In this document: positions 1 to 64,000 of the stretch, piece after piece
Position numbering within the stretch: position 1 is the stretch's first letter
How the letters are laid out: every line of letters begins with the position of its first letter
Source of the DNA: Gimesia fumaroli
Lineage (GTDB): Bacteria > Planctomycetota > Planctomycetia > Planctomycetales > Planctomycetaceae
Assembly: GCF_007754425.1 (NCBI RefSeq)
Contig: NZ_CP037452.1
Span: 5,865,164 to 5,929,163 of the forward strand
Length of the DNA stretch: 64,000 bases
Direction: 5' to 3'
Notes under the pieces: model-generated
Told to the model about the DNA's origin: nothing
What the model saw: only the letters and a program-made list of their open reading frames with translations
The model's database searches: none
Program-made: the position numbers and the translations under genes

Positions 1-1
1 A

Positions 2-1147
2 AATGTCAGCGGTTCCGCCACACAAACTTCAACCACAGGCCCCTATGGTCATGCGACCGCGTCTACAGGCAACAGTTCCACAACTTACACCGGCCCGAAC
101 GGGAATACGGTTACGGGAGCTACACAAGGGGGAAGTGTCGTCTATCAAAATGGCGCAACGACCGTTGGTGCGGGTGCTGCCACAACCACCGTCACGGGTC
201 CTCAAGGAAATTCCGCGACCGCCACAGGAACGGGCATTGCCGGCAAAACAACGGTCGGCAGCACCACCTACTTCGGTGCAGCAGGCGGGGGAACGGTAAA
301 CACATCGAACGGACTGTCCGCGACCGGCGCCGGTCAGGTCACTGGTTCAGTAACACAAACACAAACCGGAGCCAACTACAATACCCAAGCCAGCGGATCT
401 GTCGCAACCAACACCGGCGTGAATGCCTATGGAAGCCGCAGCACCAACGGCAGCGTCAATCAGAACGCCGACGGTTCGGTGAGTGGAGTCCGCTCTTCAT
501 CTACTTCGGTGCAAGGCGCCAACGGTTACGCTAACGTACAACACAACAGCTCAGGCACCGCAACCGGTAATGGAAACGGCACCTACAACGGTTCGACCTC
601 CATCGATTCCAGCAAAGGATCGGCCTCGGTCAACACGACAGCTGCCAATGGTCAAGTCAGTTCCACGGTCACCACAGACAATGGCACGAAAACAGGCACG
701 CTGGGAGACGGACAGGTCGGCCAGGGTTCTTCTACAGCCAGCAGTCGTCAATCGAGCAGTAGCCAACAGGCCGCCCGTTCGTCTAACAATCGCAGCAGCC
801 AGAGTGGGTCATATCGCTCCAGCCGCCAGTCGTCTGCCGCGAATTCGCGCTATAGTAAATCATCGAGTCAACAGATTGCCTCCGGCTTAAAGAGCATGCA
901 GAAAAACTGGGGACAGCTCAGCCAGCAGATCAATCGTTCGTCTCAGGCTGCGGCTTCACACAACGGACGATCATCCTCTTCATCACAACGTTCGACGTCC
1001 GGATATTCGCGCAGCTCACAAAACCGGTCTTCCTACTCAAACAGAACCCCCGCATACTCGCGAGGCAGTTCGTCTTATTCTCGGGGAAGTTCTTCACGAG
1101 GCAGCAGCCGTGGATCATCTGGTCGCTCACGCGGCGGTCGTAGATAA
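2..1147 (+). CDS. Large low-complexity Ser/Gly/Thr/Asn-rich protein, 5' truncated by window
   Basis: The reading frame is open from the left edge of the window, so the true start lies outside; about 381 residues are visible. The visible part has no enzymatic domain. It is a run of short imperfect repeats rich in Gly, Ser, Thr, Asn and Ala (for example TGPYGHATASTGN, TGPNGNTVTGAT, TGPQGNSATATGT). Around residue 240 this changes to a Ser/Gln/Arg-rich stretch, and the C-terminus ends in RGSS repeats and SGRSRGGRR. Such composition is typical of secreted or surface, intrinsically disordered planctomycete proteins; this is inference, because no signal peptide can be seen. The basic RG-rich tail could bind polyanions. 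An intrinsic terminator follows 30 bases after the stop. An apparent ORF at 3-299 in another frame is only a shadow of this gene. Confidence 0.75.
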   Translation, partial: NVSGSATQTSTTGPYGHATASTGNSSTTYTGPNGNTVTGATQGGSVVYQNGATTVGAGAATTTVTGPQGNSATATGTGIAGKTTVGSTTYFGAAGGGTVNTSNGLSATGAGQVTGSVTQTQTGANYNTQASGSVATNTGVNAYGSRSTNGSVNQNADGSVSGVRSSSTSVQGANGYANVQHNSSGTATGNGNGTYNGSTSIDSSKGSASVNTTAANGQVSSTVTTDNGTKTGTLGDGQVGQGSSTASSRQSSSSQQAARSSNNRSSQSGSYRSSRQSSAANSRYSKSSSQQIASGLKSMQKNWGQLSQQINRSSQAAASHNGRSSSSSQRSTSGYSRSSQNRSSYSNRTPAYSRGSSSYSRGSSSRGSSRGSSGRSRGGRR

Positions 1148-1176
1148 GTTTTGCTCTCAATCATTAATTTAAAACA

Positions 1177-1220
1177 AACACGCCTCTTCTCTCGATTGAG
1201 AAGGGGCGTGTTTTATTTTT
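1177..1220 (+). terminator. Rho-independent terminator
   Basis: The arms AACACGCC (1177-1184) and GGCGTGTT (1205-1212) pair perfectly and are extended inwards by TCTTCTC/GAGAAGG with one G-T pair, leaving a short loop. The stem runs into TTTTATTTTT. It lies 30 bases downstream of the Ser/Gly-rich gene and closes that transcription unit. Confidence 0.9.
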
Positions 1221-1357
1221 ACCAATCTTGTTCAGATTCGGATTATTTTCTTCGCCTTTTTTGAAACGGTTATTAGGATAGAAAGCAGGTATGTCACTCA
1301 TTTTCTCACACTTTTCTGTGTTCGAACCTGGAATCATATTCAAACCGGGGCCACGGT

Positions 1358-2062
1358 ATGAAAAATATGAAGAACCATTCCCTCAGCACGACTGAGTTCT
1401 TCACCATTATGGTGATCATCACCATTCTTGCTGCATTGCTCGTTCCCCAAGTCCAGCAGGCAGGTTCCAATCCCCGGCGTCAATATTTTAAAAATCAGAT
1501 GAAAGCGATTGGATTGGCGTTACATGAATATCAGAATGAACATGGCTGTCTGCCTCCCGCTGTAGTCAGAGACGAACAAGGTAACCCGCTGCACAGTTGG
1601 CGGGCAATCCTGCTGCCTTACTTAAAGACAAAGCGTCCTTTTGAACAATATCAACTCGACTATCGGTTTGACGAACCTTGGAGCAGTCCCCACAATCAAC
1701 GGGTGGCAGACAAAAACCCGAAACTGTTTCGCGGGGACTGGAAAATTTCTAAAAACAATTCCCCTACTGAAGAAAGAAGAAACTCAAAGCTGGTCGCCGT
1801 TATTGACAATAGCAGCTACTGGCCCGAGAACCAGACGCGTCAGATTGGGAAAAACCGAATTGTTCTGATAGAGGTCCCCGAACTGCCCGGGTTATGGAAC
1901 GAGCCCACTGACATTTCCCTTGATGAGCTGATCAACTTAACCCGGACTGATCGTTTTGCTCCTCACGGTGCCTTTGCTTTATACGACGACGGGCGAGTCC
2001 GCTGGCTCACAACTGGCGTATTCAACCCCGGTTACATGGATCACCTGCTGCAGGCGCCCTGA
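1358..2062 (+). CDS. DUF1559-like pilin-related protein with degenerate leader
   Basis: The 234-residue product begins with a hydrophobic N-terminal helix (residues about 9-31, STTEFFTIMVIITILAAL...). This is recognisably derived from the type IV pilin-like leader [17 protein letters not shown] seen in the two DUF1559 genes at 22.4-24.8 kb. The Gly before the Phe and the usual I-E-L-L core are lost, so prepilin-peptidase cleavage is doubtful. After the helix, QVQQAG...NQMKAIGLALHEYQNEHGCLPPAVV matches the family pattern of an [18 protein letters not shown] helix followed by a Pro-Pro turn. The C-terminal FAPHGAFALYDDGRVRWL resembles the family H-x9-DG element. It is shorter than a typical DUF1559 protein (about 330). 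It is probably an inner-membrane-anchored or pseudopilin-like protein; the function of the family is unknown. Confidence 0.75.
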   Translation: MKNMKNHSLSTTEFFTIMVIITILAALLVPQVQQAGSNPRRQYFKNQMKAIGLALHEYQNEHGCLPPAVVRDEQGNPLHSWRAILLPYLKTKRPFEQYQLDYRFDEPWSSPHNQRVADKNPKLFRGDWKISKNNSPTEERRNSKLVAVIDNSSYWPENQTRQIGKNRIVLIEVPELPGLWNEPTDISLDELINLTRTDRFAPHGAFALYDDGRVRWLTTGVFNPGYMDHLLQAP

Positions 2063-2105
2063 TCCCCTCCTCCATGCCCTTTTTCACAAAATAGAAAACA
2101 AACCA

Positions 2106-2134
2106 TTGACTTAGTGTCTATTAAACACTATCGT
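2106..2134 (+). promoter_or_regulatory. Predicted sigma70 promoter with NrtR-like operator in its spacer
   Basis: TTGACT (2106-2111) and TATCGT (2129-2134) are 17 bases apart. The spacer is filled by a dyad, TAGTGT (2112-2117), seven bases, ACACTA (2125-2130). The same TAGTGT-N7-ACACT(A/T) dyad occurs in the promoters of the Nudix-regulator operon (56232-56250, imperfect second copy 56255-56273) and of pncB (59859-59877). Its position over the core promoter predicts repression. It is 52 bases upstream of the radical-SAM start codon. Confidence 0.7.
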
Positions 2135-2182
2135 TTTCCTGAATCAAGTTGAGGCAAACTTGCCACCAGAACAGGAAAGACC

Positions 2183-3556
2183 ATGCAGACAACCTTGGTA
2201 GAAATTAATCAAAGGGCTTCTCGACACTCGCCTGCCGACCGACTATGCTCGCGGCATCACGTCATCGTTCTCTCCAATTTTGCGCGTGGTTATGACAAGT
2301 ATAGCCACGAATATTCCAAAACGCGGATTCCGGAAAGCAAATTTACGGACAAATTCCATCTGCTGGAACTCGACCAGCTCAATATCGGCATCGAGAAAAA
2401 CAACAGGCTGTTAACCAAGCTGAATCTGCCGGGCAATGCACTACTCATTTTAGAGACACAAGTTGCAGAAAGCCGGCTGTTCAAAACCGAACACACGGGG
2501 CTGGGACACTATATCAAAGGAGATTCCATTCGCGTTCAACGCGTCTACCTGTTCAATCCAGACAGGACGCTGCGCGAAATTTCGATTGAGGAAGCGATGG
2601 CCCGTTCGCTCTCGGTTCTGCAACGAAACTTACCTCAGTATAGCGAACTTACACCCCGCTCCATCTCCCTATTACCAGTTGCCATCGGCTGTCAGGCGAA
2701 ATGTTCGTTCTGTTTTTCCAAATCCTCTGCATCCGTGGAACAGGACAAGGGAACGTTATCACTGGAACAGATCGCGAGGTTGATGCAGGCCGCGAAATCA
2801 CGTGGTACAAAGCGGGCCGTGATCACCGGCGGAGGCGAACCGACGCTTTATCCCCGTTCTAAACTACTGGAATTGATTCGCCTGGCTGCCGACTATTTCC
2901 CGCAAAAAGTCGTGTTGATTACAAACGGTTATCTTCTGACCGAGATGCCCGCGACAGAACGGCTCGTTTTTCTGGAAGAACTTCAGACCGCCGGGCTGAC
3001 TACACTCGCCGTCTCTCACCATCATCATGACCTTGAGGTGAACCGGCGAATTATGAGTCTGGATATTGACGTCGCGCGAATCGCAGAATGCCTTGCTCAG
3101 AATCCGGATCGATTCCCCACACTTTCCCTGCGTCTGATCTGCGTGTTACAGAAAGGGGGCATTCAAGACGAAATCGCCATCCAGAATTATCTTAACTGGG
3201 CTGCATCTCTAAACGTGCGGGAAGTCTGCTTTAAAGAGTTGTATGTTTCCACCAGTGTCGAGTCCGAGTATTACTCCCGGCCTGCCAACGAGTGGAGCGA
3301 AGCACATCAGGTGCCACTCCGAGTTCTCTTGGACTATCTGCAAGCGAAAAACTGGAACCAGGTCGGCCAACTCCCCTGGGGTGCGGCCCTTTATGAACAC
3401 CACATCAATGGTGTCCCGATGAAAGTCGCCGCCTATACCGAACCAAGCCTGCTCTGGGAATTGAGCCAGGGCTTATGTCGTAGCTGGAACATCATGGCCG
3501 ACGGTCGCTGTTTAACCTCACTGGAAGATCGCAGGAGTGAAATCGAGATATCATGA
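2183..3556 (+). CDS. Radical SAM protein with unusual N-terminal extension
   Basis: The product has 457 residues. The radical-SAM cluster motif CxxxCxxC is at Cys170, Cys174 and Cys177, followed by the SAM-binding GGGEPT loop at about 216-221 and a VVLITNGYLL strand, so the core TIM-barrel is intact. A run of four histidines lies near residue 279. The C-terminus (GLCRSWNIMADGRCLTSLED, about 430-449) resembles the tail of MoaA/SPASM-like enzymes and places two extra cysteines (432, 443) that might hold a second cluster. The first about 150 residues are not a family I recognise. The gene overlaps the next one by four bases (ATGA), so the two products are translationally coupled and probably act in one pathway. 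The ATG at 2183 follows an AGGAAAG ribosome site. Substrate unknown; cofactor, peptide or small-molecule modification are all possible. Confidence 0.85.
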   Translation: MQTTLVEINQRASRHSPADRLCSRHHVIVLSNFARGYDKYSHEYSKTRIPESKFTDKFHLLELDQLNIGIEKNNRLLTKLNLPGNALLILETQVAESRLFKTEHTGLGHYIKGDSIRVQRVYLFNPDRTLREISIEEAMARSLSVLQRNLPQYSELTPRSISLLPVAIGCQAKCSFCFSKSSASVEQDKGTLSLEQIARLMQAAKSRGTKRAVITGGGEPTLYPRSKLLELIRLAADYFPQKVVLITNGYLLTEMPATERLVFLEELQTAGLTTLAVSHHHHDLEVNRRIMSLDIDVARIAECLAQNPDRFPTLSLRLICVLQKGGIQDEIAIQNYLNWAASLNVREVCFKELYVSTSVESEYYSRPANEWSEAHQVPLRVLLDYLQAKNWNQVGQLPWGAALYEHHINGVPMKVAAYTEPSLLWELSQGLCRSWNIMADGRCLTSLEDRRSEIEIS

Positions 3557-4521
3557 ATTTTCAGGAATACCGGGCCGCCAAAGAAACGTATCTGAAATCC
3601 GAGCCGCTACGGCTCGACTGTATGAATACACAGAAAGCACTGAGTCATCTTGCTCCCCCGGCAAGCGCAGCGGGAGAAGAAGCTTCACTGCAGGACGCGC
3701 TCTCCGTCTGGCAGGACGTGACTGGATTTAACCTTGATCACCTGCATGCCTTCCCCGGAAAAGGCGTCCGCGATCTGCTCACGCAACTCGTAAAACAGTT
3801 CAAACAGCAACAGGCCTCTTTCATTTTCCCGCAGGATGTCTATCCCGTTTATCATCAGATTTTAGAGGGTTACCCCTGCCGAACATACCGCACCCTGCCC
3901 GAATGGGAATTCGATTATTTAAGGGAATCATCTGAACAACGACAAGTTCTGCTACTGACGCAACCCGCGGTTCCTGTGGGACGTTACCTGAATCCATACG
4001 AAACCACGGCCCTCATCAACTGGTTAACCGCTGACGAAACTCGCACACTGATCATCGATGCCGCGTATGCTTACGAACCCAATCACAGCATTTACTCGCA
4101 ACTCATCCAAACCAGACAATGCATCTGCCTGTTTTCTCTCTCAAAACCCTGGCTGATGCCCGAACAGTGGGGGCTCGCGGTCGGCCCCCAAGAGTTACTC
4201 GGAACGCATTTGCAACCGCGAGCTGACTTCACCTGCAACTGGGTCGAGACCATTCGCCTACACGCTGCACTGCCAACGCAGCTTCGTTCCGCGTTCAGTG
4301 AAGAATGGAAGCGACTGGCTCCCGCGATTCACAACTTCGCCCCTCACTGGCGACCGCCGCAAGCCGGCTATTATTCGACAGTTAACATTCCCTTTACACA
4401 ACTCTTAGAGGAACAGAATGTCCTGGGCGTACCCGCCAGCGTCTTCGGCTCTGACAGGGAAGATGTGACCGTCATTTCATGCCTGTTCGCGATTCAACAA
4501 CGGAGCCTCACGCACATTTGA
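3553..4521 (+). CDS. Divergent fold-type I PLP aminotransferase-like protein
   Basis: This 322-residue protein keeps the skeleton of class I/II aminotransferases: a GKG turn near 69-71, a strand-turn LLLTQPAVPVGRYLN (134-147) at the place of the usual NPxNPTG loop, LIIDAAYAYE (167-175) with Asp169 as the likely PLP pyridine-N ligand and Tyr172, and FSLSKPW (194-200) with Lys198 as the likely Schiff-base lysine. Several usual anchors are altered: NPxNPTG has become QPAVPVG, and the C-terminal Arg that normally binds the substrate alpha-carboxylate is not evident (VTVISCLF). It is also shorter than a normal aminotransferase. This suggests a non-standard substrate or reaction. It overlaps the radical-SAM gene by four bases, so a joint pathway is likely. 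Confidence is high for the fold and low for the reaction. Confidence 0.7.
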   Translation: MNFQEYRAAKETYLKSEPLRLDCMNTQKALSHLAPPASAAGEEASLQDALSVWQDVTGFNLDHLHAFPGKGVRDLLTQLVKQFKQQQASFIFPQDVYPVYHQILEGYPCRTYRTLPEWEFDYLRESSEQRQVLLLTQPAVPVGRYLNPYETTALINWLTADETRTLIIDAAYAYEPNHSIYSQLIQTRQCICLFSLSKPWLMPEQWGLAVGPQELLGTHLQPRADFTCNWVETIRLHAALPTQLRSAFSEEWKRLAPAIHNFAPHWRPPQAGYYSTVNIPFTQLLEEQNVLGVPASVFGSDREDVTVISCLFAIQQRSLTHI

Positions 4522-4627
4522 AAACATCGACTAGCGTCTCTATTTATTGAATTTAGATGCACGCTCGTTGCCCCTTCCTGCTATACTATCTAAATGTACC
4601 CAATTCAGGCAGACGGGGGAGATCACT

Positions 4628-5902
4628 ATGAAATTCTCGCGAATATGCAAATGGTTGCTGATTCCAGTATTAGCCGCCTTTGTGCACTGGGTCGTCATGT
4701 ACTCGGAACACCAGAAGATCGCATTCGCCAAACAACGACTTCGTTCTAAGGGAGTAAATATCACGGAAATCTATCGCTTTAACCCCATCCGCGAGTCAAC
4801 CTTCAAACTGGAATACGTATTTGACACAGAAGAACTCCGGATTTCGCATGTCAATCCTTTTACCTCTCACAGGGCATCTGATTTTATTGAGGACTTAAAA
4901 ATACTGGCACCAGCGATCAGAGGTGTCGAAATCGAAGGCGCCGTCTTCACTGACCAGGATATGCAAGCCTTGCGTCAAATGCCAAATTTACGATACCTCA
5001 GTCTGAACGGTTCTGAATTGACTGAATCGGGAATTGAGGTTTTATCGAGTCTCAAACAACTTGGATCACTTACTATAGATGAGCTTCGGTTAGCAGACAG
5101 CAAGGTCATCTGGTTACAGAACTGCACAGAATTATGGAAACTCAATCTCGCCAAATCTGAACTCAGTCCTGAAACGTACCATCAATTCGCAGCACTGAAA
5201 CAACTTGAGAAGCTTAGTCTGATCAATTCAAACATTAAATCAGATGACCTGCAATCTCTCACGAACCTTCCCCAATTAAGCGAGCTCATTCTTGCAGGCA
5301 CACGGGTGGATGACCAGGCTGCACCTTACCTGAAAAAAATGAAGGCGCTGCACCAGCTGGATCTCAGTAGAACGAATGTCGGAGCCAATGTATGCAACCA
5401 GCTTTCGAACATCAACTTAAAAGAACTCATCCTTGCAAGGACGCAGGTAGACGACCGGGCGGCACCTTACCTCAAGAATCTGAAAACAATACACCGATTG
5501 AATCTCAGCAGAACGAACGTCGGAGATGAAGTATGCCGTCAGGTTTCGAAAATCAACAGTTTGCAACTCTTAAACCTGAAGCAGACTCCCATCACAGACA
5601 GTGGCGTTCAGGCACTTCTTGAGGGATGTCCCAATGTAAGATGGGTGAATCTCGACCGATGTCAAATTTCGAGCAACGCGTTTACTGCATCAAACAAGTG
5701 GCCAGCAAACCTGATTGCCCTTAGTCTCAAAGGGACAAAACTGTCTGAAACAGAGTTTCTGCAAATCTATCGCGATCATGACTCTTTAATCTGGGCTTCG
5801 TTCGACTGGAAAGACTATACAGATCCTGCTTATCAAAAGTTTATCTTAACTGAAAAACCACGTGTCATGCGTGCCAGAAAGAATCAAAAAGAGAACAGCT
5901 GA
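4628..5902 (+). CDS. Membrane-anchored leucine-rich-repeat protein
   Basis: I start at ATG 4628, which follows GGGGGAG and gives a short basic N-terminus plus one membrane segment (WLLIPVLAAFVHWVVMYS); an in-frame upstream start at 4547 has no such support. The 424-residue product carries a run of leucine-rich repeats of the bacterial type L..LxLxxTxVxDxxAPYLxxxKxLxxL (roughly residues 100-360). Two neighbouring repeats are nearly identical (LILAGTRVDDQAAPYLKKMKALHQLDLSRTNVG and its copy about 40 residues later; written here only as a pattern), which points to recent internal duplication. It is probably anchored in the inner membrane with the repeats outside the cytoplasm, for protein binding. 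It is paralogous to the gene at 6290-7417. Confidence 0.85.
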   Translation: MKFSRICKWLLIPVLAAFVHWVVMYSEHQKIAFAKQRLRSKGVNITEIYRFNPIRESTFKLEYVFDTEELRISHVNPFTSHRASDFIEDLKILAPAIRGVEIEGAVFTDQDMQALRQMPNLRYLSLNGSELTESGIEVLSSLKQLGSLTIDELRLADSKVIWLQNCTELWKLNLAKSELSPETYHQFAALKQLEKLSLINSNIKSDDLQSLTNLPQLSELILAGTRVDDQAAPYLKKMKALHQLDLSRTNVGANVCNQLSNINLKELILARTQVDDRAAPYLKNLKTIHRLNLSRTNVGDEVCRQVSKINSLQLLNLKQTPITDSGVQALLEGCPNVRWVNLDRCQISSNAFTASNKWPANLIALSLKGTKLSETEFLQIYRDHDSLIWASFDWKDYTDPAYQKFILTEKPRVMRARKNQKENS

Positions 5903-5952
5903 CTGAAGAGTCAGATCACACGCTCCAGGTTCGTTTTCTGGGGAGCATCTTC

Positions 5953-6267
5953 ATGAATTTCCCGATCCACAAAATTCTGATACAGACCGATTCCGAGAAA
6001 AAAATCGGCGGTTTAGTGCAGGGAGAACTGGCCCACATTCCCCCTGAGATTGAGCAAATAATTTCCGACAGAGATCGATTTGCCTTTCGACTAATTCTGG
6101 AAGAGTTCGTCGTGGGTCTGCTTAAAGAAATGAAGTCAGAACAAAATTTCACACAACGCGGGACCGCCCCCCACTATCAACTGGAAATTATTCTAGATCA
6201 TTCCCGAGGGAAGATCTGTTTTAACGGACACCAGAAAGTAGTTCGCTTCAGTAACATTCGTAACTAA
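5953..6267 (+). CDS. Small protein resembling the start of an RsbW/GHKL-type kinase
   Basis: The product has 104 residues and ATG 5953 follows GGGGAG. The segment RDRFAFRLILEEFVVGLLKEMKS (about 34-56) resembles the N-box helix of RsbW-type anti-sigma kinases (pattern RFAxRLALEEAxxNAIKHG), but the catalytic Asn-x-x-x-His is lost. No later ATP-binding boxes (DxGxG, GxGL) follow, although a typical family member has about 140 residues. I read it as a degenerate or repurposed GHKL-fold protein, without evidence of kinase activity. It lies between two LRR paralogues on the same strand (50 bases after the first, 22 before the second), so it is probably co-transcribed with them. Confidence 0.55.
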   Translation: MNFPIHKILIQTDSEKKIGGLVQGELAHIPPEIEQIISDRDRFAFRLILEEFVVGLLKEMKSEQNFTQRGTAPHYQLEIILDHSRGKICFNGHQKVVRFSNIRN

Positions 6268-6289
6268 TCATCGAATATGAAAGTGCCTC

Positions 6290-7417
6290 GTGAATTTGAA
6301 ACGAAGACGCTTCAATAAATGGTTTCTGTTTCTGGCAATTCTGCTCTGCGGAGGGGGAGCTGCACTCTACTTCAAAGAAGATTCGATTTCGCTCGCGAAA
6401 GAACGACTCACGGCCAAAGGATTTTCTATCAGACCGGCTACCCGGTCTGATCTCATAGATGATTCATTACTGAGTCTCAAAAGTTATTTAAAAATGGAAG
6501 AAATCCGAGTTTCCCAGACTGAATGGTACAAAGAAAAGGAAATACTGGAAGTCACCGCGGAACTCAACGCATTAGCTCCGTTTATTGAATACTTAAGTTG
6601 TGGATTGACAAAAGTTCGAGACCGTGATGCACTTGTCATCGGCAAAATGCATTCATTAAGACATTTACAAATTTATGGGCCAGACTTAACAGATAAGGGA
6701 GTTTCAGCGCTATCCGACCTGAAGGATCTCGAACGGCTTGAGCTGTATGCACCACAGGCCACCGACGAAGGACTGAACTGGCTTCACCGTTGTACTCAAC
6801 TGTCCTGGCTCTTTCTGTCAGACGCCAAACTGGGAACGAGTACCCTCCAGCAGTTTGCCAACCACCAAGAGCTGTTTCGAATCGACATACAAGGCACAAA
6901 TGTGAAATCTACTGACCTGCAATATCTGACCCAACTTCCGCGGTTACATATGCTGGAATTGAATGGTACCTTTCTGGATGAGGAAGCAGCTCCATATTTA
7001 CGTCAGATGAAATCTTTGGGCACATTGTATCTCAACGAAACGGAAGTGGGCGATCAGGTCTGCCAGGCGCTGGCATCGCTTCCCAAATTAAATTCACTGA
7101 TGCTTAATGATACTCAGATTACCGATCAAGGCGTGCAGACTCTGCTCGCAGGTTGTCCTGAATTGAAAAGGCTTTCAATTCGAAACTGTCATATTTCAGG
7201 TAAAGCATTTTTTGCTGTGAAATTCTGGCCGGTCAAGCTGGAAAGCCTGGATGTAACAGGCACGAATTTAACCGGCGAGGAGATGCTAATACTGCTGAAG
7301 GATCATGAAACCCTTGAATCAATCTACATGACTCCCAAAGACTGTGATCCAGAAATAGCCAAACAGATCCATTCAATCAGAGAAGCAAGGCATCATCGGA
7401 GTCTGTATGGCCGATAA
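6290..7417 (+). CDS. Membrane-anchored leucine-rich-repeat protein, paralogue
   Basis: The 375-residue product starts at GTG 6290 (a TTG two codons later is possible; the ribosome site is weak). It has a basic N-terminus and one membrane segment (WFLFLAILLCGGGAALYF), then the same design as the 4628-5902 product: a short linker with AKERLTAKGFSIRP, matching AKQRLRSKGVNITE in the paralogue, and a row of leucine-rich repeats ending in ITDQGVQTLLAGCPELKRLSIRNCHISGKAF. The two genes clearly arose by duplication, with the small GHKL-like gene between them. Role unknown; probably an extracytoplasmic protein-binding domain. The 3' end overlaps a tiny ORF by 11 bases. Confidence 0.85.
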   Translation: MNLKRRRFNKWFLFLAILLCGGGAALYFKEDSISLAKERLTAKGFSIRPATRSDLIDDSLLSLKSYLKMEEIRVSQTEWYKEKEILEVTAELNALAPFIEYLSCGLTKVRDRDALVIGKMHSLRHLQIYGPDLTDKGVSALSDLKDLERLELYAPQATDEGLNWLHRCTQLSWLFLSDAKLGTSTLQQFANHQELFRIDIQGTNVKSTDLQYLTQLPRLHMLELNGTFLDEEAAPYLRQMKSLGTLYLNETEVGDQVCQALASLPKLNSLMLNDTQITDQGVQTLLAGCPELKRLSIRNCHISGKAFFAVKFWPVKLESLDVTGTNLTGEEMLILLKDHETLESIYMTPKDCDPEIAKQIHSIREARHHRSLYGR

Positions 7418-7526
7418 ACAGCAGAACACGACGCATCAATCACAAACTGGCGCAGAGAATCCCAAGTGGAAAAACTGTGGAAACGTTCTAGTGGTGATCC
7501 TGATTTTGATCGTTCTCTCTCCTTAG
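7407..7526 (+). CDS. Possible 39-residue single-pass membrane peptide
   Basis: ATG 7407 opens a 39-codon frame overlapping the last 11 bases of the LRR gene. The first 28 residues are polar (MADKQQNTTHQSQTGAENPK...), then GNVLVVILILIVLSP forms a convincing C-terminal membrane segment. The overlap would allow translational coupling to the LRR gene. No family is recognised, and a hydrophobic run in a short frame can arise by chance. Confidence 0.4.
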   Translation: MADKQQNTTHQSQTGAENPKWKNCGNVLVVILILIVLSP

Positions 7527-7643
7527 TTTTACGGCTAACTGACAGCAAATGCGGCAAACGCTCAACAGGTTTCGCTCGCAATTCGCCACTAAAATCGGCT
7601 AACGCAAACTGACAGTCAATTACAGGCTTCCCGACAGACTCTA

Positions 7644-9920
7644 TCAGGCTTGAGGCGATTCTTCCGTTTCCTGCTCCGCCGACTGTTCCGTGAAAAATTC
7701 CATTTCGCCACTTTTCACGTCATACAATGCACCGACCACCATCACCTTACCGGCCTCAACCAGATCGCGGATCACTTTGCTGCGCGCGGTGATTTCGTGC
7801 ACACTGCGATAGACGTTCCGTCGGGCGACTTCGTCGATAAACAATTCCTGTTCTTCGGAAGTCATCTCGTTTAAATGTTCGCAGGCTTCTTCGTCCACAC
7901 AGGGAACCAGCTCATTCACAATCGAATCCAGATGTGAGCAACCTGTGACCTGCGTGGTGTCGTTCTGATCGCACATGAGTTCCACGGTCGAAGTGACGGC
8001 ACCACAGCGCGTGTGCCCCAGCACTAACACCAGTTTCACTCCCGCGACTGCGACGCCGTATTCAATGCTGCCTAGTGATTTATTCCCGATCACATTCCCG
8101 GCAACGCGGACGCTGAAAATGTCTCCGATGCCCAGATCCAATACCAATTCAGCCGGCACACGGGAATCGATGCAGCTCAACACAACGGCAATCGGGTTCT
8201 GTTCGCCCGCCGTCGCATTCACCTGACGGCCCAGATCGCGCGAGAGCCTGTTGCCAGTGTAAAACCGCCGGTTCCCTTCGCGCAATATTTCCAGTACCTG
8301 CTCTGCCGTCACGCGATCCTGTAATTCACGTGTGGAGAAATCGGCAAATTGAATCTCATCATGCAACTGATATTTTTTGCGAAAGCCGCGAAGACTGACA
8401 GAGACACCGCGCGCGGGACCGATTTTGGTTTTATATTCCTGGATCAGACTCAGAATATCAGGGTCAATATAATCGGTATCGCTGGCATCAATCAGCATGT
8501 GTATGCCCGGTTCTGCCTCGTTAAACAGTTGGTCCAACGCCGCCCGGTTCAAAAAACTAACCTGATTGGCGAGCTCAATATGCAGGATATCTCCCCCGAG
8601 GTGCGTTTCGACAATCCGCCGAATTGGCTGACGCAGACTACTGTTGAGAATAAACAGCACACTCACGCCCAGACCAATCAGAATTCCTGTCAGCAAGTCA
8701 GTAAAGACGATTGACAACAACGTGATCAGAAACGGCGCAAACTGATAGCGGCCCTCCTTCCACATCTGTCGAAACAGAGCGGGACTGGCCAGCTTAAATC
8801 CGGTGACGAACAGAATTGCCGCCAGGGCAGCGAGCGGAATCATGTTCAAATAAACGGGAAACAGGCCGACGCAAATCAGCAGCAACACGCCATGAAAGAT
8901 GCAGGAAACCTTGGTCTTGGCGCCCGAGTTCACGTTCACCGATCCGCGGACAATCACTGACGTCACGGGCAAGCCGCCCACCAGTCCGGAAACCATATTT
9001 CCCACACCCTGTGCCACAAGTTCGCGACTGGCGGGCGAATTGCGATTTTCGGGATCGAGTTTGTCAACCGCTTCCAGATTCAATAACGTTTCCAGAGAAG
9101 CAACAATGGCGATCGTCACCCCTGCCAGATAAATCGCGGGATTGGCCCACTGGGAAAAATCGGGAAATTTCAAAAACGTCAATAAGTCATTGGCGGATTC
9201 CGCAACCGGAATCTGCACTAGGTGGCTGGCTTCAATGGCCCAGGGTCCGCCTAGCCGCTGAAACAACAGATGCAGACTTACCCCCAGCAGTACCACCACC
9301 AGCGGTCCAGGAATGACCGAATTCTTCAGCAGTTTGACGCGGCCCCAGGTTGTCAGCAACACAATCGACATGATTCCGACGACAGCAGCACCAAAGTGAA
9401 TGTCTCCTTCAAACAGTGTCAGAATCTCGGAGAACGTATTCTGCTTGTCCGGTTGCGTAAATGACATTTCCCCTTCCGGGTCTGTATCGTGACCTAAAAT
9501 GTGTGGAATCTGTTTGAGAATCAGAATTACGCCAATAGCCGCCAGCAGCCCTTTAATCACACTTGAGGGGAAAAAGGCAGATAATGAACCAGCGCGGACA
9601 ATTCCCAGACCGATCTGAAGGATACCACCAATCATCACCGCCAGCAGAAATGCCTCGAAGGAACCCAGTGCTGCAATCTGCGCAATCACGATCGCCGTCA
9701 GACCAGCGGCTGGGCCACTAACGCTGGTACTGGAACCACTGATCGATCCGACTATAATTCCGCCGATAATCCCGGCCAAAATACCGGAGAACAGTGGTGC
9801 ACCGGAGGCTAGTGCAATCCCCAGACACAAGGGGAGTGCCACCAGAAAGACCACCAGCCCCGATGTCAAATCGCGTGGCAGATAAGAAATTGGATAACTT
9901 GAGAGACGGGCTTCATCCAT
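7644..9920 (-). CDS. SulP-family anion transporter fused to STAS and beta-carbonic anhydrase
   Basis: This 758-residue protein joins three parts. Residues about 10-430 are the multi-pass SulP transporter (DLTSGLVVFLVALPLCLGIALASG..., SGSSTSVSGPAAGLTAIVIA). Residues about 440-530 resemble a STAS domain (GGDILHIELANQVSFLNRAALDQL). From about 547 to the end it is a beta-class carbonic anhydrase with zinc-site residues Cys583-IDSR587 and His636-x-x-Cys639. The natural reading is a bicarbonate (or other anion) transporter coupled to CO2/HCO3- interconversion at the inner face of the membrane. All three parts look intact. It is transcribed alone, divergent from the PQQ-propeller gene. Confidence 0.93.
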   Translation of the reverse strand: MDEARLSSYPISYLPRDLTSGLVVFLVALPLCLGIALASGAPLFSGILAGIIGGIIVGSISGSSTSVSGPAAGLTAIVIAQIAALGSFEAFLLAVMIGGILQIGLGIVRAGSLSAFFPSSVIKGLLAAIGVILILKQIPHILGHDTDPEGEMSFTQPDKQNTFSEILTLFEGDIHFGAAVVGIMSIVLLTTWGRVKLLKNSVIPGPLVVVLLGVSLHLLFQRLGGPWAIEASHLVQIPVAESANDLLTFLKFPDFSQWANPAIYLAGVTIAIVASLETLLNLEAVDKLDPENRNSPASRELVAQGVGNMVSGLVGGLPVTSVIVRGSVNVNSGAKTKVSCIFHGVLLLICVGLFPVYLNMIPLAALAAILFVTGFKLASPALFRQMWKEGRYQFAPFLITLLSIVFTDLLTGILIGLGVSVLFILNSSLRQPIRRIVETHLGGDILHIELANQVSFLNRAALDQLFNEAEPGIHMLIDASDTDYIDPDILSLIQEYKTKIGPARGVSVSLRGFRKKYQLHDEIQFADFSTRELQDRVTAEQVLEILREGNRRFYTGNRLSRDLGRQVNATAGEQNPIAVVLSCIDSRVPAELVLDLGIGDIFSVRVAGNVIGNKSLGSIEYGVAVAGVKLVLVLGHTRCGAVTSTVELMCDQNDTTQVTGCSHLDSIVNELVPCVDEEACEHLNEMTSEEQELFIDEVARRNVYRSVHEITARSKVIRDLVEAGKVMVVGALYDVKSGEMEFFTEQSAEQETEESPQA

Positions 9921-10247
9921 GGTGATTCATTCAGACATAAAACTTAGTTGGCGGGTTGAGAGCAAAATCAGTCTAACGAATTGATTTCCTGAAGAGAAAT
10001 AAACTTGCTCAGATATAGTGTAAAAACGTTTCAACCGTTTTTTAGCGTAATCAACAGGCTTCGTCTATACTTTTGCTTCCTTATTATACGCAGTAACCTC
10101 TTTTTACAAATGGCATTTACCTCATTCTGAGATTTTCAGACTCCTATCTGATTTTTCCTCTTTAAAAACAAATTTGTGCGCTATAACAACAATAGGGAGA
10201 AGTAGTTCTCTCTGATCTGCATTCCTGTTTTCAAGGTCCCCAGAGCA
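9921..10247. other. Intergenic region between divergent genes
   Basis: This 327-base AT-rich stretch must hold the promoters of the SulP fusion (leftwards) and of the PQQ-propeller gene (rightwards). I see no convincing small gene, RNA or strong dyad. A TAGTGT half-site at 10016-10021 has no matching second arm. Confidence 0.5.
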
Positions 10248-11507
10248 ATGATCATGCAATCACGACTTTTGGCGCATCTGTTCTATGCTTTTCTGATAAT
10301 GGGGTTCATCCCTGCTGTAACAGCAGGTGATCAAGCGGCACCTCAATCGTGGTCACAATGGCGCGGCCCGAATCGTGATGGATCGATTTCCCAAACAAAG
10401 CTGCCAGAGAGTCTCGCAGAAGGTCGGTTGAAACAAATCTGGCGCGTGGAATTGAGTCCGAGTTATTCAGGTCCGATTGTCAGTGAAGACAAAGTCTTTG
10501 TCACTGAAACCGTGGATCAGAAAACCGAAGTCGTCCGCGCCCTGGATCGAAAAACCGGAAAGGAATTATGGAAACAGAGTTGGCCGGGCGCCATCAGCGT
10601 CCCGTTCTTTGCCAAAGCGAACGGTGACTGGATTCGAGCAACACCCGCATTGGATGGCAACCGACTGTTTGTGGCCGGCATTCGCGATGTGCTGGTCTGC
10701 CTCAATGCCAATACCGGGAAAGAACTCTGGCGCCTCGATTTCGTCAAAGAAACGGGAGCCAATCCACCTGCCTTTGGTTTCGCTTCTTCCCCCCTGATCG
10801 TCGGCGATGCAGTGTTCGTCCAGGCGGGCGGCGGCTTCTGTAAGGTCGATCAAAAAACAGGAAAAATCGTCTGGCGCATCCTTGAAGACGGGGGCGGCAT
10901 GTTTGGCAGCGCGTTTTCTTCCCCGTTTTACACCAGCCTGAACGGTGTGCCTCAAATTATCGTACAGACCCGTACCACCCTCGCCGGCGTAGATCCCGAT
11001 CGCGGAACTGTCTATTGGAAACAGGAAATCCCCGCTTTTCGTGGCATGAATATTCTAACGCCCACTGTTGTTGATGATTCGATTTTCACCAGCAGCTATG
11101 GCGGCGGCTCCTTTCTTTTCACGACTTCCAAAAACGAATCCGGCTGGAACCTTGAGCAGAAATGGACCAGTAAAACACAAGCCTACATGTCTTCGCCGAA
11201 TATCATCAACGGTCATCTCTATCTACACTTGCGGAATCAGCGGTTCACCTGCCTCGATCTGAAGACGGGCGTAGTACGCTGGACAACCACTCCCTTTGGC
11301 AAATACTGGAGCACCGTTACCGATGGTGAAAAGATACTGGCTCTCGATCAAAAAGGTGATCTGCTGTTGATTCGAGCCAATCCTGAAAAGTTCGATCTCA
11401 TTGACCAACGTAAAGTCGCCAATGATTCCTGGGCTCATATCGCTATCAGCGGGAATGAAATCCTGATTCGCGACTTAAATCACCTCACTCTTTATCGCTG
11501 GGAATGA
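10248..11507 (+). CDS. Secreted PQQ-type beta-propeller protein
   Basis: The 419-residue product begins with a signal peptide (about 1-26, LLAHLFYAFLIMGFIPAVTAG); ATG 10254 is an alternative start. The mature part opens with WSQWRGPNRDGSIS, a common start of planctomycete PQQ-like propellers, followed by repeats of the form VxALDRKTGKELWKQSW, LVCLNANTGKELWRLDF, FCKVDQKTGKIVWRI and FTCLDLKTGVVRWTTT. These are the PQQ-binding-like blades also found in BamB and quinoprotein dehydrogenases. No dehydrogenase active-site insertion is visible, so it is more likely a structural or binding propeller in the periplasm. It ends 27 bases before the photolyase gene. Confidence 0.85.
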   Translation: MIMQSRLLAHLFYAFLIMGFIPAVTAGDQAAPQSWSQWRGPNRDGSISQTKLPESLAEGRLKQIWRVELSPSYSGPIVSEDKVFVTETVDQKTEVVRALDRKTGKELWKQSWPGAISVPFFAKANGDWIRATPALDGNRLFVAGIRDVLVCLNANTGKELWRLDFVKETGANPPAFGFASSPLIVGDAVFVQAGGGFCKVDQKTGKIVWRILEDGGGMFGSAFSSPFYTSLNGVPQIIVQTRTTLAGVDPDRGTVYWKQEIPAFRGMNILTPTVVDDSIFTSSYGGGSFLFTTSKNESGWNLEQKWTSKTQAYMSSPNIINGHLYLHLRNQRFTCLDLKTGVVRWTTTPFGKYWSTVTDGEKILALDQKGDLLLIRANPEKFDLIDQRKVANDSWAHIAISGNEILIRDLNHLTLYRWE

Positions 11508-11534
11508 ATTCAAATCAACGAACGATCCAACACC

Positions 11535-13028
11535 ATGAACGTCCCGGATATTCGTATCCGACAACTTAATCAGGCCCCGCTGAAAGGAGATGGTGCTTAC
11601 GTTCTCTACTGGATGATCGCCAATCGTCGCACCCGCTATAACTATAGTTTGCAGCGCGCCGTCGAGCTGAGTCAGGCATTAAACAAACCGTTGCTGGTTT
11701 TCGAGGCGTTGCGCTGCGGCTACGAATGGGCCAGCGACCGCCTGCATCAATTTGTCCTACAGGGTATGGCTGCAAATCAGAAAAGTCTCAAAGATTCTGC
11801 CGCCACCTATTATTGCTATGTCGAGCCTGAAGCTGGTCATGGTTCGGGGCTGTTGAAAGCACTGGCTACGAACGCGTGTGCCGTCATCACCGATGACTTT
11901 CCCTGCTTCTTCATCCCCCGCATGCTGGAGCAGGTTGCACCACGGTTGCCTGTCAGTCTGGAAGCCATTGATTCGAACGGCCTGTTACCTATGCGAGCGG
12001 CTTCCCAGGTTTTCCCGACCGCCTACTCCTTTCGTCGATACTTGCACAAGAAGCTGCCGGCGCATTTGTTGGAGCGTCCACAGACCAATCCCCTGGCCCG
12101 CATCAAGCTGCCTCCGCTCAAGCAGATCCCGACGAAGATCCTTGAACGCTGGCCGCAGGCTACTGAGAAAACATTGCAGGCAACGCCGGAAACGCTGGCT
12201 GAGTTCCCCATTGACCATCAGGTCGGCCCCTCCGTGTTTCAGGGAGGCATGGACGCTGCGAAATCCAGGTTAAAGCAGTTTCTCGACAAACGTTTCGACC
12301 GCTATCTCGATGAACGAAATTTGCCTGAAGAGGACGTCACCAGCGGCTTCTCTCCCTATCTGCACTTCGGCCACATTTCGGCGCATGAAATTTTTGACCA
12401 GATCATCAACTGCGAACACTGGACGATAGAGAAAGTGCTAGATCAGAAAGCCACCGGGAAGCGGGCCGGCTGGTGGAACATGAGCGAAACCGCCGAAGCC
12501 TTTCTCGATCAACTCATCACCTGGCGCGAACTGGGATATAATATGTGCTGGCAGCGTGCCGATTATGATCAATATGAGTCACTACCCGACTGGGCACAAA
12601 AAACATTGGAAGAGCACGCCCGCGATCCGCGTGATCCCTGTTATACGCGGGAAGAATTTGAAAATGCAGAGACGCATGACGAACTATGGAATGCTGCCCA
12701 GACACAACTCGTCACCGAAGGCCGCCTGCATAATTACATGCGCATGGTCTGGGGCAAAAAAATTCTGCACTGGTCCGTCTCACCGCAAGAAGCACTGCAG
12801 ACGATGATTTATCTCAACAACAAATACGCCGTAGACGGTCGCAATCCGAATTCTTACAGCGGCATTTTCTGGTGTCTCGGCCGATATGATCGTGCCTGGG
12901 GGCCGGAACGACCTATCTTCGGAAAAATCCGCTATATGTGCAGCAAAAACACGGCTCGTAAATTCAGCGTGTCCGGTTATCTCGAACGCTATTGCCGGGA
13001 ATCGCGCCAGGGGCAATTGTTCGATTGA
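11535..13028 (+). CDS. phr: Class II-type deoxyribodipyrimidine photolyase
   Basis: The 497-residue product uses light to split cyclobutane pyrimidine dimers, with reduced FAD as cofactor. The N-terminal alpha/beta domain begins VLYWMIANRRTRYNYSLQRAVELS, the class II pattern. The FAD-binding helical domain contains HNYMRMVWGKKILHW and, near the C-terminus, DGRNPNSYSGIFWCLGRYDRAW followed by PERPIFGKIRYM, both hallmarks of class II enzymes. The length is near that of class II members. It lies 27 bases after the PQQ-propeller gene and may be co-transcribed with it, though the functions are not obviously linked. Confidence 0.9.
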   Translation: MNVPDIRIRQLNQAPLKGDGAYVLYWMIANRRTRYNYSLQRAVELSQALNKPLLVFEALRCGYEWASDRLHQFVLQGMAANQKSLKDSAATYYCYVEPEAGHGSGLLKALATNACAVITDDFPCFFIPRMLEQVAPRLPVSLEAIDSNGLLPMRAASQVFPTAYSFRRYLHKKLPAHLLERPQTNPLARIKLPPLKQIPTKILERWPQATEKTLQATPETLAEFPIDHQVGPSVFQGGMDAAKSRLKQFLDKRFDRYLDERNLPEEDVTSGFSPYLHFGHISAHEIFDQIINCEHWTIEKVLDQKATGKRAGWWNMSETAEAFLDQLITWRELGYNMCWQRADYDQYESLPDWAQKTLEEHARDPRDPCYTREEFENAETHDELWNAAQTQLVTEGRLHNYMRMVWGKKILHWSVSPQEALQTMIYLNNKYAVDGRNPNSYSGIFWCLGRYDRAWGPERPIFGKIRYMCSKNTARKFSVSGYLERYCRESRQGQLFD

Positions 13029-13120
13029 TCTCTGGCTCACAATCACTACACTGTCTTTAAATATAAAGATTGACGTCTGCGATTTCTCTTGTCGAAATGC
13101 TTTCCATTTGGAGCCCGGTT

Positions 13121-13900
13121 GTGTCCAAAGACCTTTTTCGAGGGACCGTCCCCTATTACTCACGCTACCGTGTACCCTATCCCGAACCGCTGCTGGCAAA
13201 GATTCGTACCAAATCCGCTCTTTCTGGCCAGGGTTCTCTGCTGGACCTGGGTTGTGGCACGGGAGAAATCGCACTACGCATGGCCCCGTTTTTTCGTGAC
13301 GTCACCGCAGTGGACATCGATCCGGAAATGTTAGCTGCTGCAGAGCAGAAAGCCCAGAAACGGGGAATTGAAACAATACAGTGGCTCAATCAATCTGCCG
13401 AGCAGTTTTCTGCAGACACTGATTCCTTTGAGCTGGTAACAATCGGCGCGGCCTTTCATTGGATGGACCGACGTACCATCGCAGAGCGAGTGCGTGAATG
13501 GCTACAGCCGGGGAAACCGCTGGTCGTTTTAGGTTACACCAGTATCTGGAGTGGCACTGCCGACTGGCTACCTCTTGTGCAGACGGTGATCAAAAAATGG
13601 CTGGGAGAAAAACGACGTGCCGGCTCGGGAGAATTTCCTGATGCGATTGATCCTCACGAACTGGTGTTGACCAAATCCGGCTATACACTGGACGAATTCG
13701 AATACCAGCACCCTCATACTTGGACGCTCGACGAACTGATCGGCAATCTGTATTCGACTTCGTTCGCTTCCCCTGCTGTTTTAGGAGACAAGCAATCCGC
13801 GTTTGAAGCTGATCTGCGGAAAACTCTGCTCGACTATAACAGCAGCGGAACGTATCAGGAAGAAATGACATTCTACGCCTTGATAGCAACCCCGTATTAG
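13121..13900 (+). CDS. Class I SAM-dependent methyltransferase (type 11-like)
   Basis: Motif I is LLDLGCGTGEIALRM, followed by an acidic strand TAVDIDPEMLAAAEQKA and a post-motif GAAFHWMDRRTIAERVREWLQPG, as in type 11 methyltransferases acting on small molecules. I chose GTG 13121 because GGAG lies seven bases upstream; in-frame ATG 13097 and TTG 13070 are possible and would add 8 or 17 residues. The N-terminal LFRGTVPYYSRYRVPYPEPLL is common to this subfamily. Substrate unknown. It begins about 90 bases after the photolyase gene on the same strand. Confidence 0.8.
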   Translation: MSKDLFRGTVPYYSRYRVPYPEPLLAKIRTKSALSGQGSLLDLGCGTGEIALRMAPFFRDVTAVDIDPEMLAAAEQKAQKRGIETIQWLNQSAEQFSADTDSFELVTIGAAFHWMDRRTIAERVREWLQPGKPLVVLGYTSIWSGTADWLPLVQTVIKKWLGEKRRAGSGEFPDAIDPHELVLTKSGYTLDEFEYQHPHTWTLDELIGNLYSTSFASPAVLGDKQSAFEADLRKTLLDYNSSGTYQEEMTFYALIATPY

Positions 13901-13944
13901 AAACAACGAAACGCTGTAACATCAGACATTCCGTCTACTCTGAC

Positions 13945-14081
13945 GTAGGGGCGGTCCCTATGTGCCCGCCTTGCAAGACTCAATGGTTTATTACTTTACC
14001 GATGGCACCAGATCAAACCTGCGCACGTCAATCGTGCATTTAATGTAAACACTGCGGGCGGCCACATAGGGCCGCCGCTAC
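13945..14081. repeat. REP-like inverted pair in a 540-base gene-free stretch
   Basis: Two copies of one GC-rich element face each other: GTAGGGGCGGTCCCTATGTG... at 13945-13970 and, on the other strand, GTAGCGGCGGCCCTATGTGG... at 14081-14054. Each is internally dyadic and the pair could form a long hairpin. This resembles dispersed extragenic palindromes (REP/BIME-like). The rest of 13901-14442 shows no credible gene; a 120-codon minus-strand frame at 14157-14519 overlaps the VOC gene and looks like noise. Confidence 0.6.
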
Positions 14082-14442
14082 CGCAAATCTGCTCTTGAAC
14101 CGGCACCGTCGGACAAGCCGAGCGGTGGAACACGGCAGTTGATGATAGAGTCGCGATCAACCCGACTCAGTCGTTACTTCGAGCAGGCACAGAGATCGGC
14201 TTCTTCGAAGCACTTGCACCGTCACATAGATGTAAAGATACTCGCATTCCCTGATAGTTTCCACTAACTCTGAATTGTATTCAGAGCTACCCTGTTTAAT
14301 TATTTTTCCTGTATTTTCGTGTTTTTCGTGGTAGTAAAAACCGATTTTTTCACGGTAATGTGTGGCACTGCTGGCTTGCCAACAGTGAAAAGGTATACGC
14401 CGTCTAGCGCTTTTGTCCCCTTCGTAAGTTGATATCAGCCCC

Positions 14443-14853
14443 TTAATAAATGGGCCAGATGCCGGGAGTCGCGAGTTCGAGCACGTGGTTGTCGGGGTCG
14501 CGGAAGTAGAGACTTTCACCGCCGCGAGGCCAGCTGACGCGGCTTTCGATTTCGACTCCCTCAGTAATGAGCCGTTCTTCCCACTCTTTCAGATCGTCGC
14601 GTTCAATCGCAAAGGCGAAATGCACGGGCCCCGATCCATCGTGCGGCGGAATCACGCCCCCTTCCAGATGAGCGGCTGTATGCGTTGCACCCCGTTTAAA
14701 GATCAGGAACACACTGCGGTCACCGGCATTCATCGCGCAAAACCGCTGATCTTCGGCCATAATTTCAAACTCAAACAACCGTCGATAGAAGTCGACCGCC
14801 AGTTGCAGGTCATCCACATAAATGGCTGTTTCCAGAACGCCGTGCACTTTCAC
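14443..14853 (-). CDS. VOC (glyoxalase/bleomycin-resistance fold) protein
   Basis: The 136-residue product has the paired beta-alpha-beta-beta-beta modules of the VOC superfamily: LETAIYVDDLQLAVDFYRRLFEFEI at the start and GGESLYFRDPDNHVLELATPG at the end. His4, His78 and Glu129 (in HVLELATPG) are candidates for the metal site. Such proteins act as small dioxygenases, lyases or drug-binding proteins; the sequence does not say which. It follows the small HTH gene by 15 bases and is probably the last gene of a DUF2975-HTH-VOC operon. Confidence 0.85.
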   Translation of the reverse strand: MKVHGVLETAIYVDDLQLAVDFYRRLFEFEIMAEDQRFCAMNAGDRSVFLIFKRGATHTAAHLEGGVIPPHDGSGPVHFAFAIERDDLKEWEERLITEGVEIESRVSWPRGGESLYFRDPDNHVLELATPGIWPIY

Positions 14854-14868
14854 TGTTTCTACTCCCTC

Positions 14869-15093
14869 TCAGGCTGCCTGACTTTGCGATTCTACTTCAT
14901 ACTGCAGAATATCACCGGGCTGACATTCCAGAAACTCACAAATCTTTTCCAGAGTCGCAAACCGAATCCCTTTGACCTTTCCCGACTTGAGCAACGAAAG
15001 ATTCTGCTCGGTAATCCCCACGTGTTTCGCCAGATCACGTGAGGTGACTTTTCGTCGGGCCAGCATGACATCCAGTGTTATACAAATTCGCAT
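14869..15093 (-). CDS. Small XRE/Cro-type HTH regulator (YozG-like)
   Basis: The 74-residue protein is almost entirely one helix-turn-helix domain: TSRDLAKHVGITEQNLSLLKSGKVKGIRFATLEKICEFLECQPGDIL. The N-terminus (MRICITLDVMLARRKV) and the ending of the domain with a C-x-PGDIL turn fit the YozG group. In many bacteria such regulators sit beside a DUF2975 membrane protein, as here (79 bases downstream of it). It probably controls its own operon. Confidence 0.88.
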   Translation of the reverse strand: MRICITLDVMLARRKVTSRDLAKHVGITEQNLSLLKSGKVKGIRFATLEKICEFLECQPGDILQYEVESQSQAA

Positions 15094-15172
15094 CGATTCC
15101 TGCTTCGCTCGCTAAAACTCGTGTTAAGCTCTGATTCTACTATAGCTGAATTCCCGGCGGGTCACCAGACGT

Positions 15173-15706
15173 CTAAATGATCTGGGCGTGTTCTTCCGCA
15201 ATCAGGCTGGCCCGTTTTAACAGATTCGCCAGCAGAAAGATCAGTGCTCCGACTCCCGCCAGGATGAACTGATTCGAACCGATGCTGATCGCCAGCATTT
15301 TCTGTCCGGGTGGATTATGCATCGTCAATACAACACTGAGAGCCGCTCCGCAGACAGGAGATAATAAAGCAGAGCCCATCAGCCCCAAGGCAAAACGTTT
15401 AAGCAGTCGACTGTTTTGTGTGCCCAGATAATCTTCGGCACAACAGGCTTTGAGAAAACGACGTAGCGAAATCAGCCCCCAGTACGTGGGTACCATCAGC
15501 AAGGCAGTGAGCAAAACCATGCCCACTTTAGTCGATACCGGCAGCGGAAAGGGAATGGCTTTGACAGGAATTCTGCCATTCTGCATCGCGATCAGGTCGG
15601 CACAAAACCAGACCCAGATTAAAAATGCGGGCAACACCCAGAGGGACAGTGCACACAGATAATACAGAATACGGCAAATAACACTGGTACGATCTTTTCG
15701 AGCCAT
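15173..15706 (-). CDS. DUF2975 membrane protein
   Basis: The start at 15706 (MARKDRTS) follows AAAGGA; a TTG six codons upstream is less likely. The 177-residue protein has four predicted membrane segments (about YYLCALSLWVLPAFLIWVWF, VGMVLLTALLMVPTYWGLISL, FALGLMGSALLSPVCGAALSVVL and FILAGVGALIFLLANLL) and the family signature of a cytoplasmic loop with a Cys and a short C-terminal helix LLKRASLIAEEHAQII. Function unknown; the pairing with a YozG-type regulator is a conserved arrangement and suggests a membrane sensor or partner of the regulator. Confidence 0.82.
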   Translation of the reverse strand: MARKDRTSVICRILYYLCALSLWVLPAFLIWVWFCADLIAMQNGRIPVKAIPFPLPVSTKVGMVLLTALLMVPTYWGLISLRRFLKACCAEDYLGTQNSRLLKRFALGLMGSALLSPVCGAALSVVLTMHNPPGQKMLAISIGSNQFILAGVGALIFLLANLLKRASLIAEEHAQII

Positions 15707-15806
15707 CTCAGGAATCCTTTCCAAAGGGTTTTAATGTAAGACGGCGAATTTTTATCGTTTTACGATAAACAGAACAACCCCAGTTTTTGAGAAATTCCGA
15801 GGCTGA

Positions 15807-17252
15807 TTAACTCCCTTTCGACAACCAACCTCCCGGTTGCGGCGTGGCGGTTGACTGCGTATCGCGGTACCAGTCCTTAAGCTGTTTCAGCATTTTCGCG
15901 GCCTGCTCTGGTTCCTGTTTCAGCAAATTGTTCTGCTCACCGGGATCCCGATCGAGTCGATAGAGTTCGAGTTTTTCGTTTTCAAACGTGCCCGGTTTGG
16001 CACGGGGATGTAACACAACCAGCTTCCAAGGCCCCTGCCGCATTGCTTCGGAACGTCCCCCTCGATTCGACAACGAAGCCCAGAACAAAGGCCTTGCGGC
16101 AAGTGTTTTCTGCTGGAATAGAACCGGCGCGAGATCGACACCGTCCAGAGGTCGATCCGCGGGCGCCTTCACGCCGGCGATTCCCAGGAGTGTTGGCATG
16201 ACATCAATGCTGATCGCCGGCACATCCGAGACGGTGCCTGCTTCAATCTTTCCCGGCCACCAGGCAATCGCCGGCACACGATGGCCGCCTTCATAGACCG
16301 AACCTTTGCCGCCCCGCCACTTCGGACTGCCACTGGGGAAATCCCGCGAGGGTCCATTGTCTGAGAAGAACAACACAAACGTATTTTTGTCGAGCCCGGA
16401 CTTCACTAAAAAATCACGAATCTGCCCCACCCCTTCATCAACAGGCAGTGTCATTCCTCGATACTTTTCAATCCGCTCTTCCTCGTTCGCCGGCTTCCAG
16501 CGTTTCCAACCTTCTGCTTCACTGCGGCGAACCGGATCGCCGGGGACCTGCACGGGGTTGTGTATGGCTTCGTGCGCAACATATAAACAGAACGGCTGAT
16601 CCTGATTCTCTTTGATAAACTGCAACGCATATTGATTGATGAGATGCGTCGAATAGCCGTCTTCCCGTGTTTCCTTGCGACCGTGCCACCAGTCGTGCTT
16701 CACGTGATCGCCGACATGACTGATGAAATCAATGTTGCCGCTGTGATAGCCAATGAATGTATCGAAACCATGATTGTCCGGATGGAACTCATCAGAGTTA
16801 TGCGGATAACCCTGATGCCACTTCCCGACCAATCCCGTCCGATAGCCGGCCTGTTGAAGTGGCTCAGCAAACGTGTTTTCAATTTTTCTCAAGCCCTTAC
16901 GGTGTTCGGGATGATCGCTGACAGGATGAATCACGGCTTCAATCCCAGAGCGCTGTTGATAGCGACCTGTCAACAGGCCGGCTCGCGTCGGAGAGCAGAC
17001 CGTACCTGAAGAATGAAAGTCAGTCAGTTTCAATCCTTCCTTAGCCAGACGATCAATCTCGGGCGTTTTAAAATAGGGATTACCGAAACAGCTCACTCCC
17101 GCGTAGCCCATATCATCGACCATGATCACAATTAGATTCGGCTGATCTCCTGGCGCGCGAACAGCTGCAATCAAATTAACCTGCAAACAGAGCAGACACA
17201 AAGCGACTAAGAGTATCCGCATTAATGAACGATGAATCCTGAGATCGCGCAC
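15807..17252 (-). CDS. Secreted arylsulfatase-type sulfatase
   Basis: The 481-residue product has an N-terminal signal peptide (hydrophobic core about 12-30) and the type I sulfatase pattern: metal-binding VDDMGYAG (about 45-52) and the formylglycine motif Cys86-SPTR-AGLLTGR. Cys86 would be oxidised to formylglycine by a separate maturase. Later elements FFSDNGPS and the C-terminal LYRLDRDPGEQNNL are typical. GTG 17252 is preceded by AGAGGA; ATG 17222 is an alternative that shortens the n-region. Planctomycetes use many such enzymes to remove sulfate from algal polysaccharides; the precise substrate cannot be read here. Confidence 0.92.
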   Translation of the reverse strand: MRDLRIHRSLMRILLVALCLLCLQVNLIAAVRAPGDQPNLIVIMVDDMGYAGVSCFGNPYFKTPEIDRLAKEGLKLTDFHSSGTVCSPTRAGLLTGRYQQRSGIEAVIHPVSDHPEHRKGLRKIENTFAEPLQQAGYRTGLVGKWHQGYPHNSDEFHPDNHGFDTFIGYHSGNIDFISHVGDHVKHDWWHGRKETREDGYSTHLINQYALQFIKENQDQPFCLYVAHEAIHNPVQVPGDPVRRSEAEGWKRWKPANEEERIEKYRGMTLPVDEGVGQIRDFLVKSGLDKNTFVLFFSDNGPSRDFPSGSPKWRGGKGSVYEGGHRVPAIAWWPGKIEAGTVSDVPAISIDVMPTLLGIAGVKAPADRPLDGVDLAPVLFQQKTLAARPLFWASLSNRGGRSEAMRQGPWKLVVLHPRAKPGTFENEKLELYRLDRDPGEQNNLLKQEPEQAAKMLKQLKDWYRDTQSTATPQPGGWLSKGS

Positions 17253-17493
17253 GGTGATATTCCTCTACAATTCTTCTCAAAAATAAGATGTACGTTGATG
17301 TGCCTGATTAATTATTATAGCAGATTTATGCCGCCAGCAGGGACTCACTACTTTCCAAAGCCCCGTCAAGAACTGAAATATCCAAAACTAATATTTTCTG
17401 CTTGCGATTCTATACAAAATACTACATGATTTTCATTAAGAAGTCTTCCTGTCAAATTCATCTCCTGTCTCATACATATTTAAGGGCTTCGCG

Positions 17494-19842
17494 ATGATCA
17501 AATTCGAGTGCGACACATGTTTGCAGGAATATAAAGTACGAGATGAACGAGCCGGCCAGGTTCTAAAATGCAAATCATGCGGTCATAAAATGCGGGTTCC
17601 TGCGGGTGAAGACGACTTGCTGGACGAAATGTATGATGACTTTGAAGCCCCCACACGTCCGACCCGAAAAAAGAAACCATCTGGTACGTCTAAAAAGAAG
17701 AACCCCGAGAAGAAGACAAACTCCCCTCTGAATATCATTGCAGGCGTGATCGCCTTTGGAGTTGCCTTATATTTTTCTTCCACGTTTGTCAGCGGTCTGT
17801 TTGGGAAAAAGGAAAAAGAGGAAGCAGCAGATCCACCGGCCATAGTCCAGAATGAAGCTGATAATTCCTCAATCGCGTCAGATACAAAGCCTGCCACCGC
17901 CACGAGTCCGCAGCAGGCCAGCACGGAAGCTAATTCATTCGGACCACCTCCCCTTACCCCGCAGGAACGAAATGCAGAGCTCACCAGACTCAGAAAACAA
18001 ATGAAGGTTTATTCTGAAGCAATCAAGACAGCGACGCCGGAAGGCCGAAAAGACTTGCTCGCGAAAATGGAAACCACTCTGGCCCGCGTCAAAGAGTTAA
18101 CGGGAAAGAGTGAGACAAAGACAGCTCAGAGCGGAAACCCCGGCACTCCCGCCAAGCCGGCACCGACAGTCGCTCCCCCAAAATGGACGTCTCTGGTTGA
18201 CCCACCGCTCGTTGTTGCCGACTGGCCTGAATCGTCGAAGCTGTCGATTGACTTGCGAAATATTGACTCAAAGAAACTCATCCCGAACTCGTTCAGTCCC
18301 TTCATCGGCCTTCGCGACCGAGGACGTGAAGTCTATCAAATTGATGTCTGGAACCTGGCAACCGAAAAGAAAACCGGACAGATTGCCGTGAAAATCGAAT
18401 CAAACTGGAGGGTCTCCCCCCCCATTATCAATTTGAGTACGGATGGAAAATATCTATTGCTGGCATTCGTCACCAAAGACACTAAAACGCCCAAACTGGC
18501 CAGCTGGGATGTCGCAACGGGACAAAAACTGGCAGAATGGGAAGCCGCTCCCGCTGACTCGCATCTCTCCAAATTTGAAATCTGCGGATCAACATTTGCC
18601 TTCGCGAAACTACGTTCCAAAACCGGTAATAAAATACAGACTCTATTAAAAGTCTGGGATCTGACATCCGGAAAACTGATCAGTGAAAAAGAGGTCCAGG
18701 CAACTGATTTTTCAGAACAGCATTACAAAATCAGTCCTGGAGGTAAGTATGTATTTACTTATAATTTAAGGAATCAGATTGCGGTATACGACCTGCAAAC
18801 ACTCGAGCAAGTTCAAACGATTGTCGTACCAGATCTTTTGAAAGCAACCGGTTCGGAATTTGGTAGAGACTCGTATTACATTTACAATGGGATGAATTTT
18901 TCTGTCGATGGTAAAGAACTGGGGCTGTTACTCTCGAGCTCCGATGGCACATCCGTCTGGACCATGGATCTGGCCAGCGGGAAAACGACAAACGGTTATC
19001 ATATCACCGGTGCTCTGCGAGATGCGTTGAGTGATCCCAGCTATAGCGGAGATCATCTGGTCTGGTTTCCCAAAGGGGAAGGCTGGTTACTCTATGGTGC
19101 CTGGTTTGTCGACCGCCAGCGAAAACAGGTACTTTGGACACTGAAACCTGTGCCCCGTGTGATCGTTCGAAATGAAGTTTATGTGACCCCCAACTATCTG
19201 CTGGCGGAAACAGCAACTGCCTTAAGAGATGAAAAAGGGCGTCCACTGTTAAACCGAAAACCCAAACTGGTACCGGTCCGGATTCCAGAACAGAAACTCT
19301 CTGATAGTCTGGCTGCCTATAGCAGTCAGGGAGACGCGATTTTATCAGCCGGTCAGGAAATCAGTATCGATGTCAATATCGGAAATCTGAAATTCGGTAA
19401 TAACGATGAAGTGAAAACGGTCCTGACGGAAGTACTGCAGCAACGTCTGGAATCCGATGGATTCAAAGTCACTGCGGACCAACCGCTGGTACTCAAGATC
19501 GAATATCAGGAACAAGATGGCAATAAACTGAAAATGACCCAACGCGGAAGGCCGACACCCGGGAATCCCCTCGGCCGGGTCGACACCGGACAGACTTTGC
19601 AATCGACGGCAGCCGCCTTTAAACTCTCATGGTTTGAGAAAACCTCGAAAAGGACCCTCTGGTCCAAAGAGGCATATGTTAATCCCCGCTTTCTGATCCT
19701 GCGGGATGCCACTGCGGAAGAAGCACGCAAAAAAATGTTTGAAGGATTACAAAACCGACTGATGGCAGAGTCGATTCCCTATTTCATTCCGAAAGACAAA
19801 AAGCTTTCCCTGCTTCCTTTGGAAATCAAACTGCCGGAATAA
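17494..19842 (+). CDS. Zinc-ribbon, single-TM, propeller-containing protein
   Basis: The first about 36 residues form a zinc ribbon (FECDTCLQEYKVRDE...LKCKSCGHKMRVP, two CxxC pairs). A Lys-rich linker and one membrane segment follow (about 78-103, LNIIAGVIAFGVALYFSSTFVSGLF), then a Ser/Pro/Thr-rich spacer. From about residue 230 to 560 there is a WD40/PQQ-like propeller (VYQIDVWNLATEKKTGQIAV..., LASWDVATGQKLAEW, LKVWDLTSGKLISEKEV). The C-terminal about 150 residues are not recognised. The zinc ribbon is therefore cytoplasmic and the propeller outside. This architecture is frequent in planctomycetes; function unknown. No partner gene adjoins it. Confidence 0.8.
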   Translation: MIKFECDTCLQEYKVRDERAGQVLKCKSCGHKMRVPAGEDDLLDEMYDDFEAPTRPTRKKKPSGTSKKKNPEKKTNSPLNIIAGVIAFGVALYFSSTFVSGLFGKKEKEEAADPPAIVQNEADNSSIASDTKPATATSPQQASTEANSFGPPPLTPQERNAELTRLRKQMKVYSEAIKTATPEGRKDLLAKMETTLARVKELTGKSETKTAQSGNPGTPAKPAPTVAPPKWTSLVDPPLVVADWPESSKLSIDLRNIDSKKLIPNSFSPFIGLRDRGREVYQIDVWNLATEKKTGQIAVKIESNWRVSPPIINLSTDGKYLLLAFVTKDTKTPKLASWDVATGQKLAEWEAAPADSHLSKFEICGSTFAFAKLRSKTGNKIQTLLKVWDLTSGKLISEKEVQATDFSEQHYKISPGGKYVFTYNLRNQIAVYDLQTLEQVQTIVVPDLLKATGSEFGRDSYYIYNGMNFSVDGKELGLLLSSSDGTSVWTMDLASGKTTNGYHITGALRDALSDPSYSGDHLVWFPKGEGWLLYGAWFVDRQRKQVLWTLKPVPRVIVRNEVYVTPNYLLAETATALRDEKGRPLLNRKPKLVPVRIPEQKLSDSLAAYSSQGDAILSAGQEISIDVNIGNLKFGNNDEVKTVLTEVLQQRLESDGFKVTADQPLVLKIEYQEQDGNKLKMTQRGRPTPGNPLGRVDTGQTLQSTAAAFKLSWFEKTSKRTLWSKEAYVNPRFLILRDATAEEARKKMFEGLQNRLMAESIPYFIPKDKKLSLLPLEIKLPE

Positions 19843-20017
19843 CTCGTGTGAGACACTGATCTCAATCCAGAAACGAGCGTCACCCTTGATTCTCAATACC
19901 ACATGAGAACCCGGATTGATTTCCTCTGAGTAAATCTCTTACAATAAAGGATATCGACATCCTATTGTCGGTGTCGTGAAGAGGTTCTTCTACTAAATAG
20001 ACATTAAGGACACACTC

Positions 20018-20482
20018 ATGCGTAAAACGATCTGCTTGTTGATTTGCGGTGCTCTACTTTTAGGATTCTGGGGTGGGACTGAAGAGTCGCAATTTGCTCA
20101 CGCCGTCGATTCCGATAAATGTGAAAGTAAGTCAAAAGAAAATGAAGATGACGGTAACGGTGAGAAAAAGCTAAGCAAATTCATGCGAGAAAAGCTGACC
20201 AACTCACAACTCGTTCTGGAAGGGCTCATGGTCGAAGACTATGACATGATGCAGAAGGGTGCCAAAAAAATGATCGAAATGAGTAACGCCACCGAATGGC
20301 AGGTGATCGAAGGCCCCATTTTTGCACGACAAAGCGAAGAGTTTCGTTCCGCCGCAAAACAGGTCATTAAGTTCGCCAAAGAAAAGAATATCGATGGTGC
20401 CTCACTCAGTTACCTGCACCTGACGATGACCTGCATTGCTTGTCACAAAAAGGTCAATAAAGTCCTGATTTCCCAGCGCTAA
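20018..20482 (+). CDS. Cytochrome c'-like periplasmic haem protein
   Basis: The 154-residue product has a signal peptide (about 1-30) and a single haem c site, Cys139-IACH143, close to the C-terminus. The rest is helical. A single CxxCH at the end of a small four-helix protein is the cytochrome c' arrangement, where the fifth haem ligand is this His and the sixth position is open to NO or CO. The charged linker after the signal (SKENEDDGNGEKK) is unusual. A strong terminator follows 25 bases after the stop. Class II cytochrome c (c'/c556-like) is the best call; the physiological role is unknown. Confidence 0.78.
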   Translation: MRKTICLLICGALLLGFWGGTEESQFAHAVDSDKCESKSKENEDDGNGEKKLSKFMREKLTNSQLVLEGLMVEDYDMMQKGAKKMIEMSNATEWQVIEGPIFARQSEEFRSAAKQVIKFAKEKNIDGASLSYLHLTMTCIACHKKVNKVLISQR

Positions 20483-20506
20483 ACAGCACTCACGATGCTC
20501 CCTCAA

Positions 20507-20547
20507 AAAACAGGGGAATGCGAAACCGACTCGCATTCCCCTGTTTT
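20507..20547. terminator. Bidirectional intrinsic terminator between convergent genes
   Basis: The perfect 17-base arms AAAACAGGGGAATGCGA (20507-20523) and its complement (20531-20547) enclose a seven-base loop. A/T runs on both sides allow termination of the cytochrome gene from the left and of the metallophosphoesterase gene from the right. Confidence 0.93.
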
Positions 20548-20570
20548 AAATAATCAACTCATTGACCGCT

Positions 20571-22184
20571 TTATTTTTCGGTCACTTCTGTAGCAGCGGT
20601 TTCTTTAGCAGGCAGAACCCGAATCACGCGACCACTTTGCAGCTTGTCGCCATCCATTTCCACCGTACGAATTCGCAGCAGATGTGTACCCGGTTTCAAT
20701 CCCTTCGGCAATTTCGCATGCCAGAGATGGGTTGACTTTTTGGGCTTCGGCAAATTGCGATACGTTTTCTCTTTCACGCCGTTCTCTGACTCAGATAGTT
20801 TTTTGAAGCTGGGATCAATGCCTTCATGATGCTGCATTGGAACCCAGCTTCCCGATTTCCCAATCATCATTTCCACTTTGGATCGTTCTGATCCGTTGAA
20901 AATGTTGACCAGTACATCAGTCTCGGCCAACTGATCTGTGGTGACTTCTTCGGGAGCCATGATATTCATCTGGTATTTCGCAGACCGTCCCGCGGCGCGA
21001 AAATCCAGATTGTATTCTTTCCCATCAAAGGTAATGATCGAATAACCGTTGGGGGCGCCGTCGGCCATCACGGTGTGGGGAATGCCTCGCTCATCCGGAG
21101 CTCCCGACCACCAGCTGCCGCTGACAGTGACGTTAATGACATGATGGTGTGGCTTCGGTCCACGCCAGCCATCGGCCTTCGTAATAAAACGGTGCTCATG
21201 ATGATGCGTGTGCCCGGAAATTGACATGCAGAAGGGACGTTTTTCAATCAACCGATACAGTTCCTGACGATCTTCAACATCCACCAATGGAATATGCATC
21301 ATCAACACGACAAGTTGGTCTTCAGGAATCTGCTTCAGGTCGTTCTTGATAAACGCCATCTGCTCTTTGCCCAGCCCGCCTTGATATTTGCCCTTCTTTT
21401 TCCCTTCGGGAACAATCCAGTCAATATCATCCAGTGCGATAAAGTGCACAGTACCGTAATCGAAGGAATAATAGGAAGCACCAAAAGCACGTTCAAATGT
21501 TTCATCGCTCAATTTATCATTGGGCGCGTCATAGTTAATGTCATGATTGCCGATGACGTTGTACCAGGGTATCCCCAACAGCGCGATCCCGCGTGCCTGC
21601 GATTCGAACAGGGATAGATCATCAAACAGAATATCACCCAGAGTCACACCGAAGGAAGCATCGGTACCAACCAGTTCTTCGATTACGTCATGTGCGATAA
21701 AATCGATTTCCTTCTGGTCGCGTGGCTGTGGATCGCCAAAGAAGATCGCCCGAAACTGGCTGGGCTCTTTCTGAGGATACAACGGAAAATCGACCGAAGC
21801 GGGTAGAGGCCCGGTTGGCTTGACGCCGGCGTATTTTGTTTTTGGCGAACCGTTGGGCTTATGAATGTAGTAGAACTCTGGTGTCAGATTCTTACTCAGC
21901 GGCGTACGCCATCCCTGGGGTTTAATCACAAACAGAATCGTATCGTCCGTCACCGGCAGTTGGTACTGGCCTTTTTCATCGGTACTGACAATCTCAACGC
22001 CATTCGAAACACGGACCCCCGGCAAAACTTTTTCGCCGGCGTCTCGCTTGCGATTGTTATTGGCATCGTGAAATACATAACCGGTGGCGGTCTGCTCTGC
22101 TTTCGCTTCTGCCTGCCCGTTTTCCTGACACGAAACAATCAACAGTAAAGTTAGACCGTATTTCACAAATGATAATCGACTCAT
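20571..22184 (-). CDS. Calcineurin-like metallophosphoesterase lipoprotein
   Basis: The 537-residue product begins with a lipoprotein signal (LLLIVSC, Cys19 as lipid site). Residues about 30-120 form a beta-sandwich-like N-terminal domain (GYVFHDANNNRKRDAGEKVLPGVRVSNG, the SdrD/carboxypeptidase-regulatory pattern) also found in the calcineurin-like family with N- and C-terminal accessory domains. The catalytic core has GDPQ, GDILFDDL, GNHDINYD, MMHIPL and GHTHHHEH, so the dinuclear metal site is complete, with Gln replacing the usual His in the first motif. A C-terminal domain of about 130 residues follows. It would hydrolyse a phosphoester outside the cytoplasm; substrate unknown. Confidence 0.87.
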   Translation of the reverse strand: MSRLSFVKYGLTLLLIVSCQENGQAEAKAEQTATGYVFHDANNNRKRDAGEKVLPGVRVSNGVEIVSTDEKGQYQLPVTDDTILFVIKPQGWRTPLSKNLTPEFYYIHKPNGSPKTKYAGVKPTGPLPASVDFPLYPQKEPSQFRAIFFGDPQPRDQKEIDFIAHDVIEELVGTDASFGVTLGDILFDDLSLFESQARGIALLGIPWYNVIGNHDINYDAPNDKLSDETFERAFGASYYSFDYGTVHFIALDDIDWIVPEGKKKGKYQGGLGKEQMAFIKNDLKQIPEDQLVVLMMHIPLVDVEDRQELYRLIEKRPFCMSISGHTHHHEHRFITKADGWRGPKPHHHVINVTVSGSWWSGAPDERGIPHTVMADGAPNGYSIITFDGKEYNLDFRAAGRSAKYQMNIMAPEEVTTDQLAETDVLVNIFNGSERSKVEMMIGKSGSWVPMQHHEGIDPSFKKLSESENGVKEKTYRNLPKPKKSTHLWHAKLPKGLKPGTHLLRIRTVEMDGDKLQSGRVIRVLPAKETAATEVTEK

Positions 22185-22330
22185 TTATTTTCCCTCTGTT
22201 GGTAAACCGAATAAATTGTTTCTCTTTATATTACGTTCCACACAGCCATTACAAAACCCATAGATTAAGTTTTATATGAAGTTGCCGCCAACACTGTACA
22301 ATCGGCGAGCGGGCATCAATGCTGATCATC

Positions 22331-22383
22331 ATTTGTCAAAAACAGGACAACCGGAGAATGAGTGGAAGTGCATTCTCCGGTTG
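22331..22383 (-). terminator. Intrinsic terminator of DUF1559 gene
   Basis: CAACCGGAGAATG (22348-22360) and its complement (22371-22383) form a 13-pair stem with a ten-base loop. Read leftwards it is followed by TGTTTTTTG. It lies 37 bases after the stop of the 22420-23412 gene. Confidence 0.85.
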
Positions 22384-22419
22384 CATCAAGTGAGATCATC
22401 AACTTCTGATTTCGTCGTG

Positions 22420-23412
22420 TTAGAAGTTATCGATCACCTCACGCCCGGCTCGTGTTCCTAAAGCCTGCCAGATCGTCTGGCTGATATTTTCGGAAATGAA
22501 CCGACAGGAACCATCGGCAAGACAGACCTGCACACCACCAGTATGAAAACTACGCAGAGTGGCAATCTGAGTTCCATCGTTGGCTTCGGTACAAGGCATT
22601 TCCGTGGTATTGCTGCACTTTGACAGGATATCGGGAGTGACACTGTTTGGGTTACGCCCTGTACTGAATGCCGAACCCCCCATTCCCGAATAGACCCAGG
22701 CACCGCGTGCATCAGAAGTCACATCATTGATGTATTGGAGTTCGCCAACCAGCAGTGTATTACTGCTTCCATCTTTAATATCCCGAATTGCGACTGAGGA
22801 ATTGATCGTAAAGACACCTGCAGTCTGACCGTTATAGGATGCAGTCAAATCACCAGAACCATAATTTGCCGCATAGTTTCCACGAGACATATGCTCGATC
22901 GATCTGAAGGCGACATTGCTGCGACGATCCCACGGATGACTGGGACAACGATAAGCAGCAGGAGAGAAATGACCAAAGATATTGTTCATATAGTCCAGCG
23001 GATCTCGTCCGCTCAGAACAGGTGCCGCTTTTTCCCACAGAGGGCTTTGTTCCATCTGAGGTAAAATGTAAAGCAACCAGTTGCCTCCCAGGCTTTCCCC
23101 GTTACCGCATTCCTGGAGTCCCGTGAGGTTTGTGGGAGGATTCCCGCCACAAGGACCAATCACACCACCTGGAGGAAACACGCCATGCGTATCATGATAA
23201 TTTTGAAGTGCCAGGCCCAGCTGTTTCAGATTATTGCGACAGCTACTGCGGCGGGCTGCTTCACGCGCCTGTTGTACAGCGGGTAATAATAAAGCAATCA
23301 GAATGGCAATGATGGCAATCACGACTAAAAGTTCAATCAGCGTAAATCCGCGACGGTTTTTTACAGCCCGTTTCGATGCAGAAGAAGTCAGCAATGAAAA
23401 TGGGGTCAGCAT
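22420..23412 (-). CDS. DUF1559 pilin-like protein (copy 1)
   Basis: The 330-residue product has a basic leader followed by the prepilin cleavage and helix pattern [20 protein letters not shown] at about 22-41, cleaved presumably before Phe. The family body follows: [45 protein letters not shown], and the C-terminal H-x9-DG element [13 protein letters not shown] with [11 protein letters not shown]1559 proteins are highly expanded in planctomycetes; their role (pseudopilin or surface structure) is unproven. It is a close copy of the 23773-24777 gene, and the two are separated by a tiny lipoprotein gene; all three are on one strand. Confidence 0.93.
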
Positions 23413-23534
23413 TATCGTCTCCTTAAAGTAAAATAGAAAAATAATTAGTACACAGCATTTCTTTTTCTCAATTCAGCTTGAATTACCCTGCCCCGAGTGG
23501 AACAGGCAATTGGAATCTCATGAGAGAGTTAATC

Positions 23535-23663
23535 TTAGGGATCGGTATATTCCGGGGTTGGCGTGGAATCTCCGGGCACACCCTCTTCCGAATCACCGGA
23601 GCAACCGGGCAGCGCCAACGTCAGACAGAACAGACAGATCATGAGCAACAAAGAATGTTTCAT
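23535..23663 (-). CDS. 42-residue lipoprotein between two DUF1559 genes
   Basis: A short frame starting at ATG 23663 encodes a classic lipoprotein signal: MKHSLLLMICLFCLTLALPG followed by the lipobox Cys (LPGC, Cys21). The mature part has only about 22 residues, acidic and rich in Pro, Thr and Gly. It lies between two DUF1559 genes in the same direction. Small lipoproteins beside DUF1559 genes are a recurring planctomycete arrangement by my recollection, so co-function with the pilin-like proteins is a reasonable inference. Too short for routine gene calling. Confidence 0.75.
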   Translation of the reverse strand: MKHSLLLMICLFCLTLALPGCSGDSEEGVPGDSTPTPEYTDP

Positions 23664-23700
23664 TGAGCATTTCTCCAAACAGTTAGAAAAAAGAGAAGTA

Positions 23701-23732
23701 CCGGAAAACGAATCCGTAAATCCGTTTTCCGG
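23701..23732 (-). terminator. Hairpin after DUF1559 copy 2, terminator or attenuator
   Basis: CCGGAAAACG (23701-23710) and CGTTTTCCGG (23723-23732) pair perfectly. Read leftwards the stem is followed after about 11 bases by CTTTTTTC. It lies between the stop of the 23773-24777 gene and the start of the small lipoprotein gene, so it could partly terminate transcription and lower expression of the downstream genes. Confidence 0.6.
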
Positions 23733-23772
23733 TTAAATAGAAAAAATAACCGATCAGCAGGTTTTTGATGGA

Positions 23773-24777
23773 TTAGAAGTTATCGATGACTTCTCGTCCG
23801 GCTCGCGTTCCCAAAGCTTGCCAGATTGTCTGGCTGATGTTCTCGGAAATGAATCGAGCGGAACCATCGACAAGACAGACTTGCACACCACCGGTATGGA
23901 AACTTCTCAGTGCGGCAATTTGAGTTCCATCATTTCCTGACGAACAAGGCATTTCGGTGGTGTTACTGCAACTGGCCAGAATATCGGCAATCGTACTGTT
24001 GGGATTTCGCCCTGCACTGAAAGCTGACCCCCCCATTCCCGAATAGACCCAGGCACCGCGTGCATCAGAAGTTACATCATTGATGTAATTGACTTCACCG
24101 ATCAACAAGGTATTCGTAGTACCATCTTTGATATCCCGGATACTGGTCGCTGAATTCAGGGTAAAAACGCCTGCAGTCTGCCCATTATAGGAAGCAGTCA
24201 AATCTCCCGAGCCATAGTTTCCCGCATAGTTCCCGCGAGACATATGCTCCAAAGCACGGAAGGCAACATTGCTGCGGCGATCCCAGGGATGACTGGGACA
24301 ACGATACACAGCGGGGGAGAAGTGTCCAAAAACATTATTCATGCTATCCAATGGATTATTGGTATTTAAAATCGGTGCTGCTTTTTCCCACAGGGGACTT
24401 TGTTCCATCTGCGGCAGAATAAAAAGCAACCAGTTGCCTCCCAGACTCTGTCCACTGCATTCCTGAATGCCGGAAATATTAGTCGGAGGGTTCCCGGCAC
24501 AAGTTCCAATCACTCCTCCGGGAGGAAACACGCCATGGGTATCATGGTAGTTTTGCAATCCCAGTCCCAATTGCTTGAGATTATTTTTACAGCTGCTGCG
24601 GCGGGCTGCTTCGCGCGCCTGTTGTACGGCTGGTAACAGTAAAGCAATCAGAATCGCGATGATGGCAATCACCACCAGCAATTCAATCAGAGTAAATCCA
24701 CGAGGACGACGAACGGATTTGTCAACACGCGCACCAGTAGCGCGCGAAAAAGAAAGAAGCATCAACAGACTCCTCAA
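23773..24777 (-). CDS. DUF1559 pilin-like protein (copy 2)
   Basis: The 334-residue product has the leader [20 protein letters not shown] at about 27-46, then [28 protein letters not shown], the FPPGG turn, [16 protein letters not shown] and the C-terminal [22 protein letters not shown]. It is nearly the same as copy 1 over most of its length, differing mainly in the N-terminal 20 residues and in the loop around residues 85-135, so it is a tandem duplicate. The likely role is a membrane-anchored pseudopilin-type surface protein, as for its copy. It is the first gene of the three-gene group. Confidence 0.93.
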   Translation of the reverse strand: MRSLLMLLSFSRATGARVDKSVRRPRGFTLIELLVVIAIIAILIALLLPAVQQAREAARRSSCKNNLKQLGLGLQNYHDTHGVFPPGGVIGTCAGNPPTNISGIQECSGQSLGGNWLLFILPQMEQSPLWEKAAPILNTNNPLDSMNNVFGHFSPAVYRCPSHPWDRRSNVAFRALEHMSRGNYAGNYGSGDLTASYNGQTAGVFTLNSATSIRDIKDGTTNTLLIGEVNYINDVTSDARGAWVYSGMGGSAFSAGRNPNSTIADILASCSNTTEMPCSSGNDGTQIAALRSFHTGGVQVCLVDGSARFISENISQTIWQALGTRAGREVIDNF

Positions 24778-25389
24778 AAGGAAAAAATAAGAATTAATTG
24801 TTTTCGCATTTCAAGGCATTTGATGCCGGTGTCGGTCTTGTCTGACCAATTGTCGGAAGGAAGATTGATTCGCTCTCCGAAGTTGGGCAGATAGTACATT
24901 CAAATTGTGAAGATTACATGACCGAAAAATGAATACTTGCTTGAATCCAAAACGAAGCGTGGACAATGGTCGCTTCACTCTCCGCCAGTCTGCCATTCGG
25001 CCTCGTATCAAATTTCAGAACAATCTCAATATCGGATTATTAATCATTTTTCATGTAACGATGAATGAGTTGACAGCAGGCAACACCTGAACAGAATCAT
25101 TACTCACCGGATCGAACTCCTTATGGATCAACCATAGACGCTCTCACGAATATTGTGTTTAAACCTAGGCCCCTCTCATGTATCTCCTCGAAATCTGGCA
25201 AGCGGTTCTGTTTGGTCTACTCCTTGGGGAACTCTGCCTCTGGGGAAGTCTCTCACCTTTTGAGGAAACGCACGTCATGGATTGACGAAAGTGAACGGTT
25301 CACTCATAGTAAAAGTGAAGCTTACCGCTCTGTCTTCCCTGGACAGCGCCTAATGACAGCCAGACTTTTTCGCGCAGGAGCCGACCACC
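24778..25389. other. Gene-free stretch between divergent genes
   Basis: About 610 bases separate the DUF1559 group (leftwards) from the endonuclease-family gene (rightwards). A 114-codon frame at 25155-25499 has no family features and runs into the next gene in another frame, so I do not call it. No clear dyad, RNA or repeat was seen; promoters for both directions must lie here. Confidence 0.5.
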
Positions 25390-26202
25390 ATGCAGAAATG
25401 TTGTCTAATTACACTGAGTGCCCTCTGTCTTCTCTGCCTGTTCTCTCATCAAGTAGAGAGTGCCGAAAACACGGATACACTGCGCATCTTGTGCTATAAC
25501 ATCCACTACGGTCAGGGCACCGATGGCAAATATGATGTCGCCCGCCTGGCCAAAGTGATTGAGCGCATGCATCCGGATCTGGTTGCATTGCAGGAAGTCG
25601 ATGTCGGCGTCAAACGATCGGGCCGAGTACACGAAGCGCAGCGACTTTCAGAGCTGACCGGTATGGAAGTCCGCTTTGGCCCGACACAGCATTATGAAGG
25701 GGGATTGTTTGGCAACGCGGTTCTGACACGGTTACCCATTCTGGATGTGATGATTCAACCACTGCCTTATACCGAAAGCACACCGAAGCTGGTCACTTAC
25801 CCACGCGGTGCGATTGTTGTCACAGTCCGTGGTCCCGGCGACAAGCCGTTGCGTTTTATCAGCACACACTTTCAACATAACCTGCCTGAAGATCGAGTGG
25901 CAGAAGCCAAAGCCATTAATAAACACTTCGCCGTCGATGATGGCGTCCCCACAATTCTCGCCGGCGACATGAATGCGAAGCCAGACGCCGAGCCGATAAC
26001 GATTTTACTCAAACAATGGACCAACGCCATCGATGACGACGCCACACCGACGGCACCCTCCACTAAACCAAGATCTCGCATTGATTATATTTTCTACCGG
26101 CCCGCAACACGATTCGAAATGGTGGAATCGAAAGTCATCGCCGAACCATTGGCGTCTGATCATCGCCCCGTTTTTGCGATCCTGAAATTGAAACAGAAGT
26201 AA
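25390..26202 (+). CDS. Secreted endonuclease/exonuclease/phosphatase-family hydrolase
   Basis: The 270-residue product has a signal peptide (about 1-24) and all core motifs of the EEP fold: YNIHYGQG (metal-site Asn), LVALQEVD (catalytic Glu), ISTHFQHN (His), ILAGDMNAKPD (Asp/Asn) and ASDHRPVFAIL (Asp-His pair). Members of this group cleave phosphodiesters in nucleic acids, lipids or small molecules. Being exported and lacking accessory domains, it could act on extracellular DNA or on phospholipid head groups; the sequence does not decide. It is followed after 57 bases by the PVC-type haem protein gene. Confidence 0.88.
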   Translation: MQKCCLITLSALCLLCLFSHQVESAENTDTLRILCYNIHYGQGTDGKYDVARLAKVIERMHPDLVALQEVDVGVKRSGRVHEAQRLSELTGMEVRFGPTQHYEGGLFGNAVLTRLPILDVMIQPLPYTESTPKLVTYPRGAIVVTVRGPGDKPLRFISTHFQHNLPEDRVAEAKAINKHFAVDDGVPTILAGDMNAKPDAEPITILLKQWTNAIDDDATPTAPSTKPRSRIDYIFYRPATRFEMVESKVIAEPLASDHRPVFAILKLKQK

Positions 26203-26259
26203 TAACAAACGCAACCTAGAACCCTGACTTCACTCGATTAAACATCGGAACCTACTGAG

Positions 26260-28731
26260 ATGATAATCTTAAACAGAATCGCTGTCGCCTGCGTTTTACT
26301 CTGCATTAGTTTTGTCAGTCAGATGAACGCCGAAGAATTTCAAGCGACGCCTGTCAGCTCGATTCGCGTACAACCCGGCTTTCAGGTCGAGTTGCTCCGT
26401 TCTGCACAAAAAGGAGAAAGTTCGTGGATCAGCATGACGTTCGACGATCAGGGACGGCTCATTCTGGGTCTCGACGATGTCGGATTGGGAAGGCTCACTC
26501 TGAACGACGATCCCCCAAAAAGCTCGTTCGAAAAAATCGACAATGCACTCAAGCACTGTCGCGGCGTACTGTATGCCCATAACAGTTTGTATGTCAGCGA
26601 GACCAACGGCCAAGGTCTGCATCGCTTCAAAGATACCAACGGCGATGGTCAGTTTGATCAGCGACAACTCTTGAAAAAGCTCGATTACGGCAGCCGTTTC
26701 GGGCATGGCAGCAATCAGATCGTCCTCGGCCCCGACAACAACATCTACCTCGTGGTCGGCAACGATGTCGCGTTTCCGGAAGACGTTTCGCCCACTTCTC
26801 CTTACCGCGATCCACACAACGATCACCTGCTGCCGAATCCGCACGACGCAGGCCAGGATGATCGCGTCGGTTATATTCTGAAAACGGACCCTGATGGAAA
26901 AACCTGGGAAATACTGGCGGGTGGCTTTCGGAATCAGGTCGACATGGCCTTCAATCCGGAAGGAGAAATGTTTACCTACGACGCCGACATGGAGTGGGAT
27001 ATCGGACAGCCCTGGTATCGTCCAACACGTGTGAACCATATTATTCCAGGCGGCGAATATGGCTGGCGCTGGGGTACCGGGAAATGGCCCGAGTATTACG
27101 CCGACAGTCTCCCCAGCACACTCAATACCGGCCTGGGTTCTCCTACCGGCATGGTATTTGGAACCAACGGCAAGTTCCCCGCGCGTTTTAAACAGGCGCT
27201 CTACATCGCCGACTGGCAAAATGGGCGAATATTGCTCGTCGACATGATCCCCAACGGTGCCAGCTATACCTGCCGATACGAAGTTTTTCTCGAAGGGGGC
27301 CCGCTGAATGTGTGTGACATACAGTTCGGTCCCGATGGCGCACTTTACTTCATTACAGGCGGCCGGGGATCGCAATCGGGCTTATACCGCGTCACACCAA
27401 CGGCAACGCAAAATACAAAATCAACGGCCCCCAAAATCGATGAGAAAACAAAAGCACTGGCAGAGGCGGCGCGATTACTGCGTCGCCAGATCGCGCAATA
27501 TCAAACGAGTCCCGTTACCGATATCAACTTAATCTGGCCTCACCTGAACAGCCCGGATCGCTGGCTCCGTTTTACCACCCGACGGGCGATTGAAAATCAG
27601 GATGTTTCCAGGTGGCGCGAACGAGCACTCACCGAAACAAAGCCCACCGCCGCGATTGCCGGTTTGATTGCGTTATGCTATCAGGGAATCGCTGAAGACA
27701 AAGACGCGGTCCTCGCGGCTTTGAACCGGATTGGTCTGAAGCAATTAAATCAACAACAGTTGCTCGCTCTGCTGCGGGCCTACGAGCTGTGTTTCATTCG
27801 ACTCGGTGCTCCCACGACTTCACAGGCCGATATCGTTAGACAACGCCTGCAGCCGCTGTATCCCCACGCCACCAGCAGTGCCAATCACCTGCTCTGTGAT
27901 CTTCTGGTCTACCTGAAAGAGGAAACGGTCGTACCCCAAACCGTTGCTCTGCTGACCGATACCTCTACACAAGAAGAACAAATTCGGGCAGCGCGCTCAC
28001 TAACACATGCGCGACAGGGTTGGAATAAAAACCTGCAACAAAAATTCCTCGCCTGGCTGGGTCATGCCCGTACCTTCTCGGGCGGGAAGCAACTCACCGA
28101 ACGCATGCGGGATATCCGCGTCGACTTCCTGGATACGCTCACCGAACAACAACGTCAGCAATTCAGCAAAGAAATCACTGCACTGGATAAGCCGCTGGTC
28201 GAAGAAGAAACGGTCCCCACACGCCCCATGGTGCAGGACTGGAAACTCAACGATCTAGAACCGCATCTGGCATCGGTCACCACGAACCGTTCCTATAAAC
28301 GTGCGCGGCAGGCACTGCTGGCCGCTAATTGTTTAAAGTGCCATCGCATCGGTTCTACAGGTGCCCAAATCGGACCAGATCTGACCAATGTGGGCAAACG
28401 CTTCGACAGCCGTGCTATTCTGGAATCGATCATCACCCCATCCAAAGTTATGGACGAAAAATATCTTCACACGGTTTATATCCTCGAGAGCGGAAAGGTC
28501 GTCACGGGACGCCCCGTTGGTGTGAACAAGACCACGATCACCGTCGAAACCGATCCAATCAAACAGACAACAGTGCCCGTCGCGCGGAACGAGATTGAAG
28601 AATCGCTCCTTTCGAAAACATCGCCGATGCCTGCCAGCCTGATCAATGTACTCACGAAAGACGAAATCCTTGATCTGCTGGCCTACCTCAAAACGGGCGG
28701 CGATCCCCACGCGGATGCATTTCAAGAATAA
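26260..28731 (+). CDS. PVC-type propeller/HEAT protein with C-terminal haem c domain
   Basis: The 823-residue product starts with a signal peptide (about 1-24). Residues about 30-380 form a six-bladed NHL/SGL-like propeller with planctomycete signatures (VQPGFQVELLRSA, GRLILGLDDVG, DTNGDGQFDQRQLLKKL, FGPDGALYFITGGRG). A helical, HEAT-like region follows (about 400-650), then a cytochrome c domain with Cys691-LKCH695 and the conserved GPDLTNVGKRFDSRAILESIITPSKVMDEKY. This architecture is known almost only from Planctomycetes-Verrucomicrobia and is thought to be a periplasmic dehydrogenase, often in sugar breakdown. It sits in a run of secreted enzymes and is followed after 23 bases by an alpha/beta hydrolase gene. 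Confidence 0.92.
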   Translation: MIILNRIAVACVLLCISFVSQMNAEEFQATPVSSIRVQPGFQVELLRSAQKGESSWISMTFDDQGRLILGLDDVGLGRLTLNDDPPKSSFEKIDNALKHCRGVLYAHNSLYVSETNGQGLHRFKDTNGDGQFDQRQLLKKLDYGSRFGHGSNQIVLGPDNNIYLVVGNDVAFPEDVSPTSPYRDPHNDHLLPNPHDAGQDDRVGYILKTDPDGKTWEILAGGFRNQVDMAFNPEGEMFTYDADMEWDIGQPWYRPTRVNHIIPGGEYGWRWGTGKWPEYYADSLPSTLNTGLGSPTGMVFGTNGKFPARFKQALYIADWQNGRILLVDMIPNGASYTCRYEVFLEGGPLNVCDIQFGPDGALYFITGGRGSQSGLYRVTPTATQNTKSTAPKIDEKTKALAEAARLLRRQIAQYQTSPVTDINLIWPHLNSPDRWLRFTTRRAIENQDVSRWRERALTETKPTAAIAGLIALCYQGIAEDKDAVLAALNRIGLKQLNQQQLLALLRAYELCFIRLGAPTTSQADIVRQRLQPLYPHATSSANHLLCDLLVYLKEETVVPQTVALLTDTSTQEEQIRAARSLTHARQGWNKNLQQKFLAWLGHARTFSGGKQLTERMRDIRVDFLDTLTEQQRQQFSKEITALDKPLVEEETVPTRPMVQDWKLNDLEPHLASVTTNRSYKRARQALLAANCLKCHRIGSTGAQIGPDLTNVGKRFDSRAILESIITPSKVMDEKYLHTVYILESGKVVTGRPVGVNKTTITVETDPIKQTTVPVARNEIEESLLSKTSPMPASLINVLTKDEILDLLAYLKTGGDPHADAFQE

Positions 28732-28754
28732 AATGATTCGGAAAGAACGGTAAT

Positions 28755-29642
28755 ATGTCAGTACAAAACGGCATAAAACATCTGGGAATCGCACTGCTAT
28801 TGTTCTGTCAGTCCGTCGACTTAGACGCTGCAGAACCGGCCAACCTGAACAGTCTGCCCTCCGATTTAACCGTTCCCACAGTCACACATGATAAACCCCA
28901 GGACGGCAAACGGGTCTGGCAAACGAACCCCGGCTTTGAAAACACGAAAATCGCACATGCCCTCTATCTCCCCTCGGACTGGAAACCGGGCAAAACCTAT
29001 CCCGTGATTATGGAATACCCGGGGAACGGCGGGTTCAAAAATGCCCTCGGCGATCGCAGTCAAGGACGCGTACAGGATTGTAAGCTGGGATATGGTCTGT
29101 CGGGCGGCAAAGGCATGATCTGGGTCAGCCTCCCCTTTGTCGATCCCGAAACCGGCAAACACGCGATCAAATGGTGGGGCAATCCCGACGCCACCGCAGA
29201 CTATTGTAAACAGACCGTTGCCCGTATCTGTCGGGAATATGGTGGCGACTCCAAAAATGTATTCCTCGTCGGTTTCTCACGCGGCGCCATCGCCTGCAAT
29301 TATATTGGCCTGCGTGACGATGAAATCGCGGCCCTCTGGAAAGCCATGCTGCTGCACAGTCATTACGACGGCGTGCGTAAATGGAATTACGCCGACAGCG
29401 ACTCCGCGTCCGCCCGCAAACGACTGGCGCGTCTGGGCACGCGCCCGCAATTCATCAGTCATGAACGGAGTACCCAGGCAACAGAAGACTTTCTGAAAGC
29501 GTCACAATCTCAAGGCCAATTCACGTTCATGGCACTCCCTTATCCCAATCATTCCGATGAATGGGTTATGAAAGACATTCCCGAACGAACCCGGGCAAGA
29601 GCGTGGCTTCAAACAATCGTAAACACGAATTCAGCAGAATAA
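28755..29642 (+). CDS. Secreted alpha/beta-hydrolase (esterase/peptidase-like)
   Basis: The 295-residue product has a signal peptide (about 1-26) and an alpha/beta-hydrolase core: VIMEYPGNGG (oxyanion region), VFLVGFSRGAIACNY with the nucleophile elbow G-F-S-R-G, and LPYPNHSDEWV near the C-terminus as candidate for the catalytic His. Substrate not recognisable; related planctomycete proteins are annotated as prolyl-oligopeptidase-like or esterase. It lies in one direction with the PVC-type haem protein (23 bases upstream) and the glycoside-hydrolase-like gene (25 bases downstream), which suggests an operon for breakdown of an external polymer. Confidence 0.82.
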   Translation: MSVQNGIKHLGIALLLFCQSVDLDAAEPANLNSLPSDLTVPTVTHDKPQDGKRVWQTNPGFENTKIAHALYLPSDWKPGKTYPVIMEYPGNGGFKNALGDRSQGRVQDCKLGYGLSGGKGMIWVSLPFVDPETGKHAIKWWGNPDATADYCKQTVARICREYGGDSKNVFLVGFSRGAIACNYIGLRDDEIAALWKAMLLHSHYDGVRKWNYADSDSASARKRLARLGTRPQFISHERSTQATEDFLKASQSQGQFTFMALPYPNHSDEWVMKDIPERTRARAWLQTIVNTNSAE

Positions 29643-29667
29643 CTTTTTCCTGATTTGAGAAATTTCC

Positions 29668-30783
29668 ATGACCAGAATTTTAAAGTGGACATTACTTTCC
29701 TTGATTGGCCTGTTCCTGGCTCAGGATGCCCTTTTGCAGTCGGCAGAACCCAAACCTCGATCCCACATCAAAATTCGCGGCATCTATGGCGGCGCGCCCA
29801 CACAATTGCTGGAACAGAATAAAAGGCTGCCCGAACTGGGTGTGAATGCCATTTTCATGGGATCAGGAAGCTTGACCGACAAACGCATTGCCCAGTTGAA
29901 ACAGCAGGGTGCAAAAGTCTTTGCTGAATTTAATACGCTGCATGTTGCCAATTATCTTAAAGACCACCCGGATGCCAGACCGATCGGCGTTGACGGAAAT
30001 ATTTGCCCCGCACCGCAGGGTTGGCAGGGAATCTGCCCGACGCACCCCGGTTATCGCAAATATCGGATGGACGAGTTTCGCCGAGTGCTCAAGGAATATG
30101 AAATCGACGGCATCTGGCTCGATTACCACCACAGCCACGCCAGCTGGGAACGCGCTGTTCCCGAGATGCCGGATACCTGTTTTTGTGATCGCTGCCTGAA
30201 ACAGTTTCAGCGGGATACGAAAGTTTCGTTGCCTGAAGCCCCTACTTCCGAACTCTCTTCGCTTCTGTTAGGAAAACAGAAAGCGGCCTGGGTGCAGTGG
30301 CGCTGTGATGTATTTTCAGACTGGGTCCGCGAGTTTCGTTCGATCCTCGATGAAACACGCCCCAAGGCACTCTTGGGAACATTTCACTGTCCCTGGACCG
30401 AGACCGAGTTCAACGGCGCCCTCAAGAATAAACTCGCCATCGATTTGAAAGCGCAAGCGAAATATGTCGATGTCTTCAGTATCATGCCCTACCACGCTCG
30501 CTTCAATCATCCGAAGGACCCCGCCTGGATCTCCCGCCAGACCGCCTGGCTGGGCCGACACCTGGACATCAAAGGCGAACCGGGAGAACGGCTCAAAATC
30601 TGGCCGATCGTGCAACTCTCAGACTGGGGAGAACAAGTACCTGTCGAACAGGTGAAACCTGTCCTCGATCATGGTACGCGTCTGCCGGCGACCGGCGTGA
30701 TGGTCTTCCGCTGGGGCTCACTGCATCCCCAAACAGACAAAGTGGATGCAATGATCGAATACTACCGGACTATCAAACCTTAG
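29668..30783 (+). CDS. Secreted TIM-barrel glycoside-hydrolase-like protein
   Basis: The 371-residue protein has a signal peptide (about 1-26) and a barrel of the putative glycosyl-hydrolase type: GVNAIFMGSGSLT, KVFAEFNTLH, ICPTHPGYRKYRMDEFRRVLKEYEIDGIWLDYHH (a typical strand-4 end with Asp), CFCDRCLKQFQRDT (a Cys pair after the active-site strand, frequent in this group) and VMVFRWGSL at the end. The Asp in IWLDY is the best candidate for a catalytic residue. Substrate unknown. It ends the run of exported enzymes beginning at 25390. Confidence 0.8.
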   Translation: MTRILKWTLLSLIGLFLAQDALLQSAEPKPRSHIKIRGIYGGAPTQLLEQNKRLPELGVNAIFMGSGSLTDKRIAQLKQQGAKVFAEFNTLHVANYLKDHPDARPIGVDGNICPAPQGWQGICPTHPGYRKYRMDEFRRVLKEYEIDGIWLDYHHSHASWERAVPEMPDTCFCDRCLKQFQRDTKVSLPEAPTSELSSLLLGKQKAAWVQWRCDVFSDWVREFRSILDETRPKALLGTFHCPWTETEFNGALKNKLAIDLKAQAKYVDVFSIMPYHARFNHPKDPAWISRQTAWLGRHLDIKGEPGERLKIWPIVQLSDWGEQVPVEQVKPVLDHGTRLPATGVMVFRWGSLHPQTDKVDAMIEYYRTIKP

Positions 30784-30887
30784 CGGCAAACCGTAGCGGG
30801 TTCGTTTTCAGTTTGTTGACAATCCGACTTGAGCGATCTATAACCAACGCGGATACACATCAAACTGCAGAAGGACGGATCGCGACC

Positions 30888-31679
30888 ATGTTGACTGTAC
30901 TCTCTCCCGCCAAATCTCTGAATCTGGAACCGCAAACACAGACTACGAAATTCTCGACGCCCGAATTTCTGGATGAAGCAGAAACGCTCGTCAAAAAACT
31001 GAAACGGATGTCCAAAAAATCATTGAGCGAATTAATGGGCATCAGCGATGACCTGGCCGAACTGAATCACGGCCGCTTCAACCAGTGGTCACGCCCCTTT
31101 TCCACAAAGAATGCCAAGCAGGCAATCCTCACATTCAACGGCGACGTCTATCAGGGACTCGACGCCAAACGCTTCAAAGCCCGCGATCTGGCATTCGCGC
31201 AAGATCACCTGCGAATTCTCTCAGGCCTGTACGGCGTATTGCGTCCGCTGGACCTGATGCAGGCGTATCGGCTGGAAATGGGGACCAGTCTCATCACACG
31301 CAGCGGGAAATCGCTGTATGACTTCTGGGGCGACAAAACCACGGAGTCACTCAATCGTGATCTGGCAAAACAGAAACAGCAAGCACTTGTCAACCTTGCT
31401 TCAAATGAATACTTTAAAGGGGTCAGACCCCGATTACTGGACGGCCCGGTGATCACGCCAGTCTTCAAGGAAATCAAAGACGGCAAATCACGCACGATCG
31501 CCTTGTTCGCCAAGCAGGCCCGCGGACGAATGGCGGCCTGGATGATGCAAAACCGTATTGACAAACCGGATCAACTGACCGATTTCAATTTAGACGGTTA
31601 CGAATACCAGACCGATGAATCAACTGCCGAGAAATTGATCTTTTCCCGACCGCAACCACCGCCAGTCGGGAAAAAATAA
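30888..31679 (+). CDS. yaaA: YaaA-family peroxide-stress protein
   Basis: I start at ATG 30888 (MLTVLSPAKSLNLEP), the family's usual N-terminus, preceded by GGACGGA; an upstream in-frame start at 30813 would add 25 residues without support. The 263-residue length fits YaaA/DUF328. Conserved parts include TPEFLDEAETLVKKLKRMS, FNGDVYQGLDAKRF, LRILSGLYGVLRPLDLMQAYRLEMGT, NLASNEYFKGVRP and the C-terminal FNLDGYEYQTDESTAEKLIFSRP. In Escherichia coli YaaA lowers free iron and limits DNA damage under H2O2; the fold binds DNA. Cytoplasmic. Confidence 0.93.
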   Translation: MLTVLSPAKSLNLEPQTQTTKFSTPEFLDEAETLVKKLKRMSKKSLSELMGISDDLAELNHGRFNQWSRPFSTKNAKQAILTFNGDVYQGLDAKRFKARDLAFAQDHLRILSGLYGVLRPLDLMQAYRLEMGTSLITRSGKSLYDFWGDKTTESLNRDLAKQKQQALVNLASNEYFKGVRPRLLDGPVITPVFKEIKDGKSRTIALFAKQARGRMAAWMMQNRIDKPDQLTDFNLDGYEYQTDESTAEKLIFSRPQPPPVGKK

Positions 31680-31707
31680 TAACACCTTCTGAGAGAAGTA
31701 AAGTTCC

Positions 31708-32715
31708 ATGACCGAGACCGCCTCCCATCAGCAACTCGACCAGATGATTACCGGCTACTGGTCATCGCAGGCCATTTATGCCGCCGCCAGCCTGGGAATT
31801 GCCGACCTTCTCGCTGAAGGACCACAAACAGTAGAACAGCTGGCGACTGCTACAAAAACCAATCCCGGGGCACTGTATCGTCTGTTACGTGCGCTGGCCA
31901 GCGTGGGCATCTTCGCCGAGAATCAACAAAAGGAATTCGCACTCACTCCTTTAGCCGAATACTTACGCAGTGATGTTCCGGGCTCAAAACGGGCACTAGC
32001 CATGATGTCGGGCGACGAACATTTCCAGGCATGGGGCGAGATTCTCTATAGTATTCGCACAGGCAAAACATCATTCGATAAAGTATTTGGAAAACCGTTC
32101 TTCGATTATCTGCCGGAACATCCCGACAAGGCACAGACCTTTGACAAAGCCATGACCGGCATTCATGGAAGAGAATCTGACGTCATTCTGAAAGCATACG
32201 ATTTTTCAGAGGTAAAAACCCTGCTGGACATCGGCGGTGGAAACGGTTCGAACATCGCCAGAATTCTCCAAAAGTATCCTGAGATGAGAGGGATTCTGTT
32301 CGACTTGCCTCATGTTGTGGAACGCTCTCAAGCTCATATTCAACAGGCAGGATTGGTGGATCGGTGCCAGTTAATTAGCGGTAGTTTTTTTGAATCGGTT
32401 CCCGAAGGAGCGGATGTGTATTTCATGCGTCACATCATTCATGACTGGGACGATGAAAAATCGCTCACGATTCTCCGGAACTGCCATGCCGCGATGCAGG
32501 ACAATGGCAAGCTGCTGGTCGTCGACAGCGTCATTCCTGCAGGGAACGACCCATTTGCCGGCAAGTTTCTTGACCTGGTTATGTTATTGATTCCCGGCGG
32601 CAAGGAACGTACCGCAGAGGAGTTTCGGTCTCTCTTTGCACAGGCGGGCTTTGACCTGACACGCATCATTCCCACAGAATCCGAACTCAGTATTTTGGAG
32701 TATTGTAAACGATAG
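31708..32715 (+). CDS. Family 2 O-methyltransferase, copy 1
   Basis: The 335-residue product has the two-domain layout of plant- and polyketide-type O-methyltransferases: an N-terminal dimerisation/winged-helix domain (YWSSQAIYAAASLGIADLLAEGPQTVEQLATATKTNPGALYRLLRALASVGIF) and a SAM-binding Rossmann domain with LLDIGGGNGSNIARIL, GILFDLPHVVERSQ and RHIIHDWDDEKSLTILRNC, where the second His of the IHDW motif is the candidate catalytic base. It acts on a hydroxyl of a small molecule, not identified. It is followed by a tandem paralogue. Confidence 0.88.
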   Translation: MTETASHQQLDQMITGYWSSQAIYAAASLGIADLLAEGPQTVEQLATATKTNPGALYRLLRALASVGIFAENQQKEFALTPLAEYLRSDVPGSKRALAMMSGDEHFQAWGEILYSIRTGKTSFDKVFGKPFFDYLPEHPDKAQTFDKAMTGIHGRESDVILKAYDFSEVKTLLDIGGGNGSNIARILQKYPEMRGILFDLPHVVERSQAHIQQAGLVDRCQLISGSFFESVPEGADVYFMRHIIHDWDDEKSLTILRNCHAAMQDNGKLLVVDSVIPAGNDPFAGKFLDLVMLLIPGGKERTAEEFRSLFAQAGFDLTRIIPTESELSILEYCKR

Positions 32716-32745
32716 CCAAGTTGAAACGTCCCTGGAGGAAACGAG

Positions 32746-33753
32746 ATGTCGGATCAGGTAAACTACCAACAACTTGAGCAACTGATTACCGGTTACTGGA
32801 AATCACAGAGTATTTATGCCGCCGCGAAACTGGAAATTGCCGACCTGCTGATCGCCGGTCCTCAAACGCCTGCGCAACTCGCCTCTGTGACACAAACTGA
32901 TGCGGAATCCCTGTATCGCCTGTTACGCGCTCTGGCCAGTATCGATATTTTTGAAGAAAATGAAGCGGGTGAGTTCTCATTAACGCCTCTGGCAGAACCA
33001 CTGCGCAGCGATCACCCGAATTCAAAACAGGCCTTAGCCCTTATGAATGGAGAAGACCAGTTTCGCCCCTGGTGTGAAATCATTTACAGCCTCCAGACCG
33101 GGAAGCCGGCCTACGACAGCATCTGGGGAAAATCGATTTTTGAATTCCTTTCCGAGCATCCGGACAAGGCCCGCATCTTTGACAAAGCTATGATCGGTAT
33201 CCATGGTCGAGGAACCGAAGCGATTCCCGACGCGTATGATTTTTCCAAAATCAAAGTTCTCGCAGACGTCGGCGGAGGAAATGGTTCCAACCTGATCAGC
33301 ATTCTTCAAGCTAACCCACATTTGCGGGGCCTGCTTTTTGATCGTCCCCACGTCGTCGAACGGGCGCAGGTGCAGTTTGAACAAGCCGGAGTCGCTGGTC
33401 GCTGTGACCTCATTGGCGGCGATTTTTTTGAATCGATTCCCCAGGGAGCAGACACCTGTCTCCTGCGTCACATCATCCATGACTGGAACGACGAAAAATC
33501 GCTCACTATTCTCAAAAACTGTCATAACGCCCTGCCTGAGAACGGAAAACTACTGATCCTGGAAAGTGTCATCAATCCAGGCAACGATCCCTTCATGGGT
33601 AAATTCGTCGATCTGGTCATGCTACTGGTCACAGGCGGTAAGGAACGCAAGGCGGAACAATTCCGATCTCTGTTTCAGCAAGCCGGCTTCAAACTGACAA
33701 CGATTTTCCCCACTGCAACCGAACTCAGCATCATTGAAGGCGTTAAACGCTGA
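32746..33753 (+). CDS. Family 2 O-methyltransferase, copy 2
   Basis: The protein has the same length (335) and design as its neighbour: LEQLITGYWKSQSIYAAAKLEIADLLIAGPQTPAQLASVTQTDAESLYRLLRAL in the N-terminal domain, VLADVGGGNGSNLISILQ as motif I, LLFDRPHVVERAQ and RHIIHDWNDEKSLTILKNC with the candidate base His. The two genes are a tandem duplication that has diverged moderately, so substrates may differ. It starts 30 bases after copy 1 with GGAGG upstream. No polyketide or terpene gene adjoins. Confidence 0.88.
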   Translation: MSDQVNYQQLEQLITGYWKSQSIYAAAKLEIADLLIAGPQTPAQLASVTQTDAESLYRLLRALASIDIFEENEAGEFSLTPLAEPLRSDHPNSKQALALMNGEDQFRPWCEIIYSLQTGKPAYDSIWGKSIFEFLSEHPDKARIFDKAMIGIHGRGTEAIPDAYDFSKIKVLADVGGGNGSNLISILQANPHLRGLLFDRPHVVERAQVQFEQAGVAGRCDLIGGDFFESIPQGADTCLLRHIIHDWNDEKSLTILKNCHNALPENGKLLILESVINPGNDPFMGKFVDLVMLLVTGGKERKAEQFRSLFQQAGFKLTTIFPTATELSIIEGVKR

Positions 33754-33775
33754 TTCAACCGGTCTCCATGTTGTT

Positions 33776-34750
33776 TCAGGGAAAGCGAATCGAACAACCT
33801 GCGCCGACAAAATAATCGATGGCGGCTTCGTTCAGCCCCACGCCGGCACTGAGATCAAGCTGCAGGTTATTGTTAATCAGATACGTGAAACCGCCGTCCA
33901 TATAATGTTCGGTCTGTTCGGTATTCGAGCCGCAGGGAATCAGTGCGAACCATTCGGTAAAGACGCTCAACTGCTTCGTCAATGTGTAATTCACATTCCA
34001 GGACTGTGCCATCTCCAGATAGGAACGGTGATTTTCATCGAAACTGCGATTACCCTGCGTGGAGCCGGAAAGTGAAATGAAATCATTCGCTTTCCAGGCA
34101 TAAATCCAGTTGACTCCCGGCTCAATTTGATTCGAAGTAAATGCAGTACTGCCAGTCGGCACACTCATTTGTACAATCAGCGCCGATTCCGGCAAGAGCC
34201 TCGACTGGGGTGTCAATGCAAACTGGAGTGCAACAGACAGGTCTTCGCTTCCGGCTGTGGTATTCTGAAACGCACCCAATTGCTCCGTTTGCTGTAGAGG
34301 TGAAAAGCCAAGACGAAATTCGAGCCAGTCCGCCAGTATTCCTCGCCGATACAGAAATTCTCCAAACGACTGATAGCTGACTTCTTGCCCTGCTGGGCTG
34401 TCGTCGGCAAACGTGTAACCAAATTCGAGCTGTGTAACGCCTTTTCCTACGGTGACTGAAGTCGAAGTGAAATTCGGACGATCCGTCTGCAAAGGTTCAT
34501 CGAGTTGCGGGCCTCCCGCGCAACCACAGCCTGCGGTCCACTGAAACAGCGTCCCGCATTCTGGAGCATAGAAGAGCCCCTTTTCAATACAGATTTGACA
34601 ATCCGTTTCGCCTGTCTCTTCCCACATTTTCCCCAAGAGGCTCTGCTCAAACAAAACCGGTTCGCTGTCTGCAAGCAATAATACAGGGTGATAACAAATT
34701 GAACCAAATATCAACAGGTAGAGCAAATGGTGGATCCGATGTCTCATCAT
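33776..34750 (-). CDS. Outer-membrane beta-barrel protein (MetA-pathway/transporter-like)
   Basis: The 324-residue product has a signal peptide (about 1-27), a short Cys-rich segment (CQICIEKGLFYAPECGTLFQW, ending in GCGCAGG) and then LQTDRPNFTSTSVTVGKGVTQLEFGYTFADD, the opening of a planctomycete family of barrels annotated as transporter or phenol-pathway proteins. Alternating beta strands continue to the C-terminus, which ends in GAGCSIRF, an outer-membrane-type terminal strand with Phe. Probably a porin-like outer-membrane protein. The gene lies 91 bases after the TolC-family gene on the same strand and might belong to that operon as its last member. Confidence 0.65.
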   Translation of the reverse strand: MMRHRIHHLLYLLIFGSICYHPVLLLADSEPVLFEQSLLGKMWEETGETDCQICIEKGLFYAPECGTLFQWTAGCGCAGGPQLDEPLQTDRPNFTSTSVTVGKGVTQLEFGYTFADDSPAGQEVSYQSFGEFLYRRGILADWLEFRLGFSPLQQTEQLGAFQNTTAGSEDLSVALQFALTPQSRLLPESALIVQMSVPTGSTAFTSNQIEPGVNWIYAWKANDFISLSGSTQGNRSFDENHRSYLEMAQSWNVNYTLTKQLSVFTEWFALIPCGSNTEQTEHYMDGGFTYLINNNLQLDLSAGVGLNEAAIDYFVGAGCSIRFP

Positions 34751-34841
34751 CGTGATGGCTCTCTGCTGAACATTTTATCTGTCTAGTCAACAACCTGACT
34801 GATCTTGATCAACGAATCTCAACTGAACGATACGATGACTG

Positions 34842-36518
34842 TCACTCACCTCGAGAAGCCGGAAGCTGATCTTCTGCCAGTGCGGCTCTGTAGTCCGCCT
34901 GCTCTTTGAAATACAGTAGTTTCGCATCCACTGCTTTTTCTGCTGACTCAACTGCGTATTGTTCCCGCAACGTTACTTTTAACAGATCAGACAACCCTTC
35001 TTCAAAATTGCGGCGTTCACGTCGTGCCAGATCTTCCGCGTATCCCACGGCCTGCTCTGCCTGTTTGGCCTGTTTAAAAGCTCCGATCAACCCGGCGTAG
35101 GCAGATTCGACTTCGGCAACAATTTTCTCTTCAGTTAATTTTCGCTTTGCATTGAGCTGGGAGATCTTGCCACTCACCGACTGAATCTTACCGCGGGCTT
35201 TACGACGTTCGATGGGAACATCCACATACAGCATTGCATCAAGTTGAAAAGGGCCTTTATCATTCTTGGGATCGGTTCGATAACCCACATCCTGAGCGGC
35301 CGCCATCACTAAATCCACTGCAGGAAGACAGTCATTCATCGCCTCAGAATGATCAATGTCTAATTGACGCTGAAAGAGATCCAGCGCATAAATTTCCGGC
35401 CGTCGTTCCAGTGCTAATAGGGAATCATGCTCTACCTGTTCTGGATCGATCAATTTTAAATCGGGAAAGGTCGGTATCTTATCAGGTCCTGGAATCAGCG
35501 GGTTGCCATACGCATCACGATAATACAAGGAGAGTTTCACAGCTGCTTGCTGGAGTTTTCGTTCGGCAAAAGCACGCTTCCCCGAACGCTCAGCAACCAA
35601 TCGTAGGTTATCGGTTAATTCTGGTGGATCAAGAAATCCATTCTCAACCTGACTCCGAATCCGGTCCGTCCGCGATTCAGCCAGCTTGAGAATTTGATCG
35701 GCTATCACAAGCTTGGCCCCCGCTGCGACCCAATCCCAATAAGCATAGGTCCCTTCCTGAACGAACCCGATGAGTTGCGCCTGGATATCCGGCTCAACAG
35801 CATCGACGCCAAACGTCGCACGCCACAACGCAGCCCGTCGAGCATCAATATCCCGATTTCGAGAGAGTGGCACCGAAAAGCCTGCTTTAAACTCCCCTGC
35901 TTCATTTGTCTGTCGTTCTTTATACCAGGGCTGAAAATTTCCCCGACCAATTTTATAGCCGGCAAAGACTTCTCCCCCTTGATACAAGGGCTTCACCAGA
36001 CCGATATGCTGACGATACGTTTTGTAATACCCCATCGGCCCGTTTTCAGTTGCCGCTTTGAATTTACGGTCAAATTCTCCTAATGTTTGCAAACGATCAC
36101 CAGCAGCAACCTCACGGGAATAAAGGGCCGCATCAAGCAATGGGTAGCTTTGATAAACTGAATCGATGACCTCTTCGAGAGCCAGACCCGTTCGGCTGGG
36201 AGCAAAGTTTTCGTCTGGTAAAGGAGGAATTTGAGGAATGGCGATGACTTCCTCATTAATCGCTTCAGATGAAACGAGAGACACTTCCTGCGAAGTCTGT
36301 GGTAGCTCACTTTTCTCTTCAAATTTGGCCAGCGCTTCCTCATCACGCTGTATGTTCGGTGGAACTTGTGACAACTCAACCGGTTCAGTCGGTGCAGGCC
36401 CAAGCGAAATCCGCGCAACAGCTGCAGGCACTTCAGAATCAGTCTGAGAGACTTTCTGTTGTGTGCCAGCACATCCGATTGCCATTGCGGACATTAATGG
36501 GACTAAAACTCTGAACAT
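34842..36518 (-). CDS. TolC-family outer-membrane efflux lipoprotein
   Basis: The 558-residue product has a lipoprotein signal (PLMSAMAIGC, Cys16) and, after a Pro/Glu-rich linker of about 90 residues, the paired helical-barrel repeats of TolC: LALEEVIDSVYQSYPLLDAALYSREVA at the first repeat and LERRPEIYALDLFQRQLDIDHSEAMNDCLPAVDLV at the second. It would form the trimeric outer-membrane channel of the ABC/HlyD system encoded just upstream on the same strand (210 bases after the HlyD gene). The long acidic linker after the lipid anchor is unusual. Confidence 0.88.
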   Translation of the reverse strand: MFRVLVPLMSAMAIGCAGTQQKVSQTDSEVPAAVARISLGPAPTEPVELSQVPPNIQRDEEALAKFEEKSELPQTSQEVSLVSSEAINEEVIAIPQIPPLPDENFAPSRTGLALEEVIDSVYQSYPLLDAALYSREVAAGDRLQTLGEFDRKFKAATENGPMGYYKTYRQHIGLVKPLYQGGEVFAGYKIGRGNFQPWYKERQTNEAGEFKAGFSVPLSRNRDIDARRAALWRATFGVDAVEPDIQAQLIGFVQEGTYAYWDWVAAGAKLVIADQILKLAESRTDRIRSQVENGFLDPPELTDNLRLVAERSGKRAFAERKLQQAAVKLSLYYRDAYGNPLIPGPDKIPTFPDLKLIDPEQVEHDSLLALERRPEIYALDLFQRQLDIDHSEAMNDCLPAVDLVMAAAQDVGYRTDPKNDKGPFQLDAMLYVDVPIERRKARGKIQSVSGKISQLNAKRKLTEEKIVAEVESAYAGLIGAFKQAKQAEQAVGYAEDLARRERRNFEEGLSDLLKVTLREQYAVESAEKAVDAKLLYFKEQADYRAALAEDQLPASRGE

Positions 36519-36728
36519 TACTTAATCACTCTACCCGCCGGTTCAACCAGCAACCTGAATTATTAATACAGCTATTATAATCGGCACAAAGCCTTCTCTC
36601 TTAGAATTCGGCATAAGTAGAAGGGCGGATTGATTCAGAGTCAGGCTACTCTCCACGATACTGCAGAAAACTGCAGGTTTTTCGCAACAGACGACGAAGG
36701 CAGCAAACACAACCTATTCTACCCATAC

Positions 36729-38213
36729 CTACTTCGGCAACTTTGGAGGCTTTGATTTGCTGCTTTTCTGACCTGGCTCATCGATTGAGACTGCGGGCGG
36801 GAAGCCATTTAATTTTCGCCAGACTTCATACCAGAGAGGAACGCGTTTGAGCAGAACCCACGCATTGGCGCGAACCCCCTGTCTGAGGAATCGATCTTGA
36901 GGCCAGGGTTCATCTGAGGGATCCGGGCGGACCAGTATTCGAAACTTTCCATTCCCATTGTCGGTCGCATCGACAGAAACCACCGTTCCCCCAAAGGTCC
37001 CAACGGCTACCGAAGGCCAACCGGCAAATTGGATTGCAGGCCAACCTTCAAACTGCAGCCTCACAGGTCGCCCCGGCTCAACCAGTGGTGCATCATTTCC
37101 ATCGAGCCAAACCTGAACCGAACGATCCGTCGTGTAAGGTACGATGGTGCAGATGGGATCTCCCTGTTTTAAGATTGCGGTTCCGAGATTGGGCGTGATC
37201 TGAACAATATAACCATCAAAGGGAGCCTTGATCACCCGTTTTTCCTGCCGCGAAACCTTGACCTTCATATCAAGTAGTTCCTTCTCGGCTTTATTCAGCT
37301 CCTGCTGCGCCTTGGCGATGTCGCTTTCTGCTTTTGAAACATCCCCGTTTGCTTTACGCAGCAGCGCCTTGGCTTTATCGATATCGGCCTGCGCTTTTTC
37401 AATTTTGGCTTTTCGCTCACTCTGCTTACCAGACAATTCATCTTGAGCAGCACCATAATAGAACTCAGCCCCCTTTGCTTTGCTGGTTGCTTCTTTCAGC
37501 TTCCGACTCACTTCCTGCAATTTCTGTAGAGAGATATTATTCTCAGCCTGAAGAGTTTTCATTCGGTTATACTCGGCCTGCAACTGAGGTAATGCGGCCT
37601 CATATTCAACCAGTTTCTGATTCTCGGCCTTGACTTTCTTAGCGGCCATTTCAATATAAGCATCCTGGGCGTCAATCGTCTCCCGCTTGACAGTTTCATA
37701 AGCCTGAACTTGGGCCTGATAGGATTCGACGATTGTCTTCGCTGCGTCCAGCGCGCGCTGACTGGCTTCCAGTTGCTGGCCTGATGCCGTTACTCCCTGC
37801 TGGGAATTCATCAACTGCAGATCCAGACGAGCTGCATACGATTCGTCCAAATCACGAATTTCAGCAATTTCCTGCCCTTTTTTGACCCGGGCATTTTCAA
37901 AGATCCCCTCTCCCCATTGAGCCAGCCTTCCTTTAATCGGTGCTTGAATGACCTGCTGTCGCTGATCGGGGGCATACGCCAGAACATTTCCTGTTCCGGT
38001 TACCGATTGCTGCCAGGGAGCAAATGCCATCAATATGATCGATAATACAAGCGTCACAAATAAATAACGGGCGATCCGACGCGCCAGGCGTGATGATCTT
38101 GCCAACCTCAACGCGGGCATACTGGATTCACTATAAGCCACCGGCACCAGCATTGACCAACGTTGTTGCTCTGTCTGGGATGCGGGCGTATCAAGCGGTT
38201 TTTTAGCTGCCAT
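36729..38213 (-). CDS. HlyD-family membrane fusion (adaptor) protein
   Basis: I start at ATG 38213, which follows AAGGGAG; a frame start at 38237 is less likely. The 494-residue product has one N-terminal membrane segment (about 48-67, YLFVTLVLSIILMAFAPW), a biotinyl-lipoyl-like half (GTGNVLAYAPDQRQQVIQAPIKGRLAQW), a long coiled coil (about 150-315, rich in Ala, Lys, Glu and Gln) and the second lipoyl half and beta-barrel (VIKAPFDGYIVQITPNLGTAILKQGDPICTIVP). It links an inner-membrane ABC protein with an outer-membrane TolC channel. The start overlaps the end of the ABC gene by 11 bases, so the two are translationally coupled. Confidence 0.9.
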   Translation of the reverse strand: MAAKKPLDTPASQTEQQRWSMLVPVAYSESSMPALRLARSSRLARRIARYLFVTLVLSIILMAFAPWQQSVTGTGNVLAYAPDQRQQVIQAPIKGRLAQWGEGIFENARVKKGQEIAEIRDLDESYAARLDLQLMNSQQGVTASGQQLEASQRALDAAKTIVESYQAQVQAYETVKRETIDAQDAYIEMAAKKVKAENQKLVEYEAALPQLQAEYNRMKTLQAENNISLQKLQEVSRKLKEATSKAKGAEFYYGAAQDELSGKQSERKAKIEKAQADIDKAKALLRKANGDVSKAESDIAKAQQELNKAEKELLDMKVKVSRQEKRVIKAPFDGYIVQITPNLGTAILKQGDPICTIVPYTTDRSVQVWLDGNDAPLVEPGRPVRLQFEGWPAIQFAGWPSVAVGTFGGTVVSVDATDNGNGKFRILVRPDPSDEPWPQDRFLRQGVRANAWVLLKRVPLWYEVWRKLNGFPPAVSIDEPGQKSSKSKPPKLPK

Positions 38214-40392
38214 GACCACTCCCTTCTGCAGATGCAATGGCAGGTTCGCCTAATTCATAAACGTCTGTTCCCAGTTCGGCAAGACTTCTCCGCCCCGTGA
38301 CCATAATCAGAGTCCAGAGACGCTCTGGATCGACCAGCATTTGTGTCAACCGTTCCGCTTCCTGATCGGGTAACGCATCAACCAGACCGTCAATCAATAA
38401 CAATCTGGGACGACCAACAATGGCCCGTGCCAGCATTAACTTGCGCGCCTGATTTGATGTCAGCGGGTAACCAGTCTCGACAAGGTGCGTATTCAGCCCT
38501 TCGGGAAGACTTAAAATATCATCAATCAGTCCGACTCGTTCCAATGCTTCACGGACATCACTGGTGGAAACAGAAGGACGTTCCAGATGCACGTTCTCTT
38601 CCAGAGACCCTGAAAATATTTCAATGTCCCGGGCCAGAGCAACATGTTTTCTGAGAGCGTCAGGTCGCAGATCACGGGGATCAATTCCATTAATTGAAAC
38701 ATGTCCATCCGCAGGCGTTCTTAATCCAAATAATAAATCCAGAAACAGACTCTTTCCTGTTCCACTGGGCCCCATCAGCATCAGTCTCGCCCCACTCTCA
38801 ACATTCAGGTTAATCTGTGCCCCATGGTCGGAATGATGTTGCATTGCACAACTGACATTGCTGGACGTCACTTCTGCTGGTTTGTCATGAGACATTTTGA
38901 GAAGCCCATCCCGGCGTTCCATAGGCAAATCAAACAATGCCCCCAGCTTATCCACTGAAGCTAAGAGATCGTAATAGCTCTGCATATGTTTTCCCAACTT
39001 GGCAAAAGAACCGACGATCACCGTCACGATCAACTCGGCTGCCACAAGCTGCCCGAGGGTCAATTGACCTGAAATAACCAGCCATCCACCTAAGCCTAGT
39101 AAAGCAGTACTCGCGACTGCCTGCATGCCCAGAGCAAAAATAATCTGGCGCATTACAATCCGGAAATGTTTCTTGCGGGCACTCAGATATTCAAAGGTTA
39201 AATGGTCGGCTTGATCCAAAGCATACTCTGCAGCTCCCCGATAACGAAACGCTGTCGAACAGCTCACCAGGTTTTCCAGCCAGGCAGCCACTTTGTACTT
39301 TGCCTTAGACTCTTTGATACTACTGTTAACAGCGCCGCGCCCTAAAACTAAAATCACAAAGGCAATCAACGCCAGCAAAACGATATCAAAGCCCAACAAC
39401 CAGGGATGATAAAAAGCCAATACCGTCATACCAATCAACGTGCTCAGTACCAGCGAGATTCCGTCCAGCAGGAGTGATGCGGTTGCTTTTTGAACTGTGA
39501 TGACATCAAAGAAGCGATTCACCAGTTCCCGCCCCGATTGACCATCCAGTGCAGCAGGAACCACTCGCGGCAAGCGATAAGATAGATCAGCGGCGACGCG
39601 CGCAAAAAGTCGTCGTTGAATGATTTCTGCCACATAAGTCTGCAAGCCAAGCAACGCTGCTGAAAAAGAAAGAAAAGCCAGCAGCATCAAAGCCAAAATG
39701 ATCACGGGCTGAAGCAACCGACCGAAGGCAACAGTGTTAACTAAAGTCTCCACTGCTAAAGGCGTCGCCAAAGCCAACAACCCGGTAACGAGCGCAAAAA
39801 CCATGATGATCCAGATATCCGAGAATTCCGGTTTTAATAATCTCAGCACCCGATCGAGCGGACTATGCTCGTGTATTTCTCCCGAATTCATATCGGAAGC
39901 AGTAAGTTCCGGTTCGATAACCAGACAACGGACCACATCTTCTCGACTTGAAACCTCTAACGTACTCCGCATTCTGCGGGCACTAATCCAGATCCGGGTT
40001 CGATCCCGTTGAGGCTGTAGAATCTGGAAGCGTCGACGCTTGGTGGAAAGAATGGCAGTCCAGCGATGCTCTTCGCCGACACGAGTTATCACCCGTCCCC
40101 CTTCACTGGTGATCGCGACCAGTTCACGGAAGGTACAATCCATGACCTTGTATTGCAGCTCTAAACTCTGGCTGGCTTCGACTAACCAATTCCACCAGTC
40201 GTCGTCTGTTTTAGATGTCCTTGCAGACGCTGCCTCGATCAATGCACGTCGAATCCGTGATCGATCAGCAGAGTGACCGGCATCCACGGCCAGTTGCTCA
40301 AACAGCCAGGCGGCCGCTTTGATGTCGGTCTGGACCGACTTTCGATCAGCGTCTGCTGAATTGTCCGCGTTGTCAGGTTGTAAGGTCGACAT
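38203..40392 (-). CDS. HlyB-like ABC transporter with degenerate ATPase motifs
   Basis: The 729-residue protein has an N-terminal domain of about 170 residues resembling the C39-like domain of type I secretion exporters but without a peptidase Cys, six membrane segments (about 195-480) and a nucleotide-binding domain from about 510. Walker A is intact (GPSGTGKS, 541-548). The signature LSGGQ is LTSNQ (644-648), Walker B has the Asp but not the catalytic Glu (LLLIDGL, Gly669), and the switch His is replaced (VTGRR, Gly700). Such changes normally abolish hydrolysis. It heads an ABC-HlyD-TolC operon, so it is expressed as part of an export complex. It may need an ATPase partner encoded elsewhere, or act as a non-hydrolysing assembly. 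Confidence 0.88.
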   Translation of the reverse strand: MSTLQPDNADNSADADRKSVQTDIKAAAWLFEQLAVDAGHSADRSRIRRALIEAASARTSKTDDDWWNWLVEASQSLELQYKVMDCTFRELVAITSEGGRVITRVGEEHRWTAILSTKRRRFQILQPQRDRTRIWISARRMRSTLEVSSREDVVRCLVIEPELTASDMNSGEIHEHSPLDRVLRLLKPEFSDIWIIMVFALVTGLLALATPLAVETLVNTVAFGRLLQPVIILALMLLAFLSFSAALLGLQTYVAEIIQRRLFARVAADLSYRLPRVVPAALDGQSGRELVNRFFDVITVQKATASLLLDGISLVLSTLIGMTVLAFYHPWLLGFDIVLLALIAFVILVLGRGAVNSSIKESKAKYKVAAWLENLVSCSTAFRYRGAAEYALDQADHLTFEYLSARKKHFRIVMRQIIFALGMQAVASTALLGLGGWLVISGQLTLGQLVAAELIVTVIVGSFAKLGKHMQSYYDLLASVDKLGALFDLPMERRDGLLKMSHDKPAEVTSSNVSCAMQHHSDHGAQINLNVESGARLMLMGPSGTGKSLFLDLLFGLRTPADGHVSINGIDPRDLRPDALRKHVALARDIEIFSGSLEENVHLERPSVSTSDVREALERVGLIDDILSLPEGLNTHLVETGYPLTSNQARKLMLARAIVGRPRLLLIDGLVDALPDQEAERLTQMLVDPERLWTLIMVTGRRSLAELGTDVYELGEPAIASAEGSGHGS

Positions 40393-40503
40393 GAAAATTT
40401 CGTAAGTACAAGATTAGAAAAGAAAGTGTGTCAGGAACTTGATCCTCTGCGAAACATTCAACAGAACCTGCTAATACGTTCTCCAGCAGAAAAAGAACAA
40501 AGC

Positions 40504-40531
40504 CCAAATACTTCGTATACGAAGTATTTGG
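40504..40531. promoter_or_regulatory. Perfect 28-bp palindrome upstream of ABC-HlyD-TolC operon
   Basis: CCAAATACTTCGTA (40504-40517) is followed directly by its exact complement (40518-40531). There is no loop and no T-run, so it is more like a dimeric regulator site than a terminator. It lies 112 bases upstream of the ABC start codon. The rest of 40393-40841, which separates this operon from the divergent GDPD gene, shows nothing else I can name. Confidence 0.6.
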
Positions 40532-40841
40532 AAACCACAGATAACATAAACACATGACGACTAAACCGCTGTAGCAAGCTTTTATTATCTATCGTCCATT
40601 TCCGACATGACCTCCCACAAAACTTACGCCCGTCTGCCCCCAAAATGATTCTCGTCAAATTCTAGACATCCCAGGCTTTTAGACAAGAAACGATCTCCAA
40701 ATACCAGCAGGTTTTTGAGTTAGCGTTTCAGACCACCAAATTTCACATTCAGATGATTGAACAATTGCTTCTATAGAAGTAGGCTGAATCCATCTGTTTG
40801 AACGAAAACACCAATTGCAACCACGAAGAAAGTAAGCAAAC

Positions 40842-41666
40842 ATGAGCCGGCTTTTTCCATTTTTGATTCCGTCAATTGCAGTTCTCTGCTTAACTCTGAA
40901 CGTCCATTCTGCCAATGCCGCTCCACCTTTGATCGTCGCACATCGAGGACTGTTAAAAGCCGCCCCTGAGAACACGCTGTCGAATTTCCGAGCGTGCCTG
41001 GAATTGCGGCTCGGTTTTGAATTTGACGTACAGCGCACAAAAGACGGTCATCTGGTTTGCATCCACGACAGTACTGTCAACCGCACAACAAACGGCTCCG
41101 GAAACGTGAGTGACTTGACACTGGCAGAAGTCAAGCAGCTTGACGCAGGAAGCTGGTTTGATCCTCGCTTCGCAGGTGAAAAAGTGCCAACGGTAGAGCA
41201 GGTTCTGCAGTTGGCCTCTGATTTTAACCAACACCCGATTTTGATCGCCGTCGATTTCAAAGATGCGAACGTCGAACAGGACGTCGTTCGTCTCGCAAAA
41301 AAACATGATATCTTAAGCCACCTGATTTTCATCGGCAGAACAATTCAAGAACCCCAGGTCCGCGCTAACATCAAAGCGACTTCTGCGAAAGCCGAAACAG
41401 CAGCCGTCGCCAATAATACAACTGAGTTTCCTGCGGCATTGGCCGACACCAGTGCCGACTGGGTCTATGTCCGCTACATCCCTTCCGCTTCAGAAATCAA
41501 ACGCGTGCATGCAGCCGGCAAACGGGCCTTCATCGCGGGACCGACCGTAGGCGGGAAGATGCCCAAAAACTGGCAAGAAGCAGCGACGGTGGGCATTGAT
41601 GCGATTCTCACCGACTTTCCTCTGGACTTACGGGCTGTACTCAAACAGAAAGCAGCCAGAAACTAA
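40842..41666 (+). CDS. Secreted glycerophosphodiester phosphodiesterase
   Basis: The 274-residue product has a signal peptide (about 1-25) and the GDPD barrel: VAHRGLLKAAPENTLSNF (catalytic His and the PENT metal loop), LRLGFEFDVQRTKDGHLVCIHD (metal-binding Glu-x-Asp and second catalytic His) and TVNRTTNGSGNVSDLTLAEVKQLDAGSWFDPRFAGEKVPT. The C-terminal GIDAILTDFPLDL is also typical. It releases glycerol-3-phosphate from phospholipid-derived glycerophosphodiesters in the periplasm. No glycerol-phosphate transporter adjoins. Confidence 0.93.
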   Translation: MSRLFPFLIPSIAVLCLTLNVHSANAAPPLIVAHRGLLKAAPENTLSNFRACLELRLGFEFDVQRTKDGHLVCIHDSTVNRTTNGSGNVSDLTLAEVKQLDAGSWFDPRFAGEKVPTVEQVLQLASDFNQHPILIAVDFKDANVEQDVVRLAKKHDILSHLIFIGRTIQEPQVRANIKATSAKAETAAVANNTTEFPAALADTSADWVYVRYIPSASEIKRVHAAGKRAFIAGPTVGGKMPKNWQEAATVGIDAILTDFPLDLRAVLKQKAARN

Positions 41667-41758
41667 AGTAAAAAGGTTTCGCATCCGTAAATTGCTTGAC
41701 CACCATCAACCGATAAGCGATGATTGATATAATACAAGATCAACGGGAGCGCAAAACC

Positions 41759-42709
41759 ATGATTGAGTTCGAATATCTGTATAAAGGCGTCTGCGGACTG
41801 GCCCATTCACACCAGGCAGGAGAGATGGCCGGGCATCTGGGTGCTGCGGTCGCCGCCGGATATTTCTTCGGCGAAGATCAGAGTCAGCTCCCCGATGAAG
41901 TCTTCATCGGTATCACCGGAGAATTGAAACGCATTATCGCGGGTGAGGAATCATTCTGGTTCAACGCGAAAAAAGCAGGCATCACGCCCACCGAGCTGTT
42001 CAAGCCATACCCCAAAGAAGCATCCAATGAAGCCGCAATCAACTCAATTGTGCGAACCCTGCAAAAGAATGTCGGAGAGACCCGGCAATCGGGACATAAT
42101 ATTATTTTCGCTTCCATCGGCATCCGTGCACTGCATGACCACAGTGATTTTGCCACGCCTCAAATCATTGAGGGTATCCGTAAATTGACCGCGGGTTTCA
42201 ACAAAGCACATGCCGGCCGTGGTTATTACGGCAAAGAGAAAGGCTGGCGGACCGGCAGACAGATCAAGCTTGCTGAGATCGACAACTTTCCCATGTACGG
42301 TTCCGTTCAAGGTATGGTCGATGTAACAATCGCCGAGTTGATTTCAAGCGCTGCGATCAAGAAGCAGGGCTTCGGCGGGTTATGGCATATCATCAACCAT
42401 GCCGCTGCAATTACCGAACTGAACCGTTTCGGCTATGAAAAGGTGGCTGAATTGGCGTTACCAGCGCATCATCAGCACATCCGCTTGTGGCGTTCACTGC
42501 CAAATGTCGAGAGTGAGCTTGGAGCGCAGGTCAAATCCGCACATGATCCCCGCAAGCCAGCTTATTGGGAAGGCATGCTGAAACGGGATGAAGCCCGCCT
42601 GACACACCGCATCAAAACACTGTATGGGTATTACACGATCCGGCGTTTCATCGAAAATGACAATACAAAGCAAAAAGCCGACGAGGCGTTTCTGTTTTTG
42701 ATGGCCTAA
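41759..42709 (+). CDS. Unrecognised His-rich helical protein
   Basis: I start at ATG 41759, preceded by GGGAG; an in-frame ATG at 41720 would add 13 residues. The 316-residue product has no signal peptide or membrane segment and looks helical. I do not recognise a family. Histidines are clustered in motif-like settings: AHSHQAGEMAGHLGAA (about 15-30), GIRALHDHSDFATPQ (about 121-135), LWHIINHAAAITELNRFG and LPAHHQHIRLW. Several could form a metal site. It stands alone between the GDPD gene and ectR, on the same strand as both. Confidence 0.7.
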   Translation: MIEFEYLYKGVCGLAHSHQAGEMAGHLGAAVAAGYFFGEDQSQLPDEVFIGITGELKRIIAGEESFWFNAKKAGITPTELFKPYPKEASNEAAINSIVRTLQKNVGETRQSGHNIIFASIGIRALHDHSDFATPQIIEGIRKLTAGFNKAHAGRGYYGKEKGWRTGRQIKLAEIDNFPMYGSVQGMVDVTIAELISSAAIKKQGFGGLWHIINHAAAITELNRFGYEKVAELALPAHHQHIRLWRSLPNVESELGAQVKSAHDPRKPAYWEGMLKRDEARLTHRIKTLYGYYTIRRFIENDNTKQKADEAFLFLMA

Positions 42710-42778
42710 GCGCAGTTCCATCAAACAACGGTCGTGCGTCTTGTTCAGATCGCTTTTTACATCAGGTCTCGAACCAAG

Positions 42779-42808
42779 TTGAAAACAATTGCTTTGTGTG
42801 CATAATAT
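42779..42808 (+). promoter_or_regulatory. Predicted ectR promoter with candidate EctR site
   Basis: TTGAAA (42779-42784) and CATAAT (42801-42806) are 16 bases apart, a good sigma70 promoter. TTTGTGTGCA (42793-42802) lies in the spacer and reaches into the -10. The 12-base string GCTTTGTGTGCA (42791-42802) recurs exactly, on the other strand, in the ectA promoter. Confidence 0.6.
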
Positions 42809-42861
42809 CGAGTACGCTTTGCTCTGCGCTTTATTTATCTATTGAAAATATCGAGAATCCC

Positions 42862-43377
42862 ATGTCGCCTCTCAGCATTGAGGATCAGGTCCTAGTCGCG
42901 CTGCGACGAATTACGCGTGCGATTGACTTACACTCCCGCGGCCTGATGCAGGAAATCGGACTCACAGCCCCCCAATTGGCATCTTTGCAAACCATCGCCC
43001 GTATGCAACCCATCACGGTAGGGGCACTCGCAAAATCAATTCATCTAAGTCAGGCCACAATAACCGGTATTCTTAGTCGACTGGAAACACGCAACCTCGT
43101 TTCCCGCTCGCGGAGAGGTACGGACAAACGTACGGTTGTTGTCGAACTCACCGAAGAAGGTCAGGCAATGCTGAAAAATGCTCCTTCCCTGTTACAAGAC
43201 CGATTTCGGCGTGAACTGCTGCGACTGCAGGAATGGGAACAGACCCAGATGCTGTCTACCTTACAGCGGATCGCTTCCATGATGGACGCAGAAGATATCG
43301 ATGCATCGCCCGTCTTGTCAGCCGGTGAAGTCACACCGACTGCAGAAGACGAAAACACCGCTTACCTAAACGAGTAA
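42862..43377 (+). CDS. ectR: MarR-family regulator of ectoine genes (EctR-like)
   Basis: I start at ATG 42862; the upstream GTG 42796 lies inside the predicted promoter. The 171-residue product has the MarR winged helix: LMQEIGLTAPQLASLQTIARMQPITVGALAKSIHLSQATITGILSRLETRNLVSRSRRGTDKRTVVVELTEEGQ. A MarR-type repressor, EctR, precedes ectABC in many halophiles, and the position here, 375 bases before ectA in the same direction, matches. A shared TTTGTRTGCA element in its own promoter and in the ectA promoter suggests that it controls both. Confidence 0.85.
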   Translation: MSPLSIEDQVLVALRRITRAIDLHSRGLMQEIGLTAPQLASLQTIARMQPITVGALAKSIHLSQATITGILSRLETRNLVSRSRRGTDKRTVVVELTEEGQAMLKNAPSLLQDRFRRELLRLQEWEQTQMLSTLQRIASMMDAEDIDASPVLSAGEVTPTAEDENTAYLNE

Positions 43378-43493
43378 TCACTCGCTCTCTCGGTTTCTCA
43401 AACATCATTTTCTGCGCATTCTTTTTGCACTCAGAGTCACTCCGATTCAAGTAGTGAGATGTCACTTTCATGTGCATTTAAAAATAGTAGGGG

Positions 43494-43538
43494 TTGACAT
43501 TCCCATATTATTTGCATACAAAACATTGCACACAAAGC
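43494..43538 (+). promoter_or_regulatory. Predicted ectABCD promoter with two candidate EctR sites
   Basis: TTGACA (43494-43499) and TACAAA (43517-43522) are 17 bases apart. Two copies of the ectR-promoter element lie in reverse orientation 14 bases apart: TGCATACAAA (43513-43522), over the -10, and TGCACACAAA (43527-43536), over the expected start of transcription. A leader of over 200 bases before ectA would follow. Confidence 0.6.
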
Positions 43539-43543
43539 TTTTA

Positions 43544-43563
43544 AACAGAACATACGTTCTGTT
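43544..43563. promoter_or_regulatory. Dyad in the ectA leader
   Basis: AACAGAAC, four bases, GTTCTGTT form a perfect 8-bp inverted repeat. It could be an operator or a small RNA hairpin in the leader. The core GAAC-N4-GTTC equals the Gram-positive LexA half-site arrangement, possibly by chance. The remaining bases up to ectA at 43753 are AT-rich without other visible structure. Confidence 0.5.
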
Positions 43564-43752
43564 AGTTCAATACAGAATTTTCCTTAACACCATACATAAA
43601 AGCATTTTAACTGAATAAAAGAGCAAAACGCCTTTTATTGGTCACAAACTAATTTATTAAGCAATGAAGAAATAAACCCCCATATATATTTTGGACACTA
43701 AATATCTTATCGAACGAGAATTTTTCTCAGAAGCTGATAAGTAAATAGCCCA

Positions 43753-44286
43753 ATGGAACAGGCCACCCAATTGATTTTTCGCGAGCCCCGGCTGACCGAT
43801 GCCCTCGCAATAACCAACCTGATCAAGAGTTGCCCCCCCCTTGACGTTAACTCCCATTACGTCTCGCTCTTGTTGTGTCGTGATTTTCATGACACTTGCG
43901 TGATTGCAGAATCCGATTCGAAAATCGTCGGTTTTCTTTCTGCTTATCACCCTCCTCAACAAGAGAACACAATTTTCATCTGGCAAGCCGCCGTTGATCG
44001 CAGCGCGCGTTCCTGCGGTGTTGCATCGCGAATGCTTGACGCTCTGCTATCCCGCCAGATCAACTCCCATGTGAATTACCTGGAAACGACGATTACTCCC
44101 TCGAATCAATCGTCCCAAAAGCTGTTTCGCTCACTCGCAAAACGGCTTAACACGGAGTGCCGAACTTGTAATGGCTTTTCTTCGGAATTGTTTGGTGAAG
44201 CTGAAGAACACGAACCCGAAGAATTGTACCAGATTGGCCCCTTCTCACTAAAACCTAATTACGGAGAGAAATCACCAGTATCATGA
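43753..44286 (+). CDS. ectA: L-2,4-diaminobutyrate acetyltransferase
   Basis: The 177-residue protein acetylates the gamma-amino group of diaminobutyrate, the second step of ectoine synthesis. The GNAT fold is visible: LIFREPRLTDALAITNLIKSC-PPLDVNSHYVSLLLCRDF, which is the EctA hallmark region, then FIWQAAVDRSARSCGVASRMLDALL with the acetyl-CoA loop, and ETTITPSNQSSQKLFRSLA, with the TPSN motif shared by EctA proteins. It overlaps ectB by four bases (ATGA). No ectoine-type aspartokinase gene is linked. Confidence 0.95.
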   Translation: MEQATQLIFREPRLTDALAITNLIKSCPPLDVNSHYVSLLLCRDFHDTCVIAESDSKIVGFLSAYHPPQQENTIFIWQAAVDRSARSCGVASRMLDALLSRQINSHVNYLETTITPSNQSSQKLFRSLAKRLNTECRTCNGFSSELFGEAEEHEPEELYQIGPFSLKPNYGEKSPVS

Positions 44287-45578
44287 CTATATTCAACCGA
44301 CTCGAATCAAACGTTCGCGGTTACTGTCGCTCATTCCCTACCACATTTACTAAAGCCCAGAACGCCAATTTGCGCGATGCTGAGGGTAACGAATTTATCG
44401 ACTTTCTTGCGGGCGCGGGAACCTTAAACTACGGCCATAACAATCCAAAACTGAAAGCGAAACTCATCGAGTTCCTGGAACGAGATGGAATGTTACATGG
44501 ACTCGACATGCAAACGGATGCGAAAGCTCGCTTCCTGGAAGTATTTGAAAAACGAATTCTCTCGCCACTGGAACTCGATTACAAAGTTCAGTTCACTGGA
44601 CCAACAGGAACAAACGCGGTTGAAGCCGCATTAAAGCTGGCGCGAAAAGTAACCGGACGGACGAACGTGATTTCCTTCACCAATGGTTTTCATGGCGTAA
44701 GCCTGGGATCAGTTGCCGCTACGGGAAACAGCCATTTTCGTGATGCCGCAGGTACTCCACTGAATAATGTGACCTTTATGCCCTACTACGGTTACATGGG
44801 CTCCAACATGGATACACTGGAATACTTTGAAACTATTCTCAAAGACAGCAGTAGCGGTTTGGACCTGCCTGCAGCCGTGATTGTAGAAACGGTACAAGGC
44901 GAAGGTGGTGTGAATGTCGCCAGTACAGAATGGCTGCAACAACTGGAAACACTCTGCCAGGAACACGGCATTCTGTTGATTATCGATGATATCCAGGTTG
45001 GCTGTGGACGAACGGGGAACTTTTTCAGCTTTGAAAAAGCGGGCATCGTACCTGACATCGTCACGCTTTCGAAATCTCTGAGCGCCTATGGTTTACCCAT
45101 GTCGCTGGTGCTGATGAAATCGGACCTGGATCAATGGGAACCAGGTGAGCACAACGGAACCTTCCGTGGCAACAACTTGGCTTTTGTCTCAGCAGCCGAA
45201 GCGATTGAACTGTACTGGAGCGATTACCGCTTCGCACGCGAAGTCCTTCAAAAAGGAGCCTTGATTAAGAATCGACTGGAAGAGATTGCGGAAAACGTGA
45301 ACGACGTTGAACTGGAAGTGCGCGGTACCGGCATGATCTGGGGACTGGCCTGCCAGGAATGTCCTGCGTTACCTGAAAAAATCTCGGCAGCGGCATTCGA
45401 ACGCGGATTGATTATCGAAACCAGTGGCACAGACAGCCACGTCTTGAAAATTCTCCCGCCATTAACCATCGAAGATGACCAACTTCTGCAAGGACTGGAT
45501 ATTGTTGCGGACAGCCTCAAAGCGGTACTCAACGATGACAGCATTCTGGAAGAACTGGGTCTGGTACACGCAGACTGA
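44283..45578 (+). CDS. ectB: Diaminobutyrate--2-oxoglutarate aminotransferase
   Basis: The 431-residue protein makes diaminobutyrate from aspartate semialdehyde, the first step of the pathway. It is a class III aminotransferase: FIDFLAGAGTLNYGHNNP, GPTGTNAVEAALKLARKVTGR (PLP phosphate loop), SFTNGFHGVSLGS, AVIVETVQGEGGVNVAS, LIIDDIQVGCGRTGNFFSFE (Asp binding PLP nitrogen) and VTLSKSLSAYGLPMSL with the Schiff-base Lys. The length matches EctB. It is coupled to ectA and lies 40 bases before ectC. Confidence 0.96.
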   Translation: MTIFNRLESNVRGYCRSFPTTFTKAQNANLRDAEGNEFIDFLAGAGTLNYGHNNPKLKAKLIEFLERDGMLHGLDMQTDAKARFLEVFEKRILSPLELDYKVQFTGPTGTNAVEAALKLARKVTGRTNVISFTNGFHGVSLGSVAATGNSHFRDAAGTPLNNVTFMPYYGYMGSNMDTLEYFETILKDSSSGLDLPAAVIVETVQGEGGVNVASTEWLQQLETLCQEHGILLIIDDIQVGCGRTGNFFSFEKAGIVPDIVTLSKSLSAYGLPMSLVLMKSDLDQWEPGEHNGTFRGNNLAFVSAAEAIELYWSDYRFAREVLQKGALIKNRLEEIAENVNDVELEVRGTGMIWGLACQECPALPEKISAAAFERGLIIETSGTDSHVLKILPPLTIEDDQLLQGLDIVADSLKAVLNDDSILEELGLVHAD

Positions 45579-45618
45579 TCTCAGTATAGAAAATAAGATA
45601 AGAAGAGAGCCATACATC

Positions 45619-46014
45619 ATGATTGTACGTCAACTGAATGACATTCTCGGAACCGAACGCGATATCAAGGCCAAAACCTGGAATAGCCGACGGTTACTGC
45701 TCGCGAATGAAAACATGGGATTTTCCCTGCACGATACGATTATTCATCCGGGAACCGAAACGGAAATCTGGTACCAGAATCACCTGGAAGCCGTCTATTG
45801 CATTGAAGGGGAAGGCGAGATTGAACTCATCCCCGATGGCCCCACGCATCCGATTTCTCCCGGCATGATGTATGCGCTCGATGAGAATGATCGTCATCTG
45901 TTAAGAGCCAAAACGCAGCTGCGCATGATCTGTGTCTTTAACCCACCCGTTACCGGGCAGGAAGTCCATGATGAAAACGGCGCCTACCCGGCTGCTGCTG
46001 CGACTGACGCGTGA
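45619..46014 (+). CDS. ectC: L-ectoine synthase
   Basis: The 131-residue cupin enzyme closes N-gamma-acetyl-diaminobutyrate to ectoine. It begins MIVRQLNDILGTERDIKAKTW and has EIWYQNHLEAVYCIEGEGEIE and SPGMMYALDENDRHLLRA, where Glu, Tyr and His residues form the metal site of EctC. I start at ATG 45619, the family N-terminus, with AAGAGAG upstream; the same frame is open further up inside ectB but this is not coding. Length is as usual. Confidence 0.96.
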   Translation: MIVRQLNDILGTERDIKAKTWNSRRLLLANENMGFSLHDTIIHPGTETEIWYQNHLEAVYCIEGEGEIELIPDGPTHPISPGMMYALDENDRHLLRAKTQLRMICVFNPPVTGQEVHDENGAYPAAAATDA

Positions 46015-46097
46015 TTTTAGATTGTCTCATCTGCAGGCACGACACATAAAATCAAGAAACAACAGATACGTGGCCACATCGAGAAAAGGGAAAGGCG

Positions 46098-47042
46098 ATG
46101 ACCGCGAGAACCACACCAGCTGCCACGACGAACTTCGAAGATCTCTATCCTTCCCGAGTGAAATCATATCCGGAAACGTTAGACAGGCAGGACCCGGTGG
46201 TCTATGGCACTGCACAAGATGGCCCGCTGACCGAGGAACAGTTGAATCAGTATGAGCGTGATGGCTTCCTGATTTTACCCGCATTTTTCTCAGATCATGA
46301 AGTGGCAGCATTTCGTGCAGAACTGTCTGCCTTACGAGATTGCCAGGAAACGAAACAAAAACCCGAAGCGATTCTGGAACCAGATCATTCTGAACTGCGC
46401 TCATTATTTTCCGTTCACAGACCAGAAATCAGCCCCCTGTTTTCCAAAGTGGCATCTGACAAACGAATTGTCCAGATGACAAATCAGATTCTCGGGAGTG
46501 AGGTCTATATTCACCAGTCGCGTGTGAACCTAAAACCAGGCTTTGCCGGCAAAGAATTTTTTTGGCATTCCGATTTCGAAACCTGGCACGTTGAAGACGG
46601 AATGCCTCGCATGCGTGCCGTCAGTTGCTCCTTACTCCTGGATCAGAACGACGAATTCAATGCACCATTGATGTTGGTTCCCGGATCTCAGCAAGAGTAT
46701 ATTGCCTGCGTCGGTGAGACTCCCGATGACCACTATCAGAATTCATTGCGTCGTCAGGAAGTCGGTATTCCGGATCACCAGTCGCTGGATGAAATGGTAA
46801 ACCAATACGGCATCGTGCAAGGCGTTGGCCCGGCAGGTTCGATTCTTCTATTCGACTGCAACATCATGCATGGCTCCAACAGTAATATTACCCCACTGCC
46901 ACGTTCCAATCTGTTTTTTGTTTACAACAGCACATCAAACTATCTGGTCCAACCCTTTGGCAACCAGAACCAAAGACCGGAATTCATCGCATCGCGTGAA
47001 GATTGCGAACCGATTGTACCACAAACCATCACTCATGATTAA
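46098..47042 (+). CDS. ectD: Ectoine 5-hydroxylase
   Basis: The 314-residue Fe(II)/2-oxoglutarate dioxygenase converts ectoine to 5-hydroxyectoine. The EctD signature is present: FFWHSDFETWHVEDGMPRM with the His-x-Asp iron ligands, VYIHQSRVNLKPGFAGKEF before it, and GSILLFDCNIMHGSNSNITPLPRSNLFFVYN with the third iron ligand His and the 2-oxoglutarate-binding Arg. It lies 83 bases after ectC on the same strand, so the locus can make both ectoine and hydroxyectoine. Confidence 0.96.
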   Translation: MTARTTPAATTNFEDLYPSRVKSYPETLDRQDPVVYGTAQDGPLTEEQLNQYERDGFLILPAFFSDHEVAAFRAELSALRDCQETKQKPEAILEPDHSELRSLFSVHRPEISPLFSKVASDKRIVQMTNQILGSEVYIHQSRVNLKPGFAGKEFFWHSDFETWHVEDGMPRMRAVSCSLLLDQNDEFNAPLMLVPGSQQEYIACVGETPDDHYQNSLRRQEVGIPDHQSLDEMVNQYGIVQGVGPAGSILLFDCNIMHGSNSNITPLPRSNLFFVYNSTSNYLVQPFGNQNQRPEFIASREDCEPIVPQTITHD

Positions 47043-47224
47043 TCAGGCAGTCCCGTTTTATCAACGACCAGCAGGAAAGCGACCTTGATGCCAGTCTCAT
47101 CTTCTGAAATTTCGATGAAGTTCGCGTTCTGTTATACGAGTGCGATCCGCCTCGAATCCCATATCGGAAATCACGGGACGATCATTTATCCTGATACGCT
47201 CCCCAAATCCAAGGCTGGCCTGTG

Positions 47225-47755
47225 ATGCACCGACTCTCCCAAATCATACAGCGTATTGAAGCGTTTCTACTTGCCTGGTCGATCATCGCGATTGCCGTCC
47301 TGTCTATCGGTAATGTATTTTGTCGCGCGTTCCTCGGCTTCAGCTTGGCCTTCACCGGCGAACTCTCTCAATTTCTCATCATCATCGTCACATTCATCGG
47401 TCTGAGTTATGCGACCAGCCGCGGCAGACACATTCGGATGACGGCCCTCTACGACCAACTCAACAAACGCTGGCAGAAGAGATTGATGATTCTCATCTGC
47501 ATTTTCACTGCACTGTTGATGTTTGCTTTGACCTGGTACTCATTTGAGTATATTTCCACCGTCTATTTCCTCGAGACGGTCTCTCCCGTTTTACAGGTCC
47601 CCCTGTATCTGGTTTATTTATGCGTCCCACTGGGTTTCACGTTTTCCGCCATCCAATACACGTTAACGGCTGTGCGTAACGTAATTTCTCCCGACGTTTA
47701 TATTTCGTTCAATCAGAAAGACGAATATGAATCCCCTGTCATCGGAGAAGTGTAA
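47225..47755 (+). CDS. TRAP transporter small membrane subunit (DctQ-type)
   Basis: The 176-residue protein has four membrane segments (about AFLLAWSIIAIAVLSIGNVFCR, FLIIIVTFIGLSYATSRGRHIRM, LMILICIFTALLMFALTWYSF and LQVPLYLVYLCVPLGFTFSAI) with the family RGRHIRM loop. ATG 47225 is preferred over the overlapping GTG 47222. It lies 182 bases after ectD and is followed by the large subunit and the binding protein, an order also found for ectoine uptake systems TeaABC/UehABC. The role in ectoine uptake is inferred from position. Confidence 0.9.
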   Translation: MHRLSQIIQRIEAFLLAWSIIAIAVLSIGNVFCRAFLGFSLAFTGELSQFLIIIVTFIGLSYATSRGRHIRMTALYDQLNKRWQKRLMILICIFTALLMFALTWYSFEYISTVYFLETVSPVLQVPLYLVYLCVPLGFTFSAIQYTLTAVRNVISPDVYISFNQKDEYESPVIGEV

Positions 47756-47784
47756 CTTGAACTTTTCCGAACAGAGGTAATTCC

Positions 47785-49074
47785 GTGGAAGCGTTACTCA
47801 TCATCGGGGTTATGCTCATACTGCTGATGTCCGGATTCCCAATGAAGGTCCCGCTCATTACAGCAGCCTTCGCTGTTCTACTGGTCTTCCATCCGGATGT
47901 CACACCGGCCGTCCTGATTCAGCAAATGATCGGCGGGATTAAACCGGCTGCGTTATTAGCCGTTCCGATGTTCATTTTCGCTGCCGACATTATGACGCGC
48001 GGACACTCGGCGAATCGGTTACTGGATCTTGTGACGGCGTTCGTGGGACACCTGCGCGGCGGATTGCCAATTGCCAGCGCCATCAGTTGTACGCTGTTCG
48101 GTGCGATGTCAGGTTCAACACAGGCCACCGTGGTCGCGATAGGCGGGCCGCTACGTCCGCAGCTTTTAAAAGCCGGCTATTCTGATTCTTTCACTACCGC
48201 TCTGATTATCAATGCCAGCGATATCGCCCTGCTCATTCCCCCCAGTATCGGCATGATTGTGTATGGCGTTGTATCCGGCACTTCGATCGGGGAACTGTTT
48301 ATCGCCGGAATCGGCCCCGGACTGCTGGTGCTGTTCCTGTTTTGTGTCTATTGCTGGATCGCTTCGATACGGATGCAGATTCCGCGACAACCCAAAGCTG
48401 ATTCATCCACACGCAAATCAGCAGCCAAACGCGCCCTGCTCCCGCTGGGGTTCCCCCTGATCATCATTGGCGGCATCTATTCAGGAATATTCAGCCCCAT
48501 AGAAGCAGCAGCCGTTTCGGTGCTGTATGCTGCGATTCTGGAAATCCTCTTTTTCCGCGAACTTTCGCTGAAAGACATCCCGGAAATTGCCCTTTCGACC
48601 GGCTTAGTCACAGCCGTGGTGTTTATCCTCGTAGGATCAGGAGCCGCCTTCAGTTGGGTGATCTCATTTGCACAGCTACCCGATGCACTCATCAATGACT
48701 GGCTGGGGCTCTCTGCCGCCTCTGGTTACTGGACGATCATGCTGACAATTGCCATCGCTTATTTCATCGGTTGCATGTTTGTCGACCCGATCGTAGTGAT
48801 TTTGATCCTGACTCCCATCTTCCATCCTGTGGCCGCTGCCGCCGGTATTGATCCCGTATTGGTGGGAATCGTCGTCACACTGCAAGTCGCCATCGGGTCC
48901 GCGACGCCTCCGTTTGGCTGTGATATCTTTACGGCGATTGCCATCTTCCGACGCCCCTATCTTGAAGTCATTCGAGGTACTCCCCCATTTATTGCCATCC
49001 TGTTATTTGCAGCCGTGTTGCTGATTGCCTTCCCCGGCATTTCCCTGTTTCTGCGCAATCTTGCCTTTGGTTGA
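47785..49074 (+). CDS. TRAP transporter large membrane subunit (DctM-type)
   Basis: The 429-residue protein is a 12-segment TRAP permease: LIIGVMLILLMSGFPMKVPLITAAF at the start, GLPIASAISCTLFGAMSGSTQATVVAIGGPLRP (the conserved loop with the Na+ site) and the repeat-related FVDPIVVILILTPIFHPVAAAAGIDPVLVGIV and GSATPPFGCDIFTA towards the end. It starts with GTG 47785 after AGAGGT and lies 29 bases after the small subunit. It couples Na+ entry to substrate uptake. Confidence 0.94.
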   Translation: MEALLIIGVMLILLMSGFPMKVPLITAAFAVLLVFHPDVTPAVLIQQMIGGIKPAALLAVPMFIFAADIMTRGHSANRLLDLVTAFVGHLRGGLPIASAISCTLFGAMSGSTQATVVAIGGPLRPQLLKAGYSDSFTTALIINASDIALLIPPSIGMIVYGVVSGTSIGELFIAGIGPGLLVLFLFCVYCWIASIRMQIPRQPKADSSTRKSAAKRALLPLGFPLIIIGGIYSGIFSPIEAAAVSVLYAAILEILFFRELSLKDIPEIALSTGLVTAVVFILVGSGAAFSWVISFAQLPDALINDWLGLSAASGYWTIMLTIAIAYFIGCMFVDPIVVILILTPIFHPVAAAAGIDPVLVGIVVTLQVAIGSATPPFGCDIFTAIAIFRRPYLEVIRGTPPFIAILLFAAVLLIAFPGISLFLRNLAFG

Positions 49075-49090
49075 TCGAAGTGGACACGAC

Positions 49091-50155
49091 ATGAATCTTT
49101 CGCCTCTTTATAGATCTTTCCTCACTGTCAGTCTTTTGACCTTGATTGCCCTGCTACCTGCCTGCAGTTCAGAAACGATGTCGCAATCAAGAAAACCGGT
49201 TCAGTGGCGCTTTGCAATTGAAGAAACCGTCGGCAGCGTCCAGCACAAATACGCACTCAAATTCAAGGAACTCGTCGAAGCACGCTCCGAAGGAAATATT
49301 GAAGTTACGATTTACCCTTATGGAACGCTCGGAACATCAGATCAGATTACCGAACTGGTCGATATGGGCGTGATTCAATTTGCCATGGCGTCCCCGGGGC
49401 ATCTCGGCAAGCTGATACCTGAAGTACAGGTCTTTCTCTTACACTTCCTCTTTTCGGACGATGACGAAATCAATAACAAAGTTCTGAATGAAGATCCCGA
49501 GCTGCGGGAAACGTTCAACGAACTTTACGCTCGCAAGAATTTGAAACTACTCTCCATCTTCTCGGAAGGCTGGCAGGTCTGGACGACCAAGAAATCGATT
49601 CAGACCCCCGATGATTTCAAAGGCGTCAAAATGCGTGTGATGACCTCACCGTTACTGCTCGCCGCCTATGCAGCCTACGGGGCCAGCCCGACTCCCCTGC
49701 CTTATTCCGAAGTCTATTCAGCACTGCAGTTGAATATGATCGACGGCCAGGAAAATCCAGTGTTTGCCATTCAGGAAATGAGTTTCTATGAAGTCACGGA
49801 CTGGATGATCTTCGCCCGGCATGCCCCGTTCATTTCCACTTCGGTCACCAATCGGGAATTCTTCGACTCACTTCCCCCGGAACGCCAGAAATTGATCACA
49901 GGAGTCGTCAACGAATTGAACGGTTACATTCTTGAAGTACAGAAACAGTTCAACCGTGAGCGTCTGGACTTGATTCGTGAGAATAAACCTAAGCTGAAAA
50001 TCGTCATTGAACTCACACCCGAACAACGCGAATTATTCCGTCAAGCCAGTCAGCCAGTACGGGAGCAGTTCAGCGAAATGACCGGTGAAGACGGAGAACA
50101 TCTGCTCGACATGATCGAAACGAAAATTCGGGCCCTGGAAGCACAAGACGATTAG
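49091..50155 (+). CDS. TRAP transporter substrate-binding lipoprotein (DctP-type)
   Basis: I start at ATG 49091; an upstream in-frame start at 49025 lies inside the permease gene. The 354-residue product has a lipoprotein signal (LTLIALLPACSS, lipobox LPAC), so it is lipid-anchored, whereas classical TRAP binding proteins are free in the periplasm. The DctP fold shows LKFKELVEARSEGNIEVTIYPYGTLGTSDQITELV, FKGVKMRVMTSPLLLAAYAAYGASPTPLPYSEVYSALQLNMIDGQENP with the Arg that usually grips the substrate carboxylate, and the long C-terminal helices. By context the substrate is ectoine or hydroxyectoine (TeaA/UehA-like); not proven by sequence. Confidence 0.9.
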   Translation: MNLSPLYRSFLTVSLLTLIALLPACSSETMSQSRKPVQWRFAIEETVGSVQHKYALKFKELVEARSEGNIEVTIYPYGTLGTSDQITELVDMGVIQFAMASPGHLGKLIPEVQVFLLHFLFSDDDEINNKVLNEDPELRETFNELYARKNLKLLSIFSEGWQVWTTKKSIQTPDDFKGVKMRVMTSPLLLAAYAAYGASPTPLPYSEVYSALQLNMIDGQENPVFAIQEMSFYEVTDWMIFARHAPFISTSVTNREFFDSLPPERQKLITGVVNELNGYILEVQKQFNRERLDLIRENKPKLKIVIELTPEQRELFRQASQPVREQFSEMTGEDGEHLLDMIETKIRALEAQDD

Positions 50156-50347
50156 CCCCGACCCGTTTGATTCTCAAACCGCTTCCCCCGTTTCGTTGAA
50201 ACTTCATTAACTTTCCCGAACCACGGTCTGTCCCTGATTGTCCAAGTGGGAACCGTTGTATGTCGTCTGTCCAGCGGCGTGCGGGCCACCGAATCAGGTT
50301 GGGTGCCGCACGTCCCGTGTATGGGTTCTAAACCAGGTGATGTCAAC

Positions 50348-50422
50348 GTCAGGATAGCTCAAATGGCAGAGCATCAGACTCATAATCTGAAAGTTACGGG
50401 TTCGAGTCCCGTTCCGACTCCA
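50348..50422 (+). tRNA. tRNA-Met(CAT)-like gene with defective acceptor stem
   Basis: The D arm (GCTC/GAGC), anticodon arm (TCAGA/TCTGA with loop CTCATAA, anticodon CAT), variable loop and T arm (ACGGG-TTCGAGT-CCCGT) are all perfect, and CCA is encoded at 50420-50422. The acceptor stem is not: the 5' strand GTCAGGA faces TCCGAC plus discriminator T, which is one base short, with an A-C mismatch in the fourth pair. It may be a decaying copy of an elongator tRNA-Met or tRNA-Ile2(CAT), or a tRNA with an unusual stem. Confidence 0.7.
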
Positions 50423-50880
50423 GAGCCGGCCCACCGCCGGTTCACCAAATGCTTGAACAGCATTACCCAGAAAACCGGACGAAGACAGATGTTTCACGGT
50501 CGGCTTTGTGTGATGAACTGTTTCTGAATCGCTTACGACTCAGATCAGAAACATTGCCCGAAGCAGCACGTGGCGACGCCTTGCAGTACGTGGATACCGT
50601 GTTCGTGCTTCCATTTTGAAAGCACATCGAATCAATGTGCGTTTCCGATTGGAATCCTGCAGGAGACCAGGACGAAGCACAACAGCGTGACGGTGTGTAG
50701 ACGCTATGGAAGACGTTCACTCAAGCGGACTCCGCGATGCGCTCGTGTGATCGGCGAACATTCTGTCTTCGAAAGGTGTCTTTATCGAACTGTCCGCGGT
50801 ACTGAAACCGCTTTTTATGTATGTGCTCCTCAACCGAGAGGAGCGGAAAGGTCCAGGGATTATCCCTGAGGAGGTATGAG
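50423..50880. promoter_or_regulatory. Leader region of slipin gene with two hairpins
   Basis: No credible gene lies in this stretch. Just before the slipin start there are two stem-loops: GCTCCTC (50825-50831) with GAGGAGC (50838-50844), and CAGGGA (50854-50859) with TCCCTG (50863-50868). The second ends directly at the ribosome site AGGAGG (50869-50874), and the left arm of the first, GCTCCTC, is complementary to that site, so alternative pairing could hide it. Confidence 0.5.
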
Positions 50881-51987
50881 ATGTTTGGTATCAAACGCTA
50901 TGAAATTCGCAGCTACGAACTGGGGCTACTGTTCCAGAATGGAGAATTCCAGGGACTGCTCAACGAAGGAACGTACTGGTACTTCAAACCATTCTCAGAC
51001 TTCTACGTTGATGTGATCTCGCTGCGCGAACCCTTACTGGTTCATCAGCACCTGGACCTGATTGTAAAATCAAAAGCGCTCCAGGGGCACGCCATCGTGC
51101 TGGACCTGAAAGACCACGAACGCGGTCTGGTCTGGATTGAAAATCGATTCAGCCACATTCTGCCACCCGGCCCTTATGTTTACTGGACAGGCCAGAAAGA
51201 AGTTCGGGTTGAAGTGGTCGATACACGCGAGGCCCGCTTCGAGCACATTGATTTGAAGCTGATCGCTCGGTCTCCTTTAGCAAAGCAGTATCTCGATATC
51301 TGCACGGTTGAACGTGACCGCGTGGGGGTTCTGTTTATTGACGGTCAGTATGTCGACACTCTAGCTCCGGGGCTCTATGCCTTCTGGCTGGGTCAGTCTG
51401 ATGCGCTGATAGTTGAAATCGACATGCGGGAAACCACAGTCGACGTCAACGGTCAGGATATCATGACGGCTGACAAAGTGACACTGCGCGTGAATGCTGC
51501 GGTAACGTACAAAGTGACTGACGCGCGAAAAGCAGTCAGCCAGACCGACGACATGCGGCAGGCGCTGTATCGTGAAACGCAGTTGGTGCTGCGAGCGGTC
51601 CTGAGTGCGCGTGAGCTGGACGTCTTCCTGACGGAAAAGGATGCGCTGGCGAGCGACATTGAGGAAAGCATTCGTCGTCGTGCAGGTGAACTGGGTCTGG
51701 AAATCGCTTCGGTTGGCATTCGTGATGTCATCCTGCCGGGCGAGATGAAGGACCTGATGAACAAGGTCACGGAGGCCAAAAAAGCAGCCGAGGCCAACCT
51801 GATCGCACGCCGTGAGGAAACGGCGGCAATCCGCAGCCAGGTCAACACGGCCAAGCTGCTGCAGGACAACCCGGTTCTGATGCGAATGCGGGAACTGGAA
51901 GTCCTGGAAAAGATCGCTTCGAAAAACAAGCTCAACATCGTCCTCGGCGAAAAGGGCCTGGCAGATCGAGTGGTCAACCTGCTGTAG
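50881..51987 (+). CDS. Slipin/SPFH-domain protein without membrane segment
   Basis: ATG 50881 follows AGGAGG by six bases. The 368-residue product has an N-terminal domain of about 130 residues (MFGIKRYEIRSYELGLLFQNGEFQGLLNEGTYWYF, partly repeated at about 140-175), then the SPFH/band-7 domain: VEIDMRETTVDVNGQDIMTADKVTLRVNAAVTYKVTDARKAV, ETQLVLRAVLSARELDVFLTEKD and LGLEIASVGIRDVILPGEMKDLMNKVTEAKKAAEANLIARREETAA, typical of slipins. Slipins usually have an N-terminal membrane hairpin, which is absent here, so membrane contact may be peripheral. It forms a scaffold-type oligomer by family; role unknown. A strong terminator follows. Confidence 0.88.
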   Translation: MFGIKRYEIRSYELGLLFQNGEFQGLLNEGTYWYFKPFSDFYVDVISLREPLLVHQHLDLIVKSKALQGHAIVLDLKDHERGLVWIENRFSHILPPGPYVYWTGQKEVRVEVVDTREARFEHIDLKLIARSPLAKQYLDICTVERDRVGVLFIDGQYVDTLAPGLYAFWLGQSDALIVEIDMRETTVDVNGQDIMTADKVTLRVNAAVTYKVTDARKAVSQTDDMRQALYRETQLVLRAVLSARELDVFLTEKDALASDIEESIRRRAGELGLEIASVGIRDVILPGEMKDLMNKVTEAKKAAEANLIARREETAAIRSQVNTAKLLQDNPVLMRMRELEVLEKIASKNKLNIVLGEKGLADRVVNLL

Positions 51988-52011
51988 AATGTCAGATGGC
52001 ATCATCTGCTC

Positions 52012-52045
52012 CCCGGGGTTCGAGAAATCGACCCCGGGATTTTTT
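52012..52045 (+). terminator. Intrinsic terminator of slipin gene
   Basis: CCCGGGGTTCGA and TCGACCCCGGG pair with a single bulged base and a GAAA-type loop, followed by ATTTTTT. It begins 25 bases after the slipin stop. Confidence 0.92.
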
Positions 52046-52063
52046 CATTCAACGGAACGGATT

Positions 52064-52540
52064 TCAATCTTCCTCTTTGATAGAAATCCGGCTTTTCACA
52101 AATGCGGCCAGATTCTCCGCGTCGTCAGTGCCAACGCGCAAGGTTCCCTTGCGAAGTTTGAGTACAACACAGTCGCGCCCCCAGAGATTCCAGACCCAGC
52201 CGCCACGAAAACTGAGATGAATGCCCCAGCCATCCAAAATCGTCGTGCGGCCGACTTCGGCACTCTGAATGTCTTCATACAAAACGGACCGCTGAAAGAG
52301 TGGCAGTGGACCAAAGCGAATCCGCAGCCGATCGATTTCATCGGCCACCGTCAAATGATGGAAACCGGTCGCTACGACGCTCAGCAGCAGTCCGATGCCG
52401 AAGAAATAGAGACACAGATAGGGTCGAGGCGGCTCGTTCCGCGTGAACCATGCTGCCAGATACAGCAGCCCCGCGGCCGCATAGATAAACAGACAGAGCG
52501 GCCCCCGCTGCGTGTGATAATAAATGGCAAGACTATTCAT
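52064..52540 (-). CDS. Two-TM protein with PH-like C-terminal domain
   Basis: The 158-residue product has two membrane segments (about 14-31, LCLFIYAAAGLLYLAAWF, and 41-60, YLCLYFFGIGLLLSVVATGF). The soluble part HLTVADEIDRLRIRFGPLPLFQRSVLYEDIQSAEVGRTT, GIHLSFRGGWVWNLWGRDCVVLKLRKGTLRVGTDDAENLAAFVKSR matches the strand pattern of bacterial PH-like (YdbT/DUF304-related) domains. Function unknown. It is convergent with the slipin gene. Confidence 0.7.
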   Translation of the reverse strand: MNSLAIYYHTQRGPLCLFIYAAAGLLYLAAWFTRNEPPRPYLCLYFFGIGLLLSVVATGFHHLTVADEIDRLRIRFGPLPLFQRSVLYEDIQSAEVGRTTILDGWGIHLSFRGGWVWNLWGRDCVVLKLRKGTLRVGTDDAENLAAFVKSRISIKEED

Positions 52541-52807
52541 CGTTCTTGCTCCTATAGCCTGGATGCCCTCTGAAAATACTCAATCACACCTCGACCTCTT
52601 CTATTACTTTAACGCATTTCTGCGCATTTCGGATAGGGAACTTTTCTATGATGTTGAGCTTGACTGTTCACTCTGATACCGTCATCAAAGTATCGCTAAA
52701 TAGAGGCATGCCATGAACCATGACAAAATGCTGCGTGTCACCTTTCGAGTCTATCTTCTAAACTTTTTCACTTTTTTATGTCATGTCAACGGAGCAAGCC
52801 GACCACC

Positions 52808-53266
52808 ATGTCAGAACCAGCCCATGTCATCAATTTTTACAGCGTGACGGAACCGTACGGGGAGTTCTCCAATTTTGCCGGGTACCCGATTCAGTTAGAT
52901 GGAAAATGCTGGCCGACCTCGGAGCATTATTTTCAGGCGATGAAATTTCAGGATGCGGCACACCAGGAAGACATTCGTCAAGAGAAATCGCCGATGCGGG
53001 CCGCGCGGATGGGCCGCGACCGGAAACGCCCGATCAGAAAAGACTGGGAGTCGGTCAAAGACTCCATCATGCGGAAGGCCGTTGTCTGCAAATTCACTCA
53101 ACACGATGATCTTCGTGAACTGTTGCTTTCCACAGGCGAGGCGAAGCTGGTGGAGCATACGACGAATGATGCTTACTGGGGAGATGGGGGAGACGGGAGC
53201 GGCAAGAACATGCTGGGGCGGATACTGGTAGAAGTCCGGGAACAACTTCGGCTGGAGAGCCAGTGA
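52808..53266 (+). CDS. NADAR-family protein (YbiA-like N-glycosidase fold)
   Basis: The 152-residue domain is complete: VINFYSVTEPYGEFSNFAGYPIQLDGKCWPTSEHYFQAMKF, AARMGRDRKRPIRKDWESVKDSIMRKAVVCKFTQ and KNMLGRILVEVREQL. NADAR proteins were named for their links with NAD and ADP-ribose chemistry; characterised members cleave N-glycosidic bonds in riboflavin precursors or remove ADP-ribose from guanine in DNA or RNA. I start at ATG 52808 by family alignment; ATG 52778 would add ten residues. It converges with kptA with a seven-base gap and borders the NAD/ADP-ribose operon. Confidence 0.9.
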   Translation: MSEPAHVINFYSVTEPYGEFSNFAGYPIQLDGKCWPTSEHYFQAMKFQDAAHQEDIRQEKSPMRAARMGRDRKRPIRKDWESVKDSIMRKAVVCKFTQHDDLRELLLSTGEAKLVEHTTNDAYWGDGGDGSGKNMLGRILVEVREQLRLESQ

Positions 53267-53273
53267 TCCCCGC

Positions 53274-53819
53274 TCAGGGAAAATCAATATATGCCGCCGG
53301 CACACTTTCTGTCAGCCAGACCTGATTGGGCGTCACAAAAAATTCACAGCCCGCCTCATGCATTTCGAGTGACCGGACACTGAGTAAGACCGGCGTCCCA
53401 CGCCTGCGCCCCACGGTAAGGCTGGTCTGCTCATCTACATGCAGGTGCACATGATGCCGCTGCATTTTCTTGAGCCCTTCACGCGCGATCGAATCCACGA
53501 ACTGTCGAGGTGTACCGTGAAACAAGATTTCTGGAGGGACCGCGGCTTCATACCCCAGATCGATATTGATCGAATGCCCCTGATTCGCACGGATGCGAGT
53601 CCCCGTTTCATCAAAAGAAAACCGCTGTTTGTCGTTCGTTCGAACCACCATTTCCAAAGTGTTCCGAGACATTGATTTACCATGTCGCGCCATGGAGGCT
53701 AACAGTTCTTCGACATCAATCCAGCCCGATTCATCCAGGCTGATTCCAATCGTTTCCGGCTGATGCCGGAGCACCAGACTCAGAAACTTGCTTTTTCTTC
53801 GTACTTCTTTTTCGTTCAT
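53274..53819 (-). CDS. kptA: RNA 2'-phosphotransferase (KptA/Tpt1)
   Basis: The 181-residue product transfers an internal RNA 2'-phosphate to NAD+, giving ADP-ribose 1''-2'' cyclic phosphate and nicotinamide. The N-terminal winged helix (KSKFLSLVLRHQPETIGISLDESGWIDVEELL) carries the conserved Arg-His, and the ADP-ribosyltransferase fold has ILFHGTPRQFVDSIAREGLKKMQRHHVHLH and VGRRRGTPVLLSV. Both products feed the neighbouring activities (nicotinamide to PncA). It is the last gene of the Nudix-ADPRH-pncA-kptA operon, 44 bases after pncA. Confidence 0.95.
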   Translation of the reverse strand: MNEKEVRRKSKFLSLVLRHQPETIGISLDESGWIDVEELLASMARHGKSMSRNTLEMVVRTNDKQRFSFDETGTRIRANQGHSINIDLGYEAAVPPEILFHGTPRQFVDSIAREGLKKMQRHHVHLHVDEQTSLTVGRRRGTPVLLSVRSLEMHEAGCEFFVTPNQVWLTESVPAAYIDFP

Positions 53820-53863
53820 TTTTTTAACTCTTTTCTTTCTTACTTTTCGATTTTTTTCTTGTA

Positions 53864-54460
53864 TTAGATATGTGTGACACCGGCAGCCTGCATTTCATCA
53901 CAGGCGCGCTGCACGTCACCCGGGTTTAAATTCACTCCCCGGCACCCTTCCCGGATCAGACTGGTTTTCAAACCGAGCTTGATCGCATCGAGGGCCGTAT
54001 ATTTGACGCAGTAATCTGTAGCCAGCCCCATGATCACAACTTCATTGACGGCGCGTTGTTTTAAATACTCCGCCAGTCCCGTGGAATGCTGATGACAGTT
54101 ATTAAAAAAGCCGCTATAGCTGTCGATATTAGTATCTGTGCCTTTATGCAAGACACGCGTAATACGATCCGTGTGCAGATCAGCGTGAAGTTCCGCGCCC
54201 GGTGTTCCCTGCACACAGTGATCGGGCCATAAAACCTGCTCCAGGCCTCTTAACTCAATCACGTCACCAATCTGTTTGTGATCATGCTGACTGGCAAAAC
54301 TCTTGTGATTTTCCGGATGCCAGTCCTGCGTCGCAATAACAAGCTCAAAACGGTGCATCCACTCATTGGCAACGGAAATGACTTGATCTCCCTGGGAAAC
54401 AGCAAGTGGCCCTCCCGGCAGGAAATCATATTGCAGGTCAACCAGGATTAATGCTTTCAT
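53864..54460 (-). CDS. pncA: Nicotinamidase
   Basis: The 198-residue isochorismatase-fold enzyme hydrolyses nicotinamide to nicotinate and ammonia. LILVDLQYDFLPGG has the catalytic Asp8, VLHKGTD the catalytic Lys, and GLATDYCVKYTALDA the nucleophilic Cys; TQDWHPENHKSFA supplies the metal-binding Asp and two His. The product is the substrate of PncB, encoded a few kilobases upstream on the same strand. It begins 16 bases after the ADP-ribosylglycohydrolase gene, in one operon. Confidence 0.96.
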   Translation of the reverse strand: MKALILVDLQYDFLPGGPLAVSQGDQVISVANEWMHRFELVIATQDWHPENHKSFASQHDHKQIGDVIELRGLEQVLWPDHCVQGTPGAELHADLHTDRITRVLHKGTDTNIDSYSGFFNNCHQHSTGLAEYLKQRAVNEVVIMGLATDYCVKYTALDAIKLGLKTSLIREGCRGVNLNPGDVQRACDEMQAAGVTHI

Positions 54461-54476
54461 CGTTCTATTGTTCTAT

Positions 54477-55529
54477 TCAATAAGGTGGCAACAGGCGACG
54501 AAACCCAAGCGTTAACACTACGGAAGCAAACATTAGATTTCGCGGTATTGTTGCCAGCCAGTACATGGAAGGTGGTTTCAAAGCTTCTGTTGAAAGTGAT
54601 CCTTCCGACAGACTCGTTGCCAACAATTCCATCCACGCAGTAGTACGAGGCCACTCCATCAGGCGTTCTTTCCATTCAACGGGAATGGCATCGGCTCCCA
54701 GATTTGCACCACTGACCGCACCGGTAATCGCAGCCACACTGTCAGTATCGCCTCCAAGCATCACGGCATTTTCCACCGACCGTCGAAAATCATCGGGTGA
54801 ATAAGCCCAGCAATACAAGGCAGCCGGAACCGTTTGATTCACGTAACCACTGATCCCTCTTCCCCAGCCTGCAGCCTCCGCATAACGCTCGGGTGATGCT
54901 CCTACTGAGAGATGTTGGATCGCACTTCGGAGCGAATTTTGTAACTCTTCGTTTTGCACTGTCGAAACAGTGGACTGCAAAAACTCGAGTGGATTACAAG
55001 CGGCTCCCTGAATTGTCTGTCGCGCTGCTTGTGCAATCAGCAGTGCACCTGCTTCTGCTCTTGAATCCACATGAGTCATGCGTGTGCTGGAATAGACCAG
55101 CTTGGACAGATGCTCCTCGTCTTCAGCACACACTCCTAATATCGCAGACCTCATTGCCGGTCCGTTCCCGGCACTATTCACGCCACTTCGTTGCGGATGA
55201 AATCCAACCAGCAGCTTAAGACAGGCCCTCAGTGTCGCAAAACCAACGCCTGCCGGCACACACAGGAACCAGCGTTTCAATTCTCGTGCAAACTGTTTTT
55301 CAAATTGAGTGACATCGCCCCGGGAAATTACCACAGCACGCCCCACCATGAGAGTATGTTCGGTATCATCGCTACACAAACCCCGTCCCCAGATCAGATT
55401 CTGTTTCAGGGGAGGTCCGCCGTAAAGTCGACGGGCCCGTTGTTTTGATAATCCTTCCCGCTTCAATCCCACAGAGTCAGCGACTGCTGTACCAAGAATA
55501 CATCCCAATATATTTGAATAACGTTCCAT
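54477..55529 (-). CDS. ADP-ribosylglycohydrolase (DraG/ARH-type)
   Basis: I start at ATG 55529, one base after the Nudix-gene stop; longer forms would overlap that gene. The 350-residue product has the ARH helical fold with its metal motifs: ILGCILGTAVADSVGLKREGL, CSDDTEHTLMVGRAV (DDT) and AVMLGGDTDSVAAITGAVSGANLGADAIP (GGDTDS). It removes ADP-ribose from a protein or nucleic-acid substrate, or hydrolyses a related compound, and so yields free ADP-ribose, the effector of NrtR regulators and a Nudix substrate. The C-terminal 30 residues are unusually hydrophobic. Confidence 0.9.
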   Translation of the reverse strand: MERYSNILGCILGTAVADSVGLKREGLSKQRARRLYGGPPLKQNLIWGRGLCSDDTEHTLMVGRAVVISRGDVTQFEKQFARELKRWFLCVPAGVGFATLRACLKLLVGFHPQRSGVNSAGNGPAMRSAILGVCAEDEEHLSKLVYSSTRMTHVDSRAEAGALLIAQAARQTIQGAACNPLEFLQSTVSTVQNEELQNSLRSAIQHLSVGASPERYAEAAGWGRGISGYVNQTVPAALYCWAYSPDDFRRSVENAVMLGGDTDSVAAITGAVSGANLGADAIPVEWKERLMEWPRTTAWMELLATSLSEGSLSTEALKPPSMYWLATIPRNLMFASVVLTLGFRRLLPPY

Positions 55530-55530
55530 G

Positions 55531-56220
55531 TCAGATCTCGAAGTGAAATCCCTGTTTGGTGAGACGCCGATATTTGCGGCGATCAAATTTATAAAGTCGT
55601 GCCGCGCGATGGGCGACGTCTGTTTCGACTTCATCCAGTTCGACAAGAATTCCCATGTTGAGAATTTTCTTGCGGAAATTGCGTTTATCCAGCTGACGAT
55701 CCAGAATGACCTCGTACAAATGCTGAATCTGACGCAGCGTGAACTTGGCAGGCAGCAGTTCAAATCCAATTGGCTGATAGCGAACCTTGCCTCGCAAACG
55801 CTCATGCGCCATCTTCAAGATTTTCGGGTGATCAAATGCGAGCGAGGGCACATCCTCAATGGCAAACCAGGCCGCGTTTCGAGCATCGGTGGCAGCATGC
55901 ACGCGGTGATCGGCAAGGTTCACTAAAGCATAATAGGCCACCGTTACTACGCGTTCGCGCGGATCGCGGTCGACCTCGCCGATCGTGTAGAGTTGCTCGA
56001 GGTAGACATTTTCGATGCCGGTTTCTTCGCTTAATTCACGGCGGGCCGCTTCTTCAAGCGTTTCTTCCAGACGGACAAAACCGCCAGGCAACGCCCAGCA
56101 ACCTTCAAACGGCTCCAGATCACGCTGAATCAGCAAGACTTTCAAATCTTCCTCATCCAGCCCAAATACTACGCAGTCAACCGTGAGCGCCGCTCGGGGA
56201 TATTCGTAATGATAATTCAT
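55531..56220 (-). CDS. nrtR: NrtR-like Nudix regulator of NAD metabolism
   Basis: I start at ATG 56220; TTG 56226 is less likely. The 229-residue product has an N-terminal Nudix domain ([39 protein letters not shown], then a Nudix box with intact G-x5-E-x7-REL-x-EE-x-G-I pattern) and a C-terminal winged-helix part ([35 protein letters not shown]), the NrtR layout. NrtR represses NAD genes and is released by ADP-ribose. Because the Nudix box is intact, it may also hydrolyse ADP-ribose. It heads an operon with ADP-ribosylglycohydrolase, pncA and kptA, and two operator-like dyads lie just upstream, so it is probably autoregulated. A pure ADP-ribose pyrophosphatase is the alternative. Confidence 0.88.
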
Positions 56221-56231
56221 TCTCAAACCTT

Positions 56232-56279
56232 TAGTGTATACAACACACTAATATTAGTGTCTATACAACACCTTGACAA
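56232..56279 (-). promoter_or_regulatory. nrtR: Promoter of the Nudix-regulator operon with two NrtR-like operators
   Basis: Read leftwards, TTGTCA (56279-56274) and TAATAT (56256-56251) are 17 bases apart. Site 1, TAGTGT-N7-ACACTA (56232-56250), lies just after the -10 and site 2, TAGTGT-N7-ACACCT (56255-56273), fills the spacer. Between them ACACTAATATTAGTGT (56245-56260) is itself a perfect palindrome. The start codon is 12 bases beyond site 1. Confidence 0.75.
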
Positions 56280-56300
56280 TCAAAAAACAAACAGGTTCAC

Positions 56301-56333
56301 AAAAAAACTGAGACCGGTCAAAAAATGTGACCG
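56301..56333 (-). terminator. Terminator of pncB-nadE operon
   Basis: CGGTCA (56315-56320) and TGACCG (56328-56333) form a short stem; read leftwards it is followed by a run of seven T (56307-56301). It separates nadE from the operators of the Nudix-regulator operon. Confidence 0.6.
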
Positions 56334-56336
56334 AAA

Positions 56337-58319
56337 TTATAACAGATCCCGCATTTCGCTTAACTCCTGCTCGAAACCGCCAGAGAGAATCGGAAAGCGG
56401 CACCAGGTTTTCGGGTCTAGATTCTCATCGTCCACATGAAACGAAGGCGCATAACGTTCTCGTTTCCATTGATTGCGTGACCAGAGTCGGAAGAAACGTT
56501 CAATCCAATCCTCCAACTGTGCGGGTGCGTATTCTGGAAATTCTACCCGCGCCATACGAAACAGATCCACGGGCGCCTGCTTGTCACGAATAGCGGCTCG
56601 CTCGACCCAATCCAGCAGATCGTAGGGCATCAAATCTTGTTCGTCTGTCTGGCCCGCGTTCTGCGGGCGTAATTCCGCCGTCGGTTCCTGAAGATTGATC
56701 AAATCGAGCACCGGTAGATTTCCTGTTTCCCGCGGCCCGGTCTCACACATCCAGTTCAGCCAGCGACGTAAAAATGCTTTATCGATTCCTGAAATCGGCG
56801 AGAGTCCGCCGCAGGTATCGCCGTCCATCGTCGTATAGCCTACCGCCGCCTCTGATCGATTGCTGGTTGCCAATAGCAGTGAGTCCCGCACATTCGCAAC
56901 CAACCACACACCGGGGGCACGGACGCGCGCCTGGATATTCTGGAGAGCGATATCATCCTCGTCCCAGTTGAGATCTCGACCGACCGCTTCCGACACAATG
57001 TCGGTGTACGCTTCCACAATCGAATCTACATCCAGCCTGAGATACTCCGCCCCCAGTGCCTCGGCAAGTGAAGCAGCCGCCTGCTCGGTTGTCTCAGAAC
57101 TGTTTCGCGTGGCCTGATACATGCACGTCAGCAGTCTGGGCAAGATCTGTTCGGCTGTCTTTAGCTCCGCCAATCTTTCGATATAAGCCAGTTTGGAGAG
57201 AAATTTTTCTGTCCCTAATTCATCCAGCCCCAGTTTCAGCAGCAGCCAGACCAGAACGGCGGCAGCAGCCGAATCCGCACCACCACTGAGAGAAATCACG
57301 AAACCTTTCGCACGGCTTTTTCGCAAGTAATCAAACAGCGCCAGAGCAATCGTGCGGGCAAACTCTTCTTCTTTGACAGCGGGCCCGTGTTCCCACATGG
57401 GAATTTTATTCTGGACCGTCTCAGGTTCGATGTCCGGAAATGAAAATAAAACGGCCACACGATTCGCTGTTAGATGAGCTTGCTGTGGTTGAAAACTCAT
57501 CAGCCGGGCGCGGTTCATGCGTGTCAGATCAACGTCAACAATGGCAGTGGTGAGCACAACATCGGCAAAGGACAACCGGCGTCCTTCTGCCAACAACTTT
57601 CCACTACTGGCAATCAGCGCGGCGCCATCGTAAATAATGCGTCCCGCCTCATTGCCGAGCAGGTTCGTATAGACATAAGTCACGCCATATGCCCTGGAGC
57701 TTTCAAGCACCAGCCGACGACGAATCTCCTGTTTACCAAAGGCAAAATGACTGGCACTCGGATTCAAAATCAGATCCACGGCTGCCTGCGATAAGGCGTG
57801 CGCGGGTCGATGTGAGGCCCAGGCGTCTTCGCAGATTTCAAATCCGATCCGTACCCCCTTGCAATCAAAGATCAGATTCCCAATCGGATAGGAACGACCT
57901 TGAATTTCAATTTCGCTCACCTGGCGGGCATCCCAAGGCTTAAACCAGCGGGGTTCATAATGAATTCCTTCACCGGCAAGCTGATTTTTAGCAACAAAGC
58001 CCAAAATCTGTTGATCGGCGATCAGGCAGGCACAATTATAAAGAGCTCCGCCGTGAAATAGAGGAAGGCCCAGTGATACTACAAGCCCTTCGGTCAAAGG
58101 GACCAGATCCAATAATACCTGTAGCGCCCTTTGCTGAACGCCCACTGAGAGAAACGCATCCTCACATCCATAACCAGTGATACACAATTCGGGCAAGCAG
58201 ATCAGGCTGGCTCCCTGATCGCGGGCAGCGGCGATCGCGGATTGAATATGGGTGACGTTGCCTTCCCAGTCCAGCGGGGTCTGATTGAGAGCGGCGGTTG
58301 TGACTTTGATGAGTTGCAT
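56337..58319 (-). CDS. nadE: Glutamine-dependent NAD+ synthetase
   Basis: The 660-residue enzyme amidates nicotinate adenine dinucleotide to NAD+. The N-terminal nitrilase-type glutaminase has the triad Glu (LICLPELCITGYG), Lys (FVAKNQLAGEG) and Cys (IGFEICEDAW); the C-terminal synthetase has the pyrophosphate loop ISLSGGADSAAAAVLV and AVGYTTMDGDTCGGLSPI. It lies 44 bases after pncB, so the two final salvage steps are co-transcribed under the operator at 59859. Confidence 0.96.
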   Translation of the reverse strand: MQLIKVTTAALNQTPLDWEGNVTHIQSAIAAARDQGASLICLPELCITGYGCEDAFLSVGVQQRALQVLLDLVPLTEGLVVSLGLPLFHGGALYNCACLIADQQILGFVAKNQLAGEGIHYEPRWFKPWDARQVSEIEIQGRSYPIGNLIFDCKGVRIGFEICEDAWASHRPAHALSQAAVDLILNPSASHFAFGKQEIRRRLVLESSRAYGVTYVYTNLLGNEAGRIIYDGAALIASSGKLLAEGRRLSFADVVLTTAIVDVDLTRMNRARLMSFQPQQAHLTANRVAVLFSFPDIEPETVQNKIPMWEHGPAVKEEEFARTIALALFDYLRKSRAKGFVISLSGGADSAAAAVLVWLLLKLGLDELGTEKFLSKLAYIERLAELKTAEQILPRLLTCMYQATRNSSETTEQAAASLAEALGAEYLRLDVDSIVEAYTDIVSEAVGRDLNWDEDDIALQNIQARVRAPGVWLVANVRDSLLLATSNRSEAAVGYTTMDGDTCGGLSPISGIDKAFLRRWLNWMCETGPRETGNLPVLDLINLQEPTAELRPQNAGQTDEQDLMPYDLLDWVERAAIRDKQAPVDLFRMARVEFPEYAPAQLEDWIERFFRLWSRNQWKRERYAPSFHVDDENLDPKTWCRFPILSGGFEQELSEMRDLL

Positions 58320-58363
58320 CGTCGTGTCAATTCATTTTCAGCAGTTGAATAATCATTGTTGTC

Positions 58364-59836
58364 TCATAATGGAATCTGTGTGCCACGCGCCCGATGAATC
58401 CATTCTGTCTTCAATTCGTGGAGTTGCTCTTCCAAGCCGACAGGATAAGCTTGAGGATTCTCATGCCGCCGCACTCCCACATGAAACAAAGCAAGCTGCT
58501 GCTCAACCCGCTCCCGGATTATTGACAGTGATTCGTGCCGATAGACAATGTCTCCATTGCGAACAACGGGAACCAGCAGATTCACGGCTTTCAGATCACC
58601 CCCCAAAGGACGTCGCTGTGTCGGGTCCAGTAGATCCACCATGACCACCGTGTCCAGCCTGGCATTGAACTCATTATACATCACATCGGCAACAGCACCT
58701 GATTCATTCTGGAACCGTCGAACCTGCAGCATACCGGGCGTTGAGGTTTTAATGGCCTGCTCCGATAATTTCAGTTTCGGCTCCCATTCCCCCGCTTCAT
58801 TTTTTACTGCACCCAACTTATAGACGCCTCCCAGTGCAGGCTGGTCATACGCGGTCACCAGTCTCGTGCCAACGCCCCAGACGGCAATCGTCGCCCCTTG
58901 TGATTTCAGACTGGTGATGACTGCTTCATCCAGATCGTTACTCGCAACAATCGCGACATTGGTCAGTCCGGCTTCATCTAACAACTGACGTGCTTCGATG
59001 CTCAATTGAGCCAGATCGCCGGAATCAAGGCGTATGCCCACCATTTCGTGGCCCGTTTCCCGCAGTCTCAGCCCGACTTGGATCGCATTTCGCACACCAT
59101 CCAGCGTGTCGTAGGTATCGACGAGGAACACACAATTATTCGGCATCGCGTGAGCATACTCTTCAAATGCAGAGAGTTCATCATCGAATGACATCACCCA
59201 GCTGTGAGCGTGGGTCCCTCTAACGGGGATCTCAAACAGCTTTCCCGCCAACACATTGGAAGTGGCCGCACAACCGCCAATGTACGCGGCACGGCTGGCC
59301 GCTAAGCCGCCATCTATTCCCTGGGCACGCCGGAGACCAAACTCCAGCACAGGATCGCCCCCCGTCGCTGCACAAATCCGTGCGGATTTGGTGGCAATCA
59401 ACGTCTGAAAATTCACGAGATTCAACAATGCCGTCTCCAGAAGCTGACACTGCAGGATCGGACCTTTCACACGCACCAGAGGCTCATGCGGAAAGACAAC
59501 CGTTCCTTCCGGCACGGCATCCAGATCACAGCTAAATTTCAGTTCCGACAGATAGGTCAAAAACTCTGTGGCAAACAGCGGCTCACCATCGTTTCCTTTC
59601 AGCTCTGAAAGATATTCAATATCCTCAGCGGTGAACCGAAAGTGCTTCAGATAGTCGAGCACATATTCCAGCCCCGCAGCAATTGTGTAGCCCCCTTGAA
59701 ACGGGTTGCTCCGAAAGAATAAATGAAAGACCGCTTCCCGCTCGGACCGCCCTGACTTCCAATAGCCTTGCGACATCGTCAGCTGATAGAGGTCTGTCAG
59801 GAGCGCTAAAGAGGTTTCATAGATGTTTGTAAGCAT
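58364..59836 (-). CDS. pncB: Nicotinate phosphoribosyltransferase
   Basis: I start at ATG 59836, preceded by GGGGAG. The 490-residue enzyme converts nicotinate and PRPP to nicotinate mononucleotide. Recognisable parts are [51 protein letters not shown] at the N-terminus, [56 protein letters not shown] and [14 protein letters not shown]. It uses the nicotinate made by PncA and passes its product, after adenylylation (enzyme not in the window), to NadE in the same operon. Confidence 0.96.
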
Positions 59837-59858
59837 TATTGTTTCTCCCCGGAACACT

Positions 59859-59893
59859 TAGTGTATCATATACACTTTCGTATATCAGATCAA
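59859..59893 (-). promoter_or_regulatory. pncB: pncB promoter with NrtR-like operator
   Basis: Read leftwards, TTGATC (59893-59888) and TATGAT (59870-59865) are 17 bases apart. TAGTGT-N7-ACACTT (59859-59877) covers the -10; its inner part AGTGTAT-CAT-ATACACT is a perfect dyad. The pncB ATG is 22 bases further on. No gene is seen in the remaining bases up to rmlA at 60056. Confidence 0.75.
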
Positions 59894-60055
59894 GCTTACT
59901 TGAGGAGATTTTAAATCAAGCGACTGGCTTATCCCCCCCGATTTTATCTTCCCGAGTTCTCAAAGTTCAGGCGGACAATTACCTGATACCAGCAAATCAT
60001 CCGTGATGCGGACTGAAAATGAAACAGAAAACACAATTGCCGGGCTGAATTCGGT

Positions 60056-60940
60056 CTAATCTTTGAAAAGATTCTCTTTAATCTTCAGCAGATACTGACC
60101 ATAACTGGTATTGGCCAGTGATTCTGCCTGCTTTGCCAGTTCTGTTTTGGAGATCCAGCCCTTTTGATAGGCGATCTCTTCTAAACAGGCAATTTTGAGT
60201 CCCTGGCGTTTTTCGATCGTTTGAAAGAAGTGCCCTGCGTCCTGCAGGCTTTCGTGGGTCCCGGTATCAAACCAGGCGTGCCCCCGCCCCAGCAGTTCGA
60301 CTTTCAAATCACCCCGTTTGAGATAGGTATTATTCACCGTGGTAATTTCCAGTTCCCCCCGCGCAGACGGTTTCACGTTTTTGGCGATCTCCACGACATT
60401 GTTATCATAAAAATAAAGTCCGGTGACTGCATAGTTGGACTTGGGAACCTGTGGCTTCTCTTCGATGGAAATCGCACGTTTTTCCCGGTCGAACTCCACG
60501 ACACCAAAACGCTCCGGATCCTGTACCTGATAACCAAACACAGTGGCCCCGGTTTCCCGTTGCGCCGCGGCCCGTAAACTCTCTGTCAGACCATGGCCGT
60601 AGAAGATATTATCGCCGAGAACCAGACAGACCGGATCCTGCCCAATAAATTTTTCACCAATTAGAAAAGCCTGTGCGATCCCCTCGGGCGCTGGTTGCTC
60701 CGCATACTCAAATCGCAGGCCCCATTGTTTTCCCGTTTCCAATAAGTCCTGAAACATGGGCAGGTCATGAGGAGTGGAAATGATTAAGATGTCTCTGATC
60801 CCCGCTAACATCAGAGACGAAAGTGGATAATAAATCATCGGTTTGTCATAAATCGGGAGCAGCTGTTTTGAAATCACTTTTGTGACGGGATGCAGCCGGG
60901 TACCGGCGCCCCCTGCCAGAATAATACCTTTTCGCGACAT
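60056..60940 (-). CDS. rmlA: Glucose-1-phosphate thymidylyltransferase
   Basis: The 294-residue enzyme makes dTDP-glucose, the entry to dTDP-rhamnose and other deoxy-sugars for surface polysaccharides. [43 protein letters not shown] is the nucleotide-binding start, [10 protein letters not shown] the metal/sugar site, and [33 protein letters not shown] follows the RmlA pattern. Length is as usual. No rmlB, rmlC or rmlD gene is linked here. Confidence 0.96.
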
Positions 60941-61334
60941 TCTATTTCCCTGCAGTGATTCAATGACGATTCTGTAGATGAGGAGATTTTAGATGAGATC
61001 TGAAACCTGACAGCGCGACCGGCTTCAAGGAGTTCGTATTGAAATATACGCCATAAGCGAAGCGGTTTTCTTTATTTTACCTGAGAAAACCGGTGATTTC
61101 TCAAGTTTCACGCAAAACCGCCCCGTTTTTTGAAGAATTTGACGCAATTTTCAGTCACGATCTGAAAATCCGGTATTGCTCAAATGACAACCAGAGCCGC
61201 AATGACTCAAGCTGTTTTCCGCATGTGATCACGTTGGATTCGATCTTGTAGCGATTATTACTGCCTGCTACTGTTCCCCCACCACTTAGAAATCCGGTCC
61301 TGAGCTGTCTCCTTCTTAAAAAAGGAAAAACGTC
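60941..61334. other. Intergenic region between divergent rmlA and sulfatase genes
   Basis: About 390 bases without a credible gene. I see no strong dyad or RNA; promoters for both genes must lie here. AAAAAAGGA close to 61319 may serve as ribosome site of the sulfatase gene. Confidence 0.5.
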
Positions 61335-63059
61335 ATGGAACAATCTCCGATGAACCGTCGCGATTTCAATAAGCTGACCGTCGCAGCAATGAGCGGAGCA
61401 GTCTCAGCCAGCCAAAGTGCGACGGCGGACGAAAATGAAGCGGCTCGCCAACAGCCTTATAATATTGTGATGGTGATGGCCGATCAGGAAGCTTATCACC
61501 TGAATCAAGCAGCCGGTTATGAACTCCCCTCGCGCGCAGAACTGAGTCGCCGGGGAACCACCTTTGAAAACCATTATATCGCCGCCGCGATGTGTACTCC
61601 ATCACGGGGAGCGCTCTTCAGCGGACATCCTCCCCAAATCAATGGGGTGTTCGACCAGATGGAACTCGGTTATGTTCCCAGCTTGAATAAAGACAAGCCG
61701 AGTATCGGGACAGTGATGAAGGACCTCGGATATGCAACCGCGTACTTTGGAAAATTTGAACTCCTGCGCGACATCATCTACCCCAAGGACACGATTAATT
61801 ATACCAAAGCACTAAACGAATACGGTTTCGACACTTTTGCCCCGGATGGAGACAAGATCGGTGGTCCCAACCAGGGCTATGATACCGACAATTATACGGT
61901 TGCAGCCGGGAACCGCTGGCTGCGAACCAACGCGCAGCAACTGAATCGCGAAGGCAAACCCTGGTTTTTACTGACCAGCATGGTCAGCCCGCACGACATT
62001 ATGTACGCCGATGGGAATCTGCCAGACGAAAAAGTTCAGGTCTCTCAAGCTGGTGCCGAATTAACCCATCCGCCTCAAAACAGTCTCTATCAATATCCAT
62101 GGCAATTTGCCCTCTCACCCAGCCGGCTTCAGTCCCTCAATCCTCCCGCTCGACCGGACGCGCAGTTGCAATACCTGGAAGGATGGTCGTACTGGCTGGG
62201 AACGATTCCCACGAATCGAACCGATATGTGGAGAATCTTTTATAACTACTATCTCAATTTAATCCGTGATAATGACCGCATGCTGCAATCGCTGCTGGCG
62301 ACGTGTGATGAACTGGATCTCTGGAATAATACGATCTTCATCTTCACCGCCGATCATGGCGAATTAGGAGGTAGTCACGGCGGACTTCGGGGGAAAGGGC
62401 CGTTTCCGTTTGAGCAACAGTCACACGTCCCGCTGATCATTGTTCATCCGGATCATCAGGGAGGACGCAGTTGTACTGCCGTTACCAGCCATATCGATCT
62501 GTTACCCACGCTGGCCAGTTTAACAGGACAATCCTCTGACGCACAGAAAAAAGCAACTCAGAGTATGCCCGGTAAAGATATCTCGGTCTTGCTGTATCAA
62601 CCGGAGTCAGCTCCCTCTGATGCGATTCGAAAAGGGGCCTTGTTTAATTATGTCGGCCTACAGACCATCGATGCCAATTACTTAAAAAAGATTGCCCCTC
62701 TCCAGGCACATAGCAAGTTTGTACCACCCCTCAAAGAACTCCACCCCAATCTAAAAAAACGCGGCTTCCTGAATTTCGTATTTGATGGGCGCTATAAATA
62801 CGCCCGGTATTACTCACCCAGCGAATTTAACATGCCAGAAACGCTCGAACAGATATATAAATACAACGACCTTGAACTGTTTGACCTTTACTGTGACCCC
62901 CATGAAATGAACAACCTGGCGATGGAGCCGGAAGCAAACAGGGAACTGATCTTAAGATTAAACGGCTTAATGAACGAACTGATGATGCAAGAAGTCGGCG
63001 TCCATGACGGCCAGTTCTTGCCTGCAGCAGTCCGCCCCAAAGGGCCGATCAAGTTCTGA
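61335..63059 (+). CDS. Tat-exported sulfatase
   Basis: The 574-residue product has a twin-arginine signal (NRRDFNKLTVAAMSGAVSA, about 7-25), unlike the Sec-type sulfatase at 15.8 kb. The sulfatase core shows VMVMADQEA (metal loop, with Gln at the second Asp position), the formylglycine motif Cys87-TPSR-GALFSG, and FTADHGELGGSHGG with the metal-binding Asp-His. The C-terminal LFDLYCDPHEMNNLAMEP is typical. Cys87 needs a formylglycine-generating enzyme. Substrate not identifiable, probably a sulfated polysaccharide fragment. ATG 61350 is a possible shorter start. Confidence 0.9.
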   Translation: MEQSPMNRRDFNKLTVAAMSGAVSASQSATADENEAARQQPYNIVMVMADQEAYHLNQAAGYELPSRAELSRRGTTFENHYIAAAMCTPSRGALFSGHPPQINGVFDQMELGYVPSLNKDKPSIGTVMKDLGYATAYFGKFELLRDIIYPKDTINYTKALNEYGFDTFAPDGDKIGGPNQGYDTDNYTVAAGNRWLRTNAQQLNREGKPWFLLTSMVSPHDIMYADGNLPDEKVQVSQAGAELTHPPQNSLYQYPWQFALSPSRLQSLNPPARPDAQLQYLEGWSYWLGTIPTNRTDMWRIFYNYYLNLIRDNDRMLQSLLATCDELDLWNNTIFIFTADHGELGGSHGGLRGKGPFPFEQQSHVPLIIVHPDHQGGRSCTAVTSHIDLLPTLASLTGQSSDAQKKATQSMPGKDISVLLYQPESAPSDAIRKGALFNYVGLQTIDANYLKKIAPLQAHSKFVPPLKELHPNLKKRGFLNFVFDGRYKYARYYSPSEFNMPETLEQIYKYNDLELFDLYCDPHEMNNLAMEPEANRELILRLNGLMNELMMQEVGVHDGQFLPAAVRPKGPIKF

Positions 63060-63100
63060 GTAAACCTGCAACAGGATCAATGACCGGACACTCAACGTGG

Positions 63101-64000
63101 CTATTTCTCTACAGGAACGATTCGCATGATCGTATCCATAATACGATCATGATGTTTCGTGCGATTCACTGTGTTACTCTGCATCAGCAGCACGCCGACC
63201 AGATCCCGATTGAAATCGATCCAGGCGACAGGACCCGAGTAACCAGGATGCGATAGAATTACCGAAGGACCATATTTATTGTTTTCTTTAAACTGAAACG
63301 CGAGTGCGTAGCGGTCGTTGGTTCCCGGCTGTGGCAGATAGAGTTGCTGCAAGATCCTTCGATCGATGAACGGTTTCCCATTGTATACACCACGGCTCAG
63401 GTGCATCTGCATCAAAGTACCGATATCGTCAAGGGTTGAATAGACACCGCCGCCAGCGGTTGAAAATCGTTTGTCCTGACGCTCTGCCACTTCCAGACCA
63501 AAGTTGTCCAGCTCAAAGACGCCTGCTTTGTTCGACTGATACAGAGGCGCCAGACGTTTCAATTCTGCTAGCGTTGGCTGAATGGTGGTATTCTTCAAAT
63601 TGAGTGGCTTGAAGACGCGTTCCTGCATCAGTTCGACAAATGTTTTTCCGGTGACCTTCTCCGCAACACAGGCAGAGAGATCGATGGGGCGACCATACAT
63701 CATCTTTGTCCCGGGTTCCGCAACCAGCCCCAGTTTCAGGCAGCCGTTCACGAAATCCTGATGCGTCTGGGGGAAAATATAGTCCTTCAATTCCGGACTA
63801 GTTTTCTCCAGCTGTTTGTTCACTTTGAGCCAGTTGTCATTCGGGATTCCCGACGTATGACTGAGCACGTGACGTATACGGACCGGTTGTTTCGGCTTGG
63901 AGCCATCTGGCAAGCGAATCTCAGCAAACTCGGGAAACGTTTTCGCGATCGGATCATCAAACGTTAATAGACCGTCATCCATCAGAGACGCCATCAGGGT
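63101..64000 (-). CDS. Beta-lactamase-family serine hydrolase, 5' part outside window
   Basis: The frame runs off the right edge; about 299 residues are visible. The class C beta-lactamase/esterase fold is clear: LMDDGLLTFDDPIAKTFPEF, VRIRHVLSHTSGIPND, MYGRPIDLSACVAEKVTGKTFVELMQERVFKPLNL, TAGGGVYSTLDDIGTLMQMHLSRG and ILSHPGYSG, where HPG stands for the usual H/K-T/S-G triad element. The nucleophile motif SxxK should lie just beyond the edge. YGR replaces the usual Tyr-x-Asn. It is probably an exported esterase or peptidase with unknown substrate, not a resistance enzyme. Confidence 0.88.
   Translation of the reverse strand, partial: TLMASLMDDGLLTFDDPIAKTFPEFAEIRLPDGSKPKQPVRIRHVLSHTSGIPNDNWLKVNKQLEKTSPELKDYIFPQTHQDFVNGCLKLGLVAEPGTKMMYGRPIDLSACVAEKVTGKTFVELMQERVFKPLNLKNTTIQPTLAELKRLAPLYQSNKAGVFELDNFGLEVAERQDKRFSTAGGGVYSTLDDIGTLMQMHLSRGVYNGKPFIDRRILQQLYLPQPGTNDRYALAFQFKENNKYGPSVILSHPGYSGPVAWIDFNRDLVGVLLMQSNTVNRTKHHDRIMDTIMRIVPVEK

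What the first reader, a model, noticed from the sequence alone, without database searches (positions are those of the whole stretch)
2106..59877. A shared TAGTGT-N7-ACACT(A/T) operator links a radical-SAM/PLP operon to NAD metabolism
The dyad occurs at 2112-2130, 56232-56250, 56255-56273 (second arm imperfect) and 59859-59877. Each copy overlies or directly abuts a predicted sigma70 promoter. Two promoters drive NAD/ADP-ribose genes next to an NrtR-like regulator gene; the third drives an uncharacterised radical-SAM/aminotransferase-like pair more than 50 kb away. The simplest reading is one NrtR-type regulon that includes a new NAD-linked or ADP-ribose-responsive pathway. Operator positions are seen directly; regulator identity and the NAD link are inference.
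Basis: partly seen in the sequence, partly recalled or inferred. Interest (0 to 1): 0.85.

Follow-up and report, generated by a model that had tools for sequence, protein, structure and literature searches.

The report
NrtR operator on a radical-SAM operon
In this bacterium the same DNA switch sits in front of NAD-recycling genes, of the gene for an NrtR-type repressor, and of an uncharacterised pair of enzyme genes far away, which suggests that the cell's NAD or ADP-ribose state controls a small pathway whose chemistry is still unknown.

Summary
The dyad is real and the NrtR reading holds at the level of regulation. Perfect TAGTGT-N7-ACACTA occurs twice in the 7.7-Mb genome, both in the window. 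In 17 genus genomes, 27 of 28 exact matches (ACACTW end) lie before four genes: pncB (11), nrtR (3), the radical-SAM gene (6), an uncharacterised 401-aa gene (7). A backwards-read control pattern is about as frequent, so position, not number, is the evidence. All six radical-SAM orthologues keep the dyad: arms and an abutting TTGACT are invariant (18 of 18 columns) against 9 of 154 flanking columns. The five genomes without detectable NrtR have no perfect copy. In four other genera exact or near-exact dyads precede nrtR, and the 401-aa gene lies inside that operon. The radical-SAM/PLP pair, often with a methyltransferase gene, also occurs in 33 of 394 genomes of Kitasatospora's family; none of 25 non-genus copies examined has the dyad, so its chemistry need not concern NAD. 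Shown: conserved operator and promoter layout. Inferred: NrtR binding, ADP-ribose release. Unknown: substrate and product.

The parts
2106..2134 (+). sigma70-like promoter TTGACT-17-TATCGT of the radical-SAM operon; operator fills the spacer and 2 bases of the -10
   Evidence: TTGACT abutting the operator is invariant in 6 of 6 orthologous promoters
2112..2130 (.). operator TAGTGT-N7-ACACTA, perfect palindrome, 52 bp before the radical-SAM ATG
   Evidence: conserved in 6 of 6 orthologues
2183..3556 (+). radical-SAM enzyme, 457 aa, CX3CX2C at residues 170-177, MoaA/viperin-like core
3553..4521 (+). small PLP enzyme resembling HisC/GabR, 322 aa, presumed Schiff-base lysine K198; start overlaps the radical-SAM stop
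   Evidence: found beside the radical-SAM gene in 30 of 30 loci
52778..53266 (+). NADAR-domain protein (no dyad within 2 mismatches in front)
53274..53819 (-). Tpt1/KptA RNA 2'-phosphotransferase
53864..54460 (-). nicotinamidase PncA
54477..55529 (-). ADP-ribosylglycohydrolase (ARH)
55531..56226 (-). NrtR-type regulator: Nudix domain with intact Nudix box + NrtR winged helix; likely ATG start at 56220 (read from the sequence)
56232..56250 (.). operator, perfect palindrome, 11 bp before the likely nrtR ATG
56255..56273 (.). second, imperfect operator in tandem, 23 bp from the first (start to start)
   Evidence: tandem copies 22-23 bp apart also before nrtR in G294, G181, G719, G064, G077, G079 and before the 401-aa gene in 7 of 7 genomes
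56251..56279 (-). sigma70-like promoter of nrtR
56314..56334 (-). terminator-like hairpin between nadE and nrtR
   Evidence: 1 found, 0.4 expected in shuffles
56337..58319 (-). NAD synthetase NadE with N-terminal carbon-nitrogen hydrolase domain
58364..59857 (-). nicotinate phosphoribosyltransferase PncB; likely ATG start at 59836 (read from the sequence)
59859..59877 (.). operator before pncB, one mismatch to the full palindrome
   Evidence: a dyad within one mismatch precedes pncB in 11 of 11 NrtR-bearing genus genomes with a readable pncB start
59865..59893 (-). sigma70-like promoter of pncB

Best explanation
The dyad is the operator of the NrtR-type repressor encoded at 55531-56226. An NrtR dimer bound to TAGTGT-N7-ACACTA lies between or on the -35 and -10 boxes and blocks transcription; rising ADP-ribose (the effector of studied NAD-type NrtRs) would release it. 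The regulon in this genus is pncB-nadE, nrtR-(ARH)-pncA-tpt1, the radical-SAM/PLP(/methyltransferase) operon and, in seven relatives, a 401-aa gene that lies in the NrtR operon of other genera. The radical-SAM/PLP pair is a cassette of wider distribution that has come under NrtR control in this genus. Shown: operator, promoter layout, conservation, specificity of position. Inferred: binding by this NrtR, repression, ADP-ribose release. Unknown: substrate and product of the enzyme pair.
For: Regulator domains. Exact matches: 27 of 28 in 17 genus genomes at four genes, the 28th inside an ORF of NrtR-less G303. Perfect palindromes: 24 in 11 of the 12 NrtR-bearing genomes, all at these genes; 0 in the 5 without detectable NrtR. 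Footprint before the radical-SAM gene: arms 12 of 12 and TTGACT 6 of 6 columns invariant in six genomes, N7 1 of 7, other columns 9 of 154, including G048, where the operon has different upstream neighbours. The 401-aa gene keeps the dyad in 7 of 7. Dyads with 0-2 mismatches in tandem before nrtR in G719, G064, G077, G079, and perfect ones before pncB in G719 and G064; G064 NrtR is 87% identical. N7 palindrome as in MsNrtR, GTTTTCGA-N7-TCGAAAAC (PMC6800001, passages seen). ADP-ribose as effector of two studied NrtRs: PMC4666351 (passages seen).
Against: No binding or expression data. A backwards-read control pattern is about as frequent (25 exact forward matches against 27 in the 17 genomes); where those control matches lie was not examined. 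In 8 of the 12 NrtR-bearing genomes no dyad within 2 mismatches lies in the nadE-nrtR gap, so autoregulation from an own promoter is not general. The regulator misses the NCBIfam cut-off for the ADP-ribose-responsive repressor (186.9 of 400 bits). Of four NrtR-bearing family members outside the genus, G707 has no dyad within 2 mismatches near nrtR and G706 one with 2. The six radical-SAM proteins form one clade, so the conserved copies are not independent events. G300 has NrtR but no exact match (fragmented genome).
Confidence: 0.86

Rival explanations
1. Regulatory capture of an unrelated small-molecule cassette: NrtR controls the operon, but the enzymes make a compound whose chemistry does not involve NAD or ADP-ribose. 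A radical-SAM step on a nucleotide, nucleoside, sugar or amino acid, then a PLP step, then N-methylation, as in desosamine-type (recalled) or daptide-type logic.
For: The pair (30 of 30 loci), with a methyltransferase in 15 of 30, is shared with genomes of Kitasatospora's family, two Embleya plasmids and Pleionea; besides ORFs overlapping these three genes, no ORF family is shared by more than 7 other loci; no dyad before any of the 25 non-genus copies examined (best 4 mismatches). The methyltransferase's best curated match is the daptide N-methyltransferase, below cut-off (102.4 of 175 bits). Structural neighbours include MoaA, viperin, BlsE and DesII.
Against: The operator is kept in 6 of 6 copies in this genus, so expression seems to matter in a particular NAD or ADP-ribose state. 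The chemistry is read from resemblance only.
Confidence: 0.5
2. The operon is under NrtR control but decaying in the window's own lineage: the window genome and its nearest relative found, G294, lack the methyltransferase gene, and G294 has lost a cluster cysteine.
For: No methyltransferase after the PLP gene in the window and G294, present in G181, G238, G302, G048. G294 has Tyr for the first CX3CX2C cysteine; 31 of 32 homologues have Cys.
Against: Window reading frames and motif are intact; 14 of the 29 loci besides the window also lack the methyltransferase; the operator is intact in both.
Confidence: 0.2
3. The dyad belongs to another regulator that acts at the same promoters, and NrtR recognises something else.
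For: No binding test was possible; two NrtR-bearing relatives outside the genus (G706, G707) have only a weak dyad or none next to nrtR.
Against: Within the genus perfect dyads occur in NrtR-bearing genomes only, and exact or near-exact dyads precede nrtR in this genus and four others.
Confidence: 0.07
4. Chance: a 12-base dyad noticed in a 64-kb window.
For: Permissive count in the window only mildly unusual (2 of 100 shuffles); a backwards-read control pattern is about as frequent in the genus.
Against: Conserved in all six orthologous promoters against a diverged background; 27 of 28 exact matches at four genes.
Confidence: 0.01

Closest known systems
NrtR regulons of NAD metabolism (Nudix-related transcriptional regulators; MsNrtR, SoNrtR)
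   Same: Nudix + winged-helix regulator, palindromic operator with N7 centre, NAD salvage/synthesis targets, own gene in the regulon
   Different: Arm sequence TAGTGT, against GTTTTCGA in Mycobacterium (PMC6800001, passages); Nudix box intact in 17 of 19 proteins examined, whereas PMC4666351 (passages) calls it impaired in NrtR regulators of NAD metabolism; targets include a radical-SAM/PLP operon. No held paper contains both 'NrtR' and 'radical SAM'.
ARG-centred ADP-ribose-reversal systems with a Nudix transcription factor (PMC9503650, section 3.8 read)
   Same: ADP-ribosylglycohydrolase next to a Nudix-HTH regulator, with NADAR nearby (and, in L152, a protein that looks like a macro domain by eye); the paper names planctomycetes among the carriers
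   Different: Here joined to pncB, nadE, pncA and Tpt1, i.e. NAD salvage; the linked phosphatases and chaperones of the paper were not searched for; radical SAM does not occur in its text
MoaA and viperin (radical-SAM enzymes acting on GTP and on CTP)
   Same: Radical-SAM core and C-terminal half: best Foldseek hit MoaA (E 3.9e-11), viperins close behind
   Different: Far below the curated cut-offs (56.0 of 284.05 and 41.9 of 180 bits); an N-terminal region of about 150 residues without a Pfam match; 13-21% identity to the listed structures around these hits
Desosamine or blasticidin type radical-SAM + PLP + N-methyltransferase logic (DesII, BlsE; logic recalled)
   Same: Order of enzyme types in the operon of G181, G238, G302, G048, Pleionea and Kitasatospora; DesII and BlsE among structural neighbours
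   Different: PLP enzyme is small and HisC/GabR-like; no sugar or nucleoside biosynthesis gene noticed in the operon

Membership tests
NrtR family (Nudix-related transcriptional regulators) | N-terminal Nudix-like domain and C-terminal NrtR winged helix | tested here: met
   PF00293 1.2e-20 (15-137) and PF21906 2.3e-28 (154-214), both above the curated cut-off; best solved relatives 5bs6 (AraR) and 3gz5 (deposited as MutT/nudix; SoNrtR by recall)
NrtR family (Nudix-related transcriptional regulators) | palindromic operator at its own or NAD genes | tested here: met
   dyad within one mismatch at pncB in 11 of 11 readable genus genomes and at nrtR in 4 of 12; also in other genera. That NrtR binds it is inferred.
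NrtR family (Nudix-related transcriptional regulators) | DNA binding relieved by ADP-ribose or another NAD metabolite | not testable with these tools
   needs purified protein
NCBIfam NF050029 ADPR-responsive repressor equivalog | score above the curated cut-off of 400 bits | tested here: not met
   186.9 bits; so not filed under this equivalog, only under the wider family
ARG-centred Nudix-regulator systems (PMC9503650) | ADP-ribosylglycohydrolase gene coupled to a Nudix-HTH regulator | tested here: met
   54477-55529 and 55531-56226 adjacent; ARH directly follows nrtR in 7 of the 12 NrtR-bearing genus genomes (G000, G048, G181, G238, G296, G297, G302), no ARH match there in the other 5
ARG-centred Nudix-regulator systems (PMC9503650) | linked phosphatase or peptide chaperone (in part of those systems) | not tested
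   no search made for them
MoaA (GTP 3',8-cyclase) | score above the equivalog cut-off | tested here: not met
   56.0 of 284.05 bits (TIGR02666)
Viperin / prokaryotic viperin | score above the equivalog cut-off | tested here: not met
   41.9 of 180 bits (NF038283); PADLOC pVip 39.9 bits over residues 170-255 only
Radical SAM superfamily | CX3CX2C motif and Radical_SAM domain | tested here: met
   PF04055 1.5e-16, above cut-off; motif in 31 of 32 homologues
Fold-type-I PLP enzymes (aminotransferase class I/II-like) | sequence similarity with the presumed PLP lysine and aspartate | tested here: met
   profile matches GabR and HisC chains (best 2.1e-07); K198 and D169 invariant in 7 of 7 aligned. 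Against: Pfam PF00155 just under its cut-off (18.4 of 19.7 bits), all NCBIfam matches far under theirs, structure model too poor to use (pLDDT 54.4)

The most novel reading that the evidence does not exclude
The radical-SAM/PLP(/methyltransferase) operon makes a modified nucleotide or amino-nucleoside that is switched on when ADP-ribose rises (NAD breakdown, ADP-ribosylating toxins or phages), as the biosynthetic arm of an NrtR-run programme that also rebuilds NAD (PncA, PncB, NadE) and strips ADP-ribose from molecules (ARH, Tpt1, NADAR and, in relatives, a macro-domain-like protein). It would be functionally akin to viperin but made by a new enzyme family.
Probability: 0.13. Interest if true: 0.88.

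Novelty: new variant of a known kind. Interest (0 to 1): 0.58.

Why it matters
It gives a conserved, testable handle on an orphan enzyme pair that also occurs in 33 of 394 sampled genomes of Kitasatospora's family and in Pleionea: in one genus the cell itself seems to say when the product is needed, namely when NrtR lets go. It would extend NrtR from NAD housekeeping to a programme with ADP-ribose removal and an unknown biosynthetic arm, and it ties a second orphan, a 401-aa protein with weak Band7/vault resemblance, to ADP-ribose biology.

Tried and rejected
Chance and random placement: disfavoured by position and conservation, not by number, since the backwards-read control is about as frequent. 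Extra regulon members at one mismatch: recurring copies outside the four genes (for example TAGTGTGTT[TG]GGGACACAA) occur in genomes with and without NrtR alike, so I did not count them as operators; I did not examine their genes. A larger gene cluster around the radical-SAM pair: besides ORFs overlapping radical-SAM, PLP and methyltransferase genes, no ORF family is shared by more than 7 other loci of the 30. Operator outside the genus: none in 25 loci. Vault or SPFH identity of the 401-aa protein: one weak match each among 10 members (Band_7 0.005, Vault_3 0.025), no convincing solved relative; a lead only. A weak Lokiarchaeota match (32%, L043) was not followed. PLP structure model too poor to search. 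The radical-SAM model has its cluster loop (169-189) at low confidence, and its N-terminal 150 residues were hardly tested by the fold search. The founding NrtR regulon paper (doi 10.1093/nar/gkn047) is not held, so whether it lists planctomycete sites is unknown to me. Paper searches: NrtR + planctomycet + regulon and NrtR + Rhodopirellula found one paper each (PMC6593275, PMC2963123; listing only); radical SAM + PLP-dependent + methyltransferase + Streptomyces + Planctomycetes none; a looser search two reviews (listing only); vault + NADAR none; PMC11833690 and PMC11125620 hold no mention of NrtR or SPFH in their text (passages seen).


Full report
Observation. The four dyads are at the stated coordinates. 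Two are perfect TAGTGT-N7-ACACTA palindromes (2112-2130, 56232-56250), one has one mismatch (59859-59877) and one two (56255-56273). In the window alone the permissive count is only mildly unusual (9 strand-matches, shuffles 3.77, sd 2.10, 2 of 100 reach 9). In the whole 7.7-Mb genome there are two perfect places, both in this window, two places with one mismatch (59859 is one) and 62 with two. Base composition alone would give 0.45, 16.3 and 270. A control, the pattern read backwards, is no rarer: over the 17 genus genomes it has 25 exact forward matches against 27 for the dyad, and 31 against 4 within one mismatch in the window's own genome. Number alone therefore proves nothing; position and conservation carry the case. 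Where the control matches lie could not be examined.

Promoters. Consensus scans put a sigma70-like match at each copy. At the radical-SAM promoter TTGACT directly abuts the operator, which fills the 17-bp spacer and 2 bases of the -10. At nrtR the imperfect copy lies in the same register and the perfect copy follows the -10 directly, 23 bp from the first. At pncB the operator covers the -10. These are positions where a bound protein would block transcription (inference). A terminator-like hairpin separates nadE from nrtR.

Genes. Minus strand: pncB (58364-59857), nadE (56337-58319), then nrtR (55531-56226), an ADP-ribosylglycohydrolase, pncA and Tpt1; a NADAR gene on the plus strand. The regulator has a Nudix domain and the NrtR winged helix, each above its Pfam cut-off; its best solved relatives are 5bs6 (AraR) and 3gz5 (SoNrtR by recall). 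It does not reach the cut-off of the NCBIfam ADP-ribose-responsive equivalog (186.9 of 400 bits). Its Nudix box GX5EX7REUXEEXGU is intact, as in 17 of 19 NrtR-type proteins examined, 12 of the genus and 7 of other genera; PMC4666351 (passages seen) states that the box is impaired in NrtR regulators of NAD metabolism.

Conservation and specificity. No call names the organism; from gene content I take it for a planctomycete, probably Gimesia (recalled). In 17 genomes of the genus the radical-SAM gene is present in 6, NrtR in 12, the 401-aa gene in 7 (not in the window's genome). An exact-match scan (TAGTGT-N7-ACACTW) finds 28 places. Mapping them: 11 before pncB, 3 before nrtR, 6 before the radical-SAM gene, 7 before the 401-aa gene; the 28th is inside an ORF of G303, which has no detectable NrtR. 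G300, a fragmented genome, has NrtR but no exact match. Counting perfect palindromes only, 24 places occur in 11 of the 12 NrtR-bearing genomes and none in the 5 others (one of the five, G301, is only 74% complete). All 6 radical-SAM copies and all 7 copies of the 401-aa gene have the dyad. Around the radical-SAM operator all 12 arm columns and all 6 columns of TTGACT are invariant in six genomes, against 1 of 7 centre columns and 9 of 154 other columns; with the near-duplicates G302 and G294 left out it is 12, 6, 2 of 7 and 9 of 154. In G048 the operon has different upstream neighbours and still has the operator. The six proteins form one clade, so this is selection keeping a site, not six independent gains. 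At nrtR itself only 4 of the 12 genomes have a dyad within 2 mismatches.

Other genera. NrtR at E up to 1e-20 is found in 6 of 81 genomes of the family, four of them outside the genus, and the 401-aa gene in 8 of 294 genomes of the phylum, six outside the genus. In G719 (found by NrtR) and in three of those six (G064, G077, G079) the 401-aa gene lies on the strand of nrtR and near it, with pncA and, variously, ARH, Tpt1, a NADAR match, and NudF-like and macro-domain-like genes (the last two by eye). Dyads stand in tandem, 22-23 bp apart, before nrtR in all four (mismatches: G719 1 and 0, G064 1 and 0, G077 2 and 1, G079 0 and 2), and perfect ones precede pncB in G719 and G064; the pncB start lies outside the fetched stretch in the other two. 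The other three (G051, G071, G089) have no match to the NAD genes in the 9 to 12 kb fetched. Of the remaining family members with NrtR, G745 has two one-mismatch copies before nrtR, G706 one two-mismatch copy, G707 none. In G295 of the genus the 401-aa gene is followed directly by a second NADAR gene. My reading: the dyad is an old NrtR operator of this phylum, and this genus has it in front of new genes.

Mechanism. Shown: a conserved operator in the promoter spacer, shared with NAD salvage and NrtR genes, with the regulator gene present in the genus wherever perfect copies are. Inferred from studied NrtRs: dimer binding, repression, release by ADP-ribose (PMC4666351, passages). N7-spaced palindromes are also found for MsNrtR (GTTTTCGA-N7-TCGAAAAC; PMC6800001, passages). 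Open: what the operon makes. Enzyme order radical-SAM, PLP, methyltransferase (best curated match daptide methyltransferase, 102.4 of 175 bits; daptide route seen in passages of PMC10036551) fits oxidation or rearrangement, transamination and N-methylation of a small molecule. Resemblance to nucleotide-acting radical-SAM enzymes makes a nucleotide substrate attractive, no more.

Known kind. NrtR regulons and ARG-centred Nudix-regulated ADP-ribose systems are known (PMC9503650 section 3.8 read). No held paper contains both NrtR and radical SAM; the founding regulon paper is not held.

Noticed in passing
L068, L069, L070, L071, L072, L073, L074; L148, L152, L153, L154: An uncharacterised 401-aa protein (weak Band_7/Vault_3 matches, coiled C-terminal half by eye) has the NrtR dyad in 7 of 7 genus genomes that carry it and sits with nrtR in four other genera; the window genome lacks it.
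   Followed up: partly
L070:5398-5856: In G295 a second NADAR gene directly follows the 401-aa gene under the NrtR dyad.
   Followed up: partly
L063:6225-7595: The radical-SAM protein of the nearest relative found, G294, has Tyr in place of the first cluster cysteine, so it is probably inactive there, while operator and PLP gene are intact.
   Followed up: partly
55531-56226 and 18 relatives: The Nudix box of this NrtR group is intact in 17 of 19 proteins, so the regulator may also hydrolyse ADP-ribose.
   Followed up: partly
4547-5902: A leucine-rich-repeat-like gene (by eye) follows the PLP gene where G181, G238, G302 and G048 have the methyltransferase gene of the operon.
   Followed up: partly
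L078:1327-1868: The Tpt1 match of G181 comes in two overlapping pieces in different frames, which suggests a frameshift there.
   Followed up: no
L158 (G065): A distant radical-SAM relative (30-35% identity over residues 160-452 of the query) in another genome of the phylum seems to start at the radical-SAM core, without the N-terminal region.
   Followed up: no
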